From NCBI RefSeq assembly GCF_001874525.1, contig NZ_LKAQ01000004.1, forward strand, positions 2,261,590 through 2,325,589: DNA of 64,000 nucleotides, read 5' to 3'. The notes under the pieces are model-generated. The model worked only from the letters and a program-made list of their open reading frames with translations, was not told the DNA's origin and searched no databases. Shown here piece after piece: positions 1 through 64,000 of this stretch (within the stretch, counting starts at the first letter, position 1; the number at the start of each line of letters is the position of its first letter). Made by a program: the position numbers and the translations under genes. Source of the stretch: Pseudodesulfovibrio hydrargyri. Lineage in GTDB: Bacteria > Desulfobacterota > Desulfovibrionia > Desulfovibrionales > Desulfovibrionaceae.

Positions 1-176
1 TGGGCAGGGCATTCCGTAATTTCTATTACGTGTTCACGTCAATTCGCCTAGCGTGCCGATTCGCTTGAAAGTTTTTTGAAGTTGCCTATTGATTTTGTTT
101 GTAAAGCGCGATACGACGTTGTTAATTAATTTTTCCGGGGGGTTATAGCACGAACTCGGAAAAAGAATGTTATTCG

Positions 177-201
177 TGTCACGTTTTTGTTAATCGTGAC
201 A
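177..201. promoter_or_regulatory. Inverted repeat upstream of hynB, possible operator
   Basis: TGTCACG (177-183) and CGTGACA (195-201) form a perfect 7-bp inverted repeat with an 11-bp spacer in the AT-rich leader, about 100 bp before the hynB start. It could bind a dimeric regulator. The arms do not match a consensus I can name confidently, and no convincing -24/-12 or -35/-10 promoter was identified in this leader. Confidence 0.3.
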
Positions 202-303
202 AGGAGACGGTTTAGGTCCGAGTTCGGGCTTGTGCCCGGCGGTTATGACGGGAATAACGGTGTTCTCCGCCATAACAGACTCATTTTATTACGGAGGTGT
301 TCT

Positions 304-1290
304 ATGAAATTTTCCGTAGGTCATGGCAAGGAAGGAGCCGTGGAACGGCTGGAAAAACGCGGCGTCTCTCGCCGTGATTTCATGAAGTTCTGCGGAACCG
401 TGGCCGCAGTGATGGGCATGGGTCCGGCTTTCGCCCCGAAAGTCGCCGAAGCCCTCACAGCTGACAACAGGCCCGACGTCATTTGGCTGCACAACGCAGA
501 ATGTACCGGTTGTTCCGAATCCATCCTGAGGACCGTCGAGCCCTACATCGACGCCCTCATCCTGGACTACATCTCGCTGAACTACCATGAGACCATCATG
601 GCGGCGGCGGGTCATGCCGCAGAGAAGGCTCTGTGGGATACGGTCAACGCCGGCAACTTCGTGGCCGTCATCGAGGGCGGCGTCCCGACCGCTCCGGCCG
701 GCACCGCCAACGAGGCGGGCGCGTACGGCAAGGTCGGCGGCCACACCATGCTGGAGACCACCACCAAGGTCGTCAACGCCGCCAGCGCCACGATCACGTA
801 CGGTACCTGCGCTTCCTACGGCGGCGTGCAGAAGGCCGCTCCGAACCCGACCGCGGCCAAGGGCGTCGGCGAGCTGTTCCCGGGCAAGGCGTTCATCAAC
901 GTGCCCGGCTGTCCGCCCAACCCCTACAACCTGGTCGGCACCATCGTGCACTTCCTGACCAAGGGCATGCCCGATCTCGACGACGTCGGGCGTCCGACCC
1001 TCTTCTTCGGCGAGACGGTGCACGACAACTGCCCGAGGCAGGAGCATTTCGACATGGACGAATTCGCGCCTTCCTTCGGTTCCGAAGAAGCCCGCAAGGG
1101 CTGGTGTCTGCGTAAGCTCGGTTGTCGCGGTCCCGAGACCTTCAACAACTGCCCCAAGGTCACGTTCAACCAGTACAACTGGCCTGTCCAGTCCGGCCAC
1201 CCCTGCATCGGCTGCTCACAGCCCGATTTCTGGGACGGCGCCGACTGGGATGGCGAAACCTACTTCTACGCCGACCTCACCGACATGTAG
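304..1290 (+). CDS. hynB: [NiFe] hydrogenase small subunit, periplasmic
   Basis: This is the electron-transfer subunit of a periplasmic uptake-type [NiFe] hydrogenase; its iron-sulfur relay takes electrons from the HynA active site to cytochrome c3. A twin-arginine signal (SRRDFMKF, Arg23-Arg24) and hydrophobic stretch precede the mature domain. Proximal-cluster cysteines are seen in ECTGC (Cys67, Cys70), GTCASYGG and NVPGCPP. Distal/medial ligands lie in [14 protein letters not shown] and HPCIGC. The proline in NWPVQSGHP matches the [3Fe-4S] medial cluster type of standard [NiFe] enzymes. The start is set by GGAGGT at 293-298, six bases before ATG 304; an in-frame upstream start at 187 lacks a site and would bury the Tat signal. 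The length of 328 aa is normal. hynA follows after 67 bp. Confidence 0.96.
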
Positions 1291-1357
1291 TCGGCGGTCC
1301 GCAAGGGTTTCGTCCAACTAACGCAGACAGAATCAGAATTCTTAAGGAGGATACAAT

Positions 1358-3076
1358 ATGTCTGGTTGCTCCCCTAAAGCCGCCCCGATGGCGCATGGGA
1401 AACACGATGTCGTAGTTGATCCGGTCACCAGGATCGAGGGTCACCTGCGCATCGAGGCCGTGGTCGAAGATGGCAAAATCGTGGACGTCCGCAGCAGCTC
1501 CCAGCTGTTCCGCGGTCTGGAGATCATCCTGAAAGGCCGTGATCCCCGCGATGCCCAGCACTTCACCCAGCGCTCCTGCGGCGTCTGCACCTACGTGCAC
1601 GCGCTCGCTTCCGTCCGCTGCGTCGACAATGCCGTCGGCGTGGACAAGGAACTGCCCCACAACGCGACCATCATCCGCAACCTGGTGCTGGCCGCCCAGT
1701 TCATGCACGACCACATCGTGCATTTCTATCACCTGCATGCCCTGGACTTCGTCGACGTCACCGGCTGTCTGTCCGCCGACGTCAACAAGACCGCTGAAAT
1801 CGCCGCCGCCGTCGCCAAGACCGTGCGCCCCGATCCCAAGATCGTCACCTCCAAGGAAGACCTTCAGAAGACCAAGGACACCGTCAAGAGCATCGTCGAC
1901 TCCGGCCGTCTGGGCATCTTCACCAACGCCTACTTCCTCGGCGGACACCCGGCCTACGTGCTGCCGCCCGAGGTCAACCTGCTGGCCACCAACCACTACC
2001 TGAACGCCCTGCACCTGCAGGTCAAGGCCGCCCGGGCCATGGCGGTGTTCGGTGCCAAGAACCCGCACACCCAGTTCACCGTCATGGGCGGCGTGTCCTG
2101 CTACGAGGGTCTGACCGACAAGTACATCAACGACTTCCTGGCCCTGTACGCGGACATCAAGGACTTCATCCTCGACTGCTACATCCCGGACCTCATCGCC
2201 GTTGCCGGCTACTACAAGGATTGGGCCTCCATCGGCGGCACCACCAACTTCATGAGCTTCGGCGAATACCCGGCGCAGGGCGGCGAGGCCGACCTGAACT
2301 CCCGGTACATCAAGCCCGGCGTCATCTTCGATCGCAAGATCACCGACGTCCAGGCCTTTGATCCGAGCAAGATTGAAGAGCACGTCAAACACTCCTGGTA
2401 CAAGGACGGTTCCCCGAAGCATCCTTACGCCGGCGTCACCGATCCCATGTACACCAGCCTGGACGACAAGGCGAAGTACTCCTGGATGAAGGCTCCCCGC
2501 TACGACGGCAAGTCCACCGAAGTGGGCCCGCTGGCCACCTGCCTGGTCAACTACGGTCTGGGCCATCCCGAGTTCGTCAAGTACGTCAACTTCGTGCTCG
2601 GCAAACTGGAAGTCGGCCCCGAGGCCCTCTTCTCCACCCTGGGCCGCACCGGCGCCCGCGGTATCGAGTGCCTGATCACCTGCCTGAAGACCGAAGACAT
2701 GGTCAACGATCTGAAGGAGAATATCGCCAAGGGCAACCTCGACATCTGCAAGGATTGGGACATGCCCGCCGAAGCGCAGGGCGTCGGCTTCGTCAACGCT
2801 CCCCGCGGCGGCCTGAGCCACTGGATCGACATCAAGGGCGGCAAGATCGACAACTTCCAGCTCGTGGTCCCGTCCACCTGGAACCTCGGTCCCCGCTGCG
2901 ACAACAACCTGCCCGGCCCCACTGAAGAGGCCCTGCTGGACAACACCCCGATCGCCGATCCGGAACGCCCGGTCGAGATCCTGCGTACCGTCCACTCCTA
3001 TGACCCCTGCATCGCCTGCGGCGTGCACGTCATCGACAACAAGACCGGCAACGTCAAAAAGTTCCGCGTCTTGTAA
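1358..3076 (+). CDS. hynA: [NiFe] hydrogenase large (catalytic) subunit
   Basis: This 572-aa subunit holds the Ni-Fe(CN)2CO site that splits or forms H2. The N-terminal ligand motif is RSCGVC (Cys74, Cys77). The C-terminal motif is DPCIACGVH (Cys551, Cys554), with an ordinary cysteine codon, so this is not the selenocysteine [NiFeSe] type. The last 15 residues after His557 are the extension normally removed by the HynC/HyaD endopeptidase, a candidate for which is encoded at 25078-25632. AAGGAGG at 1344-1350 fixes the start. It has no signal peptide and is expected to cross the membrane with HynB through Tat. It is co-transcribed with hynB and followed by a strong terminator. Confidence 0.97.
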   Translation: MSGCSPKAAPMAHGKHDVVVDPVTRIEGHLRIEAVVEDGKIVDVRSSSQLFRGLEIILKGRDPRDAQHFTQRSCGVCTYVHALASVRCVDNAVGVDKELPHNATIIRNLVLAAQFMHDHIVHFYHLHALDFVDVTGCLSADVNKTAEIAAAVAKTVRPDPKIVTSKEDLQKTKDTVKSIVDSGRLGIFTNAYFLGGHPAYVLPPEVNLLATNHYLNALHLQVKAARAMAVFGAKNPHTQFTVMGGVSCYEGLTDKYINDFLALYADIKDFILDCYIPDLIAVAGYYKDWASIGGTTNFMSFGEYPAQGGEADLNSRYIKPGVIFDRKITDVQAFDPSKIEEHVKHSWYKDGSPKHPYAGVTDPMYTSLDDKAKYSWMKAPRYDGKSTEVGPLATCLVNYGLGHPEFVKYVNFVLGKLEVGPEALFSTLGRTGARGIECLITCLKTEDMVNDLKENIAKGNLDICKDWDMPAEAQGVGFVNAPRGGLSHWIDIKGGKIDNFQLVVPSTWNLGPRCDNNLPGPTEEALLDNTPIADPERPVEILRTVHSYDPCIACGVHVIDNKTGNVKKFRVL

Positions 3077-3104
3077 GAGTGCAGGCGCTGACGCGCTAAA
3101 AAAC

Positions 3105-3136
3105 AGAGGCCCGGCTTTTGCCGGGCCTCTTTTTTT
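3105..3136 (+). terminator. Intrinsic terminator of hynBA
   Basis: The arms AGAGGCCCGGC (3105-3115) and GCCGGGCCTCT (3120-3130) close a TTTT loop and are followed by six T. It lies 28 bp after the hynA stop and about 21 bp before the inferred left end of the Mu-like element, so hynBA keeps its own terminator. Confidence 0.93.
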
Positions 3137-3157
3137 CGCGCTGGTGCCTGTGGCGGC

Positions 3158-3335
3158 TATAGGGGGACAGCCAAGATGAGAAGGCAGAGGGTGCCGGGGA
3201 ATCCGGGCGAATATGGGACGAATGAAGGACGGGCGCGGGATTCCCGGGAATTCTTGGTTTGACGGGGGCGTCTTTCCAACTTGAGAGAGAACTCAAACGA
3301 ACAGCCGCGTTTTGACAGACAACCTGAGAAGGAGT
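3158..3335 (+). other. Left end with three putative transposase-binding sites (L1-L3)
   Basis: Three sites share a YAAnnTGAGARR-like core: CAAGATGAGAAGG (TGAG at 3177), CAACTTGAGAGAG (TGAG at 3282) and CAACCTGAGAAGG (TGAG at 3325). Their spacings, 105 and 43 bp, are close to the L1-L2-L3 layout of phage Mu. Aligning L1 with the outermost right site places the element end at 3158, where the top strand reads TATAGG rather than the TG expected at a Mu-family end. About 15 of the first 23 positions agree with the inverted right end. Confidence 0.55.
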
Positions 3336-3359
3336 CCGTCCAAACGCGGCTGTTCGTTT
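3295..3359. repeat. 18-bp perfect inverted repeat around site L3
   Basis: AAACGAACAGCCGCGTTT (3295-3312) is repeated in inverse at 3342-3359, with a 29-nt loop holding the third putative transposase-binding site. It lies just past the 3' end of the repressor gene (3369), so it may also act as that gene's terminator, though it lacks a T tract on the minus strand. Confidence 0.8.
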
Positions 3360-3368
3360 TGGCCAGGG

Positions 3369-4031
3369 CTAGGGCAGTTCTCGGCCGACCCAGACGACGT
3401 GGCCGATGATGCGCACGCCGTGTACCAGGTCCCCCTCGATGTCCACCTCTATGGGAGGATAGGCCGGGTTGTAGCTCTTGAGCAGCATTTTGCCCGGCAG
3501 CGTGTCGATCATCTTCAGGTAAACCATGTCTTCCACCCCGATGGCGTAGACCTGACCGGGGCGCGGTTCCCTTTGACTCTGGTCGATCAGAACGGTGTCG
3601 TCGTTCTCGATCTTGGGCTCCATGCTGTCGCCCGCCACGCGCATCAAAACCATTTGCGCCGGATTCCCCCGTCTGCTCAGGAACTCGTTGCGGAAGGCGT
3701 AGCGTCCGTTGACCTCGCCGCTGGATTCGAACGAGCCGGAACCCGCGGCCAACCGGGCCTGAACCAACGGAACCATGACCAACTCGGTCCCATCCATGCA
3801 AACGCGGGGGCCTTTTCCCGATTCGTCCTGCCCCGACGGTTCAATGCCTGTGACAAGCCACTGAATACTCACACCGGTTGAGTCGGCCAGAGCACATAGA
3901 AAATCTACGCTCGGGGTTCTTTCGCCACTTTCGTAGTTTCTCAATGTGTTAAGGGCGACACCAAATTGGTTCGCGTACTCCTTCTGGGACATTTTCCCGC
4001 GAAGATCTTTAATCCTTTGACCAATACTCAT
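3369..4031 (-). CDS. Phage repressor, HTH plus S24 LexA/CI-type autocleavage domain
   Basis: This is the putative master repressor of the element. An N-terminal HTH_3-type domain (about residues 5-60, MSQKEYANQFGV and following) is joined to a C-terminal peptidase S24 domain (about 85-215). The catalytic Ser136 is seen in GDSMEP and the Lys173 partner in VYLKMID, so RecA-stimulated self-cleavage, and hence DNA-damage induction, is expected. The ATG at 4031 gives 220 aa; a TTG at 4052 would add seven residues, and neither has a clear ribosome site. The gene is divergent from the early genes across an AT-rich control region, the classic lysogeny-switch layout. Mu itself uses a different repressor type; CI-like repressors occur in other Mu relatives. 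Confidence 0.88.
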   Translation of the reverse strand: MSIGQRIKDLRGKMSQKEYANQFGVALNTLRNYESGERTPSVDFLCALADSTGVSIQWLVTGIEPSGQDESGKGPRVCMDGTELVMVPLVQARLAAGSGSFESSGEVNGRYAFRNEFLSRRGNPAQMVLMRVAGDSMEPKIENDDTVLIDQSQREPRPGQVYAIGVEDMVYLKMIDTLPGKMLLKSYNPAYPPIEVDIEGDLVHGVRIIGHVVWVGRELP

Positions 4032-4094
4032 AGTGTTAAAGTCCCATGACAAAAGGTTAACGCTAACATTAACACCACGGGCAATCGATAATAC

Positions 4095-4170
4095 ACTGAT
4101 ATGATTGCAAATACTCTAATTACTACGATTCTGAACTTTAACGCAAAAAAGTGGTTGCAATATGATCAGT
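4095..4170. promoter_or_regulatory. Candidate repressor operators in the divergent control region
   Basis: ACTGATATGATTGCAA (4095-4110) and TTGCAATATGATCAGT (4155-4170) are inverted copies of one another, matching at 13 of 16 positions and separated by 44 bp. They sit between the repressor and the early operon in the only markedly AT-rich stretch of the element (about 4050-4230), which also holds GTTAACGCTAACATTAAC at 4055-4072. Two-operator DNA looping by the S24 repressor is plausible. I could not place -35/-10 boxes with confidence. Confidence 0.5.
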
Positions 4171-4348
4171 ATCGTGGTTACTAGAGGCCGTGGGCAGTCA
4201 TAAAAAATACTATTTACCAAATGCACTTTAGATGACGCCGTCCACGGGGTCAACATTCGACCTAACAAGAAACTGCTCGACCATGCCGACGCGATCCGGA
4301 CGGATGCGAGGCGGGGAGGGGGCGCAAGAAGCCATTGGAGTTGAAGCT

Positions 4349-4597
4349 ATGACCATGAGCACGAACGTGCTTGCCGGGATTGGAGCCGGCCGTGACCGAA
4401 AGCCCTTTGCGATCAAGGAATGGATGTTCGCGCGGGGGCTGACCCAGGGCGACATACGCGACAGGGTGGGCATCAGCCAGTCCGTGGTTTCCCGGACGAT
4501 CTTCGGCAGCGCGAACAACCGGCGCGTGCTGGCCTATCTGCGGGATGAAGGGTGCCCGGTTCATGCGTTGGCCCTGCCCACGGACATGAAAGCGTAA
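4349..4597 (+). CDS. Small helix-turn-helix regulator, Ner/Cro-like position
   Basis: This 82-aa basic protein has a central HTH (about residues 20-45: GLTQGDIRDRVGISQSVVSR). It is the first gene of the early operon, five bases before the transposase, the place occupied by ner in Mu. ATG 4349 is preferred over the in-frame start at 4232, because the extra N-terminus has no family-like sequence and TTGGAG at 4335-4340 fits the shorter start. A role in early-promoter control or in stimulating transposition is inferred from position only. Confidence 0.7.
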   Translation: MTMSTNVLAGIGAGRDRKPFAIKEWMFARGLTQGDIRDRVGISQSVVSRTIFGSANNRRVLAYLRDEGCPVHALALPTDMKA

Positions 4598-4601
4598 AGC
4601 T

Positions 4602-6698
4602 ATGAAAGAGTCATACACGACAAAAGAGCTTGTTGCCATTTTGGGGACAACGGCCATGACGGTCTCCCGCCGCTCCAGGCGCGAATCCTGGCAATCCAAG
4701 GCCCGCCGGGGCCGCGGCGGCGGCAGGGAGTGGATCGTCACCGGCCTCCCGGAAGACGTGCGGGCCGCGATAACCCTGCATGAGGCGAGCTCCGGCACTC
4801 CGGCACTGCCCGCCCAGGATGTGGTCATACCCGACTGGGCGCACCAGGTGGGCATGGCCCGTTTCCGGCTGGTCAGCGAATGGCGGCAGTTCGTCGGGAA
4901 GAGCAAGTCCCCCAAGGGACGGGCGACCGAGGCCTTTCTCCTTGGGATCAACGCCGGGCAGATGCTCGTCAAGGAGCATGAACTCCTCGGCGACGTGTCG
5001 GACAAGACGCTCTACCGCTGGGACAAGAGGCTGCGCGACAACGCCGAGGATTACCGCATCCTGTGCGACCGGCGCGGCAGGTGGTCGAAAGGCGGCAGGA
5101 AGGGGCTGGGGCAACTCGGGCCGGAAGCCGAAAAGGTGTTCCTCGGTTGCTGGCTGACGCCCAACAGGCCGAGCATCGCCCTGGCCTATGAGACCATGAA
5201 AGGCATTTTCGCCAAGCACGAAATCAAGGTGCCGAGCTACCGCTCCGTCGTCCGCTTCGCCCGGCGTTTCGACGAGGATCACCACGACCTGGTCGTCCTC
5301 AAGCAGGAAGGCGAGAAGGCGCTCAAGGACAAGGTTGGGCCGTACATCGCCCGCAATGACAAGCTGCTGTCTGTCGGGGACGTCCTCTTTTGTGACGGCA
5401 AGGTCCTCAACTTCCAGTGCATCCACCCGACAACGGGCAAGCCGTTTCGTCCGACGCTCATCTGCTGGTACGACTGGCGGTCCCGCATGCCGGTGGGCTG
5501 GGAGATCATGCCCTCGGAAAATACCGTGGCCATCAGCTCCGCGCTGCACATGGCCATCGGGACCCTCGCCCGGTATCCGCGTTGCGTCTACATCGACAAC
5601 GGCAAGGCCTTCCGCGCCAAGTATTTCAGCGGCGTGGACGCCGATTTCGAGGAACTCAACGGCCTGTATGCCCGGCTTGGCATCGCGGTGCAGTACAGCC
5701 GCCCCTACGAGGCCCGGACCAAAATCGTCGAGCGCTTTTTCCGCACCTTCGATTCGCAGTGCGAACGGCTTCTGCCGAGCTATGTGGGCAACTGTATAGA
5801 CAACAAGCCCGCCTGGATGAAGCGGAACGAGCAATATCACGAGGCGGCGCACAATGAATGGGTGCCCACCCTGCGCGAGGCCTCCGAAATCTTTAGGCTG
5901 TATGTCGGGTGGTACGGCCGACAGGCCCATGGCGAACTCGGCGGACAGCGTCCCCTGGATGTCCTGCACGCCGGTTTGGGTGACGGCGTGGACCTCACTG
6001 AATTGGACCGCCACTTCCTCTTCCGGCAGAAAATCCACCCCAAGCGGTGCGGATTCACCATCGGCAATGTCCGGTTTGAGTCCGACGCGCTGTACGGCCT
6101 GAATAAGCCGCTCATGGCCATGTACCGCTGGTCCGACATGGCCGAGGTGTACCTGCACACCCTCGACGGCGAACGCATCGGCACGGCCCGGCCCGTGGAG
6201 GCCCTCCATCCGCTCGCCCGCATGTTCGGCGACGAGCTTGATCTCCTCAAGGTGCGGGAAGCCAACAAGCGCCAGCGCCAGCTCAAGTCCGCCACCATGA
6301 AGATCGTGAAGGCGTTCGACGCGGAGATCGGCGAAAACGGCCTCCAATCCCTGCCGTGGATGAAGCAGGAGCGTGCCCCGCTCAAGGCCGTGCCCAAGTC
6401 CAAGAAGGCCCAGGCCGACCCCGCCCTGGACGACGCCGAAAGAGAGCGTCTGGAAGCCCTCCGGGCCAAGGTCAGGCGCCTTCCCTCGTCCGCCCTGGAA
6501 ATCCCGGACTTCTTCGCCTCCGAGTTGGAGAAGTACGAGTGGTGCTTCGAACAAGCCGTCAGGAACGGCCACGAACTCCCGAGCGAATACCAATCTTTCA
6601 TGACCGCCTACGAGGCCTCCAGGGAGTACGAGACCGCCACGGGCGCACGTTTTGATCAACTGAGGCAATTCTACCGGCAACAGAACATAGCGAGGTAA
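4602..6698 (+). CDS. Mu A-like DDE transposase
   Basis: This 698-aa protein should bind the element ends and catalyse strand transfer. The N-terminus (residues 1-55) resembles the MuA winged-helix domain (TTKELVAILGTTAMTVSRRS). The catalytic core carries Asp265 (FCDGK), Asp332 (YIDNG) and Glu377 (IVERFF), a spacing near that of MuA. A mu-transposase C-terminal beta-barrel and a basic tail follow. The length is close to MuA (663 aa) and all catalytic residues are intact. Start ATG 4602 is six bases after the previous stop, and MuB follows within 4 bp. Nothing suggests decay, so the element may still transpose if its ends are functional. Confidence 0.95.
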   Translation: MKESYTTKELVAILGTTAMTVSRRSRRESWQSKARRGRGGGREWIVTGLPEDVRAAITLHEASSGTPALPAQDVVIPDWAHQVGMARFRLVSEWRQFVGKSKSPKGRATEAFLLGINAGQMLVKEHELLGDVSDKTLYRWDKRLRDNAEDYRILCDRRGRWSKGGRKGLGQLGPEAEKVFLGCWLTPNRPSIALAYETMKGIFAKHEIKVPSYRSVVRFARRFDEDHHDLVVLKQEGEKALKDKVGPYIARNDKLLSVGDVLFCDGKVLNFQCIHPTTGKPFRPTLICWYDWRSRMPVGWEIMPSENTVAISSALHMAIGTLARYPRCVYIDNGKAFRAKYFSGVDADFEELNGLYARLGIAVQYSRPYEARTKIVERFFRTFDSQCERLLPSYVGNCIDNKPAWMKRNEQYHEAAHNEWVPTLREASEIFRLYVGWYGRQAHGELGGQRPLDVLHAGLGDGVDLTELDRHFLFRQKIHPKRCGFTIGNVRFESDALYGLNKPLMAMYRWSDMAEVYLHTLDGERIGTARPVEALHPLARMFGDELDLLKVREANKRQRQLKSATMKIVKAFDAEIGENGLQSLPWMKQERAPLKAVPKSKKAQADPALDDAERERLEALRAKVRRLPSSALEIPDFFASELEKYEWCFEQAVRNGHELPSEYQSFMTAYEASREYETATGARFDQLRQFYRQQNIAR

Positions 6699-6701
6699 TA
6701 C

Positions 6702-7394
6702 ATGCGGCAAGACATTTTCATAGAAACCGGCAACGTGGCGAAGCTGCGCAAATCCTTGAGCGCCCTGAGCGATACTGAGCGGGGCCGCCCCGGCATCGGC
6801 GTTGTCCAGGGCGAGGCCGGGCGCGGCAAGACCATGGCGGCCAGGGAATGGCACGCCGTGAACGGCGGCATCTTCCTGCGCGTGCTCGAAGGCTGGAGCC
6901 AGTTCGGTTTTTTGCAGGCGCTGACCTTTGAACTCACCGGCGAACGGCCCAACAACACCGGCCGGTGCCGGAGCCGCATCATGGAGGCCCTGGCCGAAAC
7001 GCCGCAACCGATCATCGTCGACGAGGCCGACCGCCTCCTCATGCTCCGGATCGAGGATCTGCGGGACATTCACGACATGACGGGCTGCCCCGTGATCCTG
7101 ATCGGCGAGGAAGGATTCCACCCGAAGCTCCATGCCCGCAAGCGCGTGCACTCCCGGGTGGTGGACGTGGTGAACTTCGAGCCCGTCAAGGCCGACGACG
7201 TGATGCTTTTCGCCATGCGGGCCGCCGCCCTGGAAATCTCGCCGGAGGCCAGCCACAAGCTGGCCCTGTTGGCCAAGGGCAGCTTCCGCGTGGTCTACGG
7301 CTACATCCTGCGCCTCGAGGACTACGCCAGGGCGCAAAACACCAAGGCCATCGACGCCAGGGCCGTTGAGGCCCTGCGCATCGGGAGGACCTAA
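6702..7394 (+). CDS. Mu B-like transposition ATPase
   Basis: This AAA+ target-capture protein works with the transposase: the family binds DNA as filaments, selects target sites and confers target immunity. Walker A is GEAGRGKT (residues 37-44) and Walker B is IIVDEAD (about 106-112). At 230 aa it is shorter than MuB (312 aa) and lacks the N-terminal HTH extension, as in several Mu-like prophages. It is tightly coupled to the transposase gene and to the next gene. Confidence 0.9.
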   Translation: MRQDIFIETGNVAKLRKSLSALSDTERGRPGIGVVQGEAGRGKTMAAREWHAVNGGIFLRVLEGWSQFGFLQALTFELTGERPNNTGRCRSRIMEALAETPQPIIVDEADRLLMLRIEDLRDIHDMTGCPVILIGEEGFHPKLHARKRVHSRVVDVVNFEPVKADDVMLFAMRAAALEISPEASHKLALLAKGSFRVVYGYILRLEDYARAQNTKAIDARAVEALRIGRT

Positions 7395-7396
7395 CG

Positions 7397-8017
7397 ATGG
7401 CGCCTTCCGACATGGACAAACTGCGCGGCGTGCTCCTCGGCCTGAGCGAGGGCGGCAAACACGAAATCAGCAACGTCCTCGTGTTCCAGGCCATGGCCCT
7501 GGAAACCGAGTCCGAGAAGGCCCGTGTGCGCCGCCAGCTCGACGTCATGGCGCGCCGGAGCGAGCTGACCCGCATCAGGCCCGGCCATTACACTTACAAC
7601 CCCGGAGCTGCCCGGCAGCGGGGCGAAGGCCATATTCGCATGTGGCGTGCCGTCCGGGCATCGACCGGGACTTTCGGCATCGCCGAGATCGCCGCCGTGT
7701 CGCATGTGGATGCGCCATCGGTCGGCAGGTACCTCAAGCTTTTGCTTTCACTCGGGCTTGTCCGGCGCAACGGCAAGAGGGGGGCGAGCCTTCTTTACTC
7801 CACGACCGCTTTGGGGCGCGACCGGCGTGAGACGCCGTATCCGCCCGTTGCTCGCCGCGATCCCTTTGCCGATGAACGTGCCGCCATGTCCCGGCTTGCC
7901 CGCGTATTTTTTGAAGAAGACCTGTATTCCGACCCGGCCCGGCAGGTTGTGGTCAGAGAGTGCAGGGCCATCTTGGAACGTTTTGACACCAGAACCGAAA
8001 AAGGAGGCTTTCGATGA
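7397..8017 (+). CDS. Early-region winged-helix DNA-binding protein
   Basis: The product is 206 aa. Two helix-rich, winged-helix-like segments can be seen, about residues 10-70 and 85-135 (FGIAEIAAVSHVDAPSVGRY, a plausible recognition helix). The second ends in a basic wing-like KRGASLLY. Position in the transposition operon and the HTH suggest a regulator of later genes, a job done in Mu by Mor and C, but no homology to those is apparent. The stop overlaps the next start (ATGA). Confidence 0.6.
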   Translation: MAPSDMDKLRGVLLGLSEGGKHEISNVLVFQAMALETESEKARVRRQLDVMARRSELTRIRPGHYTYNPGAARQRGEGHIRMWRAVRASTGTFGIAEIAAVSHVDAPSVGRYLKLLLSLGLVRRNGKRGASLLYSTTALGRDRRETPYPPVARRDPFADERAAMSRLARVFFEEDLYSDPARQVVVRECRAILERFDTRTEKGGFR

Positions 8018-8226
8018 GCCAAACCGCACGTACCAACAAGGATAACGGCTGGATCGTCAGGGGCGACGGCGCGATCAGCGGAGACATCATGAACTGCGCG
8101 GCCCGCATCCGCATCCTGGCCGACAGGCTCGCCGGCGAGGACCGCGTGGAGGCGAACAGCATCGCGTCCGCCGTGGCTGACGGGGCCATGCGCGTCAACG
8201 GCCTCGAACAAACCATCATCCGCTAG
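8014..8226 (+). CDS. Small early phage protein of unknown function
   Basis: This 70-aa protein is translationally coupled to the preceding gene by a 4-bp ATGA overlap and has an AAGGAGG-like site inside that gene. It is mostly helical by eye, with no cysteine cluster or membrane segment that suggests a role. It is kept as real because of the coupling and the compact operon. Confidence 0.6.
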   Translation: MSQTARTNKDNGWIVRGDGAISGDIMNCAARIRILADRLAGEDRVEANSIASAVADGAMRVNGLEQTIIR

Positions 8227-8234
8227 GAGATATC

Positions 8235-8849
8235 ATGGAAGGCAACATCACCCCGAACGGCTTTTGGAAAGACGCCAAAGGCAACCTTGTCGCACCCGGG
8301 AACGTCCGGGAATCCGACAAGCTCGCGGACGAGGTCGTCCGGGAGCTTTACGCCGATGCCCGGCGCATCAACGAGGAACTGGCAACGTTCAAGCGAAACG
8401 CCCTGGACGACATCCGCACCCATCTGGCCCTCGTGGCCGAGAAGTACGGGGTCAAGCTGCGGGGCAGGAAGGGCAATCGCGTCCTCTCCACGTTCGACGG
8501 GACCATCAAGATCACGATCAACATCCAGGACCGGATCAAGTTCGGCGAGGAACTGGTCGCCGCCGAGGTGCTCATCAACGAGTGCATGGCGGAATGGACG
8601 CATGGCGCCAACCCCAACCTGCGCACCATCGTCGAAAAGGCCTTCCAGGCGGACGCCGAGGGCAGGATCAGCGTCTACCGCATCCTCGACCTGCTCCGCC
8701 TGGAAATCGACGACGACCGCTGGCGCAGGGCCATGGCGGCCATCAAGGACAGCGTCCGCGTCATCGACAGCAAGGAGTACGTCCGCATCTACGAACGGGA
8801 CGAGAGCGGCGAATATAAACCCCTGCCCCTCAACATCGCCGCGGCCTGA
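8235..8849 (+). CDS. DUF3164-family phage protein
   Basis: The 204-aa sequence matches the DUF3164 pattern seen in the early region of Mu-like phages: an N-terminal GFWKDAKGNLVAPGNV-type motif, a charged helical middle and a C-terminal half ending in a YVRIYER motif. The function is unknown; some members are annotated as sulfate-transport-like by error. It starts at ATG 8235 with GGAG at 8226-8229. It supports descent from an ordinary Mu-like phage. Confidence 0.8.
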   Translation: MEGNITPNGFWKDAKGNLVAPGNVRESDKLADEVVRELYADARRINEELATFKRNALDDIRTHLALVAEKYGVKLRGRKGNRVLSTFDGTIKITINIQDRIKFGEELVAAEVLINECMAEWTHGANPNLRTIVEKAFQADAEGRISVYRILDLLRLEIDDDRWRRAMAAIKDSVRVIDSKEYVRIYERDESGEYKPLPLNIAAA

Positions 8850-8912
8850 CAGGATAGTCAGGCTCGGCGCATACGGGAGGCGCTCGAGGAACGGGACGGC
8901 GAAAGGCGAATC

Positions 8913-9029
8913 ATGGAAACGATCAAGGCCACGGCCTGCGCGCGGTGCGGCGTCACCGGCCGGTGCGGCCGATGCGACGACCAGTTCACCGCCCAGGCGA
9001 GGGCCGTCATCCAATTTGTCTCACGTTGA
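8913..9029 (+). CDS. Zinc-ribbon-like micro-protein
   Basis: This 38-aa reading frame has the pattern C-x2-C-x5-C-x2-C (CARCGVTGRCGRC), typical of a tiny zinc-binding fold. It lies between two real genes in the same direction and is preceded by GAAAGG at 8901-8906. Small Cys-rich proteins are common in this part of phage early operons. It is short, so the call rests on the motif and context. Confidence 0.5.
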   Translation: METIKATACARCGVTGRCGRCDDQFTAQARAVIQFVSR

Positions 9030-9048
9030 CCGGCATGGAGGTTACGAC

Positions 9049-9486
9049 ATGACCACACGGCATTTGAAGGAATTCGCGGACCTGTACGGCAAGGGGTTCC
9101 GTCCGTACCAGGGTGAAATTCTGCCCGGTGTATATGAGGAACTGCGGTGCAGAGACCCGAAAAAGGCGTACTGGATCTGCAAATGGCCGATCTTGTACTG
9201 CTTCGGTTGCGGCGAACGGTGCACCCCGAAGTCCTCGCAGGGCTTCCAGGTTATGCTGCCCGAACCGGCGGGGGGAAAACGCCGCCCAGCCTTTGCCCTG
9301 ACCCCAACGGAAATGTTGCGGGCGAAGTCCTTTCTGCGGGCGGACGAGGCAGCCTATTGCCTCAGTGTCAGCCCTCGCAAGGTCTACGCCATGGCCGCCG
9401 AGGGGAAACTGGTCGCCCACGTGGACAAACCCTTTCGCGTCACCGTGGAAAGCGTGAGGGAAGAGATGAACCGCATCGATATATAG
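9049..9486 (+). CDS. Cys-rich N-domain fused to excisionase-like HTH
   Basis: The 145-aa protein starts at ATG 9049 behind GGAGG at 9037-9041. Residues about 35-75 hold a zinc-ribbon-like motif (ICKWPILYCFGCGERC, then GFQVML). Residues about 95-145 form a MerR/excisionase-like HTH: FLRADEAAYCLSVSPRKVYA, followed by a basic wing. The N-domain motif is shared with a free-standing host protein at 37313-37525. It is the last gene before the intergenic gap and terminator, so it closes the early operon. A DNA-binding regulatory role is likely. Confidence 0.7.
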   Translation: MTTRHLKEFADLYGKGFRPYQGEILPGVYEELRCRDPKKAYWICKWPILYCFGCGERCTPKSSQGFQVMLPEPAGGKRRPAFALTPTEMLRAKSFLRADEAAYCLSVSPRKVYAMAAEGKLVAHVDKPFRVTVESVREEMNRIDI

Positions 9487-9632
9487 GGAGGGTTGTCATG
9501 CCCGTTCTCCTGTCCCTGTCCAGTTTCGCCGTTTATACATCGACGTAGTGTGGCTCCGTGCTCAAATGTTTCTTGGTGCATGCCGCTCATGCGATACATG
9601 AAATAAAATCCGCGGTTCTCCAAGCAACAAGC

Positions 9633-9666
9633 AAAAAAGGCGCCTGTTTTCAGGTGCCTTTTTGTT
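9633..9666 (+). terminator. Terminator of the early operon
   Basis: GGCGCCTG and CAGGTGCC (one G-T pair) close a TTTT loop at 9639-9658, flanked by an A run before and TTTTTGTTT after. The 310-bp gap 9487-9796 holds this hairpin, a second perfect GC hairpin at 9759-9781 (arms GGCGGGGCCG/CGGCCCCGCC, no T tract) and no convincing gene. Confidence 0.85.
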
Positions 9667-9796
9667 TGCAGCGTCCGCGTGGCGTCCCGCAAAGGCCTCG
9701 TTGGCCCGATAGTATCTCCCCGTATTCGCCAGTCCCGCCCCAAGGGACCTCGTACAACGGCGGGGCCGCAACGGCCCCGCCAAACAGGGAGAAATC

Positions 9797-10279
9797 ATGC
9801 ACAAGAAAAGCGTCATCGTCGTCCGGGTCGATCACGGCCTCGACGGCACGTTCGGACGTATGTTCCTGCCCGGCGGCGCGGACCGCGTCAGCGTGGAGCC
9901 GCCGTGGAGGGACAACCGCACGGCCGTGTCCTGCATACCCCCCGGGAAATACGAATGCGAGATCAACGAGTCGCCGCACTTCGGGCTTTGCCCCGAGGTC
10001 CTGGGCGTGCCGGGCCGCTCGCACGTCCGCATGCACGCGGGCAACTGGGCCGGCGACGTGGAGGCGGGCCGCCGGTCCGACTCCGAGGCCTGCATCCTGC
10101 CCGGCCTGCGTTTCGCCACGCTCGACGGCCAACCCGCCGTATCCGGCTCCCGCGCCGCCCTGGCCGAACTCCTGAACGCCGTCGCCGACGGCGATCCGCG
10201 CCCCGGCACCCGCTTCGACCTCGAAATCATCGACGCCACCGGCGAGGCCGGGAGGGAGTGGGACGATGGGACTCGGTAG
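9797..10279 (+). CDS. DUF5675-family protein in the lysis cassette
   Basis: The 160-aa protein has the DUF5675 hallmarks: SVEPPWRDN, SCIPPGKYEC, VPGRSHVRMHAGN and CILPG, with His and Cys residues spaced like a hydrolase site. DUF5675 genes lie beside holins in many Proteobacterial prophages, and no classical lysozyme, amidase or transglycosylase is found in this element. A peptidoglycan-active role is therefore an inference from position. AGGGAG precedes ATG 9797. The 3' end overlaps the holin gene by 14 bp. Confidence 0.75.
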   Translation: MHKKSVIVVRVDHGLDGTFGRMFLPGGADRVSVEPPWRDNRTAVSCIPPGKYECEINESPHFGLCPEVLGVPGRSHVRMHAGNWAGDVEAGRRSDSEACILPGLRFATLDGQPAVSGSRAALAELLNAVADGDPRPGTRFDLEIIDATGEAGREWDDGTR

Positions 10280-10868
10280 CCTGCTCACCGGCGCGCTCAA
10301 ATTCATCCCCGGCATCGGGCAGATCGTCACCGCCGTGGAGGGCGTGGCGACCATAGCCGGTGCCGTGGGCGGCGAGACCGGCAGGAAGATCCAGGACGGC
10401 GTGGCCATGATCACGGACGGCCTGAAGGAAGCCGATGCCCAGCCGTTGACCGGCGAGCAGCAACTCGCCCTCAAGGAGGCGGGCCTGGCCACCACGGTCA
10501 AGCTCCGGGAACTGGACCTGGAGGACGTCGAAGGCGGGCGCAGGCTCGCCAAGGCCGAGATCGCCTCCAGCGACGAATACGTGCGGCGCACCCGGCCCCA
10601 GCTTTTGCGCTGGTACGGCAAGGGCACCTTCCTGCTCATCTTCTCGTGCGTGGCCGTGGCCTTCATCTCCGCCTTTTTCTCGTCCGTCGACAAGGACGAG
10701 GCCGCCTTCATCATCGACGTGCTCAAGTGGGCCCTGCCCACGGTCTCCGGCACGTTCCTGATGATGTACCGGTCCTACACCGGGCACCGCACCCGGGAGA
10801 AGCTGGGCGAGGCGGGCATGCAGCCGGAAACGGCCATGGACAAGGCCATCAGGCTGTTTCGGGGGTAG
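10266..10868 (+). CDS. 3TM-type phage holin
   Basis: The 200-aa protein resembles the three-transmembrane holin family also found in gene-transfer agents. It has a glycine-rich hydrophobic N-terminus (residues 1-40), a charged helical middle, the RPQLLRWYGKGTFLL motif (about 117-131), and two further membrane segments (about 120-140 and 155-175) before a basic tail. It should make inner-membrane holes that release the particles. Retention of a holin means the host is meant to lyse. Confidence 0.8.
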   Translation: MGLGSLLTGALKFIPGIGQIVTAVEGVATIAGAVGGETGRKIQDGVAMITDGLKEADAQPLTGEQQLALKEAGLATTVKLRELDLEDVEGGRRLAKAEIASSDEYVRRTRPQLLRWYGKGTFLLIFSCVAVAFISAFFSSVDKDEAAFIIDVLKWALPTVSGTFLMMYRSYTGHRTREKLGEAGMQPETAMDKAIRLFRG

Positions 10869-10871
10869 TCC

Positions 10872-11189
10872 GTGGAGCTGCATCACATAGACCTCGCCCT
10901 GCGCATCGTCCAAGTCGTGGTCCTGCCCATCGTCGGCATGCTGCTCAAGCTGCTGCTGGACCAGCGCAGGCAGCTCGCCGAACTCGACAGGCGGATAACC
11001 ACCGCCGAGGCCTGCCTGAAGAACGTCCCCAGCGAAGAGGCCCTCCACGATCTGGCCCTGACCATCCGCGGCTTTGGCGGAGACCTGCGCGTCGCCGTCG
11101 AAAAGATCGAAGGCATGGGCCGCATCGTGGGCCGCCTGGAAAAGGTCGTCACCCGTCACGAAGACTACATGCTCAACGGGGGGAAATAG
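10872..11189 (+). CDS. DUF2730-family phage protein
   Basis: The 105-aa protein has one N-terminal membrane segment (LALRIVQVVVLPIVGMLLKL) and a following coiled-coil-like region, the usual DUF2730 layout. It starts with GTG, three bases after the holin stop. In Mu-like phages this gene sits just ahead of the terminase and head genes, which makes it a useful landmark: here the next identifiable genes already belong to the tail. An accessory lysis or membrane role is possible. Confidence 0.75.
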   Translation: MELHHIDLALRIVQVVVLPIVGMLLKLLLDQRRQLAELDRRITTAEACLKNVPSEEALHDLALTIRGFGGDLRVAVEKIEGMGRIVGRLEKVVTRHEDYMLNGGK

Positions 11190-11249
11190 GCGGCCTGTCG
11201 TCTTTAGGGCGAAGCCGGGCCGTCAGTGCGCGGACGCGGCGGTCTTTAG

Positions 11250-11264
11250 CAAGCACAGTTCGCA
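11250..11264 (+). repeat. CAAGCACAGTTCGCA repeat, copy 1 (candidate late-promoter element)
   Basis: This 15-bp sequence recurs exactly at 15238-15252. Copy 1 lies about 110 bp before the first reading frame of the tail block, in the gap left where head genes would be. Both copies precede tail gene clusters on the same strand, which suggests an activator-binding or promoter element. Confidence 0.45.
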
Positions 11265-11358
11265 TGGCTTACGGACAAAACCGGACGGGGCGGGAAGAAT
11301 AAGGCCTGAAAGTACGGCGGTCTTGGCCTGACGGGCGATCCGAAACCGGAGCCCCGGA

Positions 11359-11652
11359 ATGACGGAAAGGGAAGTGAAGGTGCCGGAGTTCCATATGAGG
11401 ATCCCGGCGTGTTTCACCCGCCGGCAGGACCCGATATGCGGGCGGACACCTTTGAACCAGTCCAAAACCAGTCCAAAACACGAAAACGAGGCACCTGTGC
11501 ACTGCGAAAGCGCCAACCTGACCGACTATATGCCCGGAGCATGTCCGGCCGCCGCCGAGAGGCGGATGTCCTGCTTCTCCATGAGAACCATCCAAAACGT
11601 GCCCGGCGAAATCGAAGACGCCTTTGCCCGCATCCAAGGGGGCGGACAATGA
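11359..11652 (+). CDS. Hypothetical protein at the head-deletion junction
   Basis: The 97-aa reading frame overlaps the next gene by four bases (ATGA), typical of a real operon member. However, its sequence (basic, five Cys, many Pro) matches no tail or head family I know. It may be a genuine small gene, or the 3' remnant of a head-region gene fused to new sequence. A shorter in-frame start at 11581 leaves only 23 residues. No good ribosome site precedes ATG 11359. Confidence 0.35.
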   Translation: MTEREVKVPEFHMRIPACFTRRQDPICGRTPLNQSKTSPKHENEAPVHCESANLTDYMPGACPAAAERRMSCFSMRTIQNVPGEIEDAFARIQGGGQ

Positions 11653-12188
11653 GACGGATCGCCACAGAGGTCATCACGGCGGCCGCCGTTGCGGCGGGCC
11701 TGCCCGAAGACGCCGTCATGATCGAACCGGACGGGGACGGCGCCGCCTTGCCGAGCAAGCGCGTCGGGATCGCCTTTCTTGACGAGCAGTACACCCGCAC
11801 GGGCCGCCCGATCCGCAAGCGGGCCACGGTCGGCAAGGAGTCGACCCACCGCACCCTGACCCGTGAAAGGGCGTCCGTCCGCCTGTCGGCGCGGGCCGCG
11901 GTCCACACCGACGACGAGGCGTGGCTCAGTGAATTTTCCCGCCGTTTCGTGGCCGCGCTGCCCAAACGGACGGTGGACGAAAACGGCAACGCCGTCGGCG
12001 TGGCCGTGGACAGGGCCGAGTATGGCGGCTTCGCCGCCGAGGCCGATGCGACCGGCCAGGCATTGTCCAAGACCTTTTACCTCATCTTTACCGGCATGAT
12101 CACCACCGAGAACGAGATTCCGCTCATCACGAGCGTAACCATTACCCCCGAATACAGGGAGGCAAGCAATGAGCAAGAACAAGACTGA
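11649..12188 (+). CDS. Putative tail terminator/completion protein (gp37-like position)
   Basis: This 179-aa protein is two genes upstream of the sheath, where Mu and relatives encode a small tail-completion protein. The C-terminal half has beta-strand-rich sequence ending ITSVTITPEY. I cannot assign a family by motif, so the role is inferred from order. It overlaps the next gene by 20 bp. In a headless particle a tail terminator would still be needed to cap the tube. Confidence 0.5.
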   Translation: MRRIATEVITAAAVAAGLPEDAVMIEPDGDGAALPSKRVGIAFLDEQYTRTGRPIRKRATVGKESTHRTLTRERASVRLSARAAVHTDDEAWLSEFSRRFVAALPKRTVDENGNAVGVAVDRAEYGGFAAEADATGQALSKTFYLIFTGMITTENEIPLITSVTITPEYREASNEQEQD

Positions 12189-12366
12189 GGCCCGGCCGAT
12201 GTTCCCCGTTGAGGATCTGGCCAGGAATGCGGGCGTGCCCGCATGGGAACTCGCCGCGCTTCGCGTGGGCATGAATTGGGCGGAAGGCAAGCAGGTCGCC
12301 GAGAGCGACTTCGCCGACGCCCTGAACCGATTGCGCACCCGTCCGCAGGGCGGCGGCGCCCTCTAG
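12169..12366 (+). CDS. Small protein preceding the tail sheath
   Basis: This 65-aa helical protein (PAWELAALRVGMNWAEGKQV) lies in the slot that Mu gp38 occupies. It lacks the DUF2635 pattern of that protein. It is coupled to the previous gene by overlap and is ten bases from the sheath. The role is unknown; joining or assembly of the sheath is possible from position. Confidence 0.6.
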   Translation: MSKNKTEARPMFPVEDLARNAGVPAWELAALRVGMNWAEGKQVAESDFADALNRLRTRPQGGGAL

Positions 12367-12376
12367 GGAGGAAACC

Positions 12377-14071
12377 ATGAATGATGTAATCGAATACCTT
12401 ATCGACGGCACCAGCGGGCTGGCCCCGGGTGACGTGTCCGGCTCCGCCGTCATCGTCGGCGTGTGCTCCAAGGGCACGGTCGGCAAGGCCTACCTGCTCG
12501 GCAAGCGGAGCGACCTGACGGAGCGGCTCGGCACCGGCCCCCTGGTGGACCGGCTGCGCGACGTCTTCGCCACCGGCGGCCAGGAGCCGACCGTCATCGC
12601 CGTGCCGGTCGAAGGATTGCCCGGCGGCTACATCGGCAACGTCGGGCACACCGGCTCCGGCCCGGACGCGGCCGTCAGCGGCGTGGCCGGGGCCAATGCG
12701 GACGCCGTCGTGCAGATCGTGGTGGCAGGCCAGCTCGGCACCGCCACCTACAAGCTGTCCCTGGACGGCGGTGAGACGTGGGGCAACGCCACGGCCACCC
12801 CGGCCAACGGACAGATCATCCTGGGCGAGTCCGGCGCGGTCCTGACCCTGGCCGAAGGGGCGCACGTCGAGAACGACGCCTACGCCGTCACCGTGCGCGG
12901 CCCCATCGGCCCGGTCAAACGGATCGGCGCGGGCCCGACGATCACCGTCACCGGCACGGTCAAGGCCGGAGCCGAAGTGGTCCTGCTGGTCACCGGCGCC
13001 GGAGGCCGCAACGTCGGCACCTACCAGCTCTCCGAGGACGGCGGCGACAACTGGGGTCCGGTCCGCACCATCCCGGTGGACGGCGCGATCCCGGTCTCCT
13101 CGACCGGCGTGACGGTCACCGTCCCGGACGAGGACCTGACCCTCGGCACCGAGTACCATTGCCGCCTGAACGCTCCGGTTCCGTCCATCACGGCGGTCAT
13201 GGGCGCGCTGGAAACCCCGCTCGCCCTGTACGACCCCGAGTTCGTCTACATCGTCGGCCCCAGCGACGCCGTGGACTGGGCCGCCTGCGGCGTCCGCGCG
13301 GACGAGCTGTGGAACCAGCACCGGCCCACGTACATCAAGACCGAGTTCCGGCTGCCCTACGACGGCGAGGACCTGAACGACTGGGTCGCGGCCTGGAAGA
13401 CCGAGCGGGCCAGGTATTCGCACCGCTTCGTGCAGTCCATCGCCGCCTTCGGCGAGGTCTCGGACTCCACCGGCCTGCGCCGGCTGCGCAACTGGGGCGG
13501 CCTGCAATGCGGACGCGTCCTGTCCATCCCGGTCCACCGCGCCACCGGCAGGGTCTCGGACGGTCCCGTCAGCCAGGGCACGCTGCCCGACGGCTGGGTG
13601 GAGAACGGCATCCATGAGGCCCTGGAGGACGCCGGAGCCGTCTCCGCCAAGATGTACGCCGGGCTTTCCGGCGTGTATTGGGGCGATTCCCGCACCCTGG
13701 CCGAACCGACGAGCGACTACCGGTACGAGGAAATCCTCCGGGTGGTCTTCAAGGCGGTCCGCCTCGCCCGCATCGCGGCCCTCAAGTCCATGTACGACGA
13801 GGCGGGCGACCCGGCCCTGGAGGGCAACGCCTCCGGCCTCGCCTACCTCAAGGGCAGCATCGAAAACGCCCTCGACACCATGACCAAGGCCACCCCCAGG
13901 GAGATGGTCGGGTACGTGGTCGCCATCCCGTCCGGCCAGGACATCGTCAACAACGGCGTGGGGGTGGAGCAGACCCTGATCGGCGTGCCCATCATCCGCA
14001 AGATCAAGCTCTTCTCCAACTTCACCTATGCCGGATCCAACTTCGATCCGCGACTGAAGGAGGTCGCATAA
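12377..14071 (+). CDS. Contractile tail sheath protein
   Basis: This 564-aa protein is the contractile outer tube. The N-terminal part opens as in gpL/FI-type sheaths. The conserved C-terminal half (about 300-564) includes the typical EEILRVVFKAVRLARIAAL helix and a final IPIIRKIKLF-type strand region with FDPRLKEV. Between them, about residues 105-275, lie two tandem Ig-like modules, each with a YxLSxDGGxxWG signature (YKLSLDGGETWG and YQLSEDGGDNWG). GGGAGG precedes ATG 12377. The gene's presence shows the particle is a myovirus-type, R-type-like tail. Confidence 0.92.
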   Translation: MNDVIEYLIDGTSGLAPGDVSGSAVIVGVCSKGTVGKAYLLGKRSDLTERLGTGPLVDRLRDVFATGGQEPTVIAVPVEGLPGGYIGNVGHTGSGPDAAVSGVAGANADAVVQIVVAGQLGTATYKLSLDGGETWGNATATPANGQIILGESGAVLTLAEGAHVENDAYAVTVRGPIGPVKRIGAGPTITVTGTVKAGAEVVLLVTGAGGRNVGTYQLSEDGGDNWGPVRTIPVDGAIPVSSTGVTVTVPDEDLTLGTEYHCRLNAPVPSITAVMGALETPLALYDPEFVYIVGPSDAVDWAACGVRADELWNQHRPTYIKTEFRLPYDGEDLNDWVAAWKTERARYSHRFVQSIAAFGEVSDSTGLRRLRNWGGLQCGRVLSIPVHRATGRVSDGPVSQGTLPDGWVENGIHEALEDAGAVSAKMYAGLSGVYWGDSRTLAEPTSDYRYEEILRVVFKAVRLARIAALKSMYDEAGDPALEGNASGLAYLKGSIENALDTMTKATPREMVGYVVAIPSGQDIVNNGVGVEQTLIGVPIIRKIKLFSNFTYAGSNFDPRLKEVA

Positions 14072-14499
14072 TGTCCGTAAACGGTATTCTCTACGACTGG
14101 GAGTCCGTCGAGGTGCAGTTGCCCGGCGGCGTGGCCGTGGGCATCACCAGCATCAGCTACAGCGACGAACGGCCCGTCGAGGCACGGTACGGCAAAGGCA
14201 GCGTCCCGCGCGGCTATGGCCGCAAGAACTACAAGGCCTCGGGCTCCATGGAACTGGACCGCGACGAGGCCGAGGCCCTGCGCGCGGCCTTGGGCGGCTC
14301 GGTCTACGACGGCGCCCCCTTCCAGATCGTGGTCAGCTACGGCAACGACGACATGCCCACGGTCACGGACACGCTCCCGGCGGTCAAGATCACCAAGAGC
14401 GACACCAGCGCCGGGCAGGAGGACGACAACGCCGGGGCCATCAAGCACGACCTGACCATCCTGGCCCCGATCAAGTGGGGCGGTACCCCGGCTCTGTAA
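14071..14499 (+). CDS. Tail tube protein (gpM/FII type)
   Basis: The 142-aa protein forms the inner tube. It has the size and beta-rich pattern of Mu-type tube proteins: YDWESVEVQLPGG at the start, a SGSMELDRDEAEAL helix in the middle and LTILAPIKWGGT at the end. It is joined to the sheath by a one-base TAATG overlap, with AAGGAGG upstream in the sheath gene. The sheath-tube order is universal in contractile tails. Confidence 0.88.
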   Translation: MSVNGILYDWESVEVQLPGGVAVGITSISYSDERPVEARYGKGSVPRGYGRKNYKASGSMELDRDEAEALRAALGGSVYDGAPFQIVVSYGNDDMPTVTDTLPAVKITKSDTSAGQEDDNAGAIKHDLTILAPIKWGGTPAL

Positions 14500-14533
14500 A
14501 CCGGGACATCCAACCTGAGAAAGAGAGGACATC

Positions 14534-14839
14534 ATGGCAGAGAACACCCCCAAGGCGACGGAGTACATGGAGCTGAAGCACGAATTCTTCGACCGTTTCA
14601 AGGACGAGGACGTGAGCTTCATCTTCCACTTCAAGCGCCCCTCCACGCCCCAGGTCAATCGGGTGCAGAAGACCGTGCTCAAGAACGCGGGCCAGGCCTT
14701 CCGCAACCTGATCATGGAAACGGTCCGGCCCGAGGAAAGGGACCGGCTCAAAACGGCCCTGGACGACTACTCCGGCCTCGCCTCCACCTTCGGCGGCGCG
14801 CTCATGGGTTCGTGCGGCTTCGGTGATCTGGGAAACTGA
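14534..14839 (+). CDS. Tail assembly chaperone, short form (gpG-like)
   Basis: The 101-aa protein lies between tube and tape-measure genes, the fixed site of the tail assembly chaperone pair. AGAAAGAGAGGA precedes ATG 14534. The reading frame ends in GGGAAAC immediately followed by TGA (14837-14839), the programmed frameshift site described in the next entry. It should coat the tape measure during tail polymerisation and is absent from the finished particle. Confidence 0.85.
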   Translation: MAENTPKATEYMELKHEFFDRFKDEDVSFIFHFKRPSTPQVNRVQKTVLKNAGQAFRNLIMETVRPEERDRLKTALDDYSGLASTFGGALMGSCGFGDLGN

Positions 14840-15006
14840 TCCAGCGCAACCTGCAACAGATAGACGGGGACGGCATGACTCAATACGCCGTGCTGATCAG
14901 GCACTGGCTCCACGAGCCGCCGTCCCCGTCGGTCGAGGACTTCGCCCGGCAGGCTGCGCAAGCCGTATGGTTGGAGAAAAGATATAATCCGGGCAACAAG
15001 GGCTAG
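14534..15006 (+). CDS. Tail assembly chaperone, -1 frameshift form (gpGT-like)
   Basis: The heptamer G GGA AAC at 14830-14836 fits X XXY YYZ and abuts the zero-frame stop. A -1 slip reads on as LIQRNLQQIDGDG and ends at TAG 15004-15006, adding 56 residues. The equivalent lambda G/GT site is GGGAAAG, and frameshifted chaperone pairs are conserved across long-tailed phages. The extension has no usable start site of its own with a ribosome signal except ATG 14875. The ratio of the two products normally controls tail assembly. Confidence 0.85.
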
Positions 15007-15293
15007 AGTTTCGCCCCGGCCTACGCGAAAAATGACGATGGACCCGTCATAGGCAAAGTACAAACGGTAAAGTGATCCCCAAAAACAGCACATCCCGTCT
15101 ATTGTTCATCTCATTCCATCTTGTTTTTCATCATCGATACCTTCTTCAAATGGTAGGCTGCGAAGTCTTCGCGGCCTACTTGTCATTGTTTTCTCCCGGC
15201 GGGCGATCATTGTAGTCGCGCGAATCCATCCGAAAACAAGCACAGTTCGCACAGCCTCCTGAACGAAAACTTCCATGCGGCTATCTTGGCGCC
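15007..15293 (+). other. Intergenic region with hairpin and promoter-like repeat
   Basis: This 287-bp gap in an otherwise gapless tail operon is AT-richer than its surroundings. It holds ATGACG/CGTCAT at 15032-15050, a hairpin at 15153-15178 (GTAGGC/GCCTAC outer stem, GCGAA/TTCGC inner stem) followed by TTGTCATTGTTTT, and the second CAAGCACAGTTCGCA at 15238-15252. I read it as a terminator followed by a second late promoter. Confidence 0.55.
15238..15252 (+). repeat. CAAGCACAGTTCGCA repeat, copy 2
   Basis: This is an exact copy of 11250-11264, 42 bp before the tape-measure start at 15294. Following bases are similar but not identical in the two copies (CATGGC versus CACAGC). See copy 1 for the interpretation as a shared late-promoter element. 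Confidence 0.45.
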
Positions 15294-17030
15294 ATGGATA
15301 TTTTCAACATCACGGCCCCCATGTTCCTCGTGGACATGATCAGCGCCTCATTAAAGATTGTTGTGGAACAGATGAAAGCCGCCGCCGGCGCCGCCGGAGC
15401 CTTGGGCTCCCGGGCGTTGGGGTTGGCCAAATCGCTGTTGCCCGTCGCCCAGGCCGGCAGGAATGTCCTTGGGGCCCTTACGCCATACATCGCCACTGCG
15501 GCCGACTTTGAAGCGGCCATGTCCGATGTGGGCGCGGTTTCGCGGGCAACGCCCATTGAGATGCGGGCATTGTCCGGTGCGGCCCGCGAGTTGGGGGCCT
15601 CCACGGGATGGTCCGCCATGCAGGTGGCCGAAGGGCAGAAGTACCTCGCCCTGGCCGGATTTTCGGTCAAGGAGAACCTCGCCGCGCTGCCCGGCGTGCT
15701 CAACGGTTTGACCGCGCCGTCCGCCGAAGCCGCCAGGTCAATGGCCGCCCTGGGCGTGGCCGCCACGGACGCCACGGGCGACCTGCGCAGCCCCGCCGCC
15801 ATCCTCGATGCTATCGCGCAGGCCACCGAAAACATGGGCAGCGCCCAGAAGGCGGCCTTTGCCGAGACCGTTTTCGGGACCGAGTCCATGGGCGCCGCGC
15901 TGGCGCTGTTCGACCAGGCCGGAACGGGCGGCATCGCCGAATACGGACGCCAAATGACCGCCGCGGGCACCGCCGCCGAAGCGGCCGCCCGGCGGAACGA
16001 CAACCTGATCGGGGACCAGAAGGCCCTCGGCAGCGCCTTTGAGTCCCTGCAAATAACCATCGGCTCGCTCTTCTTGCCCGTCATGCGGCTGGTGGCCCAG
16101 GCGGCCACCTGGGTGGTGCGCGGCCTGAACATGATCGCCGCCAGCCCGGTGGGCCAATTCCTGCTGTCCGCCGTGGCTTCGATGGCCACGGCCGTCGTCG
16201 CCATAACGTACCTGTCCGGGGCGGTGGAGACCGGCATCGCCGTATGGGCGGCCTTCAATGCCATGATCAGCGCCAACCCCATCGGGCTTATCGTCCTGGC
16301 CGTGGTCGGCCTCGTGGCCGGACTCATCGCCCTGTACAACAACTGCGACAAGGTGCGGGAGATCATGGACGCCGTGTGGGAGTGGATCAAGGCCCTGGCA
16401 TCAGCGGTCGGCGACTTCTTCTCCATCCTCTCCGGCGCGGGCGTCCTGGGCGTGTTCGCCTATTACTTCACCGATATCTACAACGCCGTCGGGGCGTTGT
16501 GGGACCGACTGACCTCCTTGTTCGACATGGACCTGACCGAAATGGGCCGCAAACTTATCCTCTCGTTGGTGGACGGCATCAAGGCCGTGGCCATGGCTCC
16601 CTACAACGCGGTCAAAGGGGTCTTCGGAAAAATGTGGAGCCTGTTCGCGCATTCCGATGCGGACGAAGGTCCGCTCGCGAACCTGACCAATTCCGGCATG
16701 GCCGTGATGAACACCCTGGGCTCCGGCATTCGCGCCGCCGCCCCGAATCTGCACGCCACCACGGCCACGGCCCTGGCGGGCGTGGCCGTGGCCGCCAATC
16801 TGGCGGTCGCGCCCCCCGCCCCCTCTTCCATCCAGGGGCCGGCCCCGGTTCCGGCGCATGCCCCTGCGCCGGACCGGGCCACGGTCCACCGGTCGGGCAA
16901 CACCATCACCATCCAGCACCTCTCCATGACCCTGCCCGGCGTGCGCGACGCGGACGGCTTCATGGCGGCGCTCCAGCAACTTGTAACCCAACACGACGGC
17001 TCCGGTCCGGAGTCGGGAGGATTCGCCTGA
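15294..17030 (+). CDS. Tail tape-measure protein
   Basis: The 578-aa protein sets tail length. Residues about 70-260 match the phage minor-tail/tape-measure domain (FEAAMSDVGAVSRATPIEMR and following). Hydrophobic helices at about 305-325 and 345-375 (NPIGLIVLAVVGLVAGLIAL) are the usual membrane-active segments, and the C-terminus is Pro/Ala rich. By the family rule of about 0.15 nm per residue, the tail would be near 85-90 nm. No obvious tape-measure start site upstream was seen other than a weak GGCGCC. The next gene starts in the stop codon (TGATG). Confidence 0.88.
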   Translation: MDIFNITAPMFLVDMISASLKIVVEQMKAAAGAAGALGSRALGLAKSLLPVAQAGRNVLGALTPYIATAADFEAAMSDVGAVSRATPIEMRALSGAARELGASTGWSAMQVAEGQKYLALAGFSVKENLAALPGVLNGLTAPSAEAARSMAALGVAATDATGDLRSPAAILDAIAQATENMGSAQKAAFAETVFGTESMGAALALFDQAGTGGIAEYGRQMTAAGTAAEAAARRNDNLIGDQKALGSAFESLQITIGSLFLPVMRLVAQAATWVVRGLNMIAASPVGQFLLSAVASMATAVVAITYLSGAVETGIAVWAAFNAMISANPIGLIVLAVVGLVAGLIALYNNCDKVREIMDAVWEWIKALASAVGDFFSILSGAGVLGVFAYYFTDIYNAVGALWDRLTSLFDMDLTEMGRKLILSLVDGIKAVAMAPYNAVKGVFGKMWSLFAHSDADEGPLANLTNSGMAVMNTLGSGIRAAAPNLHATTATALAGVAVAANLAVAPPAPSSIQGPAPVPAHAPAPDRATVHRSGNTITIQHLSMTLPGVRDADGFMAALQQLVTQHDGSGPESGGFA

Positions 17031-17530
17031 TGGACGGCATGCTGACCTTTTCCCATGGCGAGGTGCGCCTCGGTTCCAAGCTCGTGCCGGGCATCCTCAA
17101 GAGCCTGAGCGTGCGCGGATCCGTGGTCTTCGCCGAGGCGGAGCGCGACGGGCTCTCCGGCAAGACCAAGACGCCCAAGGGGTGGGACGACAGCGCGATC
17201 TCGCTGACCGTGGAACTGCTCACGGACGAGACCTCCTGCTACGACAAGCTCGCCGCCCTGGATGCGCTGTTCCGGGGCCACGACAATGGCGCCAACCCCC
17301 GCGTCCTGGACGTGGCCAACGCCCACGTCACGGCGCGGGGCATCGAGCGTGTGGTCTTTGCCGGGCTGGATTCGTCCGAGACCGACCAGGACGACGTCAT
17401 ACAGGCTTCGCTGAAGTTCACCGAGCACCGCCCGCCCATCATCAAGGCGGAAAAGCGTGTCGGCAGGACCGGCGGAATCGGCGCGCCCGGCCCCGCTCTC
17501 GCCCGGGCCATAGGGGAGCGTTCGCGATGA
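17030..17530 (+). CDS. Baseplate/tail assembly protein (unassigned family)
   Basis: The 166-aa protein is tightly packed between tape measure and hub genes, starting inside the tape-measure stop with GGGAGG at 17015-17020 and ending in an ATGA overlap with the hub gene. It is beta-rich with a RPPIIKAEKR end. Position corresponds to Mu gp43 or P2 gpU, which connect tube and hub, but it is shorter than gp43 and I do not recognise the family. Confidence 0.7.
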   Translation: MDGMLTFSHGEVRLGSKLVPGILKSLSVRGSVVFAEAERDGLSGKTKTPKGWDDSAISLTVELLTDETSCYDKLAALDALFRGHDNGANPRVLDVANAHVTARGIERVVFAGLDSSETDQDDVIQASLKFTEHRPPIIKAEKRVGRTGGIGAPGPALARAIGERSR

Positions 17531-18318
17531 TTTCCGGCATTCGGCTGAACATCGAAGTCGGCGGCAACGTCATCGAGCGCTGCCCCCGCCTGGAGATCCT
17601 GTCCGTCCGGCACCGCCCGCTCGACATGGCCCGCGTCCACGTCCCCGATCCCGAGGGCGCGGCCGGTGACCTGTTCGCCCACGGCGATCCGGTGCGCATC
17701 GAATACGGCTATCGCGGCGGTGCGTCCGCCGAATGGCAGGGAACGTTGCGCGCCCTGGAGCGCGTCTCCCGCGACCAGGTCTGTTTGACAGCGGACAGCC
17801 TTGCGCTGCCTCTGGCCGACGCCTTTGTCACGGAGTGCTACACGGACGATTCGAGCCTTTTCGTGGCCCGCCATATCCTCGGCCACACGGGCCTGCCCCT
17901 CGGCCGGGTGGACATCCCCGACGAGGTCATTTCGCGCCTGCCCGTGTCCACGCTGCCGGTCTGGCAGGCCGTGCGGCAACTGCTGCACTCCCTGGGCCGC
18001 GCCTACGGCCACGACATGCGCCGGACCGCGCTCTGGCTCGGAGCCGACGGCCTCAACCTGGGCGATTTCGACGAATCCGGCGACCTTCCGGTCATCGCCA
18101 CCGGCGAGAATCTGATCCGCCATCTGCCCGCCCACGCGAAAGACGGCCTCCACCTGGTGGAGACCGCCTTGCTGCCGGGGCTGTCGCATTCCCGCCGTTT
18201 TCGGCTCGTAGACACGCGCCTCGGCGTCGATCGGGACTTCAGGGCGCTGGACGTGCGCCATGCGGTCACGCCCGAGGGAATCAAAACTAACATCCGGTAC
18301 GGGAGGGAACATGGCTAA
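17527..18318 (+). CDS. Baseplate hub protein (Mu gpP / P2 gpD-like)
   Basis: This 263-aa protein is the probable hub on which the spike sits. Typical features are an early beta-barrel region, the VWQAVRQLLHSLGRAYG segment (about 140-156), similar to the helix of gp44/gpD hubs, and LNLGDFDESGD with a following ENLIRHLP. It starts at ATG 17527, overlapping the previous stop, and its own stop overlaps the spike gene. Confidence 0.8.
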   Translation: MISGIRLNIEVGGNVIERCPRLEILSVRHRPLDMARVHVPDPEGAAGDLFAHGDPVRIEYGYRGGASAEWQGTLRALERVSRDQVCLTADSLALPLADAFVTECYTDDSSLFVARHILGHTGLPLGRVDIPDEVISRLPVSTLPVWQAVRQLLHSLGRAYGHDMRRTALWLGADGLNLGDFDESGDLPVIATGENLIRHLPAHAKDGLHLVETALLPGLSHSRRFRLVDTRLGVDRDFRALDVRHAVTPEGIKTNIRYGREHG

Positions 18319-19045
18319 TCCGTCCGAACTGAAAACGCTCCTCAAGCGCGTCGTCGAAATCGCCATGCCCAACCTCCGCGCCTACTACCGCGTGGTGCGC
18401 AAGGCCAAGATCGTCGCCACCTATCCGGCCGAGGACGGCCGCTACTGGGCCGACGTGCAGCCGCTGCGCAACGACGAATCCGTGGATGAAAAGGAACCGG
18501 TCGTTCCCCGCGTGGAAATCCCCGTGATGTGGGCCGGACCGAATCGCGGCGTGGTCTGCCCGCCGCTGGCCGGTTCACTCTGCGACCTGGAGTACTACGA
18601 CGGCGACCCGAACTTCCCGCGCATCTCGAATTTTCGCTGGGCCGGCAACGGCGCGCCGGCCTGCGAGGTCGGCGCTTACGTCATCCATCACAGCGACGGC
18701 ACGTACATCAAGATCGACGCGGACAGGAACATCCTGGAGATCACCCCGGCCAACGCCCGGACCCAGATCGGCGGCGACAAGGCCGTGGCGGTGGGCGGCG
18801 ACAAGACCGAGACCATCGGAGGCGTCTGGACGCTGAAATGCCCGCTGATCATCCAGGAAGGCAACGTCCAGTCCTCCGGCCCCGGCGGGGCGATAGGCAA
18901 CGTGAGTTGCAAGGCGCACACCGCGCAGGAGGGGAGCTTCACCCTGGACGGCCCGCTTGTCGTCAATGGCGGCGTGAAGATCAACGGCAACCTCGACACC
19001 TCCGGCAACAGCAATGCCGGAAGCCGGAGCGGAGGGGCGATATGA
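18311..19045 (+). CDS. Baseplate spike protein (gp45/gpV-like)
   Basis: The 244-aa protein has an N-terminal OB-fold-like domain (about 40-110; ISNFRWAGNG ends it). A repetitive beta-helix part follows, IGGDKAVAVGGDKTETIGG, typical of membrane-piercing spikes, then a glycine/asparagine-rich end (NGGVKINGNLDTSGNSNAG). ATG 18311 follows GGGAGGG. It would be the tip that punctures the target envelope. The HxH iron-binding tip motif of P2 gpV is not evident. Confidence 0.85.
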   Translation: MANPSELKTLLKRVVEIAMPNLRAYYRVVRKAKIVATYPAEDGRYWADVQPLRNDESVDEKEPVVPRVEIPVMWAGPNRGVVCPPLAGSLCDLEYYDGDPNFPRISNFRWAGNGAPACEVGAYVIHHSDGTYIKIDADRNILEITPANARTQIGGDKAVAVGGDKTETIGGVWTLKCPLIIQEGNVQSSGPGGAIGNVSCKAHTAQEGSFTLDGPLVVNGGVKINGNLDTSGNSNAGSRSGGAI

Positions 19046-19057
19046 TGAGACCTGTCT

Positions 19058-19399
19058 CTATCCTTTGTGTAAATCGTGTAAATGGTCAATCCCGGCGGCG
19101 GTGATGCGCACTGTGTCTCCCCACACCTCGGATTGTTCCTCCACCCATTTTTTCTCCTTGCAGTACCGCACCGCCTTGGAGAACCCGGAGCCATATTCAT
19201 ATGCGGTATCCGGGAGCAGTGGCGTTATCATATCTATCGTGGAGTCATCCTCGAAGGTCTCCTTCTCCACTCTTGTTGCCTTCAAGTCCGGATCGAGATC
19301 CTTGGCGATGTCCTCCTTGCCGATCCACCCGTCATTGTCCTCGGCATCGGTGTTGTTGATCATCTCCAAAATCGCATCCGCGTACTCGACAGTGGTCAT
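19058..19399 (-). CDS. Moron: small acidic winged-helix-like protein, antisense within tail operon
   Basis: The 113-aa reading frame runs against all tail genes, between spike and gp46 genes. ATG 19399 has a strong AAGGAG site seven bases upstream; the in-frame TTG/CTG start at 19417 adds six residues without support. The C-terminal half (GFSKAVRYCKEKKWVEEQSE, then VRITAAGIDHL) has the pattern of a wHTH domain ending in a typical 'TxAGIdhL' helix. Base composition is more AT-rich than neighbours. It is an added gene, expressed separately from the tail operon and perhaps during lysogeny; function unknown. Confidence 0.65.
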   Translation of the reverse strand: MTTVEYADAILEMINNTDAEDNDGWIGKEDIAKDLDPDLKATRVEKETFEDDSTIDMITPLLPDTAYEYGSGFSKAVRYCKEKKWVEEQSEVWGDTVRITAAGIDHLHDLHKG

Positions 19400-19429
19400 A
19401 TCGGAACTCCTTAACAACCAGGTTTAAAC

Positions 19430-19864
19430 ATGACTGACATCTTCGGACAGGACATAGCTCTCGGCCACGACATGCAGGCCCGGGTGGCCGCCAACGGCGA
19501 GCTGGTGCTCACGGACGGCCCGGATACGGGCGTGCAGGACATCATCCTTCGCCTGGATACGTACCTTGCTTCCTTGTTCTATGACAAGGGGTTCGGCTCG
19601 CTCCTGCGCGATTGGGTCTACGCCGGGAACACCGAGGAGGCGCGGATCGGCTTCGCGGCCGAGGTCAAGCGCCGTTTGAACGAGGACCCGCGCGTCCAGC
19701 CCGGTACCGTGGCCTGTACGGTCACGCGATGGGATGCGGCGTCCATGCGGGCCGAGGCCTCGTTCCGTTTCATCGACACCGACCACGAGCAAAACCTCGT
19801 CATCGCGGTCGACAAATCAAAAAAGGAAATGGTGATCAAGGATGCCGACCCCGCAGTTATCTAA
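19430..19864 (+). CDS. Baseplate wedge protein (Mu gp46 / gp25-like)
   Basis: The 144-aa protein carries the gp46/GPW-gp25 pattern: GQDIALG near the N-terminus, the RLDTYLASLFYDKGFGSLLRDWV segment (about 41-63) and a beta-strand-rich end. It begins 30 bp from the divergent moron and overlaps the gpJ gene by 23 bp. It joins sheath initiation to the baseplate. Confidence 0.8.
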   Translation: MTDIFGQDIALGHDMQARVAANGELVLTDGPDTGVQDIILRLDTYLASLFYDKGFGSLLRDWVYAGNTEEARIGFAAEVKRRLNEDPRVQPGTVACTVTRWDAASMRAEASFRFIDTDHEQNLVIAVDKSKKEMVIKDADPAVI

Positions 19865-21032
19865 GACCCTCGACGACGTGCGCTCCATGGTCTTCGGCCA
19901 CATGGAGGACGTGCAGGAGGAATACACGGCCAAGGGCTGGATGCCCGCCCGCCTGAACCTGAACAAGGGCGTGGTGCGCGGCCTCCTGGAGATATTCTGC
20001 TGGGGGCTCTACCAGCTCTACCAGCTCCTGGCCGCCGTGTTCGAGCAGGCCGCGCCGCTCACCGCCACCGACGAGGCGTGGATGGAGTGGCACGCCGAAC
20101 AGGTGGAGGCGCCGCGCAAGCAGGCCACCAAGGCCAGGGGCCTGGTCCGCTTCGCCCGCGTGTCCACCTCCGGCAACGTGCCGATTCCGGCGGGCAGGAT
20201 CGTCCGCACCGAGCCGGACGGGGCCGGGCGGGTCTACCGCTACGTCACCGCCGAGGACGCGGTCATCCGCAACGGCATGAACGAGGTCGCGGTGGAGGTG
20301 GAGGCCGAGGAATACGGCGCGGCCGCGAACGCCTCGGCAGGACAGATCACCGAAATGGTCACGGCCGTCTCCGGCGTGGACGCCGTGGCCAACGACGCCG
20401 ACTGGCTGATCTCGGAAGGCGCGGACATCGAGCCGCTGGAGAAACTCCGGGACCGGTACATCCTGCGCTGGATGGGCAACAACGGCATGACCAAGTACGC
20501 CTATGCCTCGTGGGCGCTGTCCGTGACCGGCACCGTGGCCGTCAAGGTCCTGGACCAGCATCCGCGCGGCCAGGGCACGGTGGACGTCATCGTCAAGGGC
20601 GCGGCGGGCATCCCCACCGACGCGCTGCTGGAAAATGTCCGCCAGGCCGTCACCACCGGCGCGAGGCCCGGGGAGGTGCAGGCCGGGCCGCCGGTCAACG
20701 ACGACTGGCAGGTGCGCGGTCCGCAGGCCGTGCCGCTGGCGATCGAGGCCCTGTTGACGCTCTATCCCGGCACTCATGCCGACAGCGCCAGGTCCGGGGC
20801 CGACCAGCGCCTCCGCGCCCTGTTCACCGATCCGACCACGGTCAAGGGGATCTCCCCGCTCCAGATAGGCGAGGACGTCACCCTGGACCGCCTGACAGCC
20901 GCCGTCATGGCCGTGGAGGGCGTGAAAAAGGTCGAGTGGACCTCGCCGGGCGGCGACGTGGCCGTGGCGGCGGACGCGCTCGCCACGCTGGAAAGTCTCA
21001 CCCTGACCGCAGTCGAAGCGAGCGAGGAGTAA
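19842..21032 (+). CDS. Baseplate assembly protein J (Mu gp47-like)
   Basis: The 396-aa protein has the baseplate J pattern: an N-terminal helical region, GNVPIPAGRIVRTEPDG (about 107-123), beta-rich middle with AEEYGAAANASAGQI, the GNNGMTKYAYASWAL segment (about 212-226) and the KVLDQHPRGQGTVDVIV core strand. It forms the wedge ring of the contractile baseplate. It starts at ATG 19842 within the gp46 gene, preceded by AAGGA. Confidence 0.9.
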   Translation: MPTPQLSKTLDDVRSMVFGHMEDVQEEYTAKGWMPARLNLNKGVVRGLLEIFCWGLYQLYQLLAAVFEQAAPLTATDEAWMEWHAEQVEAPRKQATKARGLVRFARVSTSGNVPIPAGRIVRTEPDGAGRVYRYVTAEDAVIRNGMNEVAVEVEAEEYGAAANASAGQITEMVTAVSGVDAVANDADWLISEGADIEPLEKLRDRYILRWMGNNGMTKYAYASWALSVTGTVAVKVLDQHPRGQGTVDVIVKGAAGIPTDALLENVRQAVTTGARPGEVQAGPPVNDDWQVRGPQAVPLAIEALLTLYPGTHADSARSGADQRLRALFTDPTTVKGISPLQIGEDVTLDRLTAAVMAVEGVKKVEWTSPGGDVAVAADALATLESLTLTAVEASEE

Positions 21033-21035
21033 GCC

Positions 21036-21680
21036 GTGGGCGCATTCAAGGACTACTTTTTCAAGACCCTGCGTTGGCCGCTCAGCCATCGGCCCGGCCC
21101 GCTGGCCATGCTGGCGGAGGGGCTGGCCCGCGCCCTGGACGAGGCCCGGGAGGACGTCATCCGGCTGCGCGACCAGTTCAACCCGTGGACCTGCGGGCCG
21201 GACATGATCCCGCCCCACGCCGGAAGCCGGGGCATCACCCGGTACGCCGCGGAGACGGACGCGCAGTTCCGCGAGCGCTGCATCCGCGCCTTCGCCTGGC
21301 AGAGCCTTGGCGGCGGGCAACTCGGCATGCCGCGAATCCTGGCCCACTTCGGCTATCGCGGCACTTCAATGCTCAACGTCCGGTTCGAGGATCCGGAGCG
21401 CTGGGCCGAATTCAAGCCCAGGGTGCCGGTTCCGGCCTCCGGCCTTCACGCGGAGGACTTTCCGCGCATCGCCTGGATAGCCAACGAGACCAAGCCCGCC
21501 CGCTCAAAGCTGGCGGGCATCCAGGTGGCCGGTTCCGTCCCGGGTTCCGTGTACGCGGGCGGCATCACCTACACGACGATCCGCGTCCGGCTGACCCCGG
21601 AACGCACGACATCCATACGCATCAACGGTGCGGTTCACGGCGGCGGGTACACGCATACCGTCGCCCGCGTCCGCGCCTAA
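21036..21680 (+). CDS. Tail protein I-like (Mu gp48 / P2 gpI-like)
   Basis: The 214-aa protein follows gpJ after 3 bp, uses GTG, and has the early WPLSHRPGPLAMLAEGLARAL and QFNPWTCGPDMIPPHAG segments of tail-protein-I-type baseplate proteins, followed by the LAHFGYRGTSM region. It links the wedge to fibres. AGCGAGGAG lies just before the start. Confidence 0.8.
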   Translation: MGAFKDYFFKTLRWPLSHRPGPLAMLAEGLARALDEAREDVIRLRDQFNPWTCGPDMIPPHAGSRGITRYAAETDAQFRERCIRAFAWQSLGGGQLGMPRILAHFGYRGTSMLNVRFEDPERWAEFKPRVPVPASGLHAEDFPRIAWIANETKPARSKLAGIQVAGSVPGSVYAGGITYTTIRVRLTPERTTSIRINGAVHGGGYTHTVARVRA

Positions 21681-21691
21681 GGAGGAAAACA

Positions 21692-23059
21692 ATGTCTCTG
21701 ATTCTCACGAAAGCCGGGCTGAACGCCTACGCGCAGTCCGAAGCGACCGGCATCAAGTTGCAGGCCACCCACATGGCCGTGGGCGACGGCGGCGGCGCGC
21801 CCGTGTCCCACACGGACACGTCCGAGGCCCTGGTCAACGAAACATGGCGGGGCGAGCTGCAAAGCATCGACGTGGCCGCATCCGGCGAGGTCGAATTCAC
21901 GGGCCACATCCCCATCACGGTGGGCGGCTGGTACATCCGCGAGGTCGCCCTCTACGCGGACGACACGCTGCTGGCCCTGGGCGGCCACCCCGAGACCTGG
22001 AAACCCGCCCCCGAGGCCCCGGACAAGGTCGAGCTGGTCATCACCGCCCCGGTCAAGTTCGCCAACGCCGACAACATCAACCTGACCGTGGACACGACCA
22101 AGGTCCTGGCGAGCCAGGAGTATGTGGCTGGCAAGATCGAGCAACACAATGCCTCTGAGGATGCGCATGCCGCCCTGTTCGCCGGGCTGGACGACCACAT
22201 TGCCCGCGACGACAACCCCCACGGCGTAGTCGCCGGACAGGTCGGCTTCACGCCGTCCGCCGGTCTGTCCTCCTCCGACGTGCAGGCCGCAGTTTGCGAG
22301 GTGATCACTCGGGCAGCGACCCATAATTATTTGATAAACGGTGCCTTTGTGATCAACCAGCGGCAATTTGCAGGAGGAGCCCTGGACGCCGGGGAATACG
22401 GATACGACCGATGGAAGGCCGGTGACGCCGGGGCGACCTGCACCGTGGCCGATGGCGTCCTCACCCTGTCGGCGGGGTCGATTGTTCAGGTGGTCGAATC
22501 CCCTGCGCTGGCGGGCGAAAAGGTGACGCTCTCCGCGAAGCTGTCCGCCGATGCGACTATTTCCGGGAAGATCAACGGAACCGCGGGGGCGTTGCCCCTG
22601 ACCGTGGACATCCCGGCGGAGTTTACCGGAGACCTCGACGTCGAGCTGATGGCCGGTGACGGCTCCGCCAGCGAAGTGAAACTGGAGATAGGCGGGACCG
22701 CAACCGCGTATCGTCACCGACACCTCCAGGAGGAACTGGCATTGTGTCAGCGCTACTACTGGCAGTCTCAGTTTGGCGACAGACATATTTGGAGCATCAG
22801 CGTCGCAGCGGGCTCGTATCACTCACAGGTGCAGGTAGAACTGCCGGTTTCAATGCGAGTCCGGCCGACAATGATGATGGAGGGGCCATGGACCTTCTAT
22901 CAGCCCGGGACCGGCGCGTACGTCGAAGGGCCTACGATCGCCGCCGCCATCTCCCATGAGAGCGTGCGTGTCTCCGTCCAAAATAGCAACAATGACAATA
23001 CCCTCAACTTTGTGCTTGGTTCCAACAACAACGAAGTGCTCGCGGACGCGGAGTTATAA
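21692..23059 (+). CDS. Tail fibre protein
   Basis: The 455-aa protein has the conserved attachment domain of phage fibres at its N-terminus (TKAGLNAYAQSEATGIKLQA, then VGDGGG and the GGWYIREVALYADD motif, about 80-95). A short repeated linker follows (HNASEDAHAALFAGLDDHI), then a carbohydrate-binding-like middle and a variable C-terminus beginning near 345 with YRHRHLQEELALCQRYYW, a motif seen in receptor-binding tips of many phages. AAGGAGG precedes ATG 21692. It decides which cells the particle recognises. Confidence 0.88.
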   Translation: MSLILTKAGLNAYAQSEATGIKLQATHMAVGDGGGAPVSHTDTSEALVNETWRGELQSIDVAASGEVEFTGHIPITVGGWYIREVALYADDTLLALGGHPETWKPAPEAPDKVELVITAPVKFANADNINLTVDTTKVLASQEYVAGKIEQHNASEDAHAALFAGLDDHIARDDNPHGVVAGQVGFTPSAGLSSSDVQAAVCEVITRAATHNYLINGAFVINQRQFAGGALDAGEYGYDRWKAGDAGATCTVADGVLTLSAGSIVQVVESPALAGEKVTLSAKLSADATISGKINGTAGALPLTVDIPAEFTGDLDVELMAGDGSASEVKLEIGGTATAYRHRHLQEELALCQRYYWQSQFGDRHIWSISVAAGSYHSQVQVELPVSMRVRPTMMMEGPWTFYQPGTGAYVEGPTIAAAISHESVRVSVQNSNNDNTLNFVLGSNNNEVLADAEL

Positions 23060-23061
23060 TT

Positions 23062-23412
23062 ATGAAAATTATCACGGTATCCCAATTTGATAATGGCCAT
23101 CTTGTGAATGGCGCGATCCATGTCCCCTACGACGAGAACAACAGACACTACCGGGCCGTTATGGATTGGCTGGCTGACGGCGGCCAGTTGGATGAAGCCG
23201 TCACCGATCCCGACGAACCGGCCAGAATCATCCGGGCCGAGCGCGACAGGCTGCTTGCGGCGTGCGATTGGATGCAGCTTGCCGACAGCCCGCTCGATAC
23301 CGCGACCAAGGCGGCCTGGGCCGCCTATCGCCAGGCGCTCCGGGACGTTCCCGAACAGCCCGGGTTCCCTGAAGCCGTGGAGTGGCCGCAATCGCCGATT
23401 CTTCCGGCATAG
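23062..23412 (+). CDS. Tail fibre assembly chaperone
   Basis: The 116-aa protein has the C-terminal signature of fibre chaperones, with RDRLLAACDWMQLADSPLD followed by WAAYRQALRDVPEQPGFP and WP. It is two bases after the fibre stop. It is needed to fold the fibre trimer and closes the tail operon ahead of a strong hairpin. Confidence 0.88.
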   Translation: MKIITVSQFDNGHLVNGAIHVPYDENNRHYRAVMDWLADGGQLDEAVTDPDEPARIIRAERDRLLAACDWMQLADSPLDTATKAAWAAYRQALRDVPEQPGFPEAVEWPQSPILPA

Positions 23413-23451
23413 CAAACCGCTCTTTGACAATCGAATAGGCAGAGCCACAAC

Positions 23452-23483
23452 AACGGCCCGCCGGACAAATCCGGCGGGCCGTT
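23452..23483 (+). terminator. Hairpin ending the tail operon
   Basis: AACGGCCCGCCGGA (23452-23465) pairs perfectly with TCCGGCGGGCCGTT (23470-23483) around CAAA. There is no T tract, but position 40 bp after the last tail gene supports a terminator. The stretch 23484-23802 holds no convincing gene; it contains the right element end. Confidence 0.75.
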
Positions 23484-23632
23484 ATCCGGAGGGACAGCGA
23501 GGCGGAGCATACCCCCCGAAACGGCATCGAACTCCCATAGGGCGACTTCGAAACAGCCTGTTCCGCCCCTCCCCGGTATCCTCGCCAACCTGCCCCTCCA
23601 GCCACCTCACACGGCAGCCGCCATGCCAAACC

Positions 23633-23675
23633 AAAATCGGCCGCGCAGGCTTTCTCAACTTATGTGGCCGATTTT
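23633..23675. repeat. 10-bp inverted repeat around right-end site R2
   Basis: AAAATCGGCC (23633-23642) and GGCCGATTTT (23666-23675) flank a 23-nt loop that contains the second right-end transposase-type site. The left end shows the same arrangement around its third site, with unrelated arm sequences. Confidence 0.6.
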
Positions 23676-23698
23676 CTCAAATTGAGTGTCAGCTTACA
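23650..23698 (-). other. Right end with two putative transposase-binding sites (R1, R2)
   Basis: Read on the minus strand inward from 23698: TGTAAGCTGACACTCAATTTG, with core TGAG beginning at 23679 (R1), then AAGTTGAGAAAG with TGAG at 23657 (R2). The 22-bp spacing equals the R1-R2 spacing of Mu. The end dinucleotide is the expected TG (CA on the plus strand). The core matches the three left sites. Confidence 0.55.
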
Positions 23699-23802
23699 TT
23701 GGGCAAGGCGCTCGGGGCGGCGAAAAGGAAAGGGCGGGTTTGACCTTTCGGGGGTTGTTGGCTACGGATTTGGGTATGCGGAGAGACGAAGGACCGGGCG
23801 TG

Positions 23803-24282
23803 ATGAGGCGCGGGGCGCGGTATGTGAAGGCCGCGCCGTGGCCGTACCTGACCGGGGCCGGGGCGTTGCTGGCCGCCTTCGTGTTGAAGGGGGCCGGGGC
23901 CGCGCAGTGGGCCACGGGGGACGTGTCCGGGGGCGTTGTCCTGTGCTGGTGGGGCGCGTGCTGGCTGGTGGTCGCCTTTTTCGCCATGGCCGACGGCGTG
24001 TCCCGGCACCGGGAGTATCGGCGGATCAAGGCCATGTTGCTCCGGTACGGGTTCAGCGAGCGCATCCTCAAGCCCTTGGCGCGGTCGCGCTGCCAACGGG
24101 ACGCCGCACTGCACGCCGCCCGCGAGACCGGGCACCTGGACCGCGCCAGGGCCTATTTCCACGGGCTCGGCTACCGCTGGTACCACATCCTGCCCGACCT
24201 CGTGATCCGCAACCCGCTGGCGTTCGCCAGCCCCGCCTTTCTGCGTTCCTCGTTTTTTCCCGGCAAGAAGCAGCGGGCCTGA
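23803..24282 (+). CDS. Conserved two-helix membrane protein, unknown function
   Basis: From ATG 23803 (GAAGGA nine bases upstream) the product is 159 aa. Two hydrophobic segments (about 12-32 and 42-65) are followed by a charged cytosolic domain with LLRYGFSERILKPLARSRCQRD and a FHGLGYRWYHILPD motif. In-frame starts at 23776 and 23686 exist; the latter lies inside the element and is unlikely. It is the first host gene right of the insertion. Confidence 0.65.
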   Translation: MRRGARYVKAAPWPYLTGAGALLAAFVLKGAGAAQWATGDVSGGVVLCWWGACWLVVAFFAMADGVSRHREYRRIKAMLLRYGFSERILKPLARSRCQRDAALHAARETGHLDRARAYFHGLGYRWYHILPDLVIRNPLAFASPAFLRSSFFPGKKQRA

Positions 24283-24304
24283 TACGACCCGCATCGGAGA
24301 TACC

Positions 24305-24634
24305 ATGGGATACGTCTACCTGGCCCTGGCCATTGTCTGCGAAGTCATCGGCACCACGGCGCTCAAGTCGAGCGACGGGTTCACCCGGCTCGGGCCGAGC
24401 CTGGTGGTGGTCGCCGGGTACGGCCTGTCCTTCTACCTCTTCGGCCAGGTCCTCAAGACCATCCCCATGGGCGTGGCCTACGCCATCTGGGCGGGACTCG
24501 GCATCGTGCTCATCGCCCTGGCCGGGGTGATCGTCCACAAGCAGTTCCTGGACTTCCCGGCCATGCTCGGCATGGGCCTCATCGTGGCAGGGGTGGCGGT
24601 CATCAACATCTTTTCCAAAACCGTGGTCCGCTAA
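24305..24634 (+). CDS. Small multidrug resistance (SMR) exporter, EmrE-like
   Basis: The 109-aa protein has four membrane helices and the proton/drug-coupling glutamate in helix 1 (LAIVCEVIGTTALKSS, Glu13). The GVAYAIWAGLGIVLI signature in helix 3 is the EmrE/QacE type. It works as a dimer, exchanging protons for cationic compounds across the inner membrane. A guanidinium (SugE/Gdx) function is less likely, since the helix-1 KSS and helix-3 YAIWAG motifs are of the drug-exporter class. It follows the previous gene after 22 bp. Confidence 0.88.
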   Translation: MGYVYLALAIVCEVIGTTALKSSDGFTRLGPSLVVVAGYGLSFYLFGQVLKTIPMGVAYAIWAGLGIVLIALAGVIVHKQFLDFPAMLGMGLIVAGVAVINIFSKTVVR

Positions 24635-24684
24635 GCAGGGCTTTGCCCGCCGGTCGAATTCTTTGAGAAAATCAGGTACCGAAA

Positions 24685-24767
24685 GCCGCTTCGCGGCAAT
24701 TGCCGGACCGTGATGCCTCCGGCGGGCAGGGGCTCGCACCCCTGCACCCCATTTTTCGCCTGCGGCG
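24685..24767 (-). repeat. Dispersed multi-hairpin repeat, copy A
   Basis: Read on the minus strand it starts CGCCGCAGGCG, runs through ATGGGGTGCAGGGGTGCG and GCCGGAGGC, and ends GCCGCGAAGCGGC. The same layout recurs at 33193-33274 and 55582-55666. This copy is the most diverged. It lies between the SMR gene and the terminator shared with hypC. Confidence 0.7.
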
Positions 24768-24798
24768 CGGGGACTTCATCCCCTGGGAGGCCCACAAC

Positions 24799-24833
24799 AA
24801 AAAGGCCCGGAACACATTGTTCCGGGCCTTTTT
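24799..24833. terminator. Bidirectional terminator between SMR gene and hypC
   Basis: AAAAAGGCCCGGAACA (24799-24814) pairs perfectly with TGTTCCGGGCCTTTTT (24818-24833) over a 3-nt loop. A and T runs on both sides make it work in either direction for the convergent genes. Confidence 0.92.
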
Positions 24834-24851
24834 GTCGGCTTGGCCGGATGG

Positions 24852-25109
24852 CTAGAGCATCTCGTGTTGATATTCCTCGCCGCCCAGGAGTTCGACCATG
24901 TCGCGCAGGATCTTCAGTGTTTCCTGGGCCTCTTTGGGGTCGAGCTTGCGCAGGGCGAAGCCGGCATGGATGATGATGTAGTCGCCGATGGCCACTTCCT
25001 CGTCCATGAGCATGATGGACGCCTGGACCGTGGTGTCGCCCTCACCCACCTTGCAGGTGGCGACGCCGTCACTGATTTCAAGAATTTCCGCAGGTATCGC
25101 GAGGCACAT
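24852..25109 (-). CDS. hypC: Hydrogenase maturation chaperone HypC/HupF
   Basis: The 85-aa protein begins MCLAIPAEIL, the invariant HypC start in which Cys2 carries the Fe(CN)2CO unit with HypD and contacts the large-subunit precursor. The GDYIIIHAGFALRKLD motif follows (about 42-57). ATG 25109 overlaps the end of the protease gene by 32 bp, so the two are co-translated. It is likely dedicated to HynA. It lies 21.8 kb from hynA with the Mu-like element in between and on the opposite strand. Confidence 0.94.
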   Translation of the reverse strand: MCLAIPAEILEISDGVATCKVGEGDTTVQASIMLMDEEVAIGDYIIIHAGFALRKLDPKEAQETLKILRDMVELLGGEEYQHEML

Positions 25110-25632
25110 AGATTTTCTCCGTTGCGGGGTTCTCCGCCGTCCGAAGGGCGTAGGAGGCACCCGCCTTTTTGGCTTCCTCGAGGACCAGGGCCTCCATTTC
25201 CGGCAGCCGGGCTTCGAGGTCCGGGGACAGGGCGGCGGACATGTCCTTGTAGTTGACCGGCTCAATGCCGAAGAGGACCACGTCGTCCGGCACGCTCCCG
25301 ATGATGCTGCACTGGGCCAGGGTATCGAGCAAGTCGGTCTGGTGCAGGGAGTTCTTGAAAGCGCACGCCTTGTTCAGGTCCTCGCCCAGCAGCCGGAATA
25401 TCTCGCCCGGCGCGCCGTCGTTGAGCACGATGTCGACAATGATCAGATAGTCCGATTCCATGATCGGGCCCATGAGCTTGAGCCCCAGGGTGCCGCCGTC
25501 GAGCACGGTGACGTTGTCGGAAAACTCGTATTTCTGCTCGAGTTCCTCGGCCACCCGGACGCCGAATCCCTCGTCGGTGAACAGGATGTTGCCGACGCCC
25601 AGGATGAGAATGCGTTTATCTTTTTCAGGCAT
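25078..25632 (-). CDS. hynC: Hydrogenase maturation protease (HyaD/HynC family)
   Basis: This endopeptidase removes the C-terminal extension of the [NiFe] large subunit after nickel insertion. Nickel-sensing ligands can be seen: Glu in NILFTDEGFG, Asp in YLIIVDIVL and His in NSLHQTDLLD. The start at ATG 25632 (MPEKDKRILILGVGN) gives 184 aa; a GTG at 25641 would add three residues, and neither has a strong ribosome site. It forms an operon with hypC. No other [NiFe] large subunit is present in the window, so HynA is the probable substrate. Confidence 0.92.
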   Translation of the reverse strand: MPEKDKRILILGVGNILFTDEGFGVRVAEELEQKYEFSDNVTVLDGGTLGLKLMGPIMESDYLIIVDIVLNDGAPGEIFRLLGEDLNKACAFKNSLHQTDLLDTLAQCSIIGSVPDDVVLFGIEPVNYKDMSAALSPDLEARLPEMEALVLEEAKKAGASYALRTAENPATEKIYVPRDTCGNS

Positions 25633-25723
25633 GGCTTTCACTTAGTAGAGAGCCAAGGTTTTCGCAAGGTCTAAAACGGAAAACAGCGGCCGGAATCGGG
25701 ATGCCGTATGCGGGAAAACCGTC

Positions 25724-26812
25724 TCAGCGCGTGGCGTAATAGAGGGAGCTGACCTGTCCGCCGGGCAGGGGCTGGCTGGATTGCACTTCGACGATGCGGC
25801 CGCCCGCCATGGCCACGGTCCGCTCCACGGTCTCCTCCGGGATGGCGTGGGTTTCGCTGTAGGGCCGCGCGGCGGCCAGCGGGGCCTGTCCTCCGGGGCG
25901 GCCGGTGGCCGGGAGGACCAGGACAAAAACGGTGCACCGGCTTTCGGCGCGGTCGGCCAGGGGCTTGTCGTGATAGTCCAGGGCGGTGATGGCCAGCACG
26001 TAGTTGCCGGGCGCGGCCGGGGAGGCGGCCCGGTAGTCCATGTCCACGGAGTCGCCCGGCTGGAGCACGGTCCGGGGCAGGTTCAGCCTGCCGTGGTTGT
26101 GGACGATCTCGTCGGTATCGACGTTGTACCAGTGGTGGACCAGGCGCACGGGTGCATTGGTCTGTCCGTCCATGCCGATGGGATGCGCGCCGGTATTGGT
26201 CACGGTCACGGGCACGGTCAGCGTGGTGCCTTGCTCCATGGCGAGGGTCTCGGTCCGGGAGGACAGGGCGCAGGCCACGCCCTCCTCGGGATAGGCGAAC
26301 ACGGCCTTGGCGCTGGGGCAGTGGAAGGCGGCCAGTCCGCCGGGCTTGAGCACGCGGATGAACTCCGCGATGTACCGGACCGCCACATGGGGGCGGATGT
26401 GCTGGAGCACGTGCGCGGTGTGGACCATGTCGAAGCTGCGGTCGCGGAACAGGGAAAGGTCGTCGGTCTCGTTGAGCCGGTATACGCAGCGCATTCCGAA
26501 TTTGTTGAATTCCTTGGCCTTGGCCAGCATGGACGGGGCGATGTCCACCCCCACGCAGGTCTTGAAATGGGTGCACAGCGCCTGTGTCAATCTTCCGACT
26601 CCGCAGCCGAAGTCCAGTGCCGAGGTCCTCCCCCCGGGAAGTCCGTTTTTTTCCATCCACGTGGCGATGCCGTTGACGTAACGGCTGCCGGTTTCAAAAA
26701 AATCCTGTACATCCCACGCATTGTCGATCTTGTCAGGGGAGGATGCCACGGCCCACAGAGGGTCCTCCTGGCCAAAGGTGTTCCAGTTTCTTTGCAGTTC
26801 CTGCAGGTACAC
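25724..26812 (-). CDS. SAM-dependent methyltransferase with C-terminal beta domain
   Basis: GTG 26812 is chosen because AAGGAG lies seven bases before it; longer in-frame starts lack a site. The 362-aa product has a class-I methyltransferase domain: DFGCGVGRLTQAL (SAM loop), VGVDIAPSMLAKAKEFN, HTAHVLQHI and VLKPGGLAAFH, about residues 65-200. The remaining 160 residues are beta-rich, like an Ig or Wzt-type carbohydrate-binding domain (LTVPVTVTNTGAHPIG). That pairing is common in methyltransferases acting on surface polysaccharide. The substrate is unknown. Confidence 0.8.
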   Translation of the reverse strand: MYLQELQRNWNTFGQEDPLWAVASSPDKIDNAWDVQDFFETGSRYVNGIATWMEKNGLPGGRTSALDFGCGVGRLTQALCTHFKTCVGVDIAPSMLAKAKEFNKFGMRCVYRLNETDDLSLFRDRSFDMVHTAHVLQHIRPHVAVRYIAEFIRVLKPGGLAAFHCPSAKAVFAYPEEGVACALSSRTETLAMEQGTTLTVPVTVTNTGAHPIGMDGQTNAPVRLVHHWYNVDTDEIVHNHGRLNLPRTVLQPGDSVDMDYRAASPAAPGNYVLAITALDYHDKPLADRAESRCTVFVLVLPATGRPGGQAPLAAARPYSETHAIPEETVERTVAMAGGRIVEVQSSQPLPGGQVSSLYYATR

Positions 26813-26909
26813 GCGTGCTCTCCTTGTGCCTCCGGCGGGCCGGGTTGCGGTCATTCGAAGGAGAAATGCATGTCTCATGCCATGCCTGGAGGGTATCGGT
26901 GCGGGAAGA

Positions 26910-26942
26910 GGCGGCGGGCCGGATGATGATCCCGGCCCGCCG
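26910..26942 (-). terminator. GC-rich hairpin after the TPP-enzyme gene
   Basis: GGCGGGCCGG and CCGGCCCGCC form the arms of a hairpin at about 26911-26942, directly downstream (minus strand) of the thiamine-pyrophosphate enzyme gene. A clear T tract is absent. Confidence 0.55.
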
Positions 26943-26952
26943 CAGGGTGGCG

Positions 26953-28545
26953 TCAGATGACGGCTTCGATGAGCCGGGGTCCCTTGGCGCTCAGGGCGGA
27001 GCGCAGGGCGTCGGCAAAGGACTTGGTGGTTTCGGCGCGCACGGCCTCGACGCCCATTCCCTCGGCGATGCGCACCCAGTCCAGGGCCGGGTCGTGCAGG
27101 TCGAGCAGGGACAGCGCCTTGTCGCCCGTGGACGCGGCCCGGACCAGCTTGAGCTCATGGTTGAGGACCGCGTAGGAGCGGTTGGCGTAGACCACGGTGA
27201 CCACGTCCAGGTTCTCCCTGGCCTGGGTCCACAGGGCCTGCACCGTGTACATGGCGCTGCCGTCGCCCACCAGGCAGACCACCTTGCGATCGGGCGCGCC
27301 CACGGCGGCCCCGGTGGACAGCGGCAGGATGCTGCCGATGGCCCCGCCGGTCAGGGACAGGTAATCGTGGGGCGCGGCCGTGGCGAGCATGTTCGCGTGG
27401 GGCAGGCTGGAGGTGATGCCCTCGTCGGCGATGACGGCGTCATCCGGCAGGAGCGCGGCCACGGTGCGCATGGCGGCCTCGGCGGTCAGCGGCCCGTCGC
27501 CGGGCAGGGCGGGCGGGTCGAGCGGATACAGCACGCAGTCGGGCGAGGCGCTGACCGCGGCGGCCAGGTCCAGGAGCGCGGTGTTGCCGTCCTCAGCGGG
27601 GTGGGCCAGGGTCAGGATGGCGCAGTGCGGCGGTGTCAGCCAGCTCTCCTGCCCGGGATAGGCGAAGAAGGAGACAGGCGGTTCCCCGCCCACGAGCAGG
27701 AGCTGCTCGAATTCGTCGAGCCGGGCCAGGACGTGCTTGCCCCGGTAAGGCAGCCTTTCGACCACGGGCGCGCCCGCGCCGGAACGCATGCGCGTGGTGA
27801 AGGTGTCGCAGAACAGGGTGGCCCCGGTCTTGGCCGCCACGCATCCGGCGGCGTTGAGCCCCTCGCCGTGGAGCACGGACCCGCGCATGAGGATGGCGGT
27901 CTTCTTGCCGTTGGTCAGGGCCCTGGCCGCGGCCTCGACGGCGTCCGGGAAGACCGGTGCGGGGCCCGGGATCTCCAGTGCGGGCGCGGGGCGTTCGGCC
28001 GGGAGCCAGGCCGTGTCCGCGGGCAGGATCAGGGTGGCCACCTGGCCCGGGGACATGCGCGCGGCGCGGACCGCCTCGGCGGCGTCCACGGCCACGGTGC
28101 GGGAGCTGCGCGGACGGCGGACCCAGTGGGAGATGGCCTCGGCAAAGCCCTCCACGTTGGAGGTCAGGGGGGCATCAAAGCGCACGTGGTAGGTGGCGTG
28201 GTCGCCGACGATGTTGACCACCGGCGACGAACCCTTGCGGGCGTTGTGCAGGTTGGCCATGCCGTTGGCGAAGCCGGGCCCGAGGTGGAGCAGGGTGCAG
28301 GCGGGCTTGCCGGTCATGCGGGCGTAGCCGTCGGCCGCGCCCGTGGCCACGCCCTCGAACAGGCAGAGCACCCCGCGCATGCCCGGGATGCGGTCCAGGG
28401 CGGAGACGAAGTGCATCTCCGAGGTGCCGGGGTTGGCGAAGCAGACTTCCACGCCGCTGCCCACCAGGGTGGCGAGCAGGCTGTCCGCGCCGTTGCACTC
28501 GGTGCACCGGCCGGTTTCGCTTATGTCAGGGGTATGTTCAGGCAT
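26953..28545 (-). CDS. Thiamine-pyrophosphate enzyme, acetolactate synthase/benzoylformate decarboxylase-like
   Basis: The 530-aa protein has the three TPP-enzyme domains. The N-terminal PYR domain carries the catalytic glutamate in LCLFEGVATGAADGYARMTG. A central domain follows, then a PP domain with VCLVGDGSAMYTVQALWTQARENLDV, the GDG...N metal/TPP motif. ATG 28545 has AAGGAGT upstream; a longer reading frame is a high-GC artefact. A Cys pair lies near the N-terminus (CTECNG). Sequence around the C-terminus suggests the large family of ilvB-like proteins annotated as acetolactate synthase or 2-oxoacid decarboxylase. No regulatory IlvN gene is nearby, so a role outside branched-chain synthesis is likely. 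Confidence 0.85.
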   Translation of the reverse strand: MPEHTPDISETGRCTECNGADSLLATLVGSGVEVCFANPGTSEMHFVSALDRIPGMRGVLCLFEGVATGAADGYARMTGKPACTLLHLGPGFANGMANLHNARKGSSPVVNIVGDHATYHVRFDAPLTSNVEGFAEAISHWVRRPRSSRTVAVDAAEAVRAARMSPGQVATLILPADTAWLPAERPAPALEIPGPAPVFPDAVEAAARALTNGKKTAILMRGSVLHGEGLNAAGCVAAKTGATLFCDTFTTRMRSGAGAPVVERLPYRGKHVLARLDEFEQLLLVGGEPPVSFFAYPGQESWLTPPHCAILTLAHPAEDGNTALLDLAAAVSASPDCVLYPLDPPALPGDGPLTAEAAMRTVAALLPDDAVIADEGITSSLPHANMLATAAPHDYLSLTGGAIGSILPLSTGAAVGAPDRKVVCLVGDGSAMYTVQALWTQARENLDVVTVVYANRSYAVLNHELKLVRAASTGDKALSLLDLHDPALDWVRIAEGMGVEAVRAETTKSFADALRSALSAKGPRLIEAVI

Positions 28546-28780
28546 GATTCGACTCCTTGTTGCGTGTCGTGTGGAGTGGGCGGTCCCGGGCGGGACCGGA
28601 GCGGGAATCCGAAGGGTCGGCGTCTCGCGGAGAGGCGGGCGATCGGTCGCGGGCGCGGAGCCCGGCGGAAACCGGCCGTGCGGCCCGACCGGAAAAACAA
28701 TCTCCGCCATGCACAAAGGTAGCCAAGAGGGAGATGCGGGTCAAGCGGGGCGGCGGAAAACGGTCGGCGCGAAAACAAGA

Positions 28781-28813
28781 CGGCGGGCCGCGACGCATGG
28801 TCGCGGCCCGCCG
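28781..28813 (-). terminator. Terminator of icd
   Basis: CGGCGGGCCGCGAC (28781-28794) pairs with GTCGCGGCCCGCCG (28800-28813); on the minus strand it is followed by TCTTGTTTTC. It lies 23 bp beyond the icd stop. The rest of 28546-28836 is very GC-rich and contains no gene I can support. Confidence 0.8.
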
Positions 28814-28836
28814 GGAATATTTTGTTGAACAGGGGG

Positions 28837-29979
<1,143 letters not shown>

Positions 29980-30123
29980 TGGATCCTCCTCGGGCGATAT
30001 GGTCGGGACTGTTGTGAAATAAAGTAGCGGACTATGACGTTTATTCGGCCGGATTGCAAGCGGCCCGGCCCCGGAACGGTCGGCCGGGCGCGGGATTCGG
30101 CCGACAACATGACAATATGACGG

Positions 30124-30870
30124 ATGGTTGGAAATATCGTGCAGGCTGAACTGGAGATGGTCAAGGCGTTGTTGAGCGGGGACAGGCGGGTGGTCGTCCT
30201 GACCGGGGCGGGGGTGTCCGCCGAGAGCGGAGTGCCCACCTTCCGGGGCCGCGACGGGCTGTGGAAGCACTACCGGGCCGAGGACCTGGCCCGGCCCGAC
30301 GCGTTCGCAGCGCACCCGGAACTGGTCTGGGAGTTCTACAACTGGCGGCGCAGGCTGGTGGCCGACTGCCGGCCCAACCCGGCGCACCGGGCCCTGGCGG
30401 CCATGGAGCGCCAGATCCGAAATTTTCTTCTGATCACCCAGAACGTGGATGGCCTGCACGTCCGGGCGGGCAGCCGCAAGATGGTCGAGATGCACGGCTC
30501 CCTGTGGCAGGTGCGCTGCACGGTCTGCACCCATGCCCGCGAGGACTTCTCCGAACTGCCGGAACTGCCTGACTGCCCGGTCTGCGGGCACCTGCTGCGG
30601 CCCGGCGTGGTCTGGTTCGGCGAGCCGCTCACGCCCGGCGTGCTCAAGCTGGCCATCGAGCAGATCGGCAAGGCGGACGTGTTCCTGTCCGTGGGGACCT
30701 CCAACATGGTCCAGCCCGCCGCGTCCTTTTACCAGCTGGCCAAGGACCACGGGGCCGTGACCGTGGAGATCAACGCCGAGCCGACCCCGAATACCGGGTT
30801 CATGGACTTCGCCCTGCACGGCCCGGCCGGGGAGATACTGCCCGAGCTGGCCGCCGGGCTGGCAGAGTAG
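30124..30870 (+). CDS. cobB: NAD-dependent protein deacylase, Sir2 family
   Basis: The 248-aa sirtuin has the NAD-binding GAGVSAESGVPTFRG (28-42), catalytic TQNVDGLH with His124 in EMHGSLW, and a zinc site with Cys132, Cys135, Cys151, Cys154. Tyr72 and Arg75 in FYNWRR form the Y-x-x-R pair that marks class III enzymes able to remove succinyl or malonyl as well as acetyl groups. It is divergent from icd. Start ATG 30124 is accepted; ATG 30157 is an alternative. Confidence 0.92.
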   Translation: MVGNIVQAELEMVKALLSGDRRVVVLTGAGVSAESGVPTFRGRDGLWKHYRAEDLARPDAFAAHPELVWEFYNWRRRLVADCRPNPAHRALAAMERQIRNFLLITQNVDGLHVRAGSRKMVEMHGSLWQVRCTVCTHAREDFSELPELPDCPVCGHLLRPGVVWFGEPLTPGVLKLAIEQIGKADVFLSVGTSNMVQPAASFYQLAKDHGAVTVEINAEPTPNTGFMDFALHGPAGEILPELAAGLAE

Positions 30871-30986
30871 AATCCATTGACATTGCGGGCTGTTCCCGCG
30901 TAGTGAACTCGACTATGCAAACACCCATATCATACAACTATTTTTGTGGACGCGGGTGGCGTAACGTCAAGCGGCCCGATTCCTAG

Positions 30987-31083
30987 ACGCGCGCTGAAGC
31001 GATCCGCCGCCTGTCCGGGCGGCGGCGTGCTTGCGCGCGGTTGGACATCGGAAAGCCGCTGGTTTGTCGCCAGCGGTTTTTTT
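30987..31083 (+). promoter_or_regulatory. Structured leader with intrinsic terminator before trpB2 (possible attenuator)
   Basis: A long nested hairpin (CGCGCG outer ends, CCGCCGCC/GGCGGCGG inner stem, about 30987-31040) is followed by a compact terminator: CCGCTGG (31056-31062), CCAGCGG (31070-31076), seven T. The terminator is 80 bp before the trpB2 start and 186 bp after the sirtuin stop. It may end the sirtuin transcript, or act as an attenuator for trpB2. No leader peptide with tandem Trp codons was seen. Confidence 0.5.
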
Positions 31084-31163
31084 CGTCAACGCGCGGACCG
31101 GGACGGGGAGCCGGGAAGCTTTCACCCGATTCGGCCGCAACGCGCAATTGTTCGGAGGAACAT

Positions 31164-32510
31164 ATGTTTGTGAAGAAGATTTTCCTGCCTCAGGACCAGA
31201 TGCCCACCCGGTGGTACAACCCCATGCCGGACCTGCCCACGCCCATGGCTCCGCCCCTCAACCCGGAGACCATGGAGCCGCTGACCCCGGACATGCTCTC
31301 CCCGATCTTCCCGGATTCGCTCATCGCCCAGGAGATGAGCGCGGACCGGTTCATCGACATCCCGCGGGAGGTCCTGGACGTCTACAAGATCTGGCGGCCC
31401 TCGCCGCTGGTGCGCGCCGACCGGCTGGAAAAGGCCATCGGGGCCAGGTGCAAGATATTCTACAAGGACGAGTCCGTGTCTCCGGCCGGGTCGCACAAGC
31501 CGAACACCTCGGTGCCCCAGGCCTACTACAACAAGATCGAGGGCGTGAAACGGCTGGCCACCGAGACCGGCGCGGGGCAGTGGGGCACGGCCCTGTCCTT
31601 CGCCTGCGCCCAGTACGGCATGGAGTGCGTGGTCTACATGGTCAAGGTCTCCTACGAGCAGAAGCCGTATCGCAAGATGATCATCAACACCTACGGCGGG
31701 ACCATTTACCCCTCGCCCTCGGACCAGACCCGCACCGGCCGTGAGATGCTGGCCAGGGACCCGGACTGCAAGGGGTCGCTCGGCCTGGCCATTTCCGAGG
31801 CCGTTGAGGACGCGGCCACCCATGACGACACCAAGTACGCGCTCGGTTCGGTGCTCAACCACGTCATCATCCACCAGACCATCACCGGTCTGGAGGTCCA
31901 GAAGCAGCTCGAGATGATCGGCGAAAAGGCCACCCACCTGGTGGGCTGCGTGGGCGGCGGCTCCAACTTCGGCGGCCTGGTCCTGCCGTTTTTGCCGCAG
32001 AAGCTCGACGGCGACCCGGTCAGGTTCATACCGGTGGAGCCCAAGGCGTGCCCGACCCTGACGAGGGGCGAGTACCGCTACGATTTCGGCGACATGGCCC
32101 GGCTGACCCCGCTGGTCAAGATGCACACGCTGGGCCACGACTTCATGCCCGCGCCCATCCACGCGGGCGGGCTGCGCTACCACGGCGACGCGCCCATCGT
32201 CTGCAACATCGTCAACGAAGGGCTGTGCGACCCGGTGGCCTATTTTCAGACCGACTGCTTCGAGGCGGCCAAGCTGTTCATGCAGACCGAGGGCTTTTTG
32301 CCCGCGCCCGAGACATCCCATGCCATCAAGGGGGCCATCGAGGCGGCCAAGACCGCCGGCCCGGACGACGTCATCGTCTTCTTGTACTCGGGCCACGGCA
32401 TGCTCGACCTGGCCTCGTACGACGCCTTCAACCAGGGGCTGTTGACCAACTTCGAGCTGCCCCAGCGCGACATCGAGGAGGCGCTCAAGGCCTGCCCGGA
32501 CGTGAAATAG
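31164..32510 (+). CDS. Tryptophan synthase beta-like protein, TrpB2 type
   Basis: The 448-aa PLP enzyme is the long TrpB2 form: an extra N-terminal 70 residues (YNPMPDLPTPMAPPLNPET), the PLP lysine Lys112 in AGSHKPNT, QWGTALSFACAQYG, the phosphate-binding GCVGGGSNFGGL and a C-terminal GHGMLDLASYDAF. It makes tryptophan from indole and serine, and in this family can act without TrpA. GGAGGAA precedes ATG 31164. It is an orphan: no other trp genes are near. Its possible role is indole salvage. Confidence 0.93.
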   Translation: MFVKKIFLPQDQMPTRWYNPMPDLPTPMAPPLNPETMEPLTPDMLSPIFPDSLIAQEMSADRFIDIPREVLDVYKIWRPSPLVRADRLEKAIGARCKIFYKDESVSPAGSHKPNTSVPQAYYNKIEGVKRLATETGAGQWGTALSFACAQYGMECVVYMVKVSYEQKPYRKMIINTYGGTIYPSPSDQTRTGREMLARDPDCKGSLGLAISEAVEDAATHDDTKYALGSVLNHVIIHQTITGLEVQKQLEMIGEKATHLVGCVGGGSNFGGLVLPFLPQKLDGDPVRFIPVEPKACPTLTRGEYRYDFGDMARLTPLVKMHTLGHDFMPAPIHAGGLRYHGDAPIVCNIVNEGLCDPVAYFQTDCFEAAKLFMQTEGFLPAPETSHAIKGAIEAAKTAGPDDVIVFLYSGHGMLDLASYDAFNQGLLTNFELPQRDIEEALKACPDVK

Positions 32511-32533
32511 CGGCCCGCAAGCCCGCAAATGCC

Positions 32534-32563
32534 GCCCCCGGCACGGAGTTCCGCGCCGGGGGC
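32534..32563 (+). terminator. Terminator of trpB2
   Basis: GCCCCCGGC (32534-32542) and GCCGGGGGC (32555-32563) close a 12-nt loop and are followed by TTTCCTG. It lies 24 bp after the trpB2 stop. Confidence 0.7.
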
Positions 32564-32637
32564 TTTCCTGTCTCCTTGCAACCGGGCCGCGCCCCTGGTA
32601 ATCATGGTCCCGTATTCATTGATCAAGGAGACGAACG

Positions 32638-33111
32638 ATGCCGACCCTATGGAAGAGAATGTGTTGCGCGGCGCTGCTGTTGGCCGCCCTGGCCGCCCTT
32701 GGCGCATGCGGGACCCACGAGACCCCGGTCATGGACGAGAACGCCCTTCGCCAGGCCCTGGTCGGCAAGACCTGGACCCTGCGAAGGATCGTGTCCCGGG
32801 ACTTTGCCGACGATCCGGCGCGGACCATCAAGTTCAACGCCGACGGCACGGTGGAGGGATTCGGCGGGTGCAACGCCTTCACGGGCACCTACACCCTGAC
32901 CGACGACTATCTGGAGTTCGGCACCCTGACGACCTCCGCGCACAAGTCCTGCGGCCCGGCCGAGGACGAGCGCGAGTACACCTACATGACCTACCTGGCC
33001 ACGGTGCGCCGCATCAATACCCAGACCGACCCGGGCGAACTGATCCTGCTGACCGAGAGCCAGAGCGAAATGCGGTTCACCTCCGGCGCATCCGAAGGAT
33101 TGTTTTGGTAG
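32638..33111 (+). CDS. META-domain (HslJ-like) lipoprotein
   Basis: The 157-aa protein starts with a lipoprotein signal (LLLAALAALGAC, lipid-modified Cys24). A META domain follows: VGKTWTLRRI, ADGTVEGFGGCNAFTGTYTL (about 69-88), the GCNxFxGxY motif, and SAHKSCGPAEDEREY. Members of this family sit in the envelope and are linked to stress or drug tolerance, with no known enzyme activity. AAGGAGA precedes ATG 32638. Confidence 0.88.
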   Translation: MPTLWKRMCCAALLLAALAALGACGTHETPVMDENALRQALVGKTWTLRRIVSRDFADDPARTIKFNADGTVEGFGGCNAFTGTYTLTDDYLEFGTLTTSAHKSCGPAEDEREYTYMTYLATVRRINTQTDPGELILLTESQSEMRFTSGASEGLFW

Positions 33112-33135
33112 ATAGGGCCCGCTTCGAGGAGTCTG

Positions 33136-33176
33136 AAACCGCCGGTCGCCCGCAAAAGGCGACCGGCGGTTTTGTT
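33136..33176 (+). terminator. Terminator of META lipoprotein gene
   Basis: AAACCGCCGGTCGCC (33136-33150) and GGCGACCGGCGGTTT (33158-33172), 7-nt loop, then TGTTTTC. It ends 27 bp or so after the stop codon. Confidence 0.88.
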
Positions 33177-33192
33177 TTCAATAACTCCCCGT

Positions 33193-33274
33193 GCCGAAGG
33201 CGCAATATGGGATGCAAGGGTGCGAACCCTTGCCTGCCGGAGGCGAAATCACCCGGACATAGCCGCGAAGCGGC
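33193..33274 (+). repeat. Dispersed multi-hairpin repeat, copy B
   Basis: It contains GCCGAAGGCGC, AAGGGTGCGAACCCTT (6-bp arms), GCCGGAGGC and GCCGCGAAGCGGC. It is nearly identical to the copy at 55582-55666 through the central part (GGGTGCGAACCCTTG and CGCCGGAGGCGAAATCACCC-like segments). It lies between convergent genes. Confidence 0.8.
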
Positions 33275-33290
33275 CTTCAACTCCTGATTT

Positions 33291-34388
33291 TTATCCCAGC
33301 GGGGCCTTCAACCGCATGATCCTTTCATAAGACTGCTCGATGCGCGCCTCCGGGATGGTCCCGTCGTCCACCAGGGAGCGGATGACGGCGTGGACCTTCT
33401 CGACGATGTGCTCGTCATAGGCGAGGTTGTTGCCGAACAGGAGGATGTCCGCGCCCGCCTCGACGGCCCGGCGGACGGCCTCCCTCCGGCCGTACTCGTC
33501 GGCGATGGCTCCCATGTCCATGTCGTCGGTGACGACCACGCCCCGGTAGCCGAGCCTGCCGCGCAACAGGCCGGTGATGACCTTTCTCGACAGGGTGGCC
33601 GGGTATTCGGGGTCAAGATGCGCGTTGAAGATGTGGGCGGTCATGATCATGTCCACCTTGCCGCCGGCGATGAGTTCCCGGTAGGGGATCAGTTCGGCCT
33701 CGGACCAAGCGTCGGTCACGTCGGTCAGCCCCTTGTGGGAGTCGGTCCCCGCGGATCCGTGGCCCGGGAAATGCTTGAGGCAGGAGAGCACGCCCGCGCC
33801 GTGCAGCCCGTCCATGAACAGGGCGTCGCACCGGGCCACCCGCCCGGGATCGCTCGAAAAGCTGCGGCCCAGCCTGCCGATGGCCGGGCTGCCCGGGTTG
33901 ACGTTCACGTCCGCCACCGGGGCGAAATCGAGGTTGAAGCCCACGGACGAGAGGATGGTCCCGACCGTGGCCCCGGCGGCGCGCACCGCGGCGTCGCCGG
34001 ACGCGCAGAGGGCCGCCGCGGACGGGGTTTCCTTGAAACCATAGGTCTTTTTGAGTCGCTGTACCTTGCCGCCCTCCTGGTCCACTGCCACGAGCAGGGG
34101 GATGTCCGCGTTGGCCTTGAGGTCGGCGATGAGCTTCCTGACTTGGTCCTTGGTCCGGATGTTGCGGCGGCCGGAGCCCAGGGACATGTCGTAGTCGAAG
34201 AGAATGATCCCGCCCAGATGGCGCTCGCGGATGTCGCGCATGATGGTCGAGTTCTCGTCCACGGAAAAGCCCCGGAACCCGGCCAGGATCATCTGGCCGA
34301 TCATGGTGTCCAGGTCGGCGGCGCGCGCGCCGGGGCAGGGGAGCAGGAAGAGGGGGAGCAGGAGCAGGGCGGCGAGGCGGATGCGCAT
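33291..34388 (-). CDS. Beta-N-acetylhexosaminidase, GH3 (NagZ-like), exported
   Basis: The 365-aa protein carries a signal peptide (ALLLLPLFLLPCPGARA, cleavage near 24) followed by a GH3 TIM-barrel domain. Signature KHFPGHGSAGTDSHKG (about 206-221) holds the acid/base dyad, and the nucleophile Asp lies in VVTDDMDMGAI. NagZ cleaves GlcNAc from muropeptides; classical NagZ is cytosolic, while this one is predicted to be periplasmic or lipoprotein-like, so it may act directly on peptidoglycan fragments outside the cytoplasm. The ATG at 34388 has no strong ribosome site. Confidence 0.9.
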   Translation of the reverse strand: MRIRLAALLLLPLFLLPCPGARAADLDTMIGQMILAGFRGFSVDENSTIMRDIRERHLGGIILFDYDMSLGSGRRNIRTKDQVRKLIADLKANADIPLLVAVDQEGGKVQRLKKTYGFKETPSAAALCASGDAAVRAAGATVGTILSSVGFNLDFAPVADVNVNPGSPAIGRLGRSFSSDPGRVARCDALFMDGLHGAGVLSCLKHFPGHGSAGTDSHKGLTDVTDAWSEAELIPYRELIAGGKVDMIMTAHIFNAHLDPEYPATLSRKVITGLLRGRLGYRGVVVTDDMDMGAIADEYGRREAVRRAVEAGADILLFGNNLAYDEHIVEKVHAVIRSLVDDGTIPEARIEQSYERIMRLKAPLG

Positions 34389-34502
34389 GGCGGGACTCGT
34401 TGGCTTTGAGGGTTGCGGGTCCGGGCCAGCATAGGGCGGGCCGCCGCGCGGCGCAAGGCCGAAACCGGTTTGCGCCGGGCCGGATTTCCTATACATTGCG
34501 GC

Positions 34503-35528
34503 ATGCACGCCCGAACCGTCCATCCCGGATTCTTCCGCCGCGTCCTGCGTCACGCTTGGATCGACCTCGCGCTCCTGGCGCGCGGGGAGGAGGCACCCCC
34601 CCTGTCCCGCCGGGAGGCCCAGCTGTGGGGACTGGTCCTGTCCTCGCGCCATGTGCCGCACCGATTGCGGCGGCTCCCGGCCGAGCGGGGCGACGGCTGG
34701 GCGGTCATGGTCCAGGAGTGGTATGCCGACCGGGCCGTGGAGGAGATCGAGCTCTATTTCGAGGAGAACCGCCCGGAGCCGACCGAGGCGGATGTGCCCG
34801 ACCTGCGGCCCGTGGGCGGGCTGGAGCCGACCCTGTTCGGCCTGGCCCTGTTCGTGCTTTTTTATTGGGCCTATTCGCGGACCTACCCGAACCTTGGGTT
34901 GTACCCCGACCTGTGGGTGCGGCTTGGCAGCGCGGACGCCGGGGCCATCCTGTCGGGCCAGTGGTGGCGGCTGTGCACCGCCTTGACCCTGCACGCGGAC
35001 GGCCCGCACGTGGCCGGAAACGCGGTCATCGGCGGGGTGTTCATCTGGCTGGCCGCGCGGCGGCTCGGCTCGGGCGCGGCCTGGCTGCTGACCATGGTTT
35101 CCGGGGTGCTGGGCAATTTGTTCAACTCGTTGGTCCTGGGCGTGCACCACGACGCCATCGGCTTTTCCACGGCCACCTTCGGCGCGGCCGGGGTGCTGGC
35201 CGGGATCACCCCGTTCGGCGTGGGCGGCGGGCTGCACGGGCTGGGCAACGGCTCATGGCTCAGGCGTTTTCTGCGCTTCACCCGCACGGCGCTCATCCCG
35301 TTCGGCGCGGGGCTCGGGCTGCTGGCCATGCTCGGCGCGGGCAACGGGGAGGGCAACACCGACCTGGGGGCGCATCTCTTCGGCTTCGCCTCGGGCCTGG
35401 GGCTGGGAGCGCTGACCGGACTCGCGGCCACCCGCCGGGGGCTGCCGGACAAGGGCGCGGACTCCCGGCTGTACGCGGCGGCCCTGCTCATGCCGGTGGC
35501 CGCCTGGGTCTGGGCCTGGCTGGCATGA
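34503..35528 (+). CDS. Rhomboid-family intramembrane serine protease
   Basis: The 341-aa membrane protein has a 100-residue cytosolic N-domain. The rhomboid core follows: QWWRLCTALTLHADGPHVAGN (WR and HxxxN motifs), catalytic Ser222 in GFSTATFG and catalytic His291 in DLGAHLFG. About seven membrane helices are visible. It cuts membrane-spanning substrates within the bilayer; substrates are unknown. ATG 34503 is used because the longer in-frame start at 34413 reads through a non-conserved basic segment. Confidence 0.88.
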   Translation: MHARTVHPGFFRRVLRHAWIDLALLARGEEAPPLSRREAQLWGLVLSSRHVPHRLRRLPAERGDGWAVMVQEWYADRAVEEIELYFEENRPEPTEADVPDLRPVGGLEPTLFGLALFVLFYWAYSRTYPNLGLYPDLWVRLGSADAGAILSGQWWRLCTALTLHADGPHVAGNAVIGGVFIWLAARRLGSGAAWLLTMVSGVLGNLFNSLVLGVHHDAIGFSTATFGAAGVLAGITPFGVGGGLHGLGNGSWLRRFLRFTRTALIPFGAGLGLLAMLGAGNGEGNTDLGAHLFGFASGLGLGALTGLAATRRGLPDKGADSRLYAAALLMPVAAWVWAWLA

Positions 35529-35599
35529 TTTCCGGGCTTGTGCTAGGCTGCCTTGATCGGTAAGGATGTCCATCCAAATCGTTTCACCAGGAGTTTCAC

Positions 35600-36412
35600 G
35601 TGGCTGAGCCCGTTGTCGACATACAGGGCCTGAACTATTCGCCGGGCGGCCTGCCGGTGCTGGAGAACGTCGATCTGCGCATCGAGCGCGGCGACTATCT
35701 GGCCGTGCTCGGCCCCAACGGCGGGGGCAAATCCACCCTGCTCAAGCTCATGCTCGGGCTGATCCGGCCGGACAGCGGGACCATCCGCGTGCTCGGCCTG
35801 CGTCCGGGCGATGCCGGGGGGCGCATCGGCTACCTGCCCCAGCACACCGTGGTCGCCAGCTCCTTTCCCATCACCGTGCTCGAGGCGGTCTGCATGGGCA
35901 CGGTCAAGCCCGGATTCAAGGGCATGTCCGGCCGCCACTCCAGGATCGACCACGACAAGGCCCGCCAGGCCCTGAAAAAGGTGGGCATGCTCGACTACCA
36001 GGGGCGCGGCCTGGCCCGGCTGTCCGGCGGCCAGAAACAGCGCGTGTTCATCGCCCGCGCCCTGGTGGACAGTCCGGAGATGCTCCTGCTCGACGAGCCC
36101 ACGGCCAGCGTGGACTCGGCCAGCCGCACGGTCCTGTTCTCCCTGCTCAACGAACTGAACAAGGAGATGACCGTGATCATGGTCAGCCACGACATCTCGT
36201 CCCTGGCCTCGGGGGTCAAGTCCGTGGCCTGCGTCAACCGGACCCTGCATTTTCACAAGGCCCCGGAGATCACCGACGACATGTTCACCATGGCCTACGG
36301 CGGGTCCGGGGACCATTGCTGCCCGGTGGAACTGGTCACCCACGGCCACGTGCCGCACCGCGTGCTCGCCCCCCACGAACAGGCGGACACGGAAGAAGGC
36401 GGCGAGCGATGA
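35600..36412 (+). CDS. znuC: Zinc/manganese-type ABC transporter ATPase
   Basis: The 270-aa protein has Walker A GPNGGGKST (38-46), Q-loop YLPQHT, signature LSGGQKQR, Walker B MLLLDEP and the switch His in MVSHDI. Family features match ZnuC/MntB/TroB. Its last 30 residues contain several His and a CC pair (GDHCCPVELVTHGHVPHRV), a possible metal-sensing tail. GTG 35600 follows CCAGGAG. It overlaps the permease gene by 4 bp. The substrate-binding partner (ZnuA) is not adjacent. Confidence 0.88.
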   Translation: MAEPVVDIQGLNYSPGGLPVLENVDLRIERGDYLAVLGPNGGGKSTLLKLMLGLIRPDSGTIRVLGLRPGDAGGRIGYLPQHTVVASSFPITVLEAVCMGTVKPGFKGMSGRHSRIDHDKARQALKKVGMLDYQGRGLARLSGGQKQRVFIARALVDSPEMLLLDEPTASVDSASRTVLFSLLNELNKEMTVIMVSHDISSLASGVKSVACVNRTLHFHKAPEITDDMFTMAYGGSGDHCCPVELVTHGHVPHRVLAPHEQADTEEGGER

Positions 36413-37212
36413 TGGACGTGCTCGGCTTCGACTTCATGCAGAACGCCCTGGCCGCGGGGCTTCTGGCCAGCCTCATCTGCGGGATCATCGGCTCCCTGGT
36501 GGTGGTCAACCGCATCGTCTTCATTTCCGGCGGCATCGCCCACGCCTCATACGGCGGCGTGGGCCTGGCCTTCATCCTCGGCCTGCCGGTCCTGCCCGTG
36601 ACCTCGGCCTTCACCGTGTGCATGGCCCTGATCATGGCCCTGGTCACCCTGCACGCCCGGGAGCGCGTGGACACGGTCATCGGCGTCATCTGGGCCGCGG
36701 GCATGGCCTTGGGGATCATCCTGCTCGACTTCACGCCGGGCTACAACGTGGACCTGATGAGCTACCTGTTCGGCTCCATCCTGGCCGTGCCGCGCTCGGA
36801 CCTGTGGCTCATGGCCGGGCTGGCCGCCATCGTCATCGTTCTGGTCCTGGTCTTCTACCGGGGCTTCACGGTCATGAGCTTCGACGAGGAGTTCGCCCGT
36901 TCAAGGGGCGTGCCCGTCAATTTTCTGTATATCCTGCTCATCGTCATGGTCGGCCTGAGCGTGGTCATGATCATCCGCGTGGTCGGCCTCATCCTGGTCA
37001 TCGCCCTGCTGACCATTCCGCCGTTCATCGCCGAGCGGCGGACCAGTTCGCTCCGGGTCATGATGGTGGTGTCCACGATCCTGTCCGCCGTGTTCACGGT
37101 CTGCGGGCTGATGATCTCGTACGCGCTCGACATCACCTCGGGGGCGTCCATCATCGCCGTGGCCGCCGTGGGCTTCTTCATTTCACTGCTCATCCCGCAG
37201 AAAACCGCCTAG
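36409..37212 (+). CDS. znuB: Zinc/manganese-type ABC transporter permease
   Basis: The 267-aa inner-membrane protein has eight or nine hydrophobic helices and the ABC-3 family motifs: FISGGIAHASYGGVGLAF, the MSYLFGSILAV segment, and the EEFARSRGVPV cytosolic loop that contacts the ATPase. It starts within the ATPase stop (ATGA). Zinc is likelier than manganese in this lineage, but the sequence does not decide it. Confidence 0.88.
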   Translation: MMDVLGFDFMQNALAAGLLASLICGIIGSLVVVNRIVFISGGIAHASYGGVGLAFILGLPVLPVTSAFTVCMALIMALVTLHARERVDTVIGVIWAAGMALGIILLDFTPGYNVDLMSYLFGSILAVPRSDLWLMAGLAAIVIVLVLVFYRGFTVMSFDEEFARSRGVPVNFLYILLIVMVGLSVVMIIRVVGLILVIALLTIPPFIAERRTSSLRVMMVVSTILSAVFTVCGLMISYALDITSGASIIAVAAVGFFISLLIPQKTA

Positions 37213-37312
37213 TTCGCAAGGGGTTGTTTTTTCCCATGGAATGGCTTTTGCAAATTGTCCCCAGCGGGTGTACATCTTTTCCTGGCCCAAGGCCTGACAA
37301 ACGGCCCGGCGC

Positions 37313-37525
37313 ATGACCATGGAATACAAGGACAAGCTCAAACAGGAAGGATACACCCGGTACCGGGGCGCGGTTGACGCCTCGGTGTACGAGTATTTCA
37401 ACTGCGACTGTTCGTGGAAGGCCCAGTGGTACCTGAAAAAGGGCCACTACCGCTGCTGCGGCTGCAAGGAACGGTGCGAAACCCGCGATCCCGAGGGGTT
37501 CCAGCTCTTCCTCGATCTGGGATAA
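37313..37525 (+). CDS. Cys-rich small protein, zinc-ribbon-like
   Basis: The 70-aa protein has seven cysteines, with YRCCGCKERCETRDPEGFQL as the core (about 46-65) and an upstream CDCSWK pair. The function is unknown. The same Y-C-x-G-C-x-E-R-C-x6-GFQ pattern occurs in the phage protein at 9049-9486. The gene is 18 bp upstream of an exported protein gene and may be in its operon. Confidence 0.7.
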   Translation: MTMEYKDKLKQEGYTRYRGAVDASVYEYFNCDCSWKAQWYLKKGHYRCCGCKERCETRDPEGFQLFLDLG

Positions 37526-37543
37526 GGCAACCAAGGAAGGACA

Positions 37544-38089
37544 ATGCGACGCATCCTCACCGCTCTGGCCCTGGCCCTGGCCATTGCCCTGGCCGCGATT
37601 CCGGCCCCGGCCTCCGACTATGCGGACATGGACATCTGCCTCGGCAAGCAGGTTCTGGGGCGCATCCTGTGCAAGGACCCCCAGGAGATCAACTACGTGA
37701 CCAAGGTTAGGGACAACATCTACCTGTTCTCCGTGTTCTACGCCAAGCAGGAGGCCCGGTTCGTGGTCGGCATCTCGGGCGACAAGATCCGCGTCCAGGG
37801 CCGGGAATTCCTCAAGCTCACCCGGACCATTCCCTACGCTTTCGACAAGACCAGCAAATGCGCAGTGGTCGAATACTCCTCCTCGGAGTGCACCCGCACC
37901 GATCCCATCGTCTGCTGCACGGAAAAGACCGAAGAGGACGTCAAGGAACAGAACTTCTGGGATCGCCCCATTCCCGACCTGCTCGAGGAGGACCTCCAAA
38001 AGGCGCTGGAGGTCCTGCCCCCGGAAGATCAGCCCGTCCAGAACGGGGAGAACGGACAGGGAACTCCTGCCGCGCCTCCGGCCCAATAG
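37544..38089 (+). CDS. Exported Cys-containing protein of unknown function
   Basis: The 181-aa protein has a clear Sec signal (ALALALAIALAAIPAPAS, cleavage near 23). The mature part contains seven cysteines (DICLGK, ILCKDP, SKCAVV, SSECTR, VCCTE), suggesting disulfides, and a Pro/Asn/Gln-rich tail. AAGGAAGG precedes ATG 37544. I do not recognise the family. A terminator follows. Confidence 0.75.
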   Translation: MRRILTALALALAIALAAIPAPASDYADMDICLGKQVLGRILCKDPQEINYVTKVRDNIYLFSVFYAKQEARFVVGISGDKIRVQGREFLKLTRTIPYAFDKTSKCAVVEYSSSECTRTDPIVCCTEKTEEDVKEQNFWDRPIPDLLEEDLQKALEVLPPEDQPVQNGENGQGTPAAPPAQ

Positions 38090-38108
38090 TTCAAGCCCAA
38101 CGGCAAAC

Positions 38109-38140
38109 GAAAGCCCCTGCATGAATGCGGGGGCTTTTTT
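38109..38140 (+). terminator. Terminator after exported protein gene
   Basis: AAGCCCC-TGCAT and ATGCG-GGGGCTT close a short loop at about 38110-38136, followed by TTTTTT. The arms carry one mismatch. Confidence 0.85.
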
Positions 38141-38219
38141 CGCACCCCTCACCCGCGAAGCTGCACAAAAAGTTTAGGAGGAAAAGGAGGATGGGAGTCC
38201 GGGGGAAGGGGGAGGCGTC

Positions 38220-38534
38220 CTACACCTTTCGCAGCCAGAGCAGGAGGGCGATGAAGGCGACGGCGGGGTAGAGGGGCCACCAGATTCTGTAGACGATGCA
38301 GGACGCGGCCACGCCGGCGAGGATCAGGACGTAGGCCCAGGCCTCGAGCATGCGCTTGAGGGAGCGCATGAGGTCGCCGGGCACGCCGTGGTGGCGGAAG
38401 GGCTCCAGGGGCGCGTCGGTTCGGGCTCCGTTGTCCGGGGCGGCGCGGCGGGAGGATTGGAGCTTGTTGCCGCATTTGGGACAGGCCAGGGTGTCGTCGG
38501 AGCTCTTGGTTCCGCATTTGGTGCAGGTGATCAC
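38220..38534 (-). CDS. Zinc-ribbon membrane protein, unknown function
   Basis: From GTG 38534 the 104-aa product starts with a zinc ribbon (ITCTKCGTK and LACPKCGNK, residues 2-30). Then come a charged linker and two membrane helices near the C-terminus (YVLILAGVAASCIVYRIWW and LYPAVAFIALLLWL). The start is chosen because zinc-ribbon proteins of this type begin at this motif; no good ribosome site is visible and a longer frame runs to 38723. It is convergent with the previous gene. Confidence 0.65.
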   Translation of the reverse strand: MITCTKCGTKSSDDTLACPKCGNKLQSSRRAAPDNGARTDAPLEPFRHHGVPGDLMRSLKRMLEAWAYVLILAGVAASCIVYRIWWPLYPAVAFIALLLWLRKV

Positions 38535-38682
38535 AGGAAGGTTATGGCCGCCGGGAAGGAGAAAGGTCAAGAGGCGGCGCGGCCCTTCCATCCCGGCGCG
38601 GTTGGTGATAATGCTTTTGCAGAAAAGCCGGAGACGGCGTAGCATGGCGCAACTCCCAAGCGCCATTGAGGATAATCGACCC

Positions 38683-40227
38683 ATGAGCGAAGCACCCGCC
38701 CGAGACAAAACGCGACCGGACAAGGAAGCGCGCCTTGCCGCCTACCAGAAGAAGCTCCGCGCCCTGAAGGAGCGCGCCTCCCTGCGCGAGGTCACGGAGC
38801 GCGAGATGCTGCTGGACATCCTGGAGAACAACAGCCAGGCCATCAACGAGTATCCCATGCTCGAGGCGCAGCGCAGCAGCGTCATGGAACTGTTGTGCGG
38901 CCGGGTGGGCCATCCCGGGTACGAATTCATCCATGAACGGGTGGGGCGGTTCATCGTCCTGCTGGCCCATTTCGACAAGGCGGTCAAGACCGGGGATGCG
39001 GCACGGCGCGAGGAGTTGGAGGCGACCCTGCTCAACGCCGAGGCCGTGCTGGTCAAGTGCGCACAGGGCGTGGTCTACGCCATGGCCCTGGTAACGGACA
39101 ACTTCGAGGAGTTGGTCCTGCGCTATTTCGGCAAGCAGAGCCTGGAACAGTACAGCGGGCTGATCGAGAAGCACGAGCTCGACCAGGGGTTCTGGAACGC
39201 CTTTGTGGAGGAGTTCATCGCCAGCCGGGTGGTCGAGGCCCACCGGGAGATTCTGGAGGGCGAGAAGTACGAGATCGCCAAGGAGCGCACCTTCCTGGTC
39301 ATCCGTTTCCTGTTCGACGACATTCTGTCCAAGCTCAACCCCACGGATCAGGAGATATCCAAGACCCGCATCCAGAACAGCTTCATCGCAGCCCGCGAGG
39401 ACCCCGGGATCAGGGAGCGGGCCAAATTGATCCAGGCCATGCTGGTCAAGGGGCTGAAGGGCTTGTCGCAGTTCGACAAGCTCTCGGCGGGCGAGCTGCT
39501 GCACGCGGCGCGCGTGGCCTGTATGGACAACGTGGCCGAGGAGTTCGAGACCCAGTACAGGGCTCGGTTGGCCGAGGCCGAGGCGGTACGCAAGGGCGAA
39601 GCCGACAAGAAGGAACCCGAGGAACGGCAGAGGGAGCAGGCCTGGTTCAAGTTCGTGCAGGACCAGCTGGTGGCCCTTGGGCTGGGCGCGTCCATCGCCA
39701 TCGGCGTGACCGGCGACCATTTCTACAAGGCGCTGGAGGCCGTGGTCCCGGACCAGATCGACGGCATCCTGCCGCTGAAGAAGGATTTCAGCCTGCCGGT
39801 GCTAGAAAAGATCCTCTTCTTCCTGCTGGAGAACCACTTCATCCAGATTCTCAAGGAGTGCGGGCGCGAGGAGGGCGGCAAGATCCAGGTGCGCAGCGGC
39901 CGCGCCCGGCGCGTGCCGGCCCCGGCCGTGAACGAGCTGCGCGGCATGTCCAAGATCCGCAAGAAACAGCTGTTCGGCAACGACGTGACCCGGGAGGACA
40001 CCCTGCTGTTCAAGCCCAAGACCGCCAAGCAGCTGGGCGAGGCCATGTCCATGCTCTCGCTCGAACCCGCGTTGCAGCAGGGGCTGGCCGAATTGTGGAA
40101 GCGGGCCGTGTTCCGGGTGGACATCATGGTCCTGATCAACTTGGAGCTGGTGGCCCGGACCACCACCAACCTGACGGTCAGGCTGACCGAAATCCTGGAA
40201 AAATACGGCGTCAAGAGAAACGGGTGA
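38683..40227 (+). CDS. Large helical protein of unknown function
   Basis: The 514-aa cytosolic protein is rich in charged, helical sequence from the N-terminus onward (EARLAAYQKKLRALKERAS), with no signal peptide, membrane helix or known enzyme motif. A basic segment near 405-440 (IQVRSGRARRVPAPAVNELR) may bind nucleic acid or membrane lipid, but this is a guess. GAGG lies 11 bases before ATG 38683; longer starts (38644, 38350) overlap the divergent zinc-ribbon gene. The 3' end overlaps the next gene, on the other strand, by 17 bp. Confidence 0.75.
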   Translation: MSEAPARDKTRPDKEARLAAYQKKLRALKERASLREVTEREMLLDILENNSQAINEYPMLEAQRSSVMELLCGRVGHPGYEFIHERVGRFIVLLAHFDKAVKTGDAARREELEATLLNAEAVLVKCAQGVVYAMALVTDNFEELVLRYFGKQSLEQYSGLIEKHELDQGFWNAFVEEFIASRVVEAHREILEGEKYEIAKERTFLVIRFLFDDILSKLNPTDQEISKTRIQNSFIAAREDPGIRERAKLIQAMLVKGLKGLSQFDKLSAGELLHAARVACMDNVAEEFETQYRARLAEAEAVRKGEADKKEPEERQREQAWFKFVQDQLVALGLGASIAIGVTGDHFYKALEAVVPDQIDGILPLKKDFSLPVLEKILFFLLENHFIQILKECGREEGGKIQVRSGRARRVPAPAVNELRGMSKIRKKQLFGNDVTREDTLLFKPKTAKQLGEAMSMLSLEPALQQGLAELWKRAVFRVDIMVLINLELVARTTTNLTVRLTEILEKYGVKRNG

Positions 40228-40912
40228 GCGGCGCACTGACCGCCTTGACGAAGCCGTCCACCAGCGGGTGCGGACAGGATCGGGTGGAACGCGCCTGAGG
40301 CACGAACAGGGTGGCGATGAAGAATCGGTGCGCCGGTATCTCCACGACCCTGATTTCCCCCTCGGCGTCCGAACCGCTGACCCGGATGGGCGCTTTCTTC
40401 AATTCCTCGACATACGCGGGGTTGACGCCGAAGTTGCAGTAATAGCGTTCGGTCGTCCGCGTGCTTCCGTACAGGGCCGCCGCCCGTGACCCCTGGGTGA
40501 GGGAAAGGGCCATTTCCCTTCCGGCCAGGGAACAGGCCAACTCGGAGATGAACAGGTCGCTGGCGTAGGGATCATACTCCGCGTGTTCCGCTTCCTTGAA
40601 GCCCAGCATGTTTCGGGCGATTTCCAGGATGACGTGCTGGAATCCGCCGCAGGTCCCCAGCAGCGGGACGTCGTTTTCCCGGGCATACCGGATGACCTCA
40701 AGGGTTTTCCGCATGTTCCTGTAGGGGCTGCCGGGACCGATCCAGAGCCCCTGGTACTCGCTGTACAGTTCGGGGCCGAGGTCTTCGGTCGATATCCAGT
40801 CTCCTTTTATTTCGAGCCCGGCACCGTCGGCGGAGTGGCGCAGGGCCCGCTCCGTGGCGACGTGGGGTTCGAAGGACGGGTCGTATTCGGCGATCAAGGC
40901 GACTTTTTTCAT
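40211..40912 (-). CDS. Class-I glutamine amidotransferase-like protein (CTP synthase C-terminal-related)
   Basis: The 233-aa protein has a class-I GATase fold like that of CTP synthase, as a free-standing domain. The nucleophile Cys88 lies in LLGTCGGFQH; its codon is TGC, not the UGA selenocysteine codon seen in some members of this family. An oxyanion-strand motif WIGPGSPY is upstream. His and Glu of the triad appear near the C-terminus (VEIPAHRFF). GGGAGA precedes ATG 40912. The substrate is unknown. It is divergent from a LysR regulator, which probably controls it. Confidence 0.8.
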   Translation of the reverse strand: MKKVALIAEYDPSFEPHVATERALRHSADGAGLEIKGDWISTEDLGPELYSEYQGLWIGPGSPYRNMRKTLEVIRYARENDVPLLGTCGGFQHVILEIARNMLGFKEAEHAEYDPYASDLFISELACSLAGREMALSLTQGSRAAALYGSTRTTERYYCNFGVNPAYVEELKKAPIRVSGSDAEGEIRVVEIPAHRFFIATLFVPQARSTRSCPHPLVDGFVKAVSAPLTRFS

Positions 40913-41029
40913 ATGGTCTCCCATGGTGTTGTCGACGGGGCCGCTGTCGGCCCGATTGTGCTCCCACTGTATTTGGCGTATGCAGCCGAGTAAATGCAGC
41001 AGTACTAAACCGTGGGTTAAGTGAAACCG

Positions 41030-41983
41030 ATGCTTCCCGATCTCAACAGGCTCAAAGTCTTTCATTTCATATTCACGGAGAAAAGCGTGGCCGGGGCGGC
41101 GCGGAAGCTGCACGTCTCGCCTTCGGCCGTAAGCCAGGCCCTGAACAAGCTGGAAGGGGAAATGGACGTGGTCCTGTTCACGCGTTCGCCGAGCGCGCTG
41201 GTGCCCACCTATGCGGGCGAACAGCTCGCCCGCATGATCGGGCCCTTTCTCCGCGATCTCGACACGGGGGTCGCCCGTCTGCAGCAGGCCCGGCAGGTCC
41301 CTTCGGGGATGCTCCGGATCGGCTCGCCCATCGAATTCGGAAACGCCTATCTGCCCGCGATTATGGCCGGTTTCAGGGAATCCTACCCCGAGGTGACCTT
41401 TACCCTCAAACTCGCCGACACGGCGGAACTCCTGTCGATGGTCCGCAATGGCGTCGTGGACTTCGGCCTGGTGGACGATTTCTTTCTCCGGGATCGGCTG
41501 GAAGGAGGGATGGGACCCTGCGCCGCTGAACCGCTGATAGACGAAGAGGTCGTCCTGGCCTGTTCAAGGGAATATTATGAAAAGGCCATCGCGGGCGACC
41601 ATTCGTTCGCTCACCTGGCGGGGCGGGAATTCGTCGCCTACCGGGAATCCTCGTTGACCCTGGCGGGCTGGTTTCTCCACCATTTCGGAAAACCGTGCGC
41701 CGGGCTGAACCGCGTGCTGTTCGCCGACAGCCATCAGGCGATCATCTCCGGGATACGGGCCCATCTGGGGCTGGGAGTGATCGCTTCGCATCTTGTGAGG
41801 AAGGAGTTGGCGGCGGGGAGCATCGTCCCGATCAGGACCGGGGCACGCGAAATAGTCAACACCATCTCCCTGGCGCAGCTGCTCGACAAGATTCCCAACC
41901 TGACGGAACGGACCTTTCTCGGCTATTTGCGGAACGACGTGTTCGGGCCCGATGGATTACTGGACTTTTCGGGTGCCGCCTAG
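41030..41983 (+). CDS. LysR-family transcriptional regulator
   Basis: The 317-aa protein has an N-terminal winged HTH (KSVAGAARKLHVSPSAVSQA, about 19-38) and a LysR substrate-binding domain (about 90-300, starting GMLRIGSPIEFG). The start may be ATG 41030 or GTG 41021. It is divergent from the amidotransferase-like gene with about 110 bp between, the usual layout for a LysR regulator and its target. Confidence 0.9.
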   Translation: MLPDLNRLKVFHFIFTEKSVAGAARKLHVSPSAVSQALNKLEGEMDVVLFTRSPSALVPTYAGEQLARMIGPFLRDLDTGVARLQQARQVPSGMLRIGSPIEFGNAYLPAIMAGFRESYPEVTFTLKLADTAELLSMVRNGVVDFGLVDDFFLRDRLEGGMGPCAAEPLIDEEVVLACSREYYEKAIAGDHSFAHLAGREFVAYRESSLTLAGWFLHHFGKPCAGLNRVLFADSHQAIISGIRAHLGLGVIASHLVRKELAAGSIVPIRTGAREIVNTISLAQLLDKIPNLTERTFLGYLRNDVFGPDGLLDFSGAA

Positions 41984-41998
41984 CCCGGCGTGGCTGGA

Positions 41999-42880
41999 TC
42001 AGCGGCGGAAGACGATGGTCTTGTTGCCGTCCACGATGACCCGGTCCTCCAGGTGCCACTTCACGGCCCGGGCCAGGACGTGGCGTTCGATGTCGCCGCC
42101 GAGCCGCTTCAGGTCGTCCACGTCGTGGCTGTGGGTCACGCGGATGACGTCCTGCTCGATGATCGGGCCCTCGTCCAGTTTCTCGGTGACGTAGTGGGCC
42201 GTGGCCCCGATGAGCTTGACGCCGCGTTCGTGCGCCCTGCGGTACGGGTCCGCGCCCACGAAGGCGGGCAGGAACGAGTGGTGGATGTTGATGATCCGGT
42301 TGGCGAAGCGCTTGACGAAATCCGAGGTCAGAATCTGCATGTACCGGGCCAGCACGATGAGGTCGGCCTGGCCGTCCATGAGCTCGATCATGGCGTCCTC
42401 GGCCGAGACCTTGTCGCGCAGGGACGGGCCCACGGGCACGTGGTGGAAGGGCACGTCGAAATTCTCCACCTCGCGGCGCAGGGTCGGGTGGTTGGAGATG
42501 ACCATGGCCACCTCGGTCTCCAGGTCGCCGCGCTTCCAGCGCCAGAGCAGCTCCATCAGGGCGTGGTCCACCTTGGAGCAGAGGATGACCATCTTCTTGG
42601 GCACCCAGACCGGGTTCAGGGACCAGTCCATGACAAAGCCGTTGGTGACCTCCTCGGCGAACTCGCGGCGCAGTTCGTCCAGGCCGTCCATGTCCAGGCC
42701 GGGCAGGAAGAACTCGTTGCGCATGAAGAACCGGCCGCCCTCGGGGTCGGTGGAGTGCTGGTCCGAGTGGATGATGTTGGCGTTCTTGCGGTGCAGGTAG
42801 CCGGAGACCGCGGCGACGATGCCGGGCTGGTCCGGGCAGGTGATCAGCAGCCTGACGGTGCTTTCCTTGGATTCGGTCAT
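41999..42880 (-). CDS. purU: Formyltetrahydrofolate deformylase
   Basis: The 293-aa enzyme hydrolyses 10-formyl-THF to formate and THF, balancing one-carbon pools and supplying formate for purines. An N-terminal ACT domain (LLITCPDQPGIVAAVSGYL, residues 11-29) precedes the formyltransferase-like domain with NIHHSFLPAFVGADPY, catalytic Asn and His, and the terminal Asp region HSHDVDDLKRLGGDIE. Length and order are standard. It is convergent with the LysR gene, with 15 bp between stops. Confidence 0.94.
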   Translation of the reverse strand: MTESKESTVRLLITCPDQPGIVAAVSGYLHRKNANIIHSDQHSTDPEGGRFFMRNEFFLPGLDMDGLDELRREFAEEVTNGFVMDWSLNPVWVPKKMVILCSKVDHALMELLWRWKRGDLETEVAMVISNHPTLRREVENFDVPFHHVPVGPSLRDKVSAEDAMIELMDGQADLIVLARYMQILTSDFVKRFANRIINIHHSFLPAFVGADPYRRAHERGVKLIGATAHYVTEKLDEGPIIEQDVIRVTHSHDVDDLKRLGGDIERHVLARAVKWHLEDRVIVDGNKTIVFRR

Positions 42881-43069
42881 GGTCTTGATTGCCTTTGCTG
42901 GAAAAAGTTCGGTCCGGCCGGGGCCGGGCGCAAGGTTGCGCTGTACCCCAATTGACGCCCGAATAAAAGCCTTTTCCTCGCCCGCCGCCCGATAGGGGTT
43001 GGCAAGGACCGGTTTCGGCAGTATAGGCAGGGCTGGCAATTTTTGACGACAACCACAGATGAGGAACGC

Positions 43070-43693
43070 ATGTCTGAATCCGCTTTGCAGAAAGTGATGG
43101 ATCACGCCTCGGCCGGGCTGGCCGCGCGCAAGGCCTTTTTCGACACCAAGGCGGAGCTGGTGGTCGAGATCGCCCGTGCCATGGCCGTGTGCCTGGCCGG
43201 GGGCGGCAAGGTCATGTTCTGCGGCAACGGCGGGTCCGCCGCCGACAGCCAGCACCTGGCCGCCGAATTCACCAACCGGTTCCGCATGGAGCGTCCGCCC
43301 CTGCCGGGGCTGGCCCTGACCACCGACACCTCGGCCCTGACCGCCATCGGCAACGACTACAGCTTCGACGAGGTCTTTTCCAAACAGCTCCTCGCCCTGG
43401 GACGGCCCGGCGACATCCTGGTGGGCTTCTCCACCTCGGGCACCAGCACCAACATCATTCGGGCCATGCGCGAGGCCAAGCGCAACGACATCGTCACCGT
43501 GGGCATGACCGGCCAGAGCGGCGCGGAGATGGCCTCCGTGTCCGACTTCCTGGTCACCGTGCCCTCGGGCGACACCGCCGTCATCCAGGAGATCCACATC
43601 GCGGCCGGACACATGTTCTGCCACCTGGTGGACCACTTCCTGTTCGAGGCCGTGGCCGAACTGACCCCTTACCTGCCGGAACCCCGGGGATAG
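43070..43693 (+). CDS. gmhA: Phosphoheptose isomerase
   Basis: The 207-aa enzyme converts sedoheptulose 7-phosphate to heptose 7-phosphate, the first step to ADP-heptose for lipopolysaccharide. SIS-domain motifs CGNGGSAADSQHLAAEF (about 51-67) and GFSTSGTSTNIIRAM are present, with catalytic Glu and His in EIHIAAGHMFCHL. GAGGAA precedes ATG 43070. It is one of several LPS genes in the window, with lpxB and a glycosyltransferase further on. Confidence 0.94.
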   Translation: MSESALQKVMDHASAGLAARKAFFDTKAELVVEIARAMAVCLAGGGKVMFCGNGGSAADSQHLAAEFTNRFRMERPPLPGLALTTDTSALTAIGNDYSFDEVFSKQLLALGRPGDILVGFSTSGTSTNIIRAMREAKRNDIVTVGMTGQSGAEMASVSDFLVTVPSGDTAVIQEIHIAAGHMFCHLVDHFLFEAVAELTPYLPEPRG

Positions 43694-43759
43694 GCCCGGA
43701 ATACATATTGATGAAAACCCTCCCCGCGATCTTCGCGGGGCTTTCTCAGGCGTGAGAGG

Positions 43760-43791
43760 ATGGCCCCGACCGAGTCGGGGCCATTTTTTTG
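43760..43791 (+). terminator. Terminator after gmhA
   Basis: ATGGCCCCGAC (43760-43770) and GTCGGGGCCAT (43774-43784) flank a 3-nt loop, followed by seven T. A weaker hairpin, CCCCGCGA/TTCGCGGGG at about 43722-43740, lies just before it. Confidence 0.92.
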
Positions 43792-43824
43792 GGGCGGGCG
43801 GATGGATTTCACGGTGGGCCGTGC

Positions 43825-44532
43825 CTATGCCGCACCGAAGAACGGCTGGGCGATGAAGTAGAGCCCGAGAAGGGCGATCAGCCCGCCTGCCAGACGGCGA
43901 AAGACCATCCCGCCGCGCTGCCAGGCCGAATTGGCGAGCAGCTTCTTGACCATGGCGGTCGAGCCGCCGGCCACGGCGATGGGGATGCAGTGCCCGGTAG
44001 CGAAGAGGAGGATGAAGACGACGCCGGTGAGGATCTTTTCCTGTACCGTTATGACGGCGAGGATGGGGGCGATGAAGCCGAAAGTGCAGGACCCCGACAG
44101 CACGCCGTAGGCCAGCCCGATGACGAAGGCGCCGGACATCCCCTTCAGCTTCAGCCTGGCCATCAATCCGCCGGACAGGGCGCACCGGGACACGCCGAGC
44201 ATGTCCAGGGCGACCCAGAGGAGCACCAGCCCCACGACGATGGTCCAGTAAGGCCCCACATCGCCGAGCATGCGGCCCAGCAGTGAACAGACCACGCCGA
44301 TGGCCGCGATGGTGATGAACAGGCCGGAGGTGAACAGCAGGGCGTAGACCGAGGCCTGTCTCCCCTCGATGACCTTGTCCTGGCCCGCCACGTATCCCAC
44401 GATAAGCGGGATGGACGCCAGATGGCAGGGGCTGAACAGGACGCTGACCATACCCCAGAGAAAGCACCCGATCGCGCCGAGCAGCACCCCGCCCGTCATC
44501 CATTGGTTGATGAGGATGAATACCTGGTCCAT
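43825..44532 (-). CDS. CcdA/DsbD-type thiol-transfer membrane protein
   Basis: The 235-aa protein has six membrane helices and the paired redox cysteines of the CcdA family: Cys36 in VLFSPCHLASIP and a second in GVLSGSCTFGFIAPIL. It moves reducing equivalents from cytosolic thioredoxin to the periplasm. It is six bases downstream of a periplasmic thioredoxin gene, its probable partner. The pair could serve cytochrome c maturation or periplasmic disulfide repair. Confidence 0.87.
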   Translation of the reverse strand: MDQVFILINQWMTGGVLLGAIGCFLWGMVSVLFSPCHLASIPLIVGYVAGQDKVIEGRQASVYALLFTSGLFITIAAIGVVCSLLGRMLGDVGPYWTIVVGLVLLWVALDMLGVSRCALSGGLMARLKLKGMSGAFVIGLAYGVLSGSCTFGFIAPILAVITVQEKILTGVVFILLFATGHCIPIAVAGGSTAMVKKLLANSAWQRGGMVFRRLAGGLIALLGLYFIAQPFFGAA

Positions 44533-44538
44533 GTGAAA

Positions 44539-44961
44539 CTATTCAACGCCCAGCTCGGCCAGCTTGGCGACGATGCTCTGCTTGTCCAGATAACCGACGT
44601 GCCTATACCGTTCCTTGCCCTGCGTGTCGTAGAATATCTGCGTCGGTATCGTGGTGACGCCGTATTTGGACGCCTCTGCCCGGTGCTTCCACACGTCGAT
44701 GAAGGCGATCGCGGCACGCCCTTCGTACTCCGTGGACAATTCCTCGATGATAGGGGTCATCATCTTGCAGGGGATGCAGGAATGCGCGCCGATGTCCACC
44801 ATGGTGATCATTCCCGCTATGGGCATGGAGTGGGGCTCGCCGGAAATAAGTTCGGCCGCCGGGACCGGCGCGCCGGGCTCCTGCGCTCCGGCAGGGGCGG
44901 CGGAAAGGGCCATGCACACCAGGAGAAACAAGCAAACCGGGATCGCAATTCTTTGTACCAC
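44539..44961 (-). CDS. Periplasmic thioredoxin-like protein
   Basis: From GTG 44961 (AAAGGA eight bases upstream) the 140-aa protein has a signal peptide (LFLLVCMALSAAPAGA) and a thioredoxin fold with active site Cys62-x-x-Cys65 (HSCIPCKMMTP) and the cis-Pro in GVTTIPTQIFYD. It ends six bases before the CcdA-like gene in the same operon. It likely receives electrons from that protein to reduce periplasmic disulfides. Confidence 0.88.
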   Translation of the reverse strand: MVQRIAIPVCLFLLVCMALSAAPAGAQEPGAPVPAAELISGEPHSMPIAGMITMVDIGAHSCIPCKMMTPIIEELSTEYEGRAAIAFIDVWKHRAEASKYGVTTIPTQIFYDTQGKERYRHVGYLDKQSIVAKLAELGVE

Positions 44962-45167
44962 AAGTCGTATCCTTTCTGGGGTTGGTTGCCTAGCCGGCAG
45001 CCGCATTGCCGGACAATGGAGCCGGGCTCGGCCGTCGGAGGTAAGTTCATATTCCGTTCATCCTGCAGCGTGTTGCGGATTACATTTGGCGTTTTCTTCA
45101 ACTGTTGTTGTAAAAAAAAGACCGGTTCAGGGTGTCGCCCCTCTTGCCGGTCCCTGCTTCAGGGGGG

Positions 45168-45752
45168 TCACTTCCCGGCGCCTCCGGCGTGCTCCGCTGC
45201 CAGCATGCGCCGGAACGCCTCGGCCGCGTCGCGGACCAGTCCGGCGCTCTCGAAGACCGCCGTGGCGAAACCCACCGGGGCCGTGCCGGGCGCGGTGATC
45301 ACCCGGTTGTCGGTGACCGCCTCGGGCGCGGGCTGGAACAGTTCCGAACCGGCGTAGCCCGGCGCGTGGCGGTGGAGATAGTCCGCGTCGTTTGAGGTGT
45401 GCCGGACGTTGTCCAGAAGCCCGGCCCTGGCCAGGGCCAGCGTGCCGCCGCAGATGCCCGCCACGACCCCGCCGCGCGAATGGTGGGCCAGGAGCAGGTC
45501 GTCGAGGACCGGGGCGTCGTCGGTCTCCCAGATGGTTCCGCCGATGACGGCGATCACCCCGGGCGACCATGCGCGGATCGCCTCCACCCCTTCCGGGATG
45601 TCGGCCGACAGGCCGCCCATGGAGCGGATTTCGCCCGCCGTCGGCGCGAAAAAACGGATGTCCAGGCCGTAGAACGGCCCGCCCGCCCCGGCGATGAGGC
45701 CGTATTCCCAGTCCGCGAATCCCTGGGTGAGGATGATGGCCACTTTCTTCAT
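45168..45752 (-). CDS. DJ-1/PfpI family protein
   Basis: The 194-aa protein has the DJ-1/PfpI fold: MKKVAIILTQGFADWEYGL at the N-terminus and the nucleophile elbow GICGGT with Cys101. YajL, YhbO and glutamine-amidotransferase-like members share this scaffold; functions range from chaperone to glyoxalase. TGGGAATACGG around the start does not give a clear ribosome site. The following gene is on the same strand, 31 bp upstream. Confidence 0.85.
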   Translation of the reverse strand: MKKVAIILTQGFADWEYGLIAGAGGPFYGLDIRFFAPTAGEIRSMGGLSADIPEGVEAIRAWSPGVIAVIGGTIWETDDAPVLDDLLLAHHSRGGVVAGICGGTLALARAGLLDNVRHTSNDADYLHRHAPGYAGSELFQPAPEAVTDNRVITAPGTAPVGFATAVFESAGLVRDAAEAFRRMLAAEHAGGAGK

Positions 45753-45783
45753 GACGAAGTCCCTGCGGCTGGACGCGCGCCGG

Positions 45784-46164
45784 TCAGAAGTCCTCCCGCT
45801 TGATGCGGATGGTCAGCCCCTTTTCGCGGAGCTTCTGGGCCAGGATATTGGCGCGCTGGATGGAGGGAACCGTGCTGATGACCAACTGCGCGGTGCCGCG
45901 TTCGTCCCAGACCCAGATGTTCTCGGGCAGGACCAGGCCCGCCTTGCGGGTGGCGGCCAGCAACTGCTGCCGGGCCTCTTCGCGGCGGTCGAAGGACTCC
46001 TTGTCCAGGGGCTCGCCGCAGGCCAGGACCCACCAGCCGCGCGGGCGCAGGTTCGGGTCGGTCTCCTCGCCGAAGCTCTGGGCGGTGATCGCGGCCTGCT
46101 TGGCCCGCACCACTGCGGTCATGCGCAGGATGCTTTCTTCCAATTGCCTGATATCGTTTGGCAT
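45784..46164 (-). CDS. Small soluble protein of unknown function
   Basis: The 126-aa product from ATG 46164 (ATG 46173 is also possible, with GAGGGAA upstream) is charged and helical in the first half and has WWVLACGEPLDKESFDRREEA in the middle. No recognised domain is present. It sits 31 bp upstream of the DJ-1 gene in the same direction and may share its transcript. Confidence 0.65.
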   Translation of the reverse strand: MPNDIRQLEESILRMTAVVRAKQAAITAQSFGEETDPNLRPRGWWVLACGEPLDKESFDRREEARQQLLAATRKAGLVLPENIWVWDERGTAQLVISTVPSIQRANILAQKLREKGLTIRIKREDF

Positions 46165-46311
46165 ATTCCTCATTTCCCTCGGAGCGGCGTGAACCGGTTG
46201 CCGCAACCTATTGTTACCTCGGCCATCCGGGAATGGCAAGCAAAGCCGCAGTGCGGGGCGCGTTTTCTCAGCCCCTTGCGCCGGACCGGACGCGGATGTA
46301 TCGTGTGCAAT

Positions 46312-46734
46312 ATGGTCTACTTGTCCGGTTCCACTCCCCGGCGTACCCCCTTGCGGCGGCTGGCGCGGGTCCTCCTGGGACTCGCGGCGGTCTCGCTCAT
46401 CGTCTGGGCGCTGGCCTCCATCCCCTACGATATTCTGCGGGCCGAGCGGTCCCGCCTGTTCGGCGAGGAGGTCACCTCCGGCCTGGTCCTCAAACTGCGC
46501 ACGGACGAGGACCCGGAACATCCCCATGCCCGGGTGGTCATCGAATACACCTACGTGGACCCGGACGGCTACGCGCGCCGCGCCGAGGCCCGGCTGCCGG
46601 ACAGCCTTTGGCGGCAGTACCGGCCGGGCAGGGTCGTCAAGGTCCTGCTCGTCAAGGGACGCCCGGACATCTCGCGCATCCCGGACGAGGTCGAACCCGC
46701 CTTCCAGGTCTGGCTCAGAAATCTGATGAATTGA
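46312..46734 (+). CDS. DUF3592-like membrane-anchored protein
   Basis: The 140-aa protein has one N-terminal membrane helix (LARVLLGLAAVSLIVWALASIP) followed by a small beta-rich domain with the YTYVDPDGYARRAEARLP core (about 79-97) typical of DUF3592. Function unknown. It is convergent with the next gene, nine bases apart. Confidence 0.65.
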   Translation: MVYLSGSTPRRTPLRRLARVLLGLAAVSLIVWALASIPYDILRAERSRLFGEEVTSGLVLKLRTDEDPEHPHARVVIEYTYVDPDGYARRAEARLPDSLWRQYRPGRVVKVLLVKGRPDISRIPDEVEPAFQVWLRNLMN

Positions 46735-46743
46735 GCGGCCGGA

Positions 46744-47340
46744 TCAGCCGCCGTACTGTTTGGGAAACTTCTCTCCCATGAGGTATTCCATGGCCTCGCG
46801 GTCCACGGTGCCCGAGGCGATCAAAAACTCCAGCCCCGCGACCATGGGGTGGTAGGTGATCCCGTGCGGCAGCTCGTCCGCCGGGCCGTACAGGTACCGC
46901 TCGGCGGGCATGGCCTCGTCCACCTCGATGAGCCCGTCCCCGGCCAGGATCGAGGGCAGCACGTGGTCCAGGATGAAGCCGCCGGGCAGGGTGGTCCACA
47001 GATGATAGGTGCCCAGCGCGTCCTCGCCCGACTCGTTCTCGACCATCTTGCGGAAATGCGCGGGCGTGACCGGAAAACGCATCTCGCCGTCCATGGCCAC
47101 GTTGCCCATGGTCAGCACGCCGCCCGGAATGTGGAATTTCTTGGCCAACATGTGGAACATGCCGAAGTTCACGTTCAGCCCCTGCACCGCCCGCTGGCGG
47201 AACGGAATGTGCCCGGTCTCCTCCAGCGCGTTCAGCACTGCCTGATCCAACACCGTCGCGGTCTCGCCGACCGCGATCTCGCTCAGCCCCAGCTTCCTGC
47301 TCTGGGCCGCAGCGGCCTTGAATTCTTTTATATAGTTCAT
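46744..47340 (-). CDS. Conserved protein of unknown function
   Basis: The 198-aa protein has a basic helical start (YIKEFKAAAAQSRKLGLSEI) and a central VLTMGNVAMDGEMRFPVTPAHFRK segment. No signal, membrane helix or catalytic motif is recognised. It lies next to the AT-rich ParA gene, and its own composition is normal for the host. Confidence 0.65.
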   Translation of the reverse strand: MNYIKEFKAAAAQSRKLGLSEIAVGETATVLDQAVLNALEETGHIPFRQRAVQGLNVNFGMFHMLAKKFHIPGGVLTMGNVAMDGEMRFPVTPAHFRKMVENESGEDALGTYHLWTTLPGGFILDHVLPSILAGDGLIEVDEAMPAERYLYGPADELPHGITYHPMVAGLEFLIASGTVDREAMEYLMGEKFPKQYGG

Positions 47341-47394
47341 GTTGGTACGGGAATTATTGATCGGTAAATAGGGTCTGGTTATGCCGTATTTGAA

Positions 47395-48387
47395 TTACAG
47401 TATCTGGAGAAGTTTATTAACAATCGGAGTGAAGAGCTCTTTAGATTGCTTTGCTTTTGTTATGTGTGATCCCTTTAGGCCATCTGTTGAGTTGCAGTCG
47501 AATACTGGTTTGCGAGCTTCCAGAGAGTATGGTATCAAACTATGTAAATTTGGTATTTTGCCAATACACCAGCTTTTATTTTTCCAGTGATGGACTTGCC
47601 CGATGGGATCAAGTCTTTTGATGATGTTGTTTTTAACGGCTTTTTCTACTCGCTTACCAAATATATTCCATCCCTTGGTCATTCCAGCACTTGTGTTTCG
47701 TACATTGTGCTGTTGGGTGACGTACCCTAAAAAGGTGGGCTTCCCAACAGGAAGTTGAACCGATGTCCCTCTGTAAGAATCCTTGCACTGCTGCCATTCT
47801 CTTCGCCATGTTTCTAATTTGGCCCCGAGGTTTTGAGTTCCGCGAATAGAAAATAAATCAGGAGAAATTGGAACAATAAAAAAGTCACTAGCTATGAGCA
47901 TTGCTCTGTTCAATGCACCAAGATTTGGCCCAAGGTCAACCATCACTACGTCAGCATTTACTTTTTGTGCAGCCCAGATAACGAAACGATATATGGCTGT
48001 TTGAACTCTTAGCGCACCAGCGTCGCCACCTTTTGCTGCATTCCAAGAGTCGCCAAGAGTATCTTCAAAATCACTGAGAAGAATATCGCCTGGGATTATG
48101 TATAAATCAGGGTACGATAATTTAATTTTGGAAGGCTGACGCTTTCTAAAATCGCCAGTTCGTTCATATAGAGGCTCAACCGCATTCCAGATGCTATTCC
48201 CACGATCAGATTTCCAGCTATTTTCTAAGTCTTGGTCGCGCATTGAGTATGCAGAGAGGTTGCACTGGCTATCTAAATCAACAAGTAGCACTTTTTTCCC
48301 TTCATCCTCAAGTAAATGTGCAATGTGGTATATATATGTTGTTTTACCCACTCCGCCCTTGTTGTTGAAAATGGAAACAATTTTCAT
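47395..48387 (-). CDS. ParA/MinD-type P-loop ATPase, AT-rich, isolated
   Basis: The 330-aa protein has a deviant Walker A (KGGVGKTT, residues 10-17, with signature Lys10) and Walker motifs KVLLVDLDSQCNLS and VVMVDLGPNLGALNRA. Residues 200-330 are unusually long and lysine-rich. Base composition is far more AT-rich than both neighbours, so it looks horizontally acquired. No ParB or partner gene is adjacent. This type of single ParA-like gene is known from islands and some defence loci, but its role here is unknown. Confidence 0.75.
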   Translation of the reverse strand: MKIVSIFNNKGGVGKTTYIYHIAHLLEDEGKKVLLVDLDSQCNLSAYSMRDQDLENSWKSDRGNSIWNAVEPLYERTGDFRKRQPSKIKLSYPDLYIIPGDILLSDFEDTLGDSWNAAKGGDAGALRVQTAIYRFVIWAAQKVNADVVMVDLGPNLGALNRAMLIASDFFIVPISPDLFSIRGTQNLGAKLETWRREWQQCKDSYRGTSVQLPVGKPTFLGYVTQQHNVRNTSAGMTKGWNIFGKRVEKAVKNNIIKRLDPIGQVHHWKNKSWCIGKIPNLHSLIPYSLEARKPVFDCNSTDGLKGSHITKAKQSKELFTPIVNKLLQIL

Positions 48388-48476
48388 GTTGTGTTATCCT
48401 TGGTTGGGTTATGCTATATTTAATAGTTAAAATCGTATCACCTGTCTGCGGCTATGTCTAATTTGATTTGAATGCG

Positions 48477-48506
48477 TAATGCCCGCTGCGGGGGCAGCGG
48501 GCATTA
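48477..48506. terminator. Hairpin between ParA gene and nrdD
   Basis: TAATGCCCGCTGC (48477-48489) and GCAGCGGGCATTA (48494-48506) form a perfect 13-bp stem around GGGG. It lies 50 bp beyond the nrdD stop and 90 bp upstream of the ParA start, and probably ends the nrd transcript. Confidence 0.75.
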
Positions 48507-48556
48507 CATTCCACTATCCTCAAGCCCCTTTCCTCAAAGGGGCTGTTGGAACTCGA

Positions 48557-50614
48557 TTAGTTGCACAGGCAGTCGCTGAAGACCACGCGGTCGGTGTATT
48601 CCGCCTGTTTGCCCTTGTTCCACCGGGACACGGGGCGGTAGTAGCCCACGATGCGGGTGTAGACCTCGGCCTCCTGGCCGCAGGTGGGGCATTCGAAGTG
48701 TTCGCCCAGGATATAGCCGTGCTCCTTGCAGATGGAGAAGGTGGGCGTCACGGAGATGTACGGGATCTTGGTCTTGGAGAACGCCTTGAGGATGAAGTTC
48801 TTGAGCGACTTCGGATCGGTCACGGCCTCGCCCAGGAAGGTGTGGAACACGGTCCCGCCGGTGTACAGCGGCTGGAGCTGGTTCTGGTGTTCCAGGGCGT
48901 AGAGCACGTCCTCGGAGATGCCCACGGGCAGCTGGGTGGAGTTGGTGTAGTAGGGGGTGCCGTTGCCCTGGGTCTTGATGTCGGCGTAGAGCGACTTGTC
49001 GATCTTGGCCAGCCGGTAGCTGGTGCCTTCGGCGGGCGTGGCCTCGAGGTTGTAGAGGTTGCCGGTCTCTTCCTGGAAGCGGGCGGTGATGCGGCGCAGG
49101 TGGTTGAGGGTGCGGCGCATGAGGCGCACGCCGCCCTCGGTCTCGATGCCCTTGCCGATGAGGTTCAGGCAGGCCTCGTGGCCGCCGAGCAGGCCGATGG
49201 TCGAGAAGTGGCCCTTGTAGGCGTTCTTGAGGTAGCGCCTGGACCAGGGAAACATGCCCGATTCGAGGTTGTTGTTGATGACCTTGCGTTTGTATTCCAG
49301 GGAGTCCTTGGCCAGTTCGGCGTATTCCTCGACCAGGTCGAGGAAGTCGTCCTCGCTTTGGGCCAGATAGGCGAGCTTGGGCAGGTTCAGGGTGACCACG
49401 CCGATGGAGCCGGTCAGGTCGCCCGCGCCGAACAGGCCGCCGGTCTTGTTGCGCAGTTCGCGCAGGTCCATCTGGAGGCGGCAGCACATGGAGCGCACGT
49501 CCTCGGGGCTCAGGTCCGAGCTGATGAAGTTCTGGAAATAGGGCACGCCGTACTTGGCGGTCAGCTTCATGAGCTGTTCGCCGATCTCGGATTCCCAGGG
49601 GAAGTCCTCGGTGACGTTGTAGGTCGGGATGGGGAAGGAGAAGATGCGGTCGGAATGGTCGCCCCCGAGCATGACCTCGATGTACGCCCGGTTGATCATG
49701 TCCATCTCTTCCTGGAAGTCGCCGTAGGTCAGCTCGTCGTCGTACTTGCCGCCGATGATGGCGGGCTCCTTGGCGATGTGCTTGGGGGCCACCAGGTCGA
49801 AGGACAGGTTGGTGAACGGCGACTGGCCGCCCCAGCGCGAAGTGGTGTTCAGGTTGAAGACGAACTTCTGCATGCACTGGAGCACTTCGTCGTAGGACAA
49901 TCCGTCCTCGCGGATGAACGGGGCCAGGTAGGTGTCCACGTTGTTGAACGCCTGGGCTCCGGCCCATTCGTTCTGCAGGGTGCCCAGGAAGTTGTTCATC
50001 TGCCCCAGCGCGGTGTCGAAATGCTTGGCCGGACCGGCCGAGGCGCGGCCCTCGAGGTTGAAGCCCTCGAGCAGCAGGTCGCGCAGGGACCAGCCCGCGC
50101 AGTATCCGGCCAGGCCGAAGGAGAGGTCATGGATGTGGAAATAGCCGTGCTCGTGGGCCAGGCGGATCTCCTCGGGATATTTTTCCAGCGCGTAGCGGGC
50201 CTGGACCGTGCCGGACAGATGCAGCATGAGCCCCTGGAAGGAGTGGGTCATGTTGGCGTTTTCGTTGACCCGCCAGTCGGCCTGGTCGAGGTAGGTGTCG
50301 ATGACTTCCTTGATGTCCAGGTACGCCTCTTTCTGGGAGCGGAGCTGGCGGCGCTTTTCGCGGTACAGGATGTACTTCTTGGCGATGTCGTACTGGCGGC
50401 CCTCCATGAGGACCTGCTCGACCATGTTTTGGACGTGCTCCTGCTCGGGGATGTCCATGTCGTCGAGTTTCTTCTCGACCTTGCGGGCCAGGCGCTTGGC
50501 GAGAAGCGGGTCCTTGATCCCGCTGGCGCTGAGCGCCTTGAAAATGGCCTGTGCGATGCGATCAGTCGACCAGGTTTCCAGCCGGCCGTCTCTCTTCATG
50601 ATTTGGCTTGGCAT
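48557..50614 (-). CDS. nrdD: Anaerobic ribonucleoside-triphosphate reductase
   Basis: The 685-aa glycyl-radical enzyme makes dNTPs under anoxia. An N-terminal ATP-cone (MKRDGRLETWSTDRIAQAIF, about 6-25) senses dATP/ATP. The C-terminal end has a zinc ribbon (SICKEHG and FECPTCG) and the glycyl-radical motif RIVGYYRP, followed by conserved KGKQAEY. It overlaps nrdG by 53 bp on the same strand. An oxygen-independent enzyme fits the anaerobic lineage. Confidence 0.95.
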   Translation of the reverse strand: MPSQIMKRDGRLETWSTDRIAQAIFKALSASGIKDPLLAKRLARKVEKKLDDMDIPEQEHVQNMVEQVLMEGRQYDIAKKYILYREKRRQLRSQKEAYLDIKEVIDTYLDQADWRVNENANMTHSFQGLMLHLSGTVQARYALEKYPEEIRLAHEHGYFHIHDLSFGLAGYCAGWSLRDLLLEGFNLEGRASAGPAKHFDTALGQMNNFLGTLQNEWAGAQAFNNVDTYLAPFIREDGLSYDEVLQCMQKFVFNLNTTSRWGGQSPFTNLSFDLVAPKHIAKEPAIIGGKYDDELTYGDFQEEMDMINRAYIEVMLGGDHSDRIFSFPIPTYNVTEDFPWESEIGEQLMKLTAKYGVPYFQNFISSDLSPEDVRSMCCRLQMDLRELRNKTGGLFGAGDLTGSIGVVTLNLPKLAYLAQSEDDFLDLVEEYAELAKDSLEYKRKVINNNLESGMFPWSRRYLKNAYKGHFSTIGLLGGHEACLNLIGKGIETEGGVRLMRRTLNHLRRITARFQEETGNLYNLEATPAEGTSYRLAKIDKSLYADIKTQGNGTPYYTNSTQLPVGISEDVLYALEHQNQLQPLYTGGTVFHTFLGEAVTDPKSLKNFILKAFSKTKIPYISVTPTFSICKEHGYILGEHFECPTCGQEAEVYTRIVGYYRPVSRWNKGKQAEYTDRVVFSDCLCN

Positions 50615-51245
50615 GCTCCGGCGTCCTCCTTGGGGGAACGTATTTCTGGATTTTCAGTTCATGATTCGGGGGCAGGTAGCTTCGCGCGACGTCGATGTCG
50701 GCCTGGGTCAGGCCGGGCACCTGCGTGATGCGGAAGTAGAACGCGCCGGGCTTGGCTTCGGCCATCGCGAAGATGCGGGCCATGTTGGCGCGGGCTGCTA
50801 TTTCCGAGACGGCCTTGCCGGTCAGGGCGGGGTACTTGGCGTACGGTCCCTTGACGTCCACGGCAAAGGTGTCCACGAGCTTTTCCTCAAGGAGTTCCGC
50901 GACCACTTCGGGCCGCATGCCGTTGCTGTCCATCTTGACGGGCATGCCGGTCTTCTTGATCTCGAAGGCCAGTTCGCCGACGCCGGGCACCGTGGTGGGT
51001 TCGCCGCCGGAGATGGTCACGCCGTCCAGCCATCCGGCCCGGTCGCGCAGGTAGGCCTTGACGCGCAGCGGGTCCAGGACGGGCAGGGACTGCATGTCCC
51101 AGGCAAGCTGGAAGTTGTGGCAGGTGGGGCAGCGCAGGTTGCAGCCGCCCAGAAAGATGATGCAGGATGTCCGACCGGGCCAGTCGCACAGGCTCATGTT
51201 CTCAAAGCCTCGGACATAACTCCAGACCCCGGTGGGTTCGCTCAT
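50562..51245 (-). CDS. nrdG: Anaerobic ribonucleotide reductase activating enzyme (radical SAM)
   Basis: The 227-aa radical-SAM protein has a Cys35-x3-Cys39-x2-Cys42 motif (GGCNLRCPTCH) that ligates the [4Fe-4S] cluster and the GGEPTT SAM-binding motif. It makes the glycyl radical on NrdD. The overlap with nrdD implies coupled translation. ATG 51245 precedes the long AT-rich intergenic region that should carry the promoter. Confidence 0.93.
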   Translation of the reverse strand: MSEPTGVWSYVRGFENMSLCDWPGRTSCIIFLGGCNLRCPTCHNFQLAWDMQSLPVLDPLRVKAYLRDRAGWLDGVTISGGEPTTVPGVGELAFEIKKTGMPVKMDSNGMRPEVVAELLEEKLVDTFAVDVKGPYAKYPALTGKAVSEIAARANMARIFAMAEAKPGAFYFRITQVPGLTQADIDVARSYLPPNHELKIQKYVPPRRTPEHAKPNHEERRPAGNLVD

Positions 51246-51935
51246 CTCGACTCCTTAACAAGCGATACGGGCCGTTCCCGGCCGCGCATGCAATAGGTAA
51301 TAATAGTGCCCGGGGATGCTGTTACCGTCACCACTCCCGGAGCGGACGCGGACGCTGTTTTCGGAGGGAAAAAGGCGTGAGCGCGTGAGGGTAAGCCTAT
51401 CCCAGCGGAATAATTTTGTACAGGGGGGATTCGGAAAATATTTGGCTACACAAGTGAATTTTGGAAGTTATGGGCGATTATAAGTGATTATCGGTTATAT
51501 CGAAAAGTTATCCACTGTTGTTAAATAGTGAACACGCCAATATAGTTAACTTTTTTCTAGAGTAAGTTTAGAAAAAAGTTTTTTCGATTTCAGGGGGATT
51601 GATTTTCGACAGCAGGGGATTGTGACGGGCGGGAAAAGGGCAGCCTTGAGGCGCAGAAAAGTGCTTACCACAAGGGTTGTCGGTTGGGAACAAAAAAGTG
51701 GCTCGCAGGGCGGTGTATTCCACAGGAAAAAGAACAATCAAACCGGGACATTTTTCAGGCTCCGGGCAAAACCCCGGCAGGTAAGGAACAGCGCTTTGTC
51801 AATACGGTTATAGCCCTTTGCGCGGATACATTTTTGTCGAATGTGGCGAACTGGCTTCTTTCTTGTCGATTGTTCATTCTGCGTGTATTGAATGGACGAT
51901 AACCATCGTACACCCTCTATCGCGAGGAGGCCCAC
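51246..51935. other. 690-bp AT-rich intergenic region with phased TTAT repeats
   Basis: No gene is supported here. AGTTAT, GATTAT, GATTAT, GGTTAT and AGTTAT occur at 51466, 51476, 51486, 51493 and 51506, mostly one helical turn apart; the last is part of TTATCCACT, one mismatch from a DnaA box. A 12-bp inverted repeat, AACTTTTTTCTA/TAGAAAAAAGTT, lies at 51548-51580. The region separates divergent genes. It could be a nrd control region bound by DnaA-type or other proteins, or an origin-like element. Confidence 0.5.
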
Positions 51936-53006
51936 ATGCAGAAGGACATGCACTTTTACGGAACCTATGCCGTGGCCCGGATAGCGGGCTTTCCTCCGCC
52001 GGAGGCGAAGGTCGTGGCCACGGCGGCCCAGTTCGTGGACGATTCCCTGCTGGCCGAGCCGGTTTCCCTGAGCGGGCAGGGGTTTCTGCTTCCCGTGGTT
52101 TCGTCCCACGGCATGTTCGAACTGGCCAAGAATTCGAACACCATCGACCAGTGGCAGGTGTGGCTGCCGTTCCACTTTCTGCCCGGGAACCAGGGCAACG
52201 ACGCGGAACGGCGGCTGATCTGCCTGTGGGGCGAGCCGGACAATCCGGTGGTCGAGGCGGTCCTGAACCTGAGCCTGGGCGAGCGGCGCAAGGCGTACGG
52301 CCTGCACCTGCTCGGCGTGGTCAGCCACGTCCTGCAGGACACCTATTCCCACTACGGGTTCTGCGGCATGGCGACGGACCGCAACCGCATCCACCAGAAG
52401 ACCCTGAGCGCCCTGAACAGGGGGTCCCTCAAGGCCTGGGTCGACGCGGTCCTTAAGCACTTCAGCGCCCGGTTCGCAGGCAGTGTGGCCGAGGAAACCC
52501 GCCTGGGCCACGCCTCGGTGGCAACCTTTCCTGATCTGCCGTACCTGAAGTGGCGGTTCAGGTACGAGGAGGCCCCGGGCCTTGATCCCGGTTATGATCT
52601 GGAGAATCGCGACAACCCCAAGTCCTACTACCGTTCGTGCACTCGGCTGCACGCCCTGTTCCGTGCGTACCGCAACGGGCTCTCGTCCATGGAAAAGGGC
52701 ACCGGGCACGCCGCCTTCGACCAGAAGACCGCGTCCGCGATCCGCGCCATCCTGGGCAAGGTCGAGCCCGAGGGCGAGAAGCGCTGCGCCCTGTGGCGAA
52801 AGCGGATCGCCGACGGTTCGCTTTTTCCGGTTTTGCCGGGGGACGAGAGCGTGGCCTACGACGTCGCGCCGTGGCGGTTCGCCGTGATGGAGAACAATGC
52901 CGGGGCCGCGCTGACCGACGCCTATCACTTCAGCCGGGCGGCGCGGCGCTACCTCGACGCGGTCCTGACCGAGATTTTGCCGGGCGCGAACTTGTTGATC
53001 GTCTAG
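51936..53006 (+). CDS. DUF6765-like protein
   Basis: The 356-aa protein starts MQKDMHFYGTYAVARIAGF and contains AAQFVDDSLL and LHLLGVVSHVLQDTYSHYGF (about 124-143), the histidine- and Asp-rich pattern of DUF6765 and of the zinc-phospholipase C/S1-P1 fold. A metal-dependent esterase-like activity is possible, but no substrate is known. It has no signal peptide. GAGGAGG precedes ATG 51936. The 3' end overlaps the opposite-strand channel gene by 4 bp. Confidence 0.75.
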   Translation: MQKDMHFYGTYAVARIAGFPPPEAKVVATAAQFVDDSLLAEPVSLSGQGFLLPVVSSHGMFELAKNSNTIDQWQVWLPFHFLPGNQGNDAERRLICLWGEPDNPVVEAVLNLSLGERRKAYGLHLLGVVSHVLQDTYSHYGFCGMATDRNRIHQKTLSALNRGSLKAWVDAVLKHFSARFAGSVAEETRLGHASVATFPDLPYLKWRFRYEEAPGLDPGYDLENRDNPKSYYRSCTRLHALFRAYRNGLSSMEKGTGHAAFDQKTASAIRAILGKVEPEGEKRCALWRKRIADGSLFPVLPGDESVAYDVAPWRFAVMENNAGAALTDAYHFSRAARRYLDAVLTEILPGANLLIV

Positions 53007-54229
53007 GAATTGGCCCGGACGTCCACCAGGGCGTTGCGCTGGTAGGCGCGCAGGCCGAACTCGGGCAGGGCGGCAAGGAGGTGGTCCATGATGTCGGACT
53101 TGATGTCCTCGTGCAGGGCCCAGGCGGTCTCGCTGGTGAAGCAGTAGATCTCGAGCGGCAGGCCGTCGTCGGCGTGGGGCTGAAGCTGGCGCACGAGCAG
53201 GGTCATGTCCTGGCGGATTTTGGGGTGGGAGCGGAGGTATTCCAGGGCGTAGCGCCGAAACAGCCCGATGTTGGTCATGCGGCGGCCGTTGAGCGGCGAG
53301 GACGGGTCCGCGCCGGAGGCCGCGTTGGCCGCGTCGATCTCCTTCTGGCGCATCTCCATGAACGGGGCCAGGTGCTGGACGGCCATGAGCCGTTTCTTGA
53401 GGGCGTCGTCCGTGAAGCGGATGGACGACTGGTCGATCATGACGGCCCGCTTTATCCTGCGCCCGCCGCTCTTGGTCATGCTCTCCCAGTTCTTGAACGG
53501 GGTGTCCAGAAATTTGAAGGTCGGGATGGCCGTGACGGTCATGTCCCAGTTCTGGACTTTGACCGTGTTCAGGGCGATGTCCACGACCGTGCCGTCCGCG
53601 TTCATGGCCGGCATCTCGATCCAGTCTCCGGTGTGGAGCAGGTCGTTGGCCGACATCTGGATGCCCGCCACCAGGGAGAGGATGGTGTCGCGGAAGACCA
53701 GCATGAGGACCGCGGTCATGGCGCCGATGCCCGAGAGCAGCCCCCACGGCGACTGGCCGAGCAGGATGGCCACCACCGAGACGCCGCCGAGCATGTAGAG
53801 GAACAGTTTGACCAGCTGGACGTACCCCTTGATGGGGCGGCGGCTGGCGACCTTGAAGGTCCGGTACAGGCCGGACAGGGCGTCGAGGAGCTTGGCCAGG
53901 ACCAGGACCACGCTCACGGCCAGGTAGGCATAGATGAGGTGGTCGAGCAGCCCCTTGAGCCCGGAGAAGAACTCCAGCCCCCAGAAGAAGACCGGGGCCG
54001 GGGCCAGGAGCGCGGCCCGGGAGAAGAACCCGGATTCGAGCAGGATGTCGTCGAACTTGCTGCGGGTGCGCCGGGCAAAGGCGCGGCCGCCGCGCACCAG
54101 CAGCCAGCGGGCCAGGAAAAAGGCGAGCAGCCCGGCGAGCAGGAGCAGGCCGGTCTTGGCCGCGAGGTCCAGGACCGGGTTGGCTTCGATGAGGGTGACG
54201 GGCAGGTCGAAGGGCAGGTCGAGATTCAC
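53003..54229 (-). CDS. Mechanosensitive channel, MscS family (YbdG-like)
   Basis: The 408-aa protein has about five N-terminal helices. The pore helix with conserved glycines and alanines lies about 170-190 (LLSGIGAMTAVLMLVFRDTILS), and the MscS beta domain follows with DLLHTGDWIEMP. A long cytosolic C-terminal domain (about 230-400) is of the YbdG/MscM size. It protects against osmotic downshock. Confidence 0.88.
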   Translation of the reverse strand: MNLDLPFDLPVTLIEANPVLDLAAKTGLLLLAGLLAFFLARWLLVRGGRAFARRTRSKFDDILLESGFFSRAALLAPAPVFFWGLEFFSGLKGLLDHLIYAYLAVSVVLVLAKLLDALSGLYRTFKVASRRPIKGYVQLVKLFLYMLGGVSVVAILLGQSPWGLLSGIGAMTAVLMLVFRDTILSLVAGIQMSANDLLHTGDWIEMPAMNADGTVVDIALNTVKVQNWDMTVTAIPTFKFLDTPFKNWESMTKSGGRRIKRAVMIDQSSIRFTDDALKKRLMAVQHLAPFMEMRQKEIDAANAASGADPSSPLNGRRMTNIGLFRRYALEYLRSHPKIRQDMTLLVRQLQPHADDGLPLEIYCFTSETAWALHEDIKSDIMDHLLAALPEFGLRAYQRNALVDVRANS

Positions 54230-54388
54230 GTGGGGCGGCTCCTTGTGCGCTTGGTCTTTCCCCCGTCTAGCAGATTCGTTGATTTTTGAGAACCTCGGGG
54301 CGCCGATTGGGCAGCCTTGTGCACCGGTTTGACAACCGGCGCGATGTCCTCCATGATTTTCGGGAAAAAATCCCGAGGGAAATCATAC

Positions 54389-55582
54389 ATGGGTTACTGG
54401 TTCATCATCGTCATGACCGTCTCCACCCTCCTGGTCCTGTACCTGGGGTGGCGGCTGATCAATCCTCTGCCGCTGGGCATCAAGCGCAAGCTCACGCTGT
54501 GGTTCCTGCTGGCACTGATCCTGTTCGGGCACCGGCTGACCTGGGTCCTGCATCGGACCAACCGCTACGAGCTGCTGGCCTGCGACACCATCGACTGGAT
54601 CGGGTTCACCTTTCTCGGGTTCATCTCCATCCTGGTGGTCTTCATGCTGGCCCGGGACATCCCCAGCCTGATCGGGCGGATGATCGCGGGGGTGAAGCGG
54701 CTGTGCACCCGGCGCAGCAAACTGCCGTACTTCATCGGCCCGGACCGTGCCCGCCGCCGCTTCCTGCTGAACGCCTCCAACGGGGTGATCATGGCCGCCG
54801 TCCTGCCCATGGCCGGTTTCGGGGTGTACAACGCCCGGCGCAAGCCCTCGGTCCTGGCCAACGACCTGCTCCTGCCCGGGCTGCCCGACGGCCTTGACGG
54901 CTTCACCATCGCCCAGATTTCCGACACCCACATCGGTCCGACCATTCGGGGCGACTGGGCTCGGCAGGTGGTGGCCGAGGTCAACGCGCTCTCGCCGGAC
55001 ATGATCGTGCACACCGGCGACATGGTGGACGGGGCCGTGGACGGGCTCAAGGCGGACGTCCAGCCCTTCGGCGAACTGCACGCCCCGCACGGGGTGTGGT
55101 TCTGCACCGGCAACCACGAGTATTATTCCGGGGTCTTCGCATGGCTCGACGAGGCCCGGCGGCTGGGCATGCGGCCTTTGGTCAACGAGCACGCGCTCAT
55201 CGACACGGGCCGGGGCAGGATCCTGCTCGGCGGGGTCACGGATCTGCGCATGGGCGGCACCGTGCCGGGCCAGGCCTCCTCGCCGGCCAAGGCCATGGCG
55301 GGCGCGCCGGACCACGACGTGTCCGTGCTCCTGGCACACGAGCCGAACTCGGTGTACGCGGCCGCCGAGGCGGGCTTCGACGTGCAGCTGTCCGGCCACA
55401 CCCACGGCGGGCAGTACTTCCCGTACAACTACGTCATTCATCTCTTCCAGACGTTTGTTAAGGGGCCCTACCTGCACGAGGATACCCAGCTGTACGTGAA
55501 CATGGGCACCGGCTACTGGGGCCCGCCCATGCGCATCGGCACCCGCCCCGAGATCACCCTGCACACCCTGCGAAAAGCCTAG
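54389..55582 (+). CDS. Metallophosphoesterase with N-terminal membrane domain (YkuE-like)
   Basis: The 397-aa protein has four membrane helices (residues 1-120) and an external calcineurin-like phosphoesterase domain with SDTHIG, VHTGDMVDG, TGNHEYY and SGHTHGGQYF, the metal-binding motifs in canonical order. A possible Tat-like RRR precedes the last helix. The start is taken as ATG 54389 (GAGGGAAA upstream) rather than 54317. It may act on lipid or nucleotide phosphates outside the cytoplasm. Confidence 0.88.
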   Translation: MGYWFIIVMTVSTLLVLYLGWRLINPLPLGIKRKLTLWFLLALILFGHRLTWVLHRTNRYELLACDTIDWIGFTFLGFISILVVFMLARDIPSLIGRMIAGVKRLCTRRSKLPYFIGPDRARRRFLLNASNGVIMAAVLPMAGFGVYNARRKPSVLANDLLLPGLPDGLDGFTIAQISDTHIGPTIRGDWARQVVAEVNALSPDMIVHTGDMVDGAVDGLKADVQPFGELHAPHGVWFCTGNHEYYSGVFAWLDEARRLGMRPLVNEHALIDTGRGRILLGGVTDLRMGGTVPGQASSPAKAMAGAPDHDVSVLLAHEPNSVYAAAEAGFDVQLSGHTHGGQYFPYNYVIHLFQTFVKGPYLHEDTQLYVNMGTGYWGPPMRIGTRPEITLHTLRKA

Positions 55583-55666
55583 CGCCGAAGGCGCATAAAT
55601 GGGATGTAAGGGTGCGAACCCTTGTCCGCCGGAGGCGAAATCACCCGACAAACGCCGCGCAGCGGC
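55582..55666 (+). repeat. Dispersed multi-hairpin repeat, copy C
   Basis: It starts GCGCCGAAGGCGC directly at the end of the phosphoesterase gene, continues with ATGGGATGTAAGGGTGCG, AACCCTT, CGCCGGAGGCGAAATCACCC, and ends GCCGCGCAGCGGC. Copy B at 33193 is very similar. Its close abutment on the stop codon suggests a role in 3'-end processing or stability. Confidence 0.8.
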
Positions 55667-55695
55667 CATCACTATCTGAATCTGATCTGTCATGA

Positions 55696-55737
55696 AAAAG
55701 AGCCGACGCCCGCGATAGCGGGCGTCGGCTCTTTTCT
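55696..55737. terminator. Bidirectional terminator between phosphoesterase and permease genes
   Basis: AAAAGAGCCGACGCCCGC (55696-55713) pairs perfectly over 18 bp with GCGGGCGTCGGCTCTTTT (55718-55735) around GATA. A and T runs on both sides suit the convergent genes. Confidence 0.93.
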
Positions 55738-55752
55738 GATTCGGGCAACCGG

Positions 55753-57102
55753 CTAGCCCAGGGTGCGCCTGCGGTTGCGTGGCCTGTCGCCGCGCATGAG
55801 CCGGACGCCGACGGCCAGGATGAGCACGGACAGGATCAGGAAGTGCAGGAACATATCCTTCTGGATGGCACCCCAGATGATGTACAGGGAACCGGCCGCG
55901 GCCAGGCAGGGGCAGGCGTAGCGGTTGAGGGCGCCGAGGTCGGTGAAGGTCTTCATGACCCAGACGTAGAGGGAGATGTAGATGACGTAGAGGAAGGCGA
56001 TGGGCAGTTCGGAGATGTCCATGAAGCTGCCCCACCAGCCCGCGAAGTTGCCGTACCAGACCACGAGCCAGAAGCAGGACAGTACGTAGCCGATCATGGC
56101 CGAGTGGGTGGTGCAGTTGTTGACCGGGTTGACCCGGCAGAAGAGGTCTGGCTTGGGGCCCAGCCCGCGCGAGGCGATGGAGAACATGCCGCGCGCCGAG
56201 CCCATGATCAGGCCGTTGAGGGTGCCCAGGCAGGAGATGATCACGAAGACCGTGAGCAGGGTGCCGCCGAGGTGTCCGAAGATGATCGAGATGACCCTCA
56301 CCGGGGCGGCGTCGCCCTGGGCCAGGACCTGGTCGTTGGTCAGGACCCCGGAGATGCCCAGGTAGTAGAGCATGTAGATGCAGACCACGCTGATGGTCCC
56401 GACCACCAGGGCGCGGGGCAGGGTCCGCTTTGCGTCCTTGAGCTCGGCGTTGATGACCGTGGCGATGATCCAGCCCTCGTAGGCAAACGCGGTGGACAGG
56501 GTGGCCAGGGCCAGTCCGCCGCCTCCGTGGGACACGGTCTTGGCCGCGACCGTGAAGTTCTGAACGGTCATGCCGTTGGTCAGCCCGGCGATGGTCCCGA
56601 CCACGGCGACCAACCCCAGGGGGATGAGCTTGACCACGGTGGAGGTCACCTGCCACCGCCCGGCCAGGACCGGCGAAAAGTAGTTGAGCAGGAAAAAGGC
56701 GGTCATGTAGCCCCAGGACAGGGGCCACAGCGCGCCTTCCACGCCCATCAGCCCCTGGGTGTAGTTGGCCGAGACCCAGGCCAGGACCGCGACCAGGGTG
56801 GGGTAGTAGATGAAGGTCATGAACCAGGCCACCAGGTACCCGGCGGTCCTGCCGTAGGCCTGTTCGAAGTAGTCCACCACGCCGTTGATCTTCTGGATGC
56901 GGGTGGCGATCTTGGAGAAGACGTAAGCGGTGACGACCATGATCGCCCCGCCGATGAGCCAGGCGAACAGGGCCGTGGGCAGGCTGCCCGCCGAGGCCTC
57001 GAGCACGTTGTCCGCCTTGAAGAATACGCCCGAGCCGATGACGATGCCCACGACCATGGCGGTCGCGGTCCAGAATCCATACTTTTTTTGTAGATTGTTC
57101 AT
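55753..57102 (-). CDS. Amino acid permease, APC superfamily
   Basis: The 449-aa protein has 12 hydrophobic helices and the APC hallmark in helix 1 (MVVGIVIGSGVFFKADNV), with conserved AYEGWIIATVINAELKDAKRTLPRAL (helices 6-7 region). It probably is a proton- or substrate-coupled amino acid uptake or exchange protein of the LAT/YkbA group; the substrate is unknown. ATG 57102 lacks a clear ribosome site. The gene is divergent from the GntR regulator, so that regulator may influence it through the shared upstream region. Confidence 0.85.
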   Translation of the reverse strand: MNNLQKKYGFWTATAMVVGIVIGSGVFFKADNVLEASAGSLPTALFAWLIGGAIMVVTAYVFSKIATRIQKINGVVDYFEQAYGRTAGYLVAWFMTFIYYPTLVAVLAWVSANYTQGLMGVEGALWPLSWGYMTAFFLLNYFSPVLAGRWQVTSTVVKLIPLGLVAVVGTIAGLTNGMTVQNFTVAAKTVSHGGGGLALATLSTAFAYEGWIIATVINAELKDAKRTLPRALVVGTISVVCIYMLYYLGISGVLTNDQVLAQGDAAPVRVISIIFGHLGGTLLTVFVIISCLGTLNGLIMGSARGMFSIASRGLGPKPDLFCRVNPVNNCTTHSAMIGYVLSCFWLVVWYGNFAGWWGSFMDISELPIAFLYVIYISLYVWVMKTFTDLGALNRYACPCLAAAGSLYIIWGAIQKDMFLHFLILSVLILAVGVRLMRGDRPRNRRRTLG

Positions 57103-57310
57103 GATGATATGGGGTCGCCCTGCGCGGGCTGTATGTGGGGGTTGCGAAAACGGCCCGTCCTTCCCGAAAACCGCACCTCCTGCGGCGACGGACCACGGAC
57201 CCCTTATCGTCCATGGGCGGTTACGTCCAGCCCTTTGGGCTCTTTTCGACGGGGTCGCCGCATTGGGATGTTCCGGGTGCTTGACTCGTGGATCAACTTG
57301 TCTTACACCC

Positions 57311-57327
57311 AATTGGTCCAACCAATT
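57311..57327. promoter_or_regulatory. Operator AATTGGTCCAACCAATT, PdhR/LldR type
   Basis: This perfect 7-3-7 palindrome is a direct match to the TTGGTnnnACCAA consensus known for the PdhR/LldR subgroup of FadR-family regulators. It ends 15 bp before the start of the gene for such a regulator (57343), in the 240-bp region divergent from the amino acid permease. It predicts autoregulation and control of the oxidase-permease genes that follow. Confidence 0.8.
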
Positions 57328-57342
57328 TTTGAGAGGCGAACA

Positions 57343-58056
57343 ATGGAAGCCAAACCCGTATGCAGAAAATGCATATCCGACGAGATCGTCAGCCAGATCA
57401 GGGAGATGATCGAGCACGGGCGGTTGCAGCCCGGAGACCGGCTGCCTGCCGAGCGCAAGCTGGCCGAACAGTTCGGCGTGTCCCGCACCACGGTGCGCGA
57501 GGGCATCAAGATCCTGTCCGAGTCCGGGTTTCTGACCAGCCGCCAGGGCGCGGGCACCTTTGTCAGCCGTCCGGACGACGGGGCTCGGGGCGGCTCGCTC
57601 ATCGACGCGGTTCTGGCCGGGAATCATGACCTCCAGGACGTATTCGAGGTGCGCAAGATGCTCGAGCCCGAGATCGCGGCCCTGGCCGCGCGCAATGGCT
57701 CGCCGGACGCCAAGACCCGGCTGGAGGCCATCCTCATGGAGCAGGAGCAGGCCATCGACGACGGCGAGAGCGGGGCGGGCATCGACCAGCGGTTCCACCA
57801 GGCCCTGGCCGAGGCGTCGGGCAATCCGGTGCTGCGCGAGATGGTCTCGGCCCTGCATGAGGGGTTCTCCCGCAGCCGGGCCGAGGAGGTCCAGTCCCCC
57901 CAGCGTCAGAAGGCCTCCCTGGCCGCCCACCGGGCCATCGTGGAGGCGGTCAGAAACGGCCACGCCATGCAGGCCGAACGGGCCATGCGGGAACATCTCG
58001 ATGAAGTTGAAAGAATCATCTTTGATAATCAAAGAGGAGCATACTCAAGGAGATAG
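57343..58056 (+). CDS. GntR/FadR-family regulator (LldR/PdhR-like)
   Basis: The 237-aa protein has a GntR HTH (LQPGDRLPAERKLAEQFGVS, about 28-47, with RTTVREGIKIL as recognition helix) and a C-terminal FCD domain (about 95-220) with Asp/His metal or effector ligands typical of lactate and pyruvate sensors. GAGAGG precedes ATG 57343. It is two bases from the FMN oxidase gene. Lactate or a related 2-hydroxyacid as the effector is inferred from the operator and neighbour. Confidence 0.9.
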   Translation: MEAKPVCRKCISDEIVSQIREMIEHGRLQPGDRLPAERKLAEQFGVSRTTVREGIKILSESGFLTSRQGAGTFVSRPDDGARGGSLIDAVLAGNHDLQDVFEVRKMLEPEIAALAARNGSPDAKTRLEAILMEQEQAIDDGESGAGIDQRFHQALAEASGNPVLREMVSALHEGFSRSRAEEVQSPQRQKASLAAHRAIVEAVRNGHAMQAERAMREHLDEVERIIFDNQRGAYSRR

Positions 58057-58058
58057 CG

Positions 58059-59075
58059 ATGAAGGAAATTAGAGACAAAGCACGTGAACTGATGAAGGGC
58101 TACTGCCGGGTCTGCAAGGTCTGCGACGGCAAGGTGTGCGCGGGCGAGGTCCCGGGCATGGGCGGCCTGGGAACGGGCGCGTCCTTCAAGGCCAACCTGG
58201 AGGCCCTGGAGGGATTCCGCCTGAACATGCGCCTGCTGCACGACGCGTCCGAGCCGGACACCTCCACGTCCCTGCTCGGCATCGACATGTCCATGCCGGT
58301 CATGGCCGCGCCCATCGGCGGCGTGTCCTTCAACATGGGCGGCGGCGTGTCCGAGGAGGACTATGCCGACGCCGTGGTCAGCGGCTGCAAGGCGGCCGGG
58401 GTCATCGGCTGCACCGGCGACGGCGTGCCGCCTCTGCTGCACGAGTCCGGGTTCGCGGCCATCGAGAAGAACGGCGGCCACGGCATCCCGTTCATCAAGC
58501 CTTGGGAGGGCGCCGAACTGGACGAGAAGCTCGAAAAGGGACGCAAGACCGGCTGTTCCATATTCGGCATGGACGTGGACGCCGCCGGGCTGATCACCCT
58601 GCGTCAGATGGGCCGTCCCGTGTCGCCCAAGCCCCTGTCCGAGCTCAAGAAGATCATCGACAAGGTCCACGGTTGGGACGCGAAGTTCATCATCAAGGGG
58701 GTCATGACCCCGGACGAGGCGGAACTGGCCGTCGAGGCGGGCGCTGACGCCATCATCGTCTCCAACCACGGCGGGCGCGTGCTCGACCACACCCCCGGCA
58801 CGGCCGAGGCCCTGCCCGACGTGGCCGAAAAGGTCCACGGCAAGATCACCATCCTGGTGGACGGCGGCATCCGCACCGGCGCGGACGTACTCAAGATGCT
58901 GGCGCTGGGTGCCGACGGCGTGCTCATCGGCCGCCCCGTGGCCGTGGCCGCCGTGGGCGGGTTGCAGGAAGGCGTCGAGCAGTACCTCGCGACCATCAAG
59001 GCCCAGCTCTCCGGAGCCATGGTCCTGACCGGCTGCAAGGACATCGCCTCCATCGACAGCAACGTCCTCTTCTAA
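58059..59075 (+). CDS. FMN-dependent alpha-hydroxy-acid oxidizing protein with N-terminal Cys cluster
   Basis: The 338-aa protein is a TIM-barrel FMN enzyme of the lactate/glycolate oxidase family. Catalytic and FMN motifs are VSNHGGRVLDHTPGT (His and Arg of the active site), LVDGGIRTGADVLKMLALGAD and VLIGRP. Unlike classical members it has Cys16, Cys19, Cys22 and Cys27 near the start (CRVCKVC, KVC), a pattern fit for an iron-sulfur or zinc site, seen also in anaerobe homologues. It likely feeds electrons from a 2-hydroxyacid to an unknown carrier. AAGGAG precedes the start. Confidence 0.85.
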   Translation: MKEIRDKARELMKGYCRVCKVCDGKVCAGEVPGMGGLGTGASFKANLEALEGFRLNMRLLHDASEPDTSTSLLGIDMSMPVMAAPIGGVSFNMGGGVSEEDYADAVVSGCKAAGVIGCTGDGVPPLLHESGFAAIEKNGGHGIPFIKPWEGAELDEKLEKGRKTGCSIFGMDVDAAGLITLRQMGRPVSPKPLSELKKIIDKVHGWDAKFIIKGVMTPDEAELAVEAGADAIIVSNHGGRVLDHTPGTAEALPDVAEKVHGKITILVDGGIRTGADVLKMLALGADGVLIGRPVAVAAVGGLQEGVEQYLATIKAQLSGAMVLTGCKDIASIDSNVLF

Positions 59076-59088
59076 GGAGCGCCGAGCC

Positions 59089-59889
59089 TTGATCACCACC
59101 TACATCCTGTACATCTGCCTCGGGGCAGTGGCCGGAGTCCTGGCCGGGTTGCTCGGCATCGGCGGAGGGCTGGTCATCGTGCCCATGCTCAACTTCGCCT
59201 TCGAGTGGCAGAACTTCCCGGTGGAGCACATCCAGCATATCGCGCTGGGCACGTCCATGGCCACGATCATCTTCACCTCCCTGTCGTCCATGCGCGCCCA
59301 CCACAAGCGCGGGGCCATCAACTACGCCGCCTTCTGGCGGCTGACGCCGGGCATCATCGTGGGCACGTACCTGGGCTCCTGGATCGCCTCGCTGCTGTCC
59401 ACCATGTTCCTGAAGATCTTCTTCGGCCTGTTCCTGTACTACGTGGCCACGCAGATGATCCTGAACATCAAGCCCAAGGCCGCCCACGAGCTGCCCGGCC
59501 AGGCCGGGACCTTCGCGGCGGGCGGCGGCATCGGCGTGTTCTCGGCCCTGGTAGGCATCGGCGGCGGCACCTTGACCGTGCCGTTCCTGTCCTGGTGCAA
59601 CCTGACCATGCACGCGGCCATCGCCACTGCGGCGGCCGTGGGGCTGCCCATCGCCCTGGCGGGCACCGCAGGGTATGTGATCAACGGCTGGTCCGTGGCC
59701 GGAATCCCCGGCCCGCACATCGGCTACGTGTACATTCCGGCCCTGCTCGGCATCATCGTGACCAGCATGCTGACAGCGCCGTTTGGCGCCAAGCTGGCCC
59801 ACAGCCTGCCCGTGACCAAGCTCAAGAAGATCTTCGCCATCCTCTTGTACCTGGTCGGCACGCGCATGCTCTGGAATGCCTTCATGTAG
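59089..59889 (+). CDS. TauE/SafE-family (DUF81) permease
   Basis: The 266-aa protein has eight hydrophobic helices and the paired GLLGIGGGLVIVPML and GIGGGTLTVPF motifs of the family, which exports or imports sulfonates, sulfite or other organic anions. The start is TTG 59089 with AAGGAGC eight bases before it. It is the third gene of the regulator-oxidase operon. Transport of lactate or a 2-hydroxyacid is possible from context but not from sequence. Confidence 0.85.
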   Translation: MITTYILYICLGAVAGVLAGLLGIGGGLVIVPMLNFAFEWQNFPVEHIQHIALGTSMATIIFTSLSSMRAHHKRGAINYAAFWRLTPGIIVGTYLGSWIASLLSTMFLKIFFGLFLYYVATQMILNIKPKAAHELPGQAGTFAAGGGIGVFSALVGIGGGTLTVPFLSWCNLTMHAAIATAAAVGLPIALAGTAGYVINGWSVAGIPGPHIGYVYIPALLGIIVTSMLTAPFGAKLAHSLPVTKLKKIFAILLYLVGTRMLWNAFM

Positions 59890-59916
59890 GCTGTTCTCCC
59901 AAACCTCCAGGTAATA

Positions 59917-59948
59917 AAAAAGGGACTGCAAATGCAGTCCCTTTTTCT
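59917..59948 (+). terminator. Terminator of the oxidase-permease operon
   Basis: AAAAAGGGACTGCA (59917-59930) and TGCAGTCCCTTTTT (59933-59946) around AA, then CTTTT. It lies 28 bp after the permease stop. Confidence 0.92.
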
Positions 59949-59974
59949 TTTATCGGAAGAGAAAATTCCACTTT

Positions 59975-60298
59975 CTACAGACCGTTCTCCCTCTGGTGGG
60001 CGTCCACGACATTGTCCACGCGGACGAGCTTTTCCTCGATCCTGCCGGGCTTGATGGTGTAGCGCGTCACGGTCCATTCGAGCTGGTCGATGAACTCCAC
60101 GTGGCCGTAGCCGTTTTCGGGCAGCAGGTCGCGAACGGCCTCGATGAAATCGTCGATCAGGATATAGTGGCCCTCGTGGTCCACGCGCAGGACGTCGCCG
60201 TCGTAGTCCACCTGCTCGAAGGGGCAGAGGTCTTTGATTTTATCCCATATTTCCGGTTTGATGCGGTGAAAGTCACCGTAGACGCGAACATCTTCCAT
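59975..60298 (-). CDS. Small conserved protein of unknown function
   Basis: The 107-aa acidic protein starts MEDVRVYGDFHRIKPEIWDK and has no recognised domain, signal or membrane segment. The reading frame has GGGAGAA upstream and a strong terminator beyond its 3' end. It is 35 bp downstream of the glycosyltransferase gene and may share its transcript. Confidence 0.7.
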   Translation of the reverse strand: MEDVRVYGDFHRIKPEIWDKIKDLCPFEQVDYDGDVLRVDHEGHYILIDDFIEAVRDLLPENGYGHVEFIDQLEWTVTRYTIKPGRIEEKLVRVDNVVDAHQRENGL

Positions 60299-60333
60299 GT
60301 TGTTTCTCCCTTGGGGAACGTGCTGGGAGTGAA

Positions 60334-62022
60334 TTAGGCATTCAGGCCCAGGCGGTCAACCAGGAAGCGGGCTTTCTGTTCCAGGTCGTGCCACAGCAGG
60401 GTGCGGTTTTCCCGCCCCAGGCGGGTGAGTTCCTCGTCGGCGTACTTGGTGTCCAGCTTGAGCTTGTTGCCCATGACCTGGCCGATCTGCCCGGCGGTCT
60501 TGGACTTGGCCAGGGACGAGTGCTGCACGTGGCGCACGGCCAGGCCGCCCACGTACAGCGCGGGCGTGCCGTCGAGCGCGGCGCGCAGGTCGCGGTCCAG
60601 GTCGTCGAATTGGGACGGGGTGTAGCGCAGGTCGAAGGGCCCGGTGCGCCCGAGGGAGCGCAGGTTTACCAAATGACAGCAGCCCGACACGGACAGGCAG
60701 GGCCGGGTGTAGGAGAACAGCCCGGTGTCGGCGCTCCCGGCGCAGTTGTCGTAGACCGGCACCCGGTTGGGCAGGCCGCCCGGCTCGGGCGCGGGCGGGG
60801 TCACGGGAAAGATGTTGTAGTCGGCCGACTGCAGGCCATAGGGCGGCGCGGCCGCGGTGATCCGGCAGCCCACGGACCCGATGTCGTCGCGTCCGCGCAC
60901 CGGTCCGAGCAGGCGCAGGAGCCAGTCCTTGGGCAGAAAGATGTCGTCGTCCAGAAACGCGGCCCAGCGGGCCTCGCGCACCCCGGGCAGGGACAGCAGC
61001 CAGTTGCGCGCGCCGGGCGCGCCCACGTTGACGGGCAGGGTCTCGACGTGGAAGCGGTCCGCGCCGAACCGCTGGGCGGCTCGGGCCAGGACCCGATCCG
61101 TGTGGTCCGTGGACCCGTTGTTCAGGGCGAACACGCGGGCCCGGCCCATGTCGCTGGCGTAAAGCGACCCCAGAGTGTCGGCCAGCAGGTCCGCCTTGTT
61201 CCAGGAGTAGACCAGCACGGCCGCTTCCGCGCAGTCGTCGGGTTCGGCCACGGGCGTGGGACGGAAAAGATCGTGCAGCTTCAGCGTCAGGTTGACGTGC
61301 CACGGGACGGCCTGCCACAGACCGGCCAGTGCGCCCTTGGCTTCGGCGGTGCGGCCCATGCGCAGCAGCAGTTCGCCGCCCGCGTAGGCCCGCCACAGCC
61401 CCCAGAGAGCCGGGTCGAGTCCCTCGACGATCGGCAGTGCCTCCTCGGGCGGCAGGCAATGGAAGGCCCGGTCCGCTTCGAACCGAGCCCGCAGCGGCAG
61501 GCCGACCTCGGTCCATCCGACCATGTCCAGGGCGGCCATGGCGATCTCCGGCCGGCCCAGGTGGAGGAGGTCCCGCCATACGAGATGCAGCCAGCCCAGG
61601 CCCGTTTCCGGATTGCCCAGGACCACGGCCAGAAAGCGCAGGATCAGCCCCCGGTCGTCCTGCCGGGCCAGATCGTACCAGACGTCCGTGGCCTCGCCCT
61701 CCTCTGGCCGCTTCATGTCCGCCGCCAGGACCATGAGTCGGGCCAGGGCCGGGGCCGCCTTGAGCCCGAGGTTGACCGCCTTGACCGCCCAGCGGGCCAG
61801 CTCCGGGTGGAGCGGATGGGCCTGCATGGACCACAGGGCCATGCCCACGGCCGCGTTGCGGCAGCCGGGGTTTTCCTCGCCCAGGAGGAACAGGCCGGGC
61901 AGCAGGCCGTTTAAGGCCTCGGGCAGTCCCATGCCCAGGTGCCAGCCGGAAAAATGGTGCGCGAACGCCGGTTCCACGGGCGCGCAGGGCGGCAGGGTGC
62001 GGGGGAAGGCGAAACGGTTCAT
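60334..62022 (-). CDS. Glycosyltransferase family 2 protein with helical N-domain
   Basis: The 562-aa protein has about 240 residues of helical, TPR-like sequence. A GT-A domain follows: VLVYSWNKADLLADTLGSLY (about 269-288), LNNGSTDHTDRVLARA, LPVNVGAPGARNWLL and the metal motif AAFLDDDIFLPKDWLL. A C-terminal helical part ends LVDRLGLNA. It adds a sugar, from an unknown donor, to a surface polysaccharide or protein. It is next to lpxB on the same strand. Confidence 0.85.
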   Translation of the reverse strand: MNRFAFPRTLPPCAPVEPAFAHHFSGWHLGMGLPEALNGLLPGLFLLGEENPGCRNAAVGMALWSMQAHPLHPELARWAVKAVNLGLKAAPALARLMVLAADMKRPEEGEATDVWYDLARQDDRGLILRFLAVVLGNPETGLGWLHLVWRDLLHLGRPEIAMAALDMVGWTEVGLPLRARFEADRAFHCLPPEEALPIVEGLDPALWGLWRAYAGGELLLRMGRTAEAKGALAGLWQAVPWHVNLTLKLHDLFRPTPVAEPDDCAEAAVLVYSWNKADLLADTLGSLYASDMGRARVFALNNGSTDHTDRVLARAAQRFGADRFHVETLPVNVGAPGARNWLLSLPGVREARWAAFLDDDIFLPKDWLLRLLGPVRGRDDIGSVGCRITAAAPPYGLQSADYNIFPVTPPAPEPGGLPNRVPVYDNCAGSADTGLFSYTRPCLSVSGCCHLVNLRSLGRTGPFDLRYTPSQFDDLDRDLRAALDGTPALYVGGLAVRHVQHSSLAKSKTAGQIGQVMGNKLKLDTKYADEELTRLGRENRTLLWHDLEQKARFLVDRLGLNA

Positions 62023-62061
62023 GATGGTTGCCGATTAGCAGAAATTCCAGTCCGGGACCAG

Positions 62062-63210
62062 TCAGCCGGACGCGGAGGCCAGGGCCTCAAGGTCGTCGAG
62101 GATGATCCTCGCGGCCCGGCCCGGCGCGCCGGGATCGCCGACCATGGTGCGCAGGACCTTGAGCCCGTTTTTGATCTCGCCGTAGGCCTCGGGGTCGTCC
62201 AGCCAGGACCGGGCGGTCCGGGCCAGGTTCTCGGGCGAGGCGTCCCGGCCGATGTATTCCGGGTATATCTCTCGGTCCAGGATGAGGTTGGGCAGGGAGA
62301 CATACCGCACGTTGATGAGCATCCTGCCGATCATTTCGGACAGGGGCGAGACCTTGTAGGCCACCAGGACCGGGGTGCCGATGAGCGCGGTCTCCAGGGT
62401 CACGGTGCCCGAGGCGGCCATGATGAGCTTGCATGTGCGGAAAACCTGGTAGCGCTCGGCCGGGGAGACGAAGGACACCGGGATGTCCTCGGGCCACAGG
62501 GAGCGCAGCAGGGATTCGTCCATGCCCGGCGCGCGGACCAGGACGTATTCCAGGCCGGGATGGTCCACGGCCAGCCTCCGGGCCGCGCCCGCGAACACCG
62601 GGAGCAGGGAGGTGACCTCCTTGGTCCGGCTGCCAGGCAGCAGCCCGATGCGGTTTTCCCGAACCGGGAGCCCGTCCAGCAGATCAAGGGGCAGCACATC
62701 CATGAGCGGATGGCCCACATAGGCCACGTCCATGCCGTACTTGGCGTAGAAATCCTTTTCGAACGGCAGGATGCAGATGACCTTGCGGACGAAGTCGCGC
62801 AGGAAATTGGCCCGGCCCGAGCGCCAGGCCCAGATCTGCGGGCTGATGTAGTAGTACACCGGGATGCCGAGCTTCTTGGCCATGCGCGCGATGCGGAAGT
62901 TGAACTCCGGGCAGTCCACCAGGACGATGGCCCGGGGCCGGAGGGCCGCGAGTTCCTTCCTGATCACTCCGAGCAGCTTGAGGATGCGCGGCAGGCCGCC
63001 GAGGATTTCGGTGATGCCGACCAGGGATATCTCGCGCATGGAGTGGCGCGGCACCAGCCCCTCGGCCTCCATGGCCGGGCCGCCCATGCCGGTGAAGGGC
63101 ACGTCCGGGTCCACGGCCCGAAACGCCTTCATCAACTCCGCGCCGTGTAGATCGCCGGAGGCCTCGCCCACGCTGAACCAGATGGGACCGGATGGATTGC
63201 CTGTCTGCAT
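62062..63210 (-). CDS. lpxB: Lipid-A-disaccharide synthase
   Basis: The 382-aa GT19 enzyme joins UDP-2,3-diacylglucosamine to 2,3-diacylglucosamine-1-phosphate to form the lipid A disaccharide. Motifs are FSVGEASGDLHGAELM (about 12-27), VDCPEFNFRIA, YYISPQIWAWR, VGHPLMDV and the C-terminal GTVTLETALIGTPVLVAYK. It is divergent from the Gfo/Idh/MocA dehydrogenase, 131 bp away. Confidence 0.95.
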   Translation of the reverse strand: MQTGNPSGPIWFSVGEASGDLHGAELMKAFRAVDPDVPFTGMGGPAMEAEGLVPRHSMREISLVGITEILGGLPRILKLLGVIRKELAALRPRAIVLVDCPEFNFRIARMAKKLGIPVYYYISPQIWAWRSGRANFLRDFVRKVICILPFEKDFYAKYGMDVAYVGHPLMDVLPLDLLDGLPVRENRIGLLPGSRTKEVTSLLPVFAGAARRLAVDHPGLEYVLVRAPGMDESLLRSLWPEDIPVSFVSPAERYQVFRTCKLIMAASGTVTLETALIGTPVLVAYKVSPLSEMIGRMLINVRYVSLPNLILDREIYPEYIGRDASPENLARTARSWLDDPEAYGEIKNGLKVLRTMVGDPGAPGRAARIILDDLEALASASG

Positions 63211-63341
63211 GCACAGTTAGTAGCCCATGTCCGGCCGGCCCGCAAGACGAACCGGGATATGCCGTTCTACGGGGGTTGCCATGGGAGGCGTAGGCCTGTA
63301 CTAGACACTCGCAACGCGAACTCTAGAACGAGGATACATAT

Positions 63342-64000
63342 ATGTTGAAAGTCGGAGTGGTCGGTCTGGGCCGGATGGGCGGCGTCCATCTGCGCAATTA
63401 CACCGAAATGCCCGATGTGGAAGTGGTCGGCGTGGTCGATGTGGACGCCAAGGCGCGCGAGGACGTCACCGCCCGGTTCGGCGTGCCGACCTTCGCCACC
63501 CTGGACGAACTGCTCGCTCAAAAGCCGGACGCCGTGTCCGTGTGCGTGCCCACCTTCCTGCATCACGAGGCGGGCATGCGCCTTCTGGAACAGGGCGTCT
63601 CCACGCTTATCGAAAAGCCCCTGGCCGCCACCGCAGCCGAGGGCGCGGAACTGGTCGCCAAGGCCAGGGAAAAGGGCGCCGTGCTCATGGTCGGCCACTC
63701 GGAACGCTTCAACCCGGCCATCGAGCGGGTCAAGTCCCTGCTCGAAGACGACGTCATCTCCGTGCACATCGAGCGGGTCAGCCCGTATCCGGTGCGCATC
63801 CAGGACGTGGGCGTGATCAAGGACCTCGGGTCCCACGACATCGACCTGATCCGCTACCTGACCGGCTCGGACTTCAAGAACGTGCACGTGGTCGCTTCCG
63901 CCACCTTCGGCGAGCATGAGGATTCCGCCGTGATCACCGCCGAGATGGAAAACGGCGTCCTGGCCCAGATTTCCACCAACTGGGTGAGCCCGTTCAGGGG
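63342..64000 (+). CDS. Gfo/Idh/MocA-family NAD(P)-dependent sugar dehydrogenase (cut by window end)
   Basis: The visible 219 residues contain the Rossmann start KVGVVGLGRMGGVHLRNY, the VDVDAKAR segment, the EKPLAATAAEG catalytic-lysine motif (about 92-102) and the DLGSHDIDLIRYLTG motif with the active-site His. GAGGATACATAT precedes ATG 63342; the gene continues past 64000. Genes of this type beside lpxB are often assigned to lipid A or O-antigen sugar synthesis, including GnnA for the 3-amino lipid A sugar. The exact substrate is not readable from the sequence. Confidence 0.85.
   Translation, partial: MLKVGVVGLGRMGGVHLRNYTEMPDVEVVGVVDVDAKAREDVTARFGVPTFATLDELLAQKPDAVSVCVPTFLHHEAGMRLLEQGVSTLIEKPLAATAAEGAELVAKAREKGAVLMVGHSERFNPAIERVKSLLEDDVISVHIERVSPYPVRIQDVGVIKDLGSHDIDLIRYLTGSDFKNVHVVASATFGEHEDSAVITAEMENGVLAQISTNWVSPFR

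Follow-up and report, generated by a model that had tools for sequence, protein, structure and literature searches.

Tailocins are usually seen as finished products only, and we know of no transposase in the R-type syringacin of Pseudomonas syringae. For this syringacin a derivation from Mu is stated in PMC12090994, where the absence of nucleic-acid replication genes also serves as a criterion for R-type tailocins. A further headless contractile-tail prophage, BceTMilo of Burkholderia cenocepacia, lies on a 23-kb contig with repressor, lysis and tail genes and also keeps an integration gene; PMC5411513 describes its gene order as matching that of KL3 and P2, with a tyrosine integrase among its genes. 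The first-pass annotation had invoked an unnamed Mu-related tailocin of Burkholderia. BceTMilo, the one found, was rejected as such a precedent, being P2/KL3-like with a tyrosine integrase.

The element described here lies in the window, i.e., the whole 64-kb stretch of DNA that was analysed. Like the syringacin, as described in PMC12090994, it has a contractile tail of Mu origin and no head, the window element being known from its genes alone; the syringacin differs as a separate co-option, in Pseudomonas. With BceTMilo it shares the headless tail, repressor, lysis and tail genes, but it is Mu-like: a MuA-type DDE transposase, MuB and defined ends are present, whereas a target duplication and the head and packaging genes of Mu-like phages are absent. 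The contractile tail set and the lack of head and packaging genes agree with R-type tailocins; the lack of replication genes does not hold, as MuA and MuB are intact and constrained. Because these replication and transposition genes are kept and only the gene sequences are at hand, the element is not filed as an R-type tailocin; its working may be likened to that of one. Retention of transposition genes is unusual for a producer of headless contractile tails and raises the question of what replication genes do for a DNA-free particle. The reading that we favour, with a probability of about 0.58, is that a contractile-tailed, Mu-like prophage of a Pseudodesulfovibrio-type host shed the genes for head and packaging step by step in the distant past. 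Purifying selection would since then have preserved it as an inducible element, carried by the cell, that produces contractile tails without heads.

Ends and gene content of the element

The coordinates given by the first-pass annotation for a Mu-type element with two ends, 3158-23698, were borne out by comparison with the elements of the relatives G002 and G032. All three elements begin with the same 18 bases (TATAGGGGGACAGCCAAG) and end with the same 12 (TGTCAGCTTACA), which sets the left boundary at 3158 and the right one at 23698. In the left end (3158..3335) three putative MuA-site-like repeats (AANNTGAGAAA, at most one mismatch) stand at +16, +121 and +164, within 2 bp of their positions in G002 and G032, and a repeat search placed two more in the right end (23640..23698), 16 and 38 inward. 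The 64-kb window holds five matches to AANNTGAGAAA on the plus and five on the minus strand, and five of the ten lie at the element's two ends, where they may be MuA sites and would then be bound by MuA.

Gene calls rest on Pfam and PHROGs profile matches. A repressor of LexA/CI type with HTH and Peptidase_S24 domains (3369..4052; PF00717 1.4e-22, phrog_4 3.1e-51) is encoded on the minus strand; all genes and gene remnants named below are on the plus strand. Comparison with G002 and G032, which still carry the early gene concerned, revealed a scar at 4255..4330 with about 390 bp gone, so that this gene (at about 4262) is mostly deleted. There follow a small HTH regulator in Ner-like position (4340..4597; weak phrog_1373/6831; one nonsynonymous change on the window branch), the MuA transposase of 698 aa (4602..6698; phrog_310 1.1e-96; 92% to G002), the MuB ATPase (6702..7394; phrog_296 3.3e-41, AAA_22), a winged-helix early protein (7397..8017; phrog_32597 7.5e-47, HTH_IclR weak), a small early ORF without PHROGs match (8014..8226; 71% to G002) and a DUF3164 protein (8235..8849; PF11363 1.4e-69). 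Of the intact DDE triad claimed for MuA, the catalytic aspartates D265 and D332 align with PDB 4fcy; the third residue, presumably the E in KIVERFF, lies beyond the span of this alignment. An HTH protein in the Mor slot (9049..9486; phrog_33310, HTH_17 below cut-off), with matches in six of nine relatives' regions, is by its position a candidate late activator. A DUF5675 protein (9797..10279; PF18925 7.3e-25) is assigned to the lysis cassette by position. The neighbouring membrane protein (10266..10868), called a holin before, is better termed holin-like, its GTA_holin_3TM match of 20.9 bits being under the Pfam cut-off of 24.8. DUF2730 (10872..11189; PF10805 2.4e-06) is the final gene ahead of the lost head block.

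Sheath, tube, tape measure, baseplate and fibre genes are present with open frames. The tail region begins with a gp37-position tail protein (11649..12188; phrog_28903, a family of unknown function; named by position) and a small ORF (12169..12366) with matches in eight of nine relatives' regions. The sheath (12377..14071; DUF2586, PF10758 1.2e-91, phrog_907), the tube, named by position (14071..14499; phrog_4579, tail protein, 2.7e-43), and a chaperone-position minor tail protein (14534..14839; phrog_20303, DUF6848) precede the tape measure (15294..17030; phrog_28). The latter has 578 aa compared with 677-683 aa in the closest relatives; it is about 100 residues shorter, a 23-bp repeat (15682-15704) marking what looks like an in-frame deletion, and forms a singleton cluster (8000 candidates scored). 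Further downstream lie a gpN-position protein (17033..17530; phrog_1398, again of unknown function and named by position), a hub-position protein (17521..18318), a baseplate/spike protein (18308..19045; phrog_4011) that weakly resembles (E 0.0064) a chimera of solved structure containing T4 gp5, a gp46-like baseplate protein (19430..19864; phrog_975, phrog_261), a gpJ-like baseplate wedge (19842..21032; phrog_6 1.3e-58), a gpI-like tail protein (21036..21680; phrog_48), the tail fibre (21677..23059; phrog_4492, phrog_1780) and its chaperone (23062..23412; phrog_4912). Most gene names proposed before are supported; the hub is named by position only, as it matches only phrog_33423, a family of unknown function. 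Relatives share the N-terminal part of the fibre; the sequence beyond residue 165, compared by itself, matched none of 105 sequences, in all 105 of which the sheath was found as positive control.

Absence and remnants of the head genes

The six head-gene models (terS, TerL, portal, MuF, protease, capsid) gave no match in the window, in agreement with the earlier description of transposition, lysis and contractile tail genes without head genes. In G002 the corresponding block comprises Terminase_6N (just below cut-off), Portal_Mu, Phage_Mu_F, a Mu-like protease, a decoration gene (below cut-off) and Phage_cap_E. Head genes elsewhere in the genome, which the first-pass annotation had named as evidence against its proposal, did not turn up: the families Portal_Mu, Phage_portal and Phage_cap_E had no match in the whole genome (G000). 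One Portal_Mu search matched no control genome either and was repeated with the portal and TerL proteins of G002, each of which matched in nine of ten genomes, G000 being the miss. These results bear on the idea that the element is a satellite with its own tail, lysis and transposase genes that makes use of the heads of a Mu-like helper phage. Ends, MuA/MuB and tail are indeed kept while the head is lost, and head-bearing relatives exist in the genus (G002, G032) and among viral contigs such as L097; with portal, TerL and capsid not found in G000, and both helper and packaging site hypothetical, we regard a satellite as highly improbable.

Decayed head remnants occupy positions 11226-11622. 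The head protease gene survives there in two pieces (11226..11380), with two stops and a 2-bp frameshift by comparison with relatives, and the post-capsid gene, which we take to be DUF1320, in one fragment together with upstream DNA (11391..11622). An ORF at 11359-11652 without PHROGs match is this post-capsid remnant. Between DUF2730 and gp37 the alignment has four gaps against G002 and three against G032, the head block having been removed in about four deletions; the tape-measure deletion and the different fibre C-terminus are the only differences of this kind from G002 within the tail genes. Most sequence loss concerns the head block and accessory genes, the latter including GemA, a right-end DNA methylase and a membrane-protein-like ORF, all gone as judged against relatives. 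The head remnants, the mostly deleted early gene, the missing GemA and methylase and the shortened tape measure had escaped the first-pass annotation. Loss of the head block and of the methylase fits a particle without DNA.

Substitutions in remnants and kept genes

Substitutions were counted per branch with G032 as outgroup, and p values stem from Fisher tests that ignore linkage. The IMG/VR contig L097 and G002 are sisters (180 sites, compared with 65 and 56), and adding L097 leaves the window branch unshortened. A 41-bp protease piece unaligned to G032 and the non-coding stretch of the third remnant were set aside. In the 240 bp of head remnants scored, the window branch carries 12 synonymous and 35 nonsynonymous changes on 57 and 183 sites (dN/dS 0.90), spread over the codon positions as 18/15/14, and two stops. 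On the same branch, synonymous and nonsynonymous changes number 62/52 in MuA and MuB (dN/dS 0.25), 26/25 in the lysis genes (0.32) and 180/192 (0.36) in the tail genes without tape measure and gp37, counts that take in the fibre up to residue 158 and leave out its chaperone. The head remnants have changed neutrally, and MuA/MuB, lysis and most tail genes are constrained. With about four deletions and neutral change in the remnants while the kept genes stayed constrained, head loss is old, not recent.

These data also bear on an ordinary defective prophage in decay, in which the head was lost first and the remainder drifts without function. Against it, the nonsynonymous rate of the remnants (0.191) is about eight times that of sheath (0.022) or MuA (0.024) on the same branch, the tube having 0.018, and none of 14 kept genes contains a stop, whereas 0.02 simulated neutral substitutions per site gave a mean of 6.2 stops and zero stops in 3 of 200 runs. 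The restriction of sequence loss mostly to head block and accessory genes points the same way, and the earlier argument that intact tail frames speak against random decay is strengthened. Decay gains from the head kept in close relatives, from the loss of the early gene, GemA, membrane-protein-like ORF and methylase, from left-end repeats less regular than those of G002 and from the missing target duplication. Relaxation is a further point in its favour: dN/dS on the window and G002 branches is 0.48 and 0.26 for all tail genes (p = 2e-6), 0.36 and 0.25 without tape measure and gp37 (p = 0.02) and 0.25 and 0.09 for MuA and MuB (p = 7e-4), with window-branch values of 0.68 for the tape measure and 1.37 for gp37. 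Taken together, we hold decay to be possible but unlikely. The silent rate is 0.21 in the remnants compared with 0.11 in the tail genes (p = 0.03); as the remnant sequence scored amounts to a mere 240 bp and exceeds the tail genes in this rate, tail or transposase genes may be later replacements from an intact phage.

In the favoured case of a prophage retained as a tail maker, DNA damage would inactivate the S24 repressor, MuA and MuB would replicate the element within the chromosome and raise late-gene dosage, lysis and tail genes would be expressed, tails would assemble and the cell lyse, and released particles would kill cells recognised by the fibre. The decayed head fragment provides an internal neutral clock.

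Mobility, relatives and further headless loci

Spread by transposition, as envisaged by the first-pass annotation, would make the element a headless weapon that MuA still moves and that is passed on as a mobile tailocin. The two ends with five site-like repeats are in place, as are MuA and MuB, these two genes show constraint on the branch where the head remnants are neutral, the site is empty of the element in other species, and right-flank loss beside the end would fit an adjacent deletion made by the transposase. Spread is nevertheless improbable: a genome-wide search found one copy in G000, the element has no 5-bp target duplication (GCGGC left, TTGGG right) in contrast to G002 (ATGAA) and G032 (ATGTT), MuA and MuB are relaxed relative to the phage branch, and without a head it would be unable to leave the cell by itself.

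The nearest relatives, G002 and G032, belong to the same genus (probably Pseudodesulfovibrio). They share with the window element the ends, lysis order, MuA (92% and 83%) and tail genes about 62-92% identical, but differ in head block, GemA region, right-end methylase region and target duplications. L097 (39 kb) has tail genes about 74-93% identical and, unlike the window, all six tested head genes. By the criterion of the first-pass annotation itself the head loss is lineage-specific: the finding it had named as counter-evidence, a loss confined to this genome with the head block kept in close relatives, largely applies. Among 36 genomes of the genus, four including the window's own carry its sheath, which has no fixed place across species; G002 and G032 have it at other sites. 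Another same-genus locus (G011) is also headless, its left half being replaced by other DNA in a genome without MuA match, and a short contig of the genus (G005) carries MuA. The window's is the one among the four that combines MuA with the lack of a head, and the element is known from one genome.

Portal genes were found in 16 of 148 genomes, eight of the 16 lacking a sheath of the window's type; as this count covers this sheath only, it was set aside as a control for tail loss in head-bearing prophages. In 75 viral DUF3164 loci, whose downstream DNA varies (up to 10 kb), this family's models for sheath, hub, spike and gpJ matched in none; other tail types would escape these models. Twelve long-upstream loci with few or no Mu-type head hits, from a screen given 14 loci including L102 and L094, seemed headless; 11 carry another head type or terminase and L067 alone remains. 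This locus of Desulfoluna butyratoxydans resembles the window in its sheath (65% identical), headlessness, S24 repressor, DUF3164, DUF5675, weak DUF2730, tail and gene order, but its space is too small for MuA or MuB and a Mor activator is present; a gene ahead of gp37, without Pfam match, resembles the post-capsid gene by eye. One tail family thereby aligns head-bearing progenitors with two headless forms, of which one has the transposition module and the other lacks it; together with the neutral clock of the head fragment, this makes the order of loss testable.

At least twice in Desulfobacterota, it appears, a head was lost and transposition genes were kept: in the window and in L091, a 7.3-kb Desulfobacterales MAG contig cut at both ends. 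Selection might keep MuA, MuB and both ends of a headless element for the extra copies of the tail operon that replicative transposition would make as the cell dies, so that phage replication would serve as a gene-dosage amplifier for the weapon; we offer this transposable tailocin tentatively, as a rather doubtful proposal. Like the window, L091 is headless with an AAA_22 ATPase at the MuB position and DUF3164, and it also keeps its own M15 peptidase, a DUF2730-position gene, gp37 and sheath. It differs in a single deletion of ~6.9 kb with a 10-bp overlap and in the retention of connector genes, GemA and Mor.

Structure of the element and remains of the head block

The host genome comprises 4.08 Mb in five contigs, and the element spans window positions 3158 to 23698, preceded by a nickel-dependent hydrogenase gene (1358-3076; PF00374). 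According to Pfam and PHROGs, it encodes from left to right an S24 repressor, a small HTH gene product, MuA, MuB, two early ORFs, DUF3164, an HTH protein in the Mor slot, DUF5675, a holin-like protein and DUF2730. The latter is directly adjoined by the tail block with sheath, tube, a chaperone-position protein, tape measure, baseplate proteins, fibre and fibre chaperone. The Mu-type element with tail and transposase and without head genes, as described in the first-pass annotation, stands, with the head block reduced to decayed pieces.

The element shares its first 18 bases and its last 12 with the closest head-bearing relatives, prophages of the same-genus genomes G002 (37.2 kb) and G032 (36.0 kb). 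Five MuA-site-like repeats at the element ends lie at most 2 bp off their places in these prophages, and the three left-end repeats show one deviation each in the window. An empty site, with both flanks close together, was present in 15 of 29 loci of other same-genus genomes, seven of which were aligned. Duplications of 5 bp flank the G002 (ATGAA) and G032 (ATGTT) elements; the window element has none, and about 200-300 bp of flank present at the G002 empty site are absent beside it, which would fit an adjacent deletion by the transposase.

Between the genes for DUF2730 and the tail-region protein gp37, G002 carries genes for TerL, Portal_Mu, Phage_Mu_F, a Mu-like protease, a decoration-like protein and capsid E (TerL and decoration matches just under the Pfam cut-offs). 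Of this block the window keeps about 400 bp (11226-11622), which align as three pieces: two belong to the protease gene and the other to the gene following the capsid, presumably DUF1320. Against G002 the gaps measure about 5.6, 0.13, 1.75 and 0.7 kb and thus indicate about four deletions; against G032 there are three gaps. Searches of the element's own genome with the G002 portal and TerL proteins gave no hit at E 0.01, nor did those with Phage_portal and Phage_cap_E, two families that were matched in control genomes; Portal_Mu was matched neither here nor in any control genome. Further losses, with the regions present in both G002 and G032, concern most of the early gene at 4262, the region carrying GemA in G002 and the right-end region carrying a DNA methylase in G002.

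In the G002 phage, MuF (L012:10671-11948) bears a PBECR2 nuclease-like domain at its C-terminus, possibly a head-associated toxin; the window lacks it. A small ORF on the opposite strand (19058-19399, minus) between the spike and gp46 genes had no Pfam match and no relative among 105 compared sequences; its place is taken by different ORFs in G002 and holds no extra DNA in G032. At 564 amino acids, the sheath (12377-14071) exceeds the 386 positions of the DUF2586 model. Positions 188-269 of the sheath profile gave weak matches to decoration proteins of phages with known structures (E 0.016 and 0.045) and may represent an Ig-like insertion.

Decay of the head and probable retention of the tail

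Changes on the window branch were counted only where G002 and G032 agree. In the head remnants (two pieces, 240 bp in total), 12 substitutions are silent and 35 change an amino acid (dN/dS 0.90), and they fall evenly on the three codon positions (18, 15, 14). The remnants also contain two stops, and a further small piece shows a 2-bp frameshift. The silent-to-changing ratio differed from that of the remnants for MuA and MuB (62/52, dN/dS 0.25, p=0.0009), the lysis genes (26/25, 0.32, p=0.013), the tail genes except tape measure and gp37 (180/192, 0.36, p=0.003) and all tail genes (266/376, 0.48, p=0.03). Changes per nonsynonymous site amounted to 0.191 in the remnants, 0.022 in the sheath, 0.018 in the tube and 0.024 in MuA. 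The 14 tail and transposase genes contain no stop; simulations with 0.01 and 0.02 neutral changes per site produced means of 3.1 and 6.2 stops, and only 4 and 3 of 200 runs, respectively, remained free of them. Neutral remnants beside constrained genes and stop-free frames indicate that selection preserved the tail, lysis and transposition genes beyond the loss of the head over most of the window branch. On sequence evidence, the head loss is old.

Simple retention is opposed by a relaxation of MuA and MuB on the window branch compared with the G002 branch (0.25 vs 0.09, p=0.0007) and of all tail genes (0.48 vs 0.26), most pronounced in the tape measure (0.68) and gp37 (1.37); the lysis genes were not relaxed (0.32 vs 0.31). 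The silent rate of the remnants exceeds that of the tail genes (0.21 vs 0.11, p=0.03), which may reflect constraint at silent sites, a greater age of the remnants or the later exchange of parts with an intact phage as donor. The best supported reading is a headless tail producer of Mu-like phage origin kept under selection; a function as a weapon, a role of MuA and MuB and mobility are presumed.

Headless loci among relatives

Sheath relatives were found in 10 of 148 related genomes, including the element's own. G002 and G032 possess the head, and closely matching portal and head genes lie upstream of the sheath in eight of the nine other sheath-bearing genomes; in G053 the portal is on another contig, with protease and capsid genes ahead of the sheath. 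The head loss is, as judged from these comparisons, lineage-specific within the sampled genus, an outcome that the first-pass annotation itself had named as refuting a conserved head loss; parallels occur elsewhere in Desulfobacterota. The exception among the nine is the same-genus genome G011, which has no head genes ahead of the tail and no MuA match. Here the prophage has kept its tail genes, and its left half (L016:1-13675) is replaced; by-eye reading of translations suggests that the DNA ahead of the tail carries IS elements together with genes for sugar transfer and export.

Public scans yielded 95 loci, 32 from genomes and 63 from viral sequences, and may have passed over the genome of the window itself. 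In 63 of the 95 loci the sequence ahead of the sheath reaches 5.5 kb or more (duplicates included in this and the following counts); among these, 49 have at least two Mu-type head genes and 14 have one or none. Nine of the 14 carry another head type or a terminase by PHROGs/Pfam and two carry TerL, and were rejected. Three headless loci were left: L102, L067 and L091. L102 shares an exact 60-base stretch with G011 and probably represents the same genome. L067 from Desulfoluna butyratoxydans encodes repressor, DUF3164, Mor, DUF5675 and DUF2730 followed by the tail, with no space for MuA or MuB; this transposase-free Mu-derived locus is itself a candidate tailocin. The contig of D. spongiiphila (L066) begins too close to the sheath to show the head region. 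L091, from a Desulfobacterales MAG, has an AAA_22 ATPase at the place of MuB, followed by DUF3164, GemA, Mor, an M15 peptidase, a DUF2730-position gene, connector genes, gp37 and sheath; MuA and most of the tail fall outside the contig. Compared with the head-bearing contig IMGVR_UViG_3300035039_000258, about 6.9 kb are absent and the two sides of the junction overlap by 10 bp, which could be an assembly error.

Known tailocins and an observation elsewhere in the window

A Pseudomonas syringae tailocin is reported to be of phage Mu origin (PMC12090994), and the P2-like BceTMilo carries a tyrosine integrase (PMC5411513); retention of an integration gene is therefore not unique to the window element. 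No headless Mu element with intact transposase was among the matches listed from open-access literature, and a replicative transposition module kept in a headless tail element appears, as far as this literature shows, to be new. Other papers describe a P2-like headless tailocin region and a separate complete Mu-like prophage in Xenorhabdus (PMC8855722) and, for Desulfovibrio piger, Mu-like prophages with no genomic evidence for tailocins (PMC12724379); the latter cites tail-like particles of Desulfovibrio vulgaris seen in 1973.

Outside the element, ORFs 48479-50728 and 46744-47340, neighbors of an AAA_31/ParA-type ATPase gene (47395-48387, minus strand), had no Pfam matches, and around this gene the G+C content falls to 0.50 (47001-49000).
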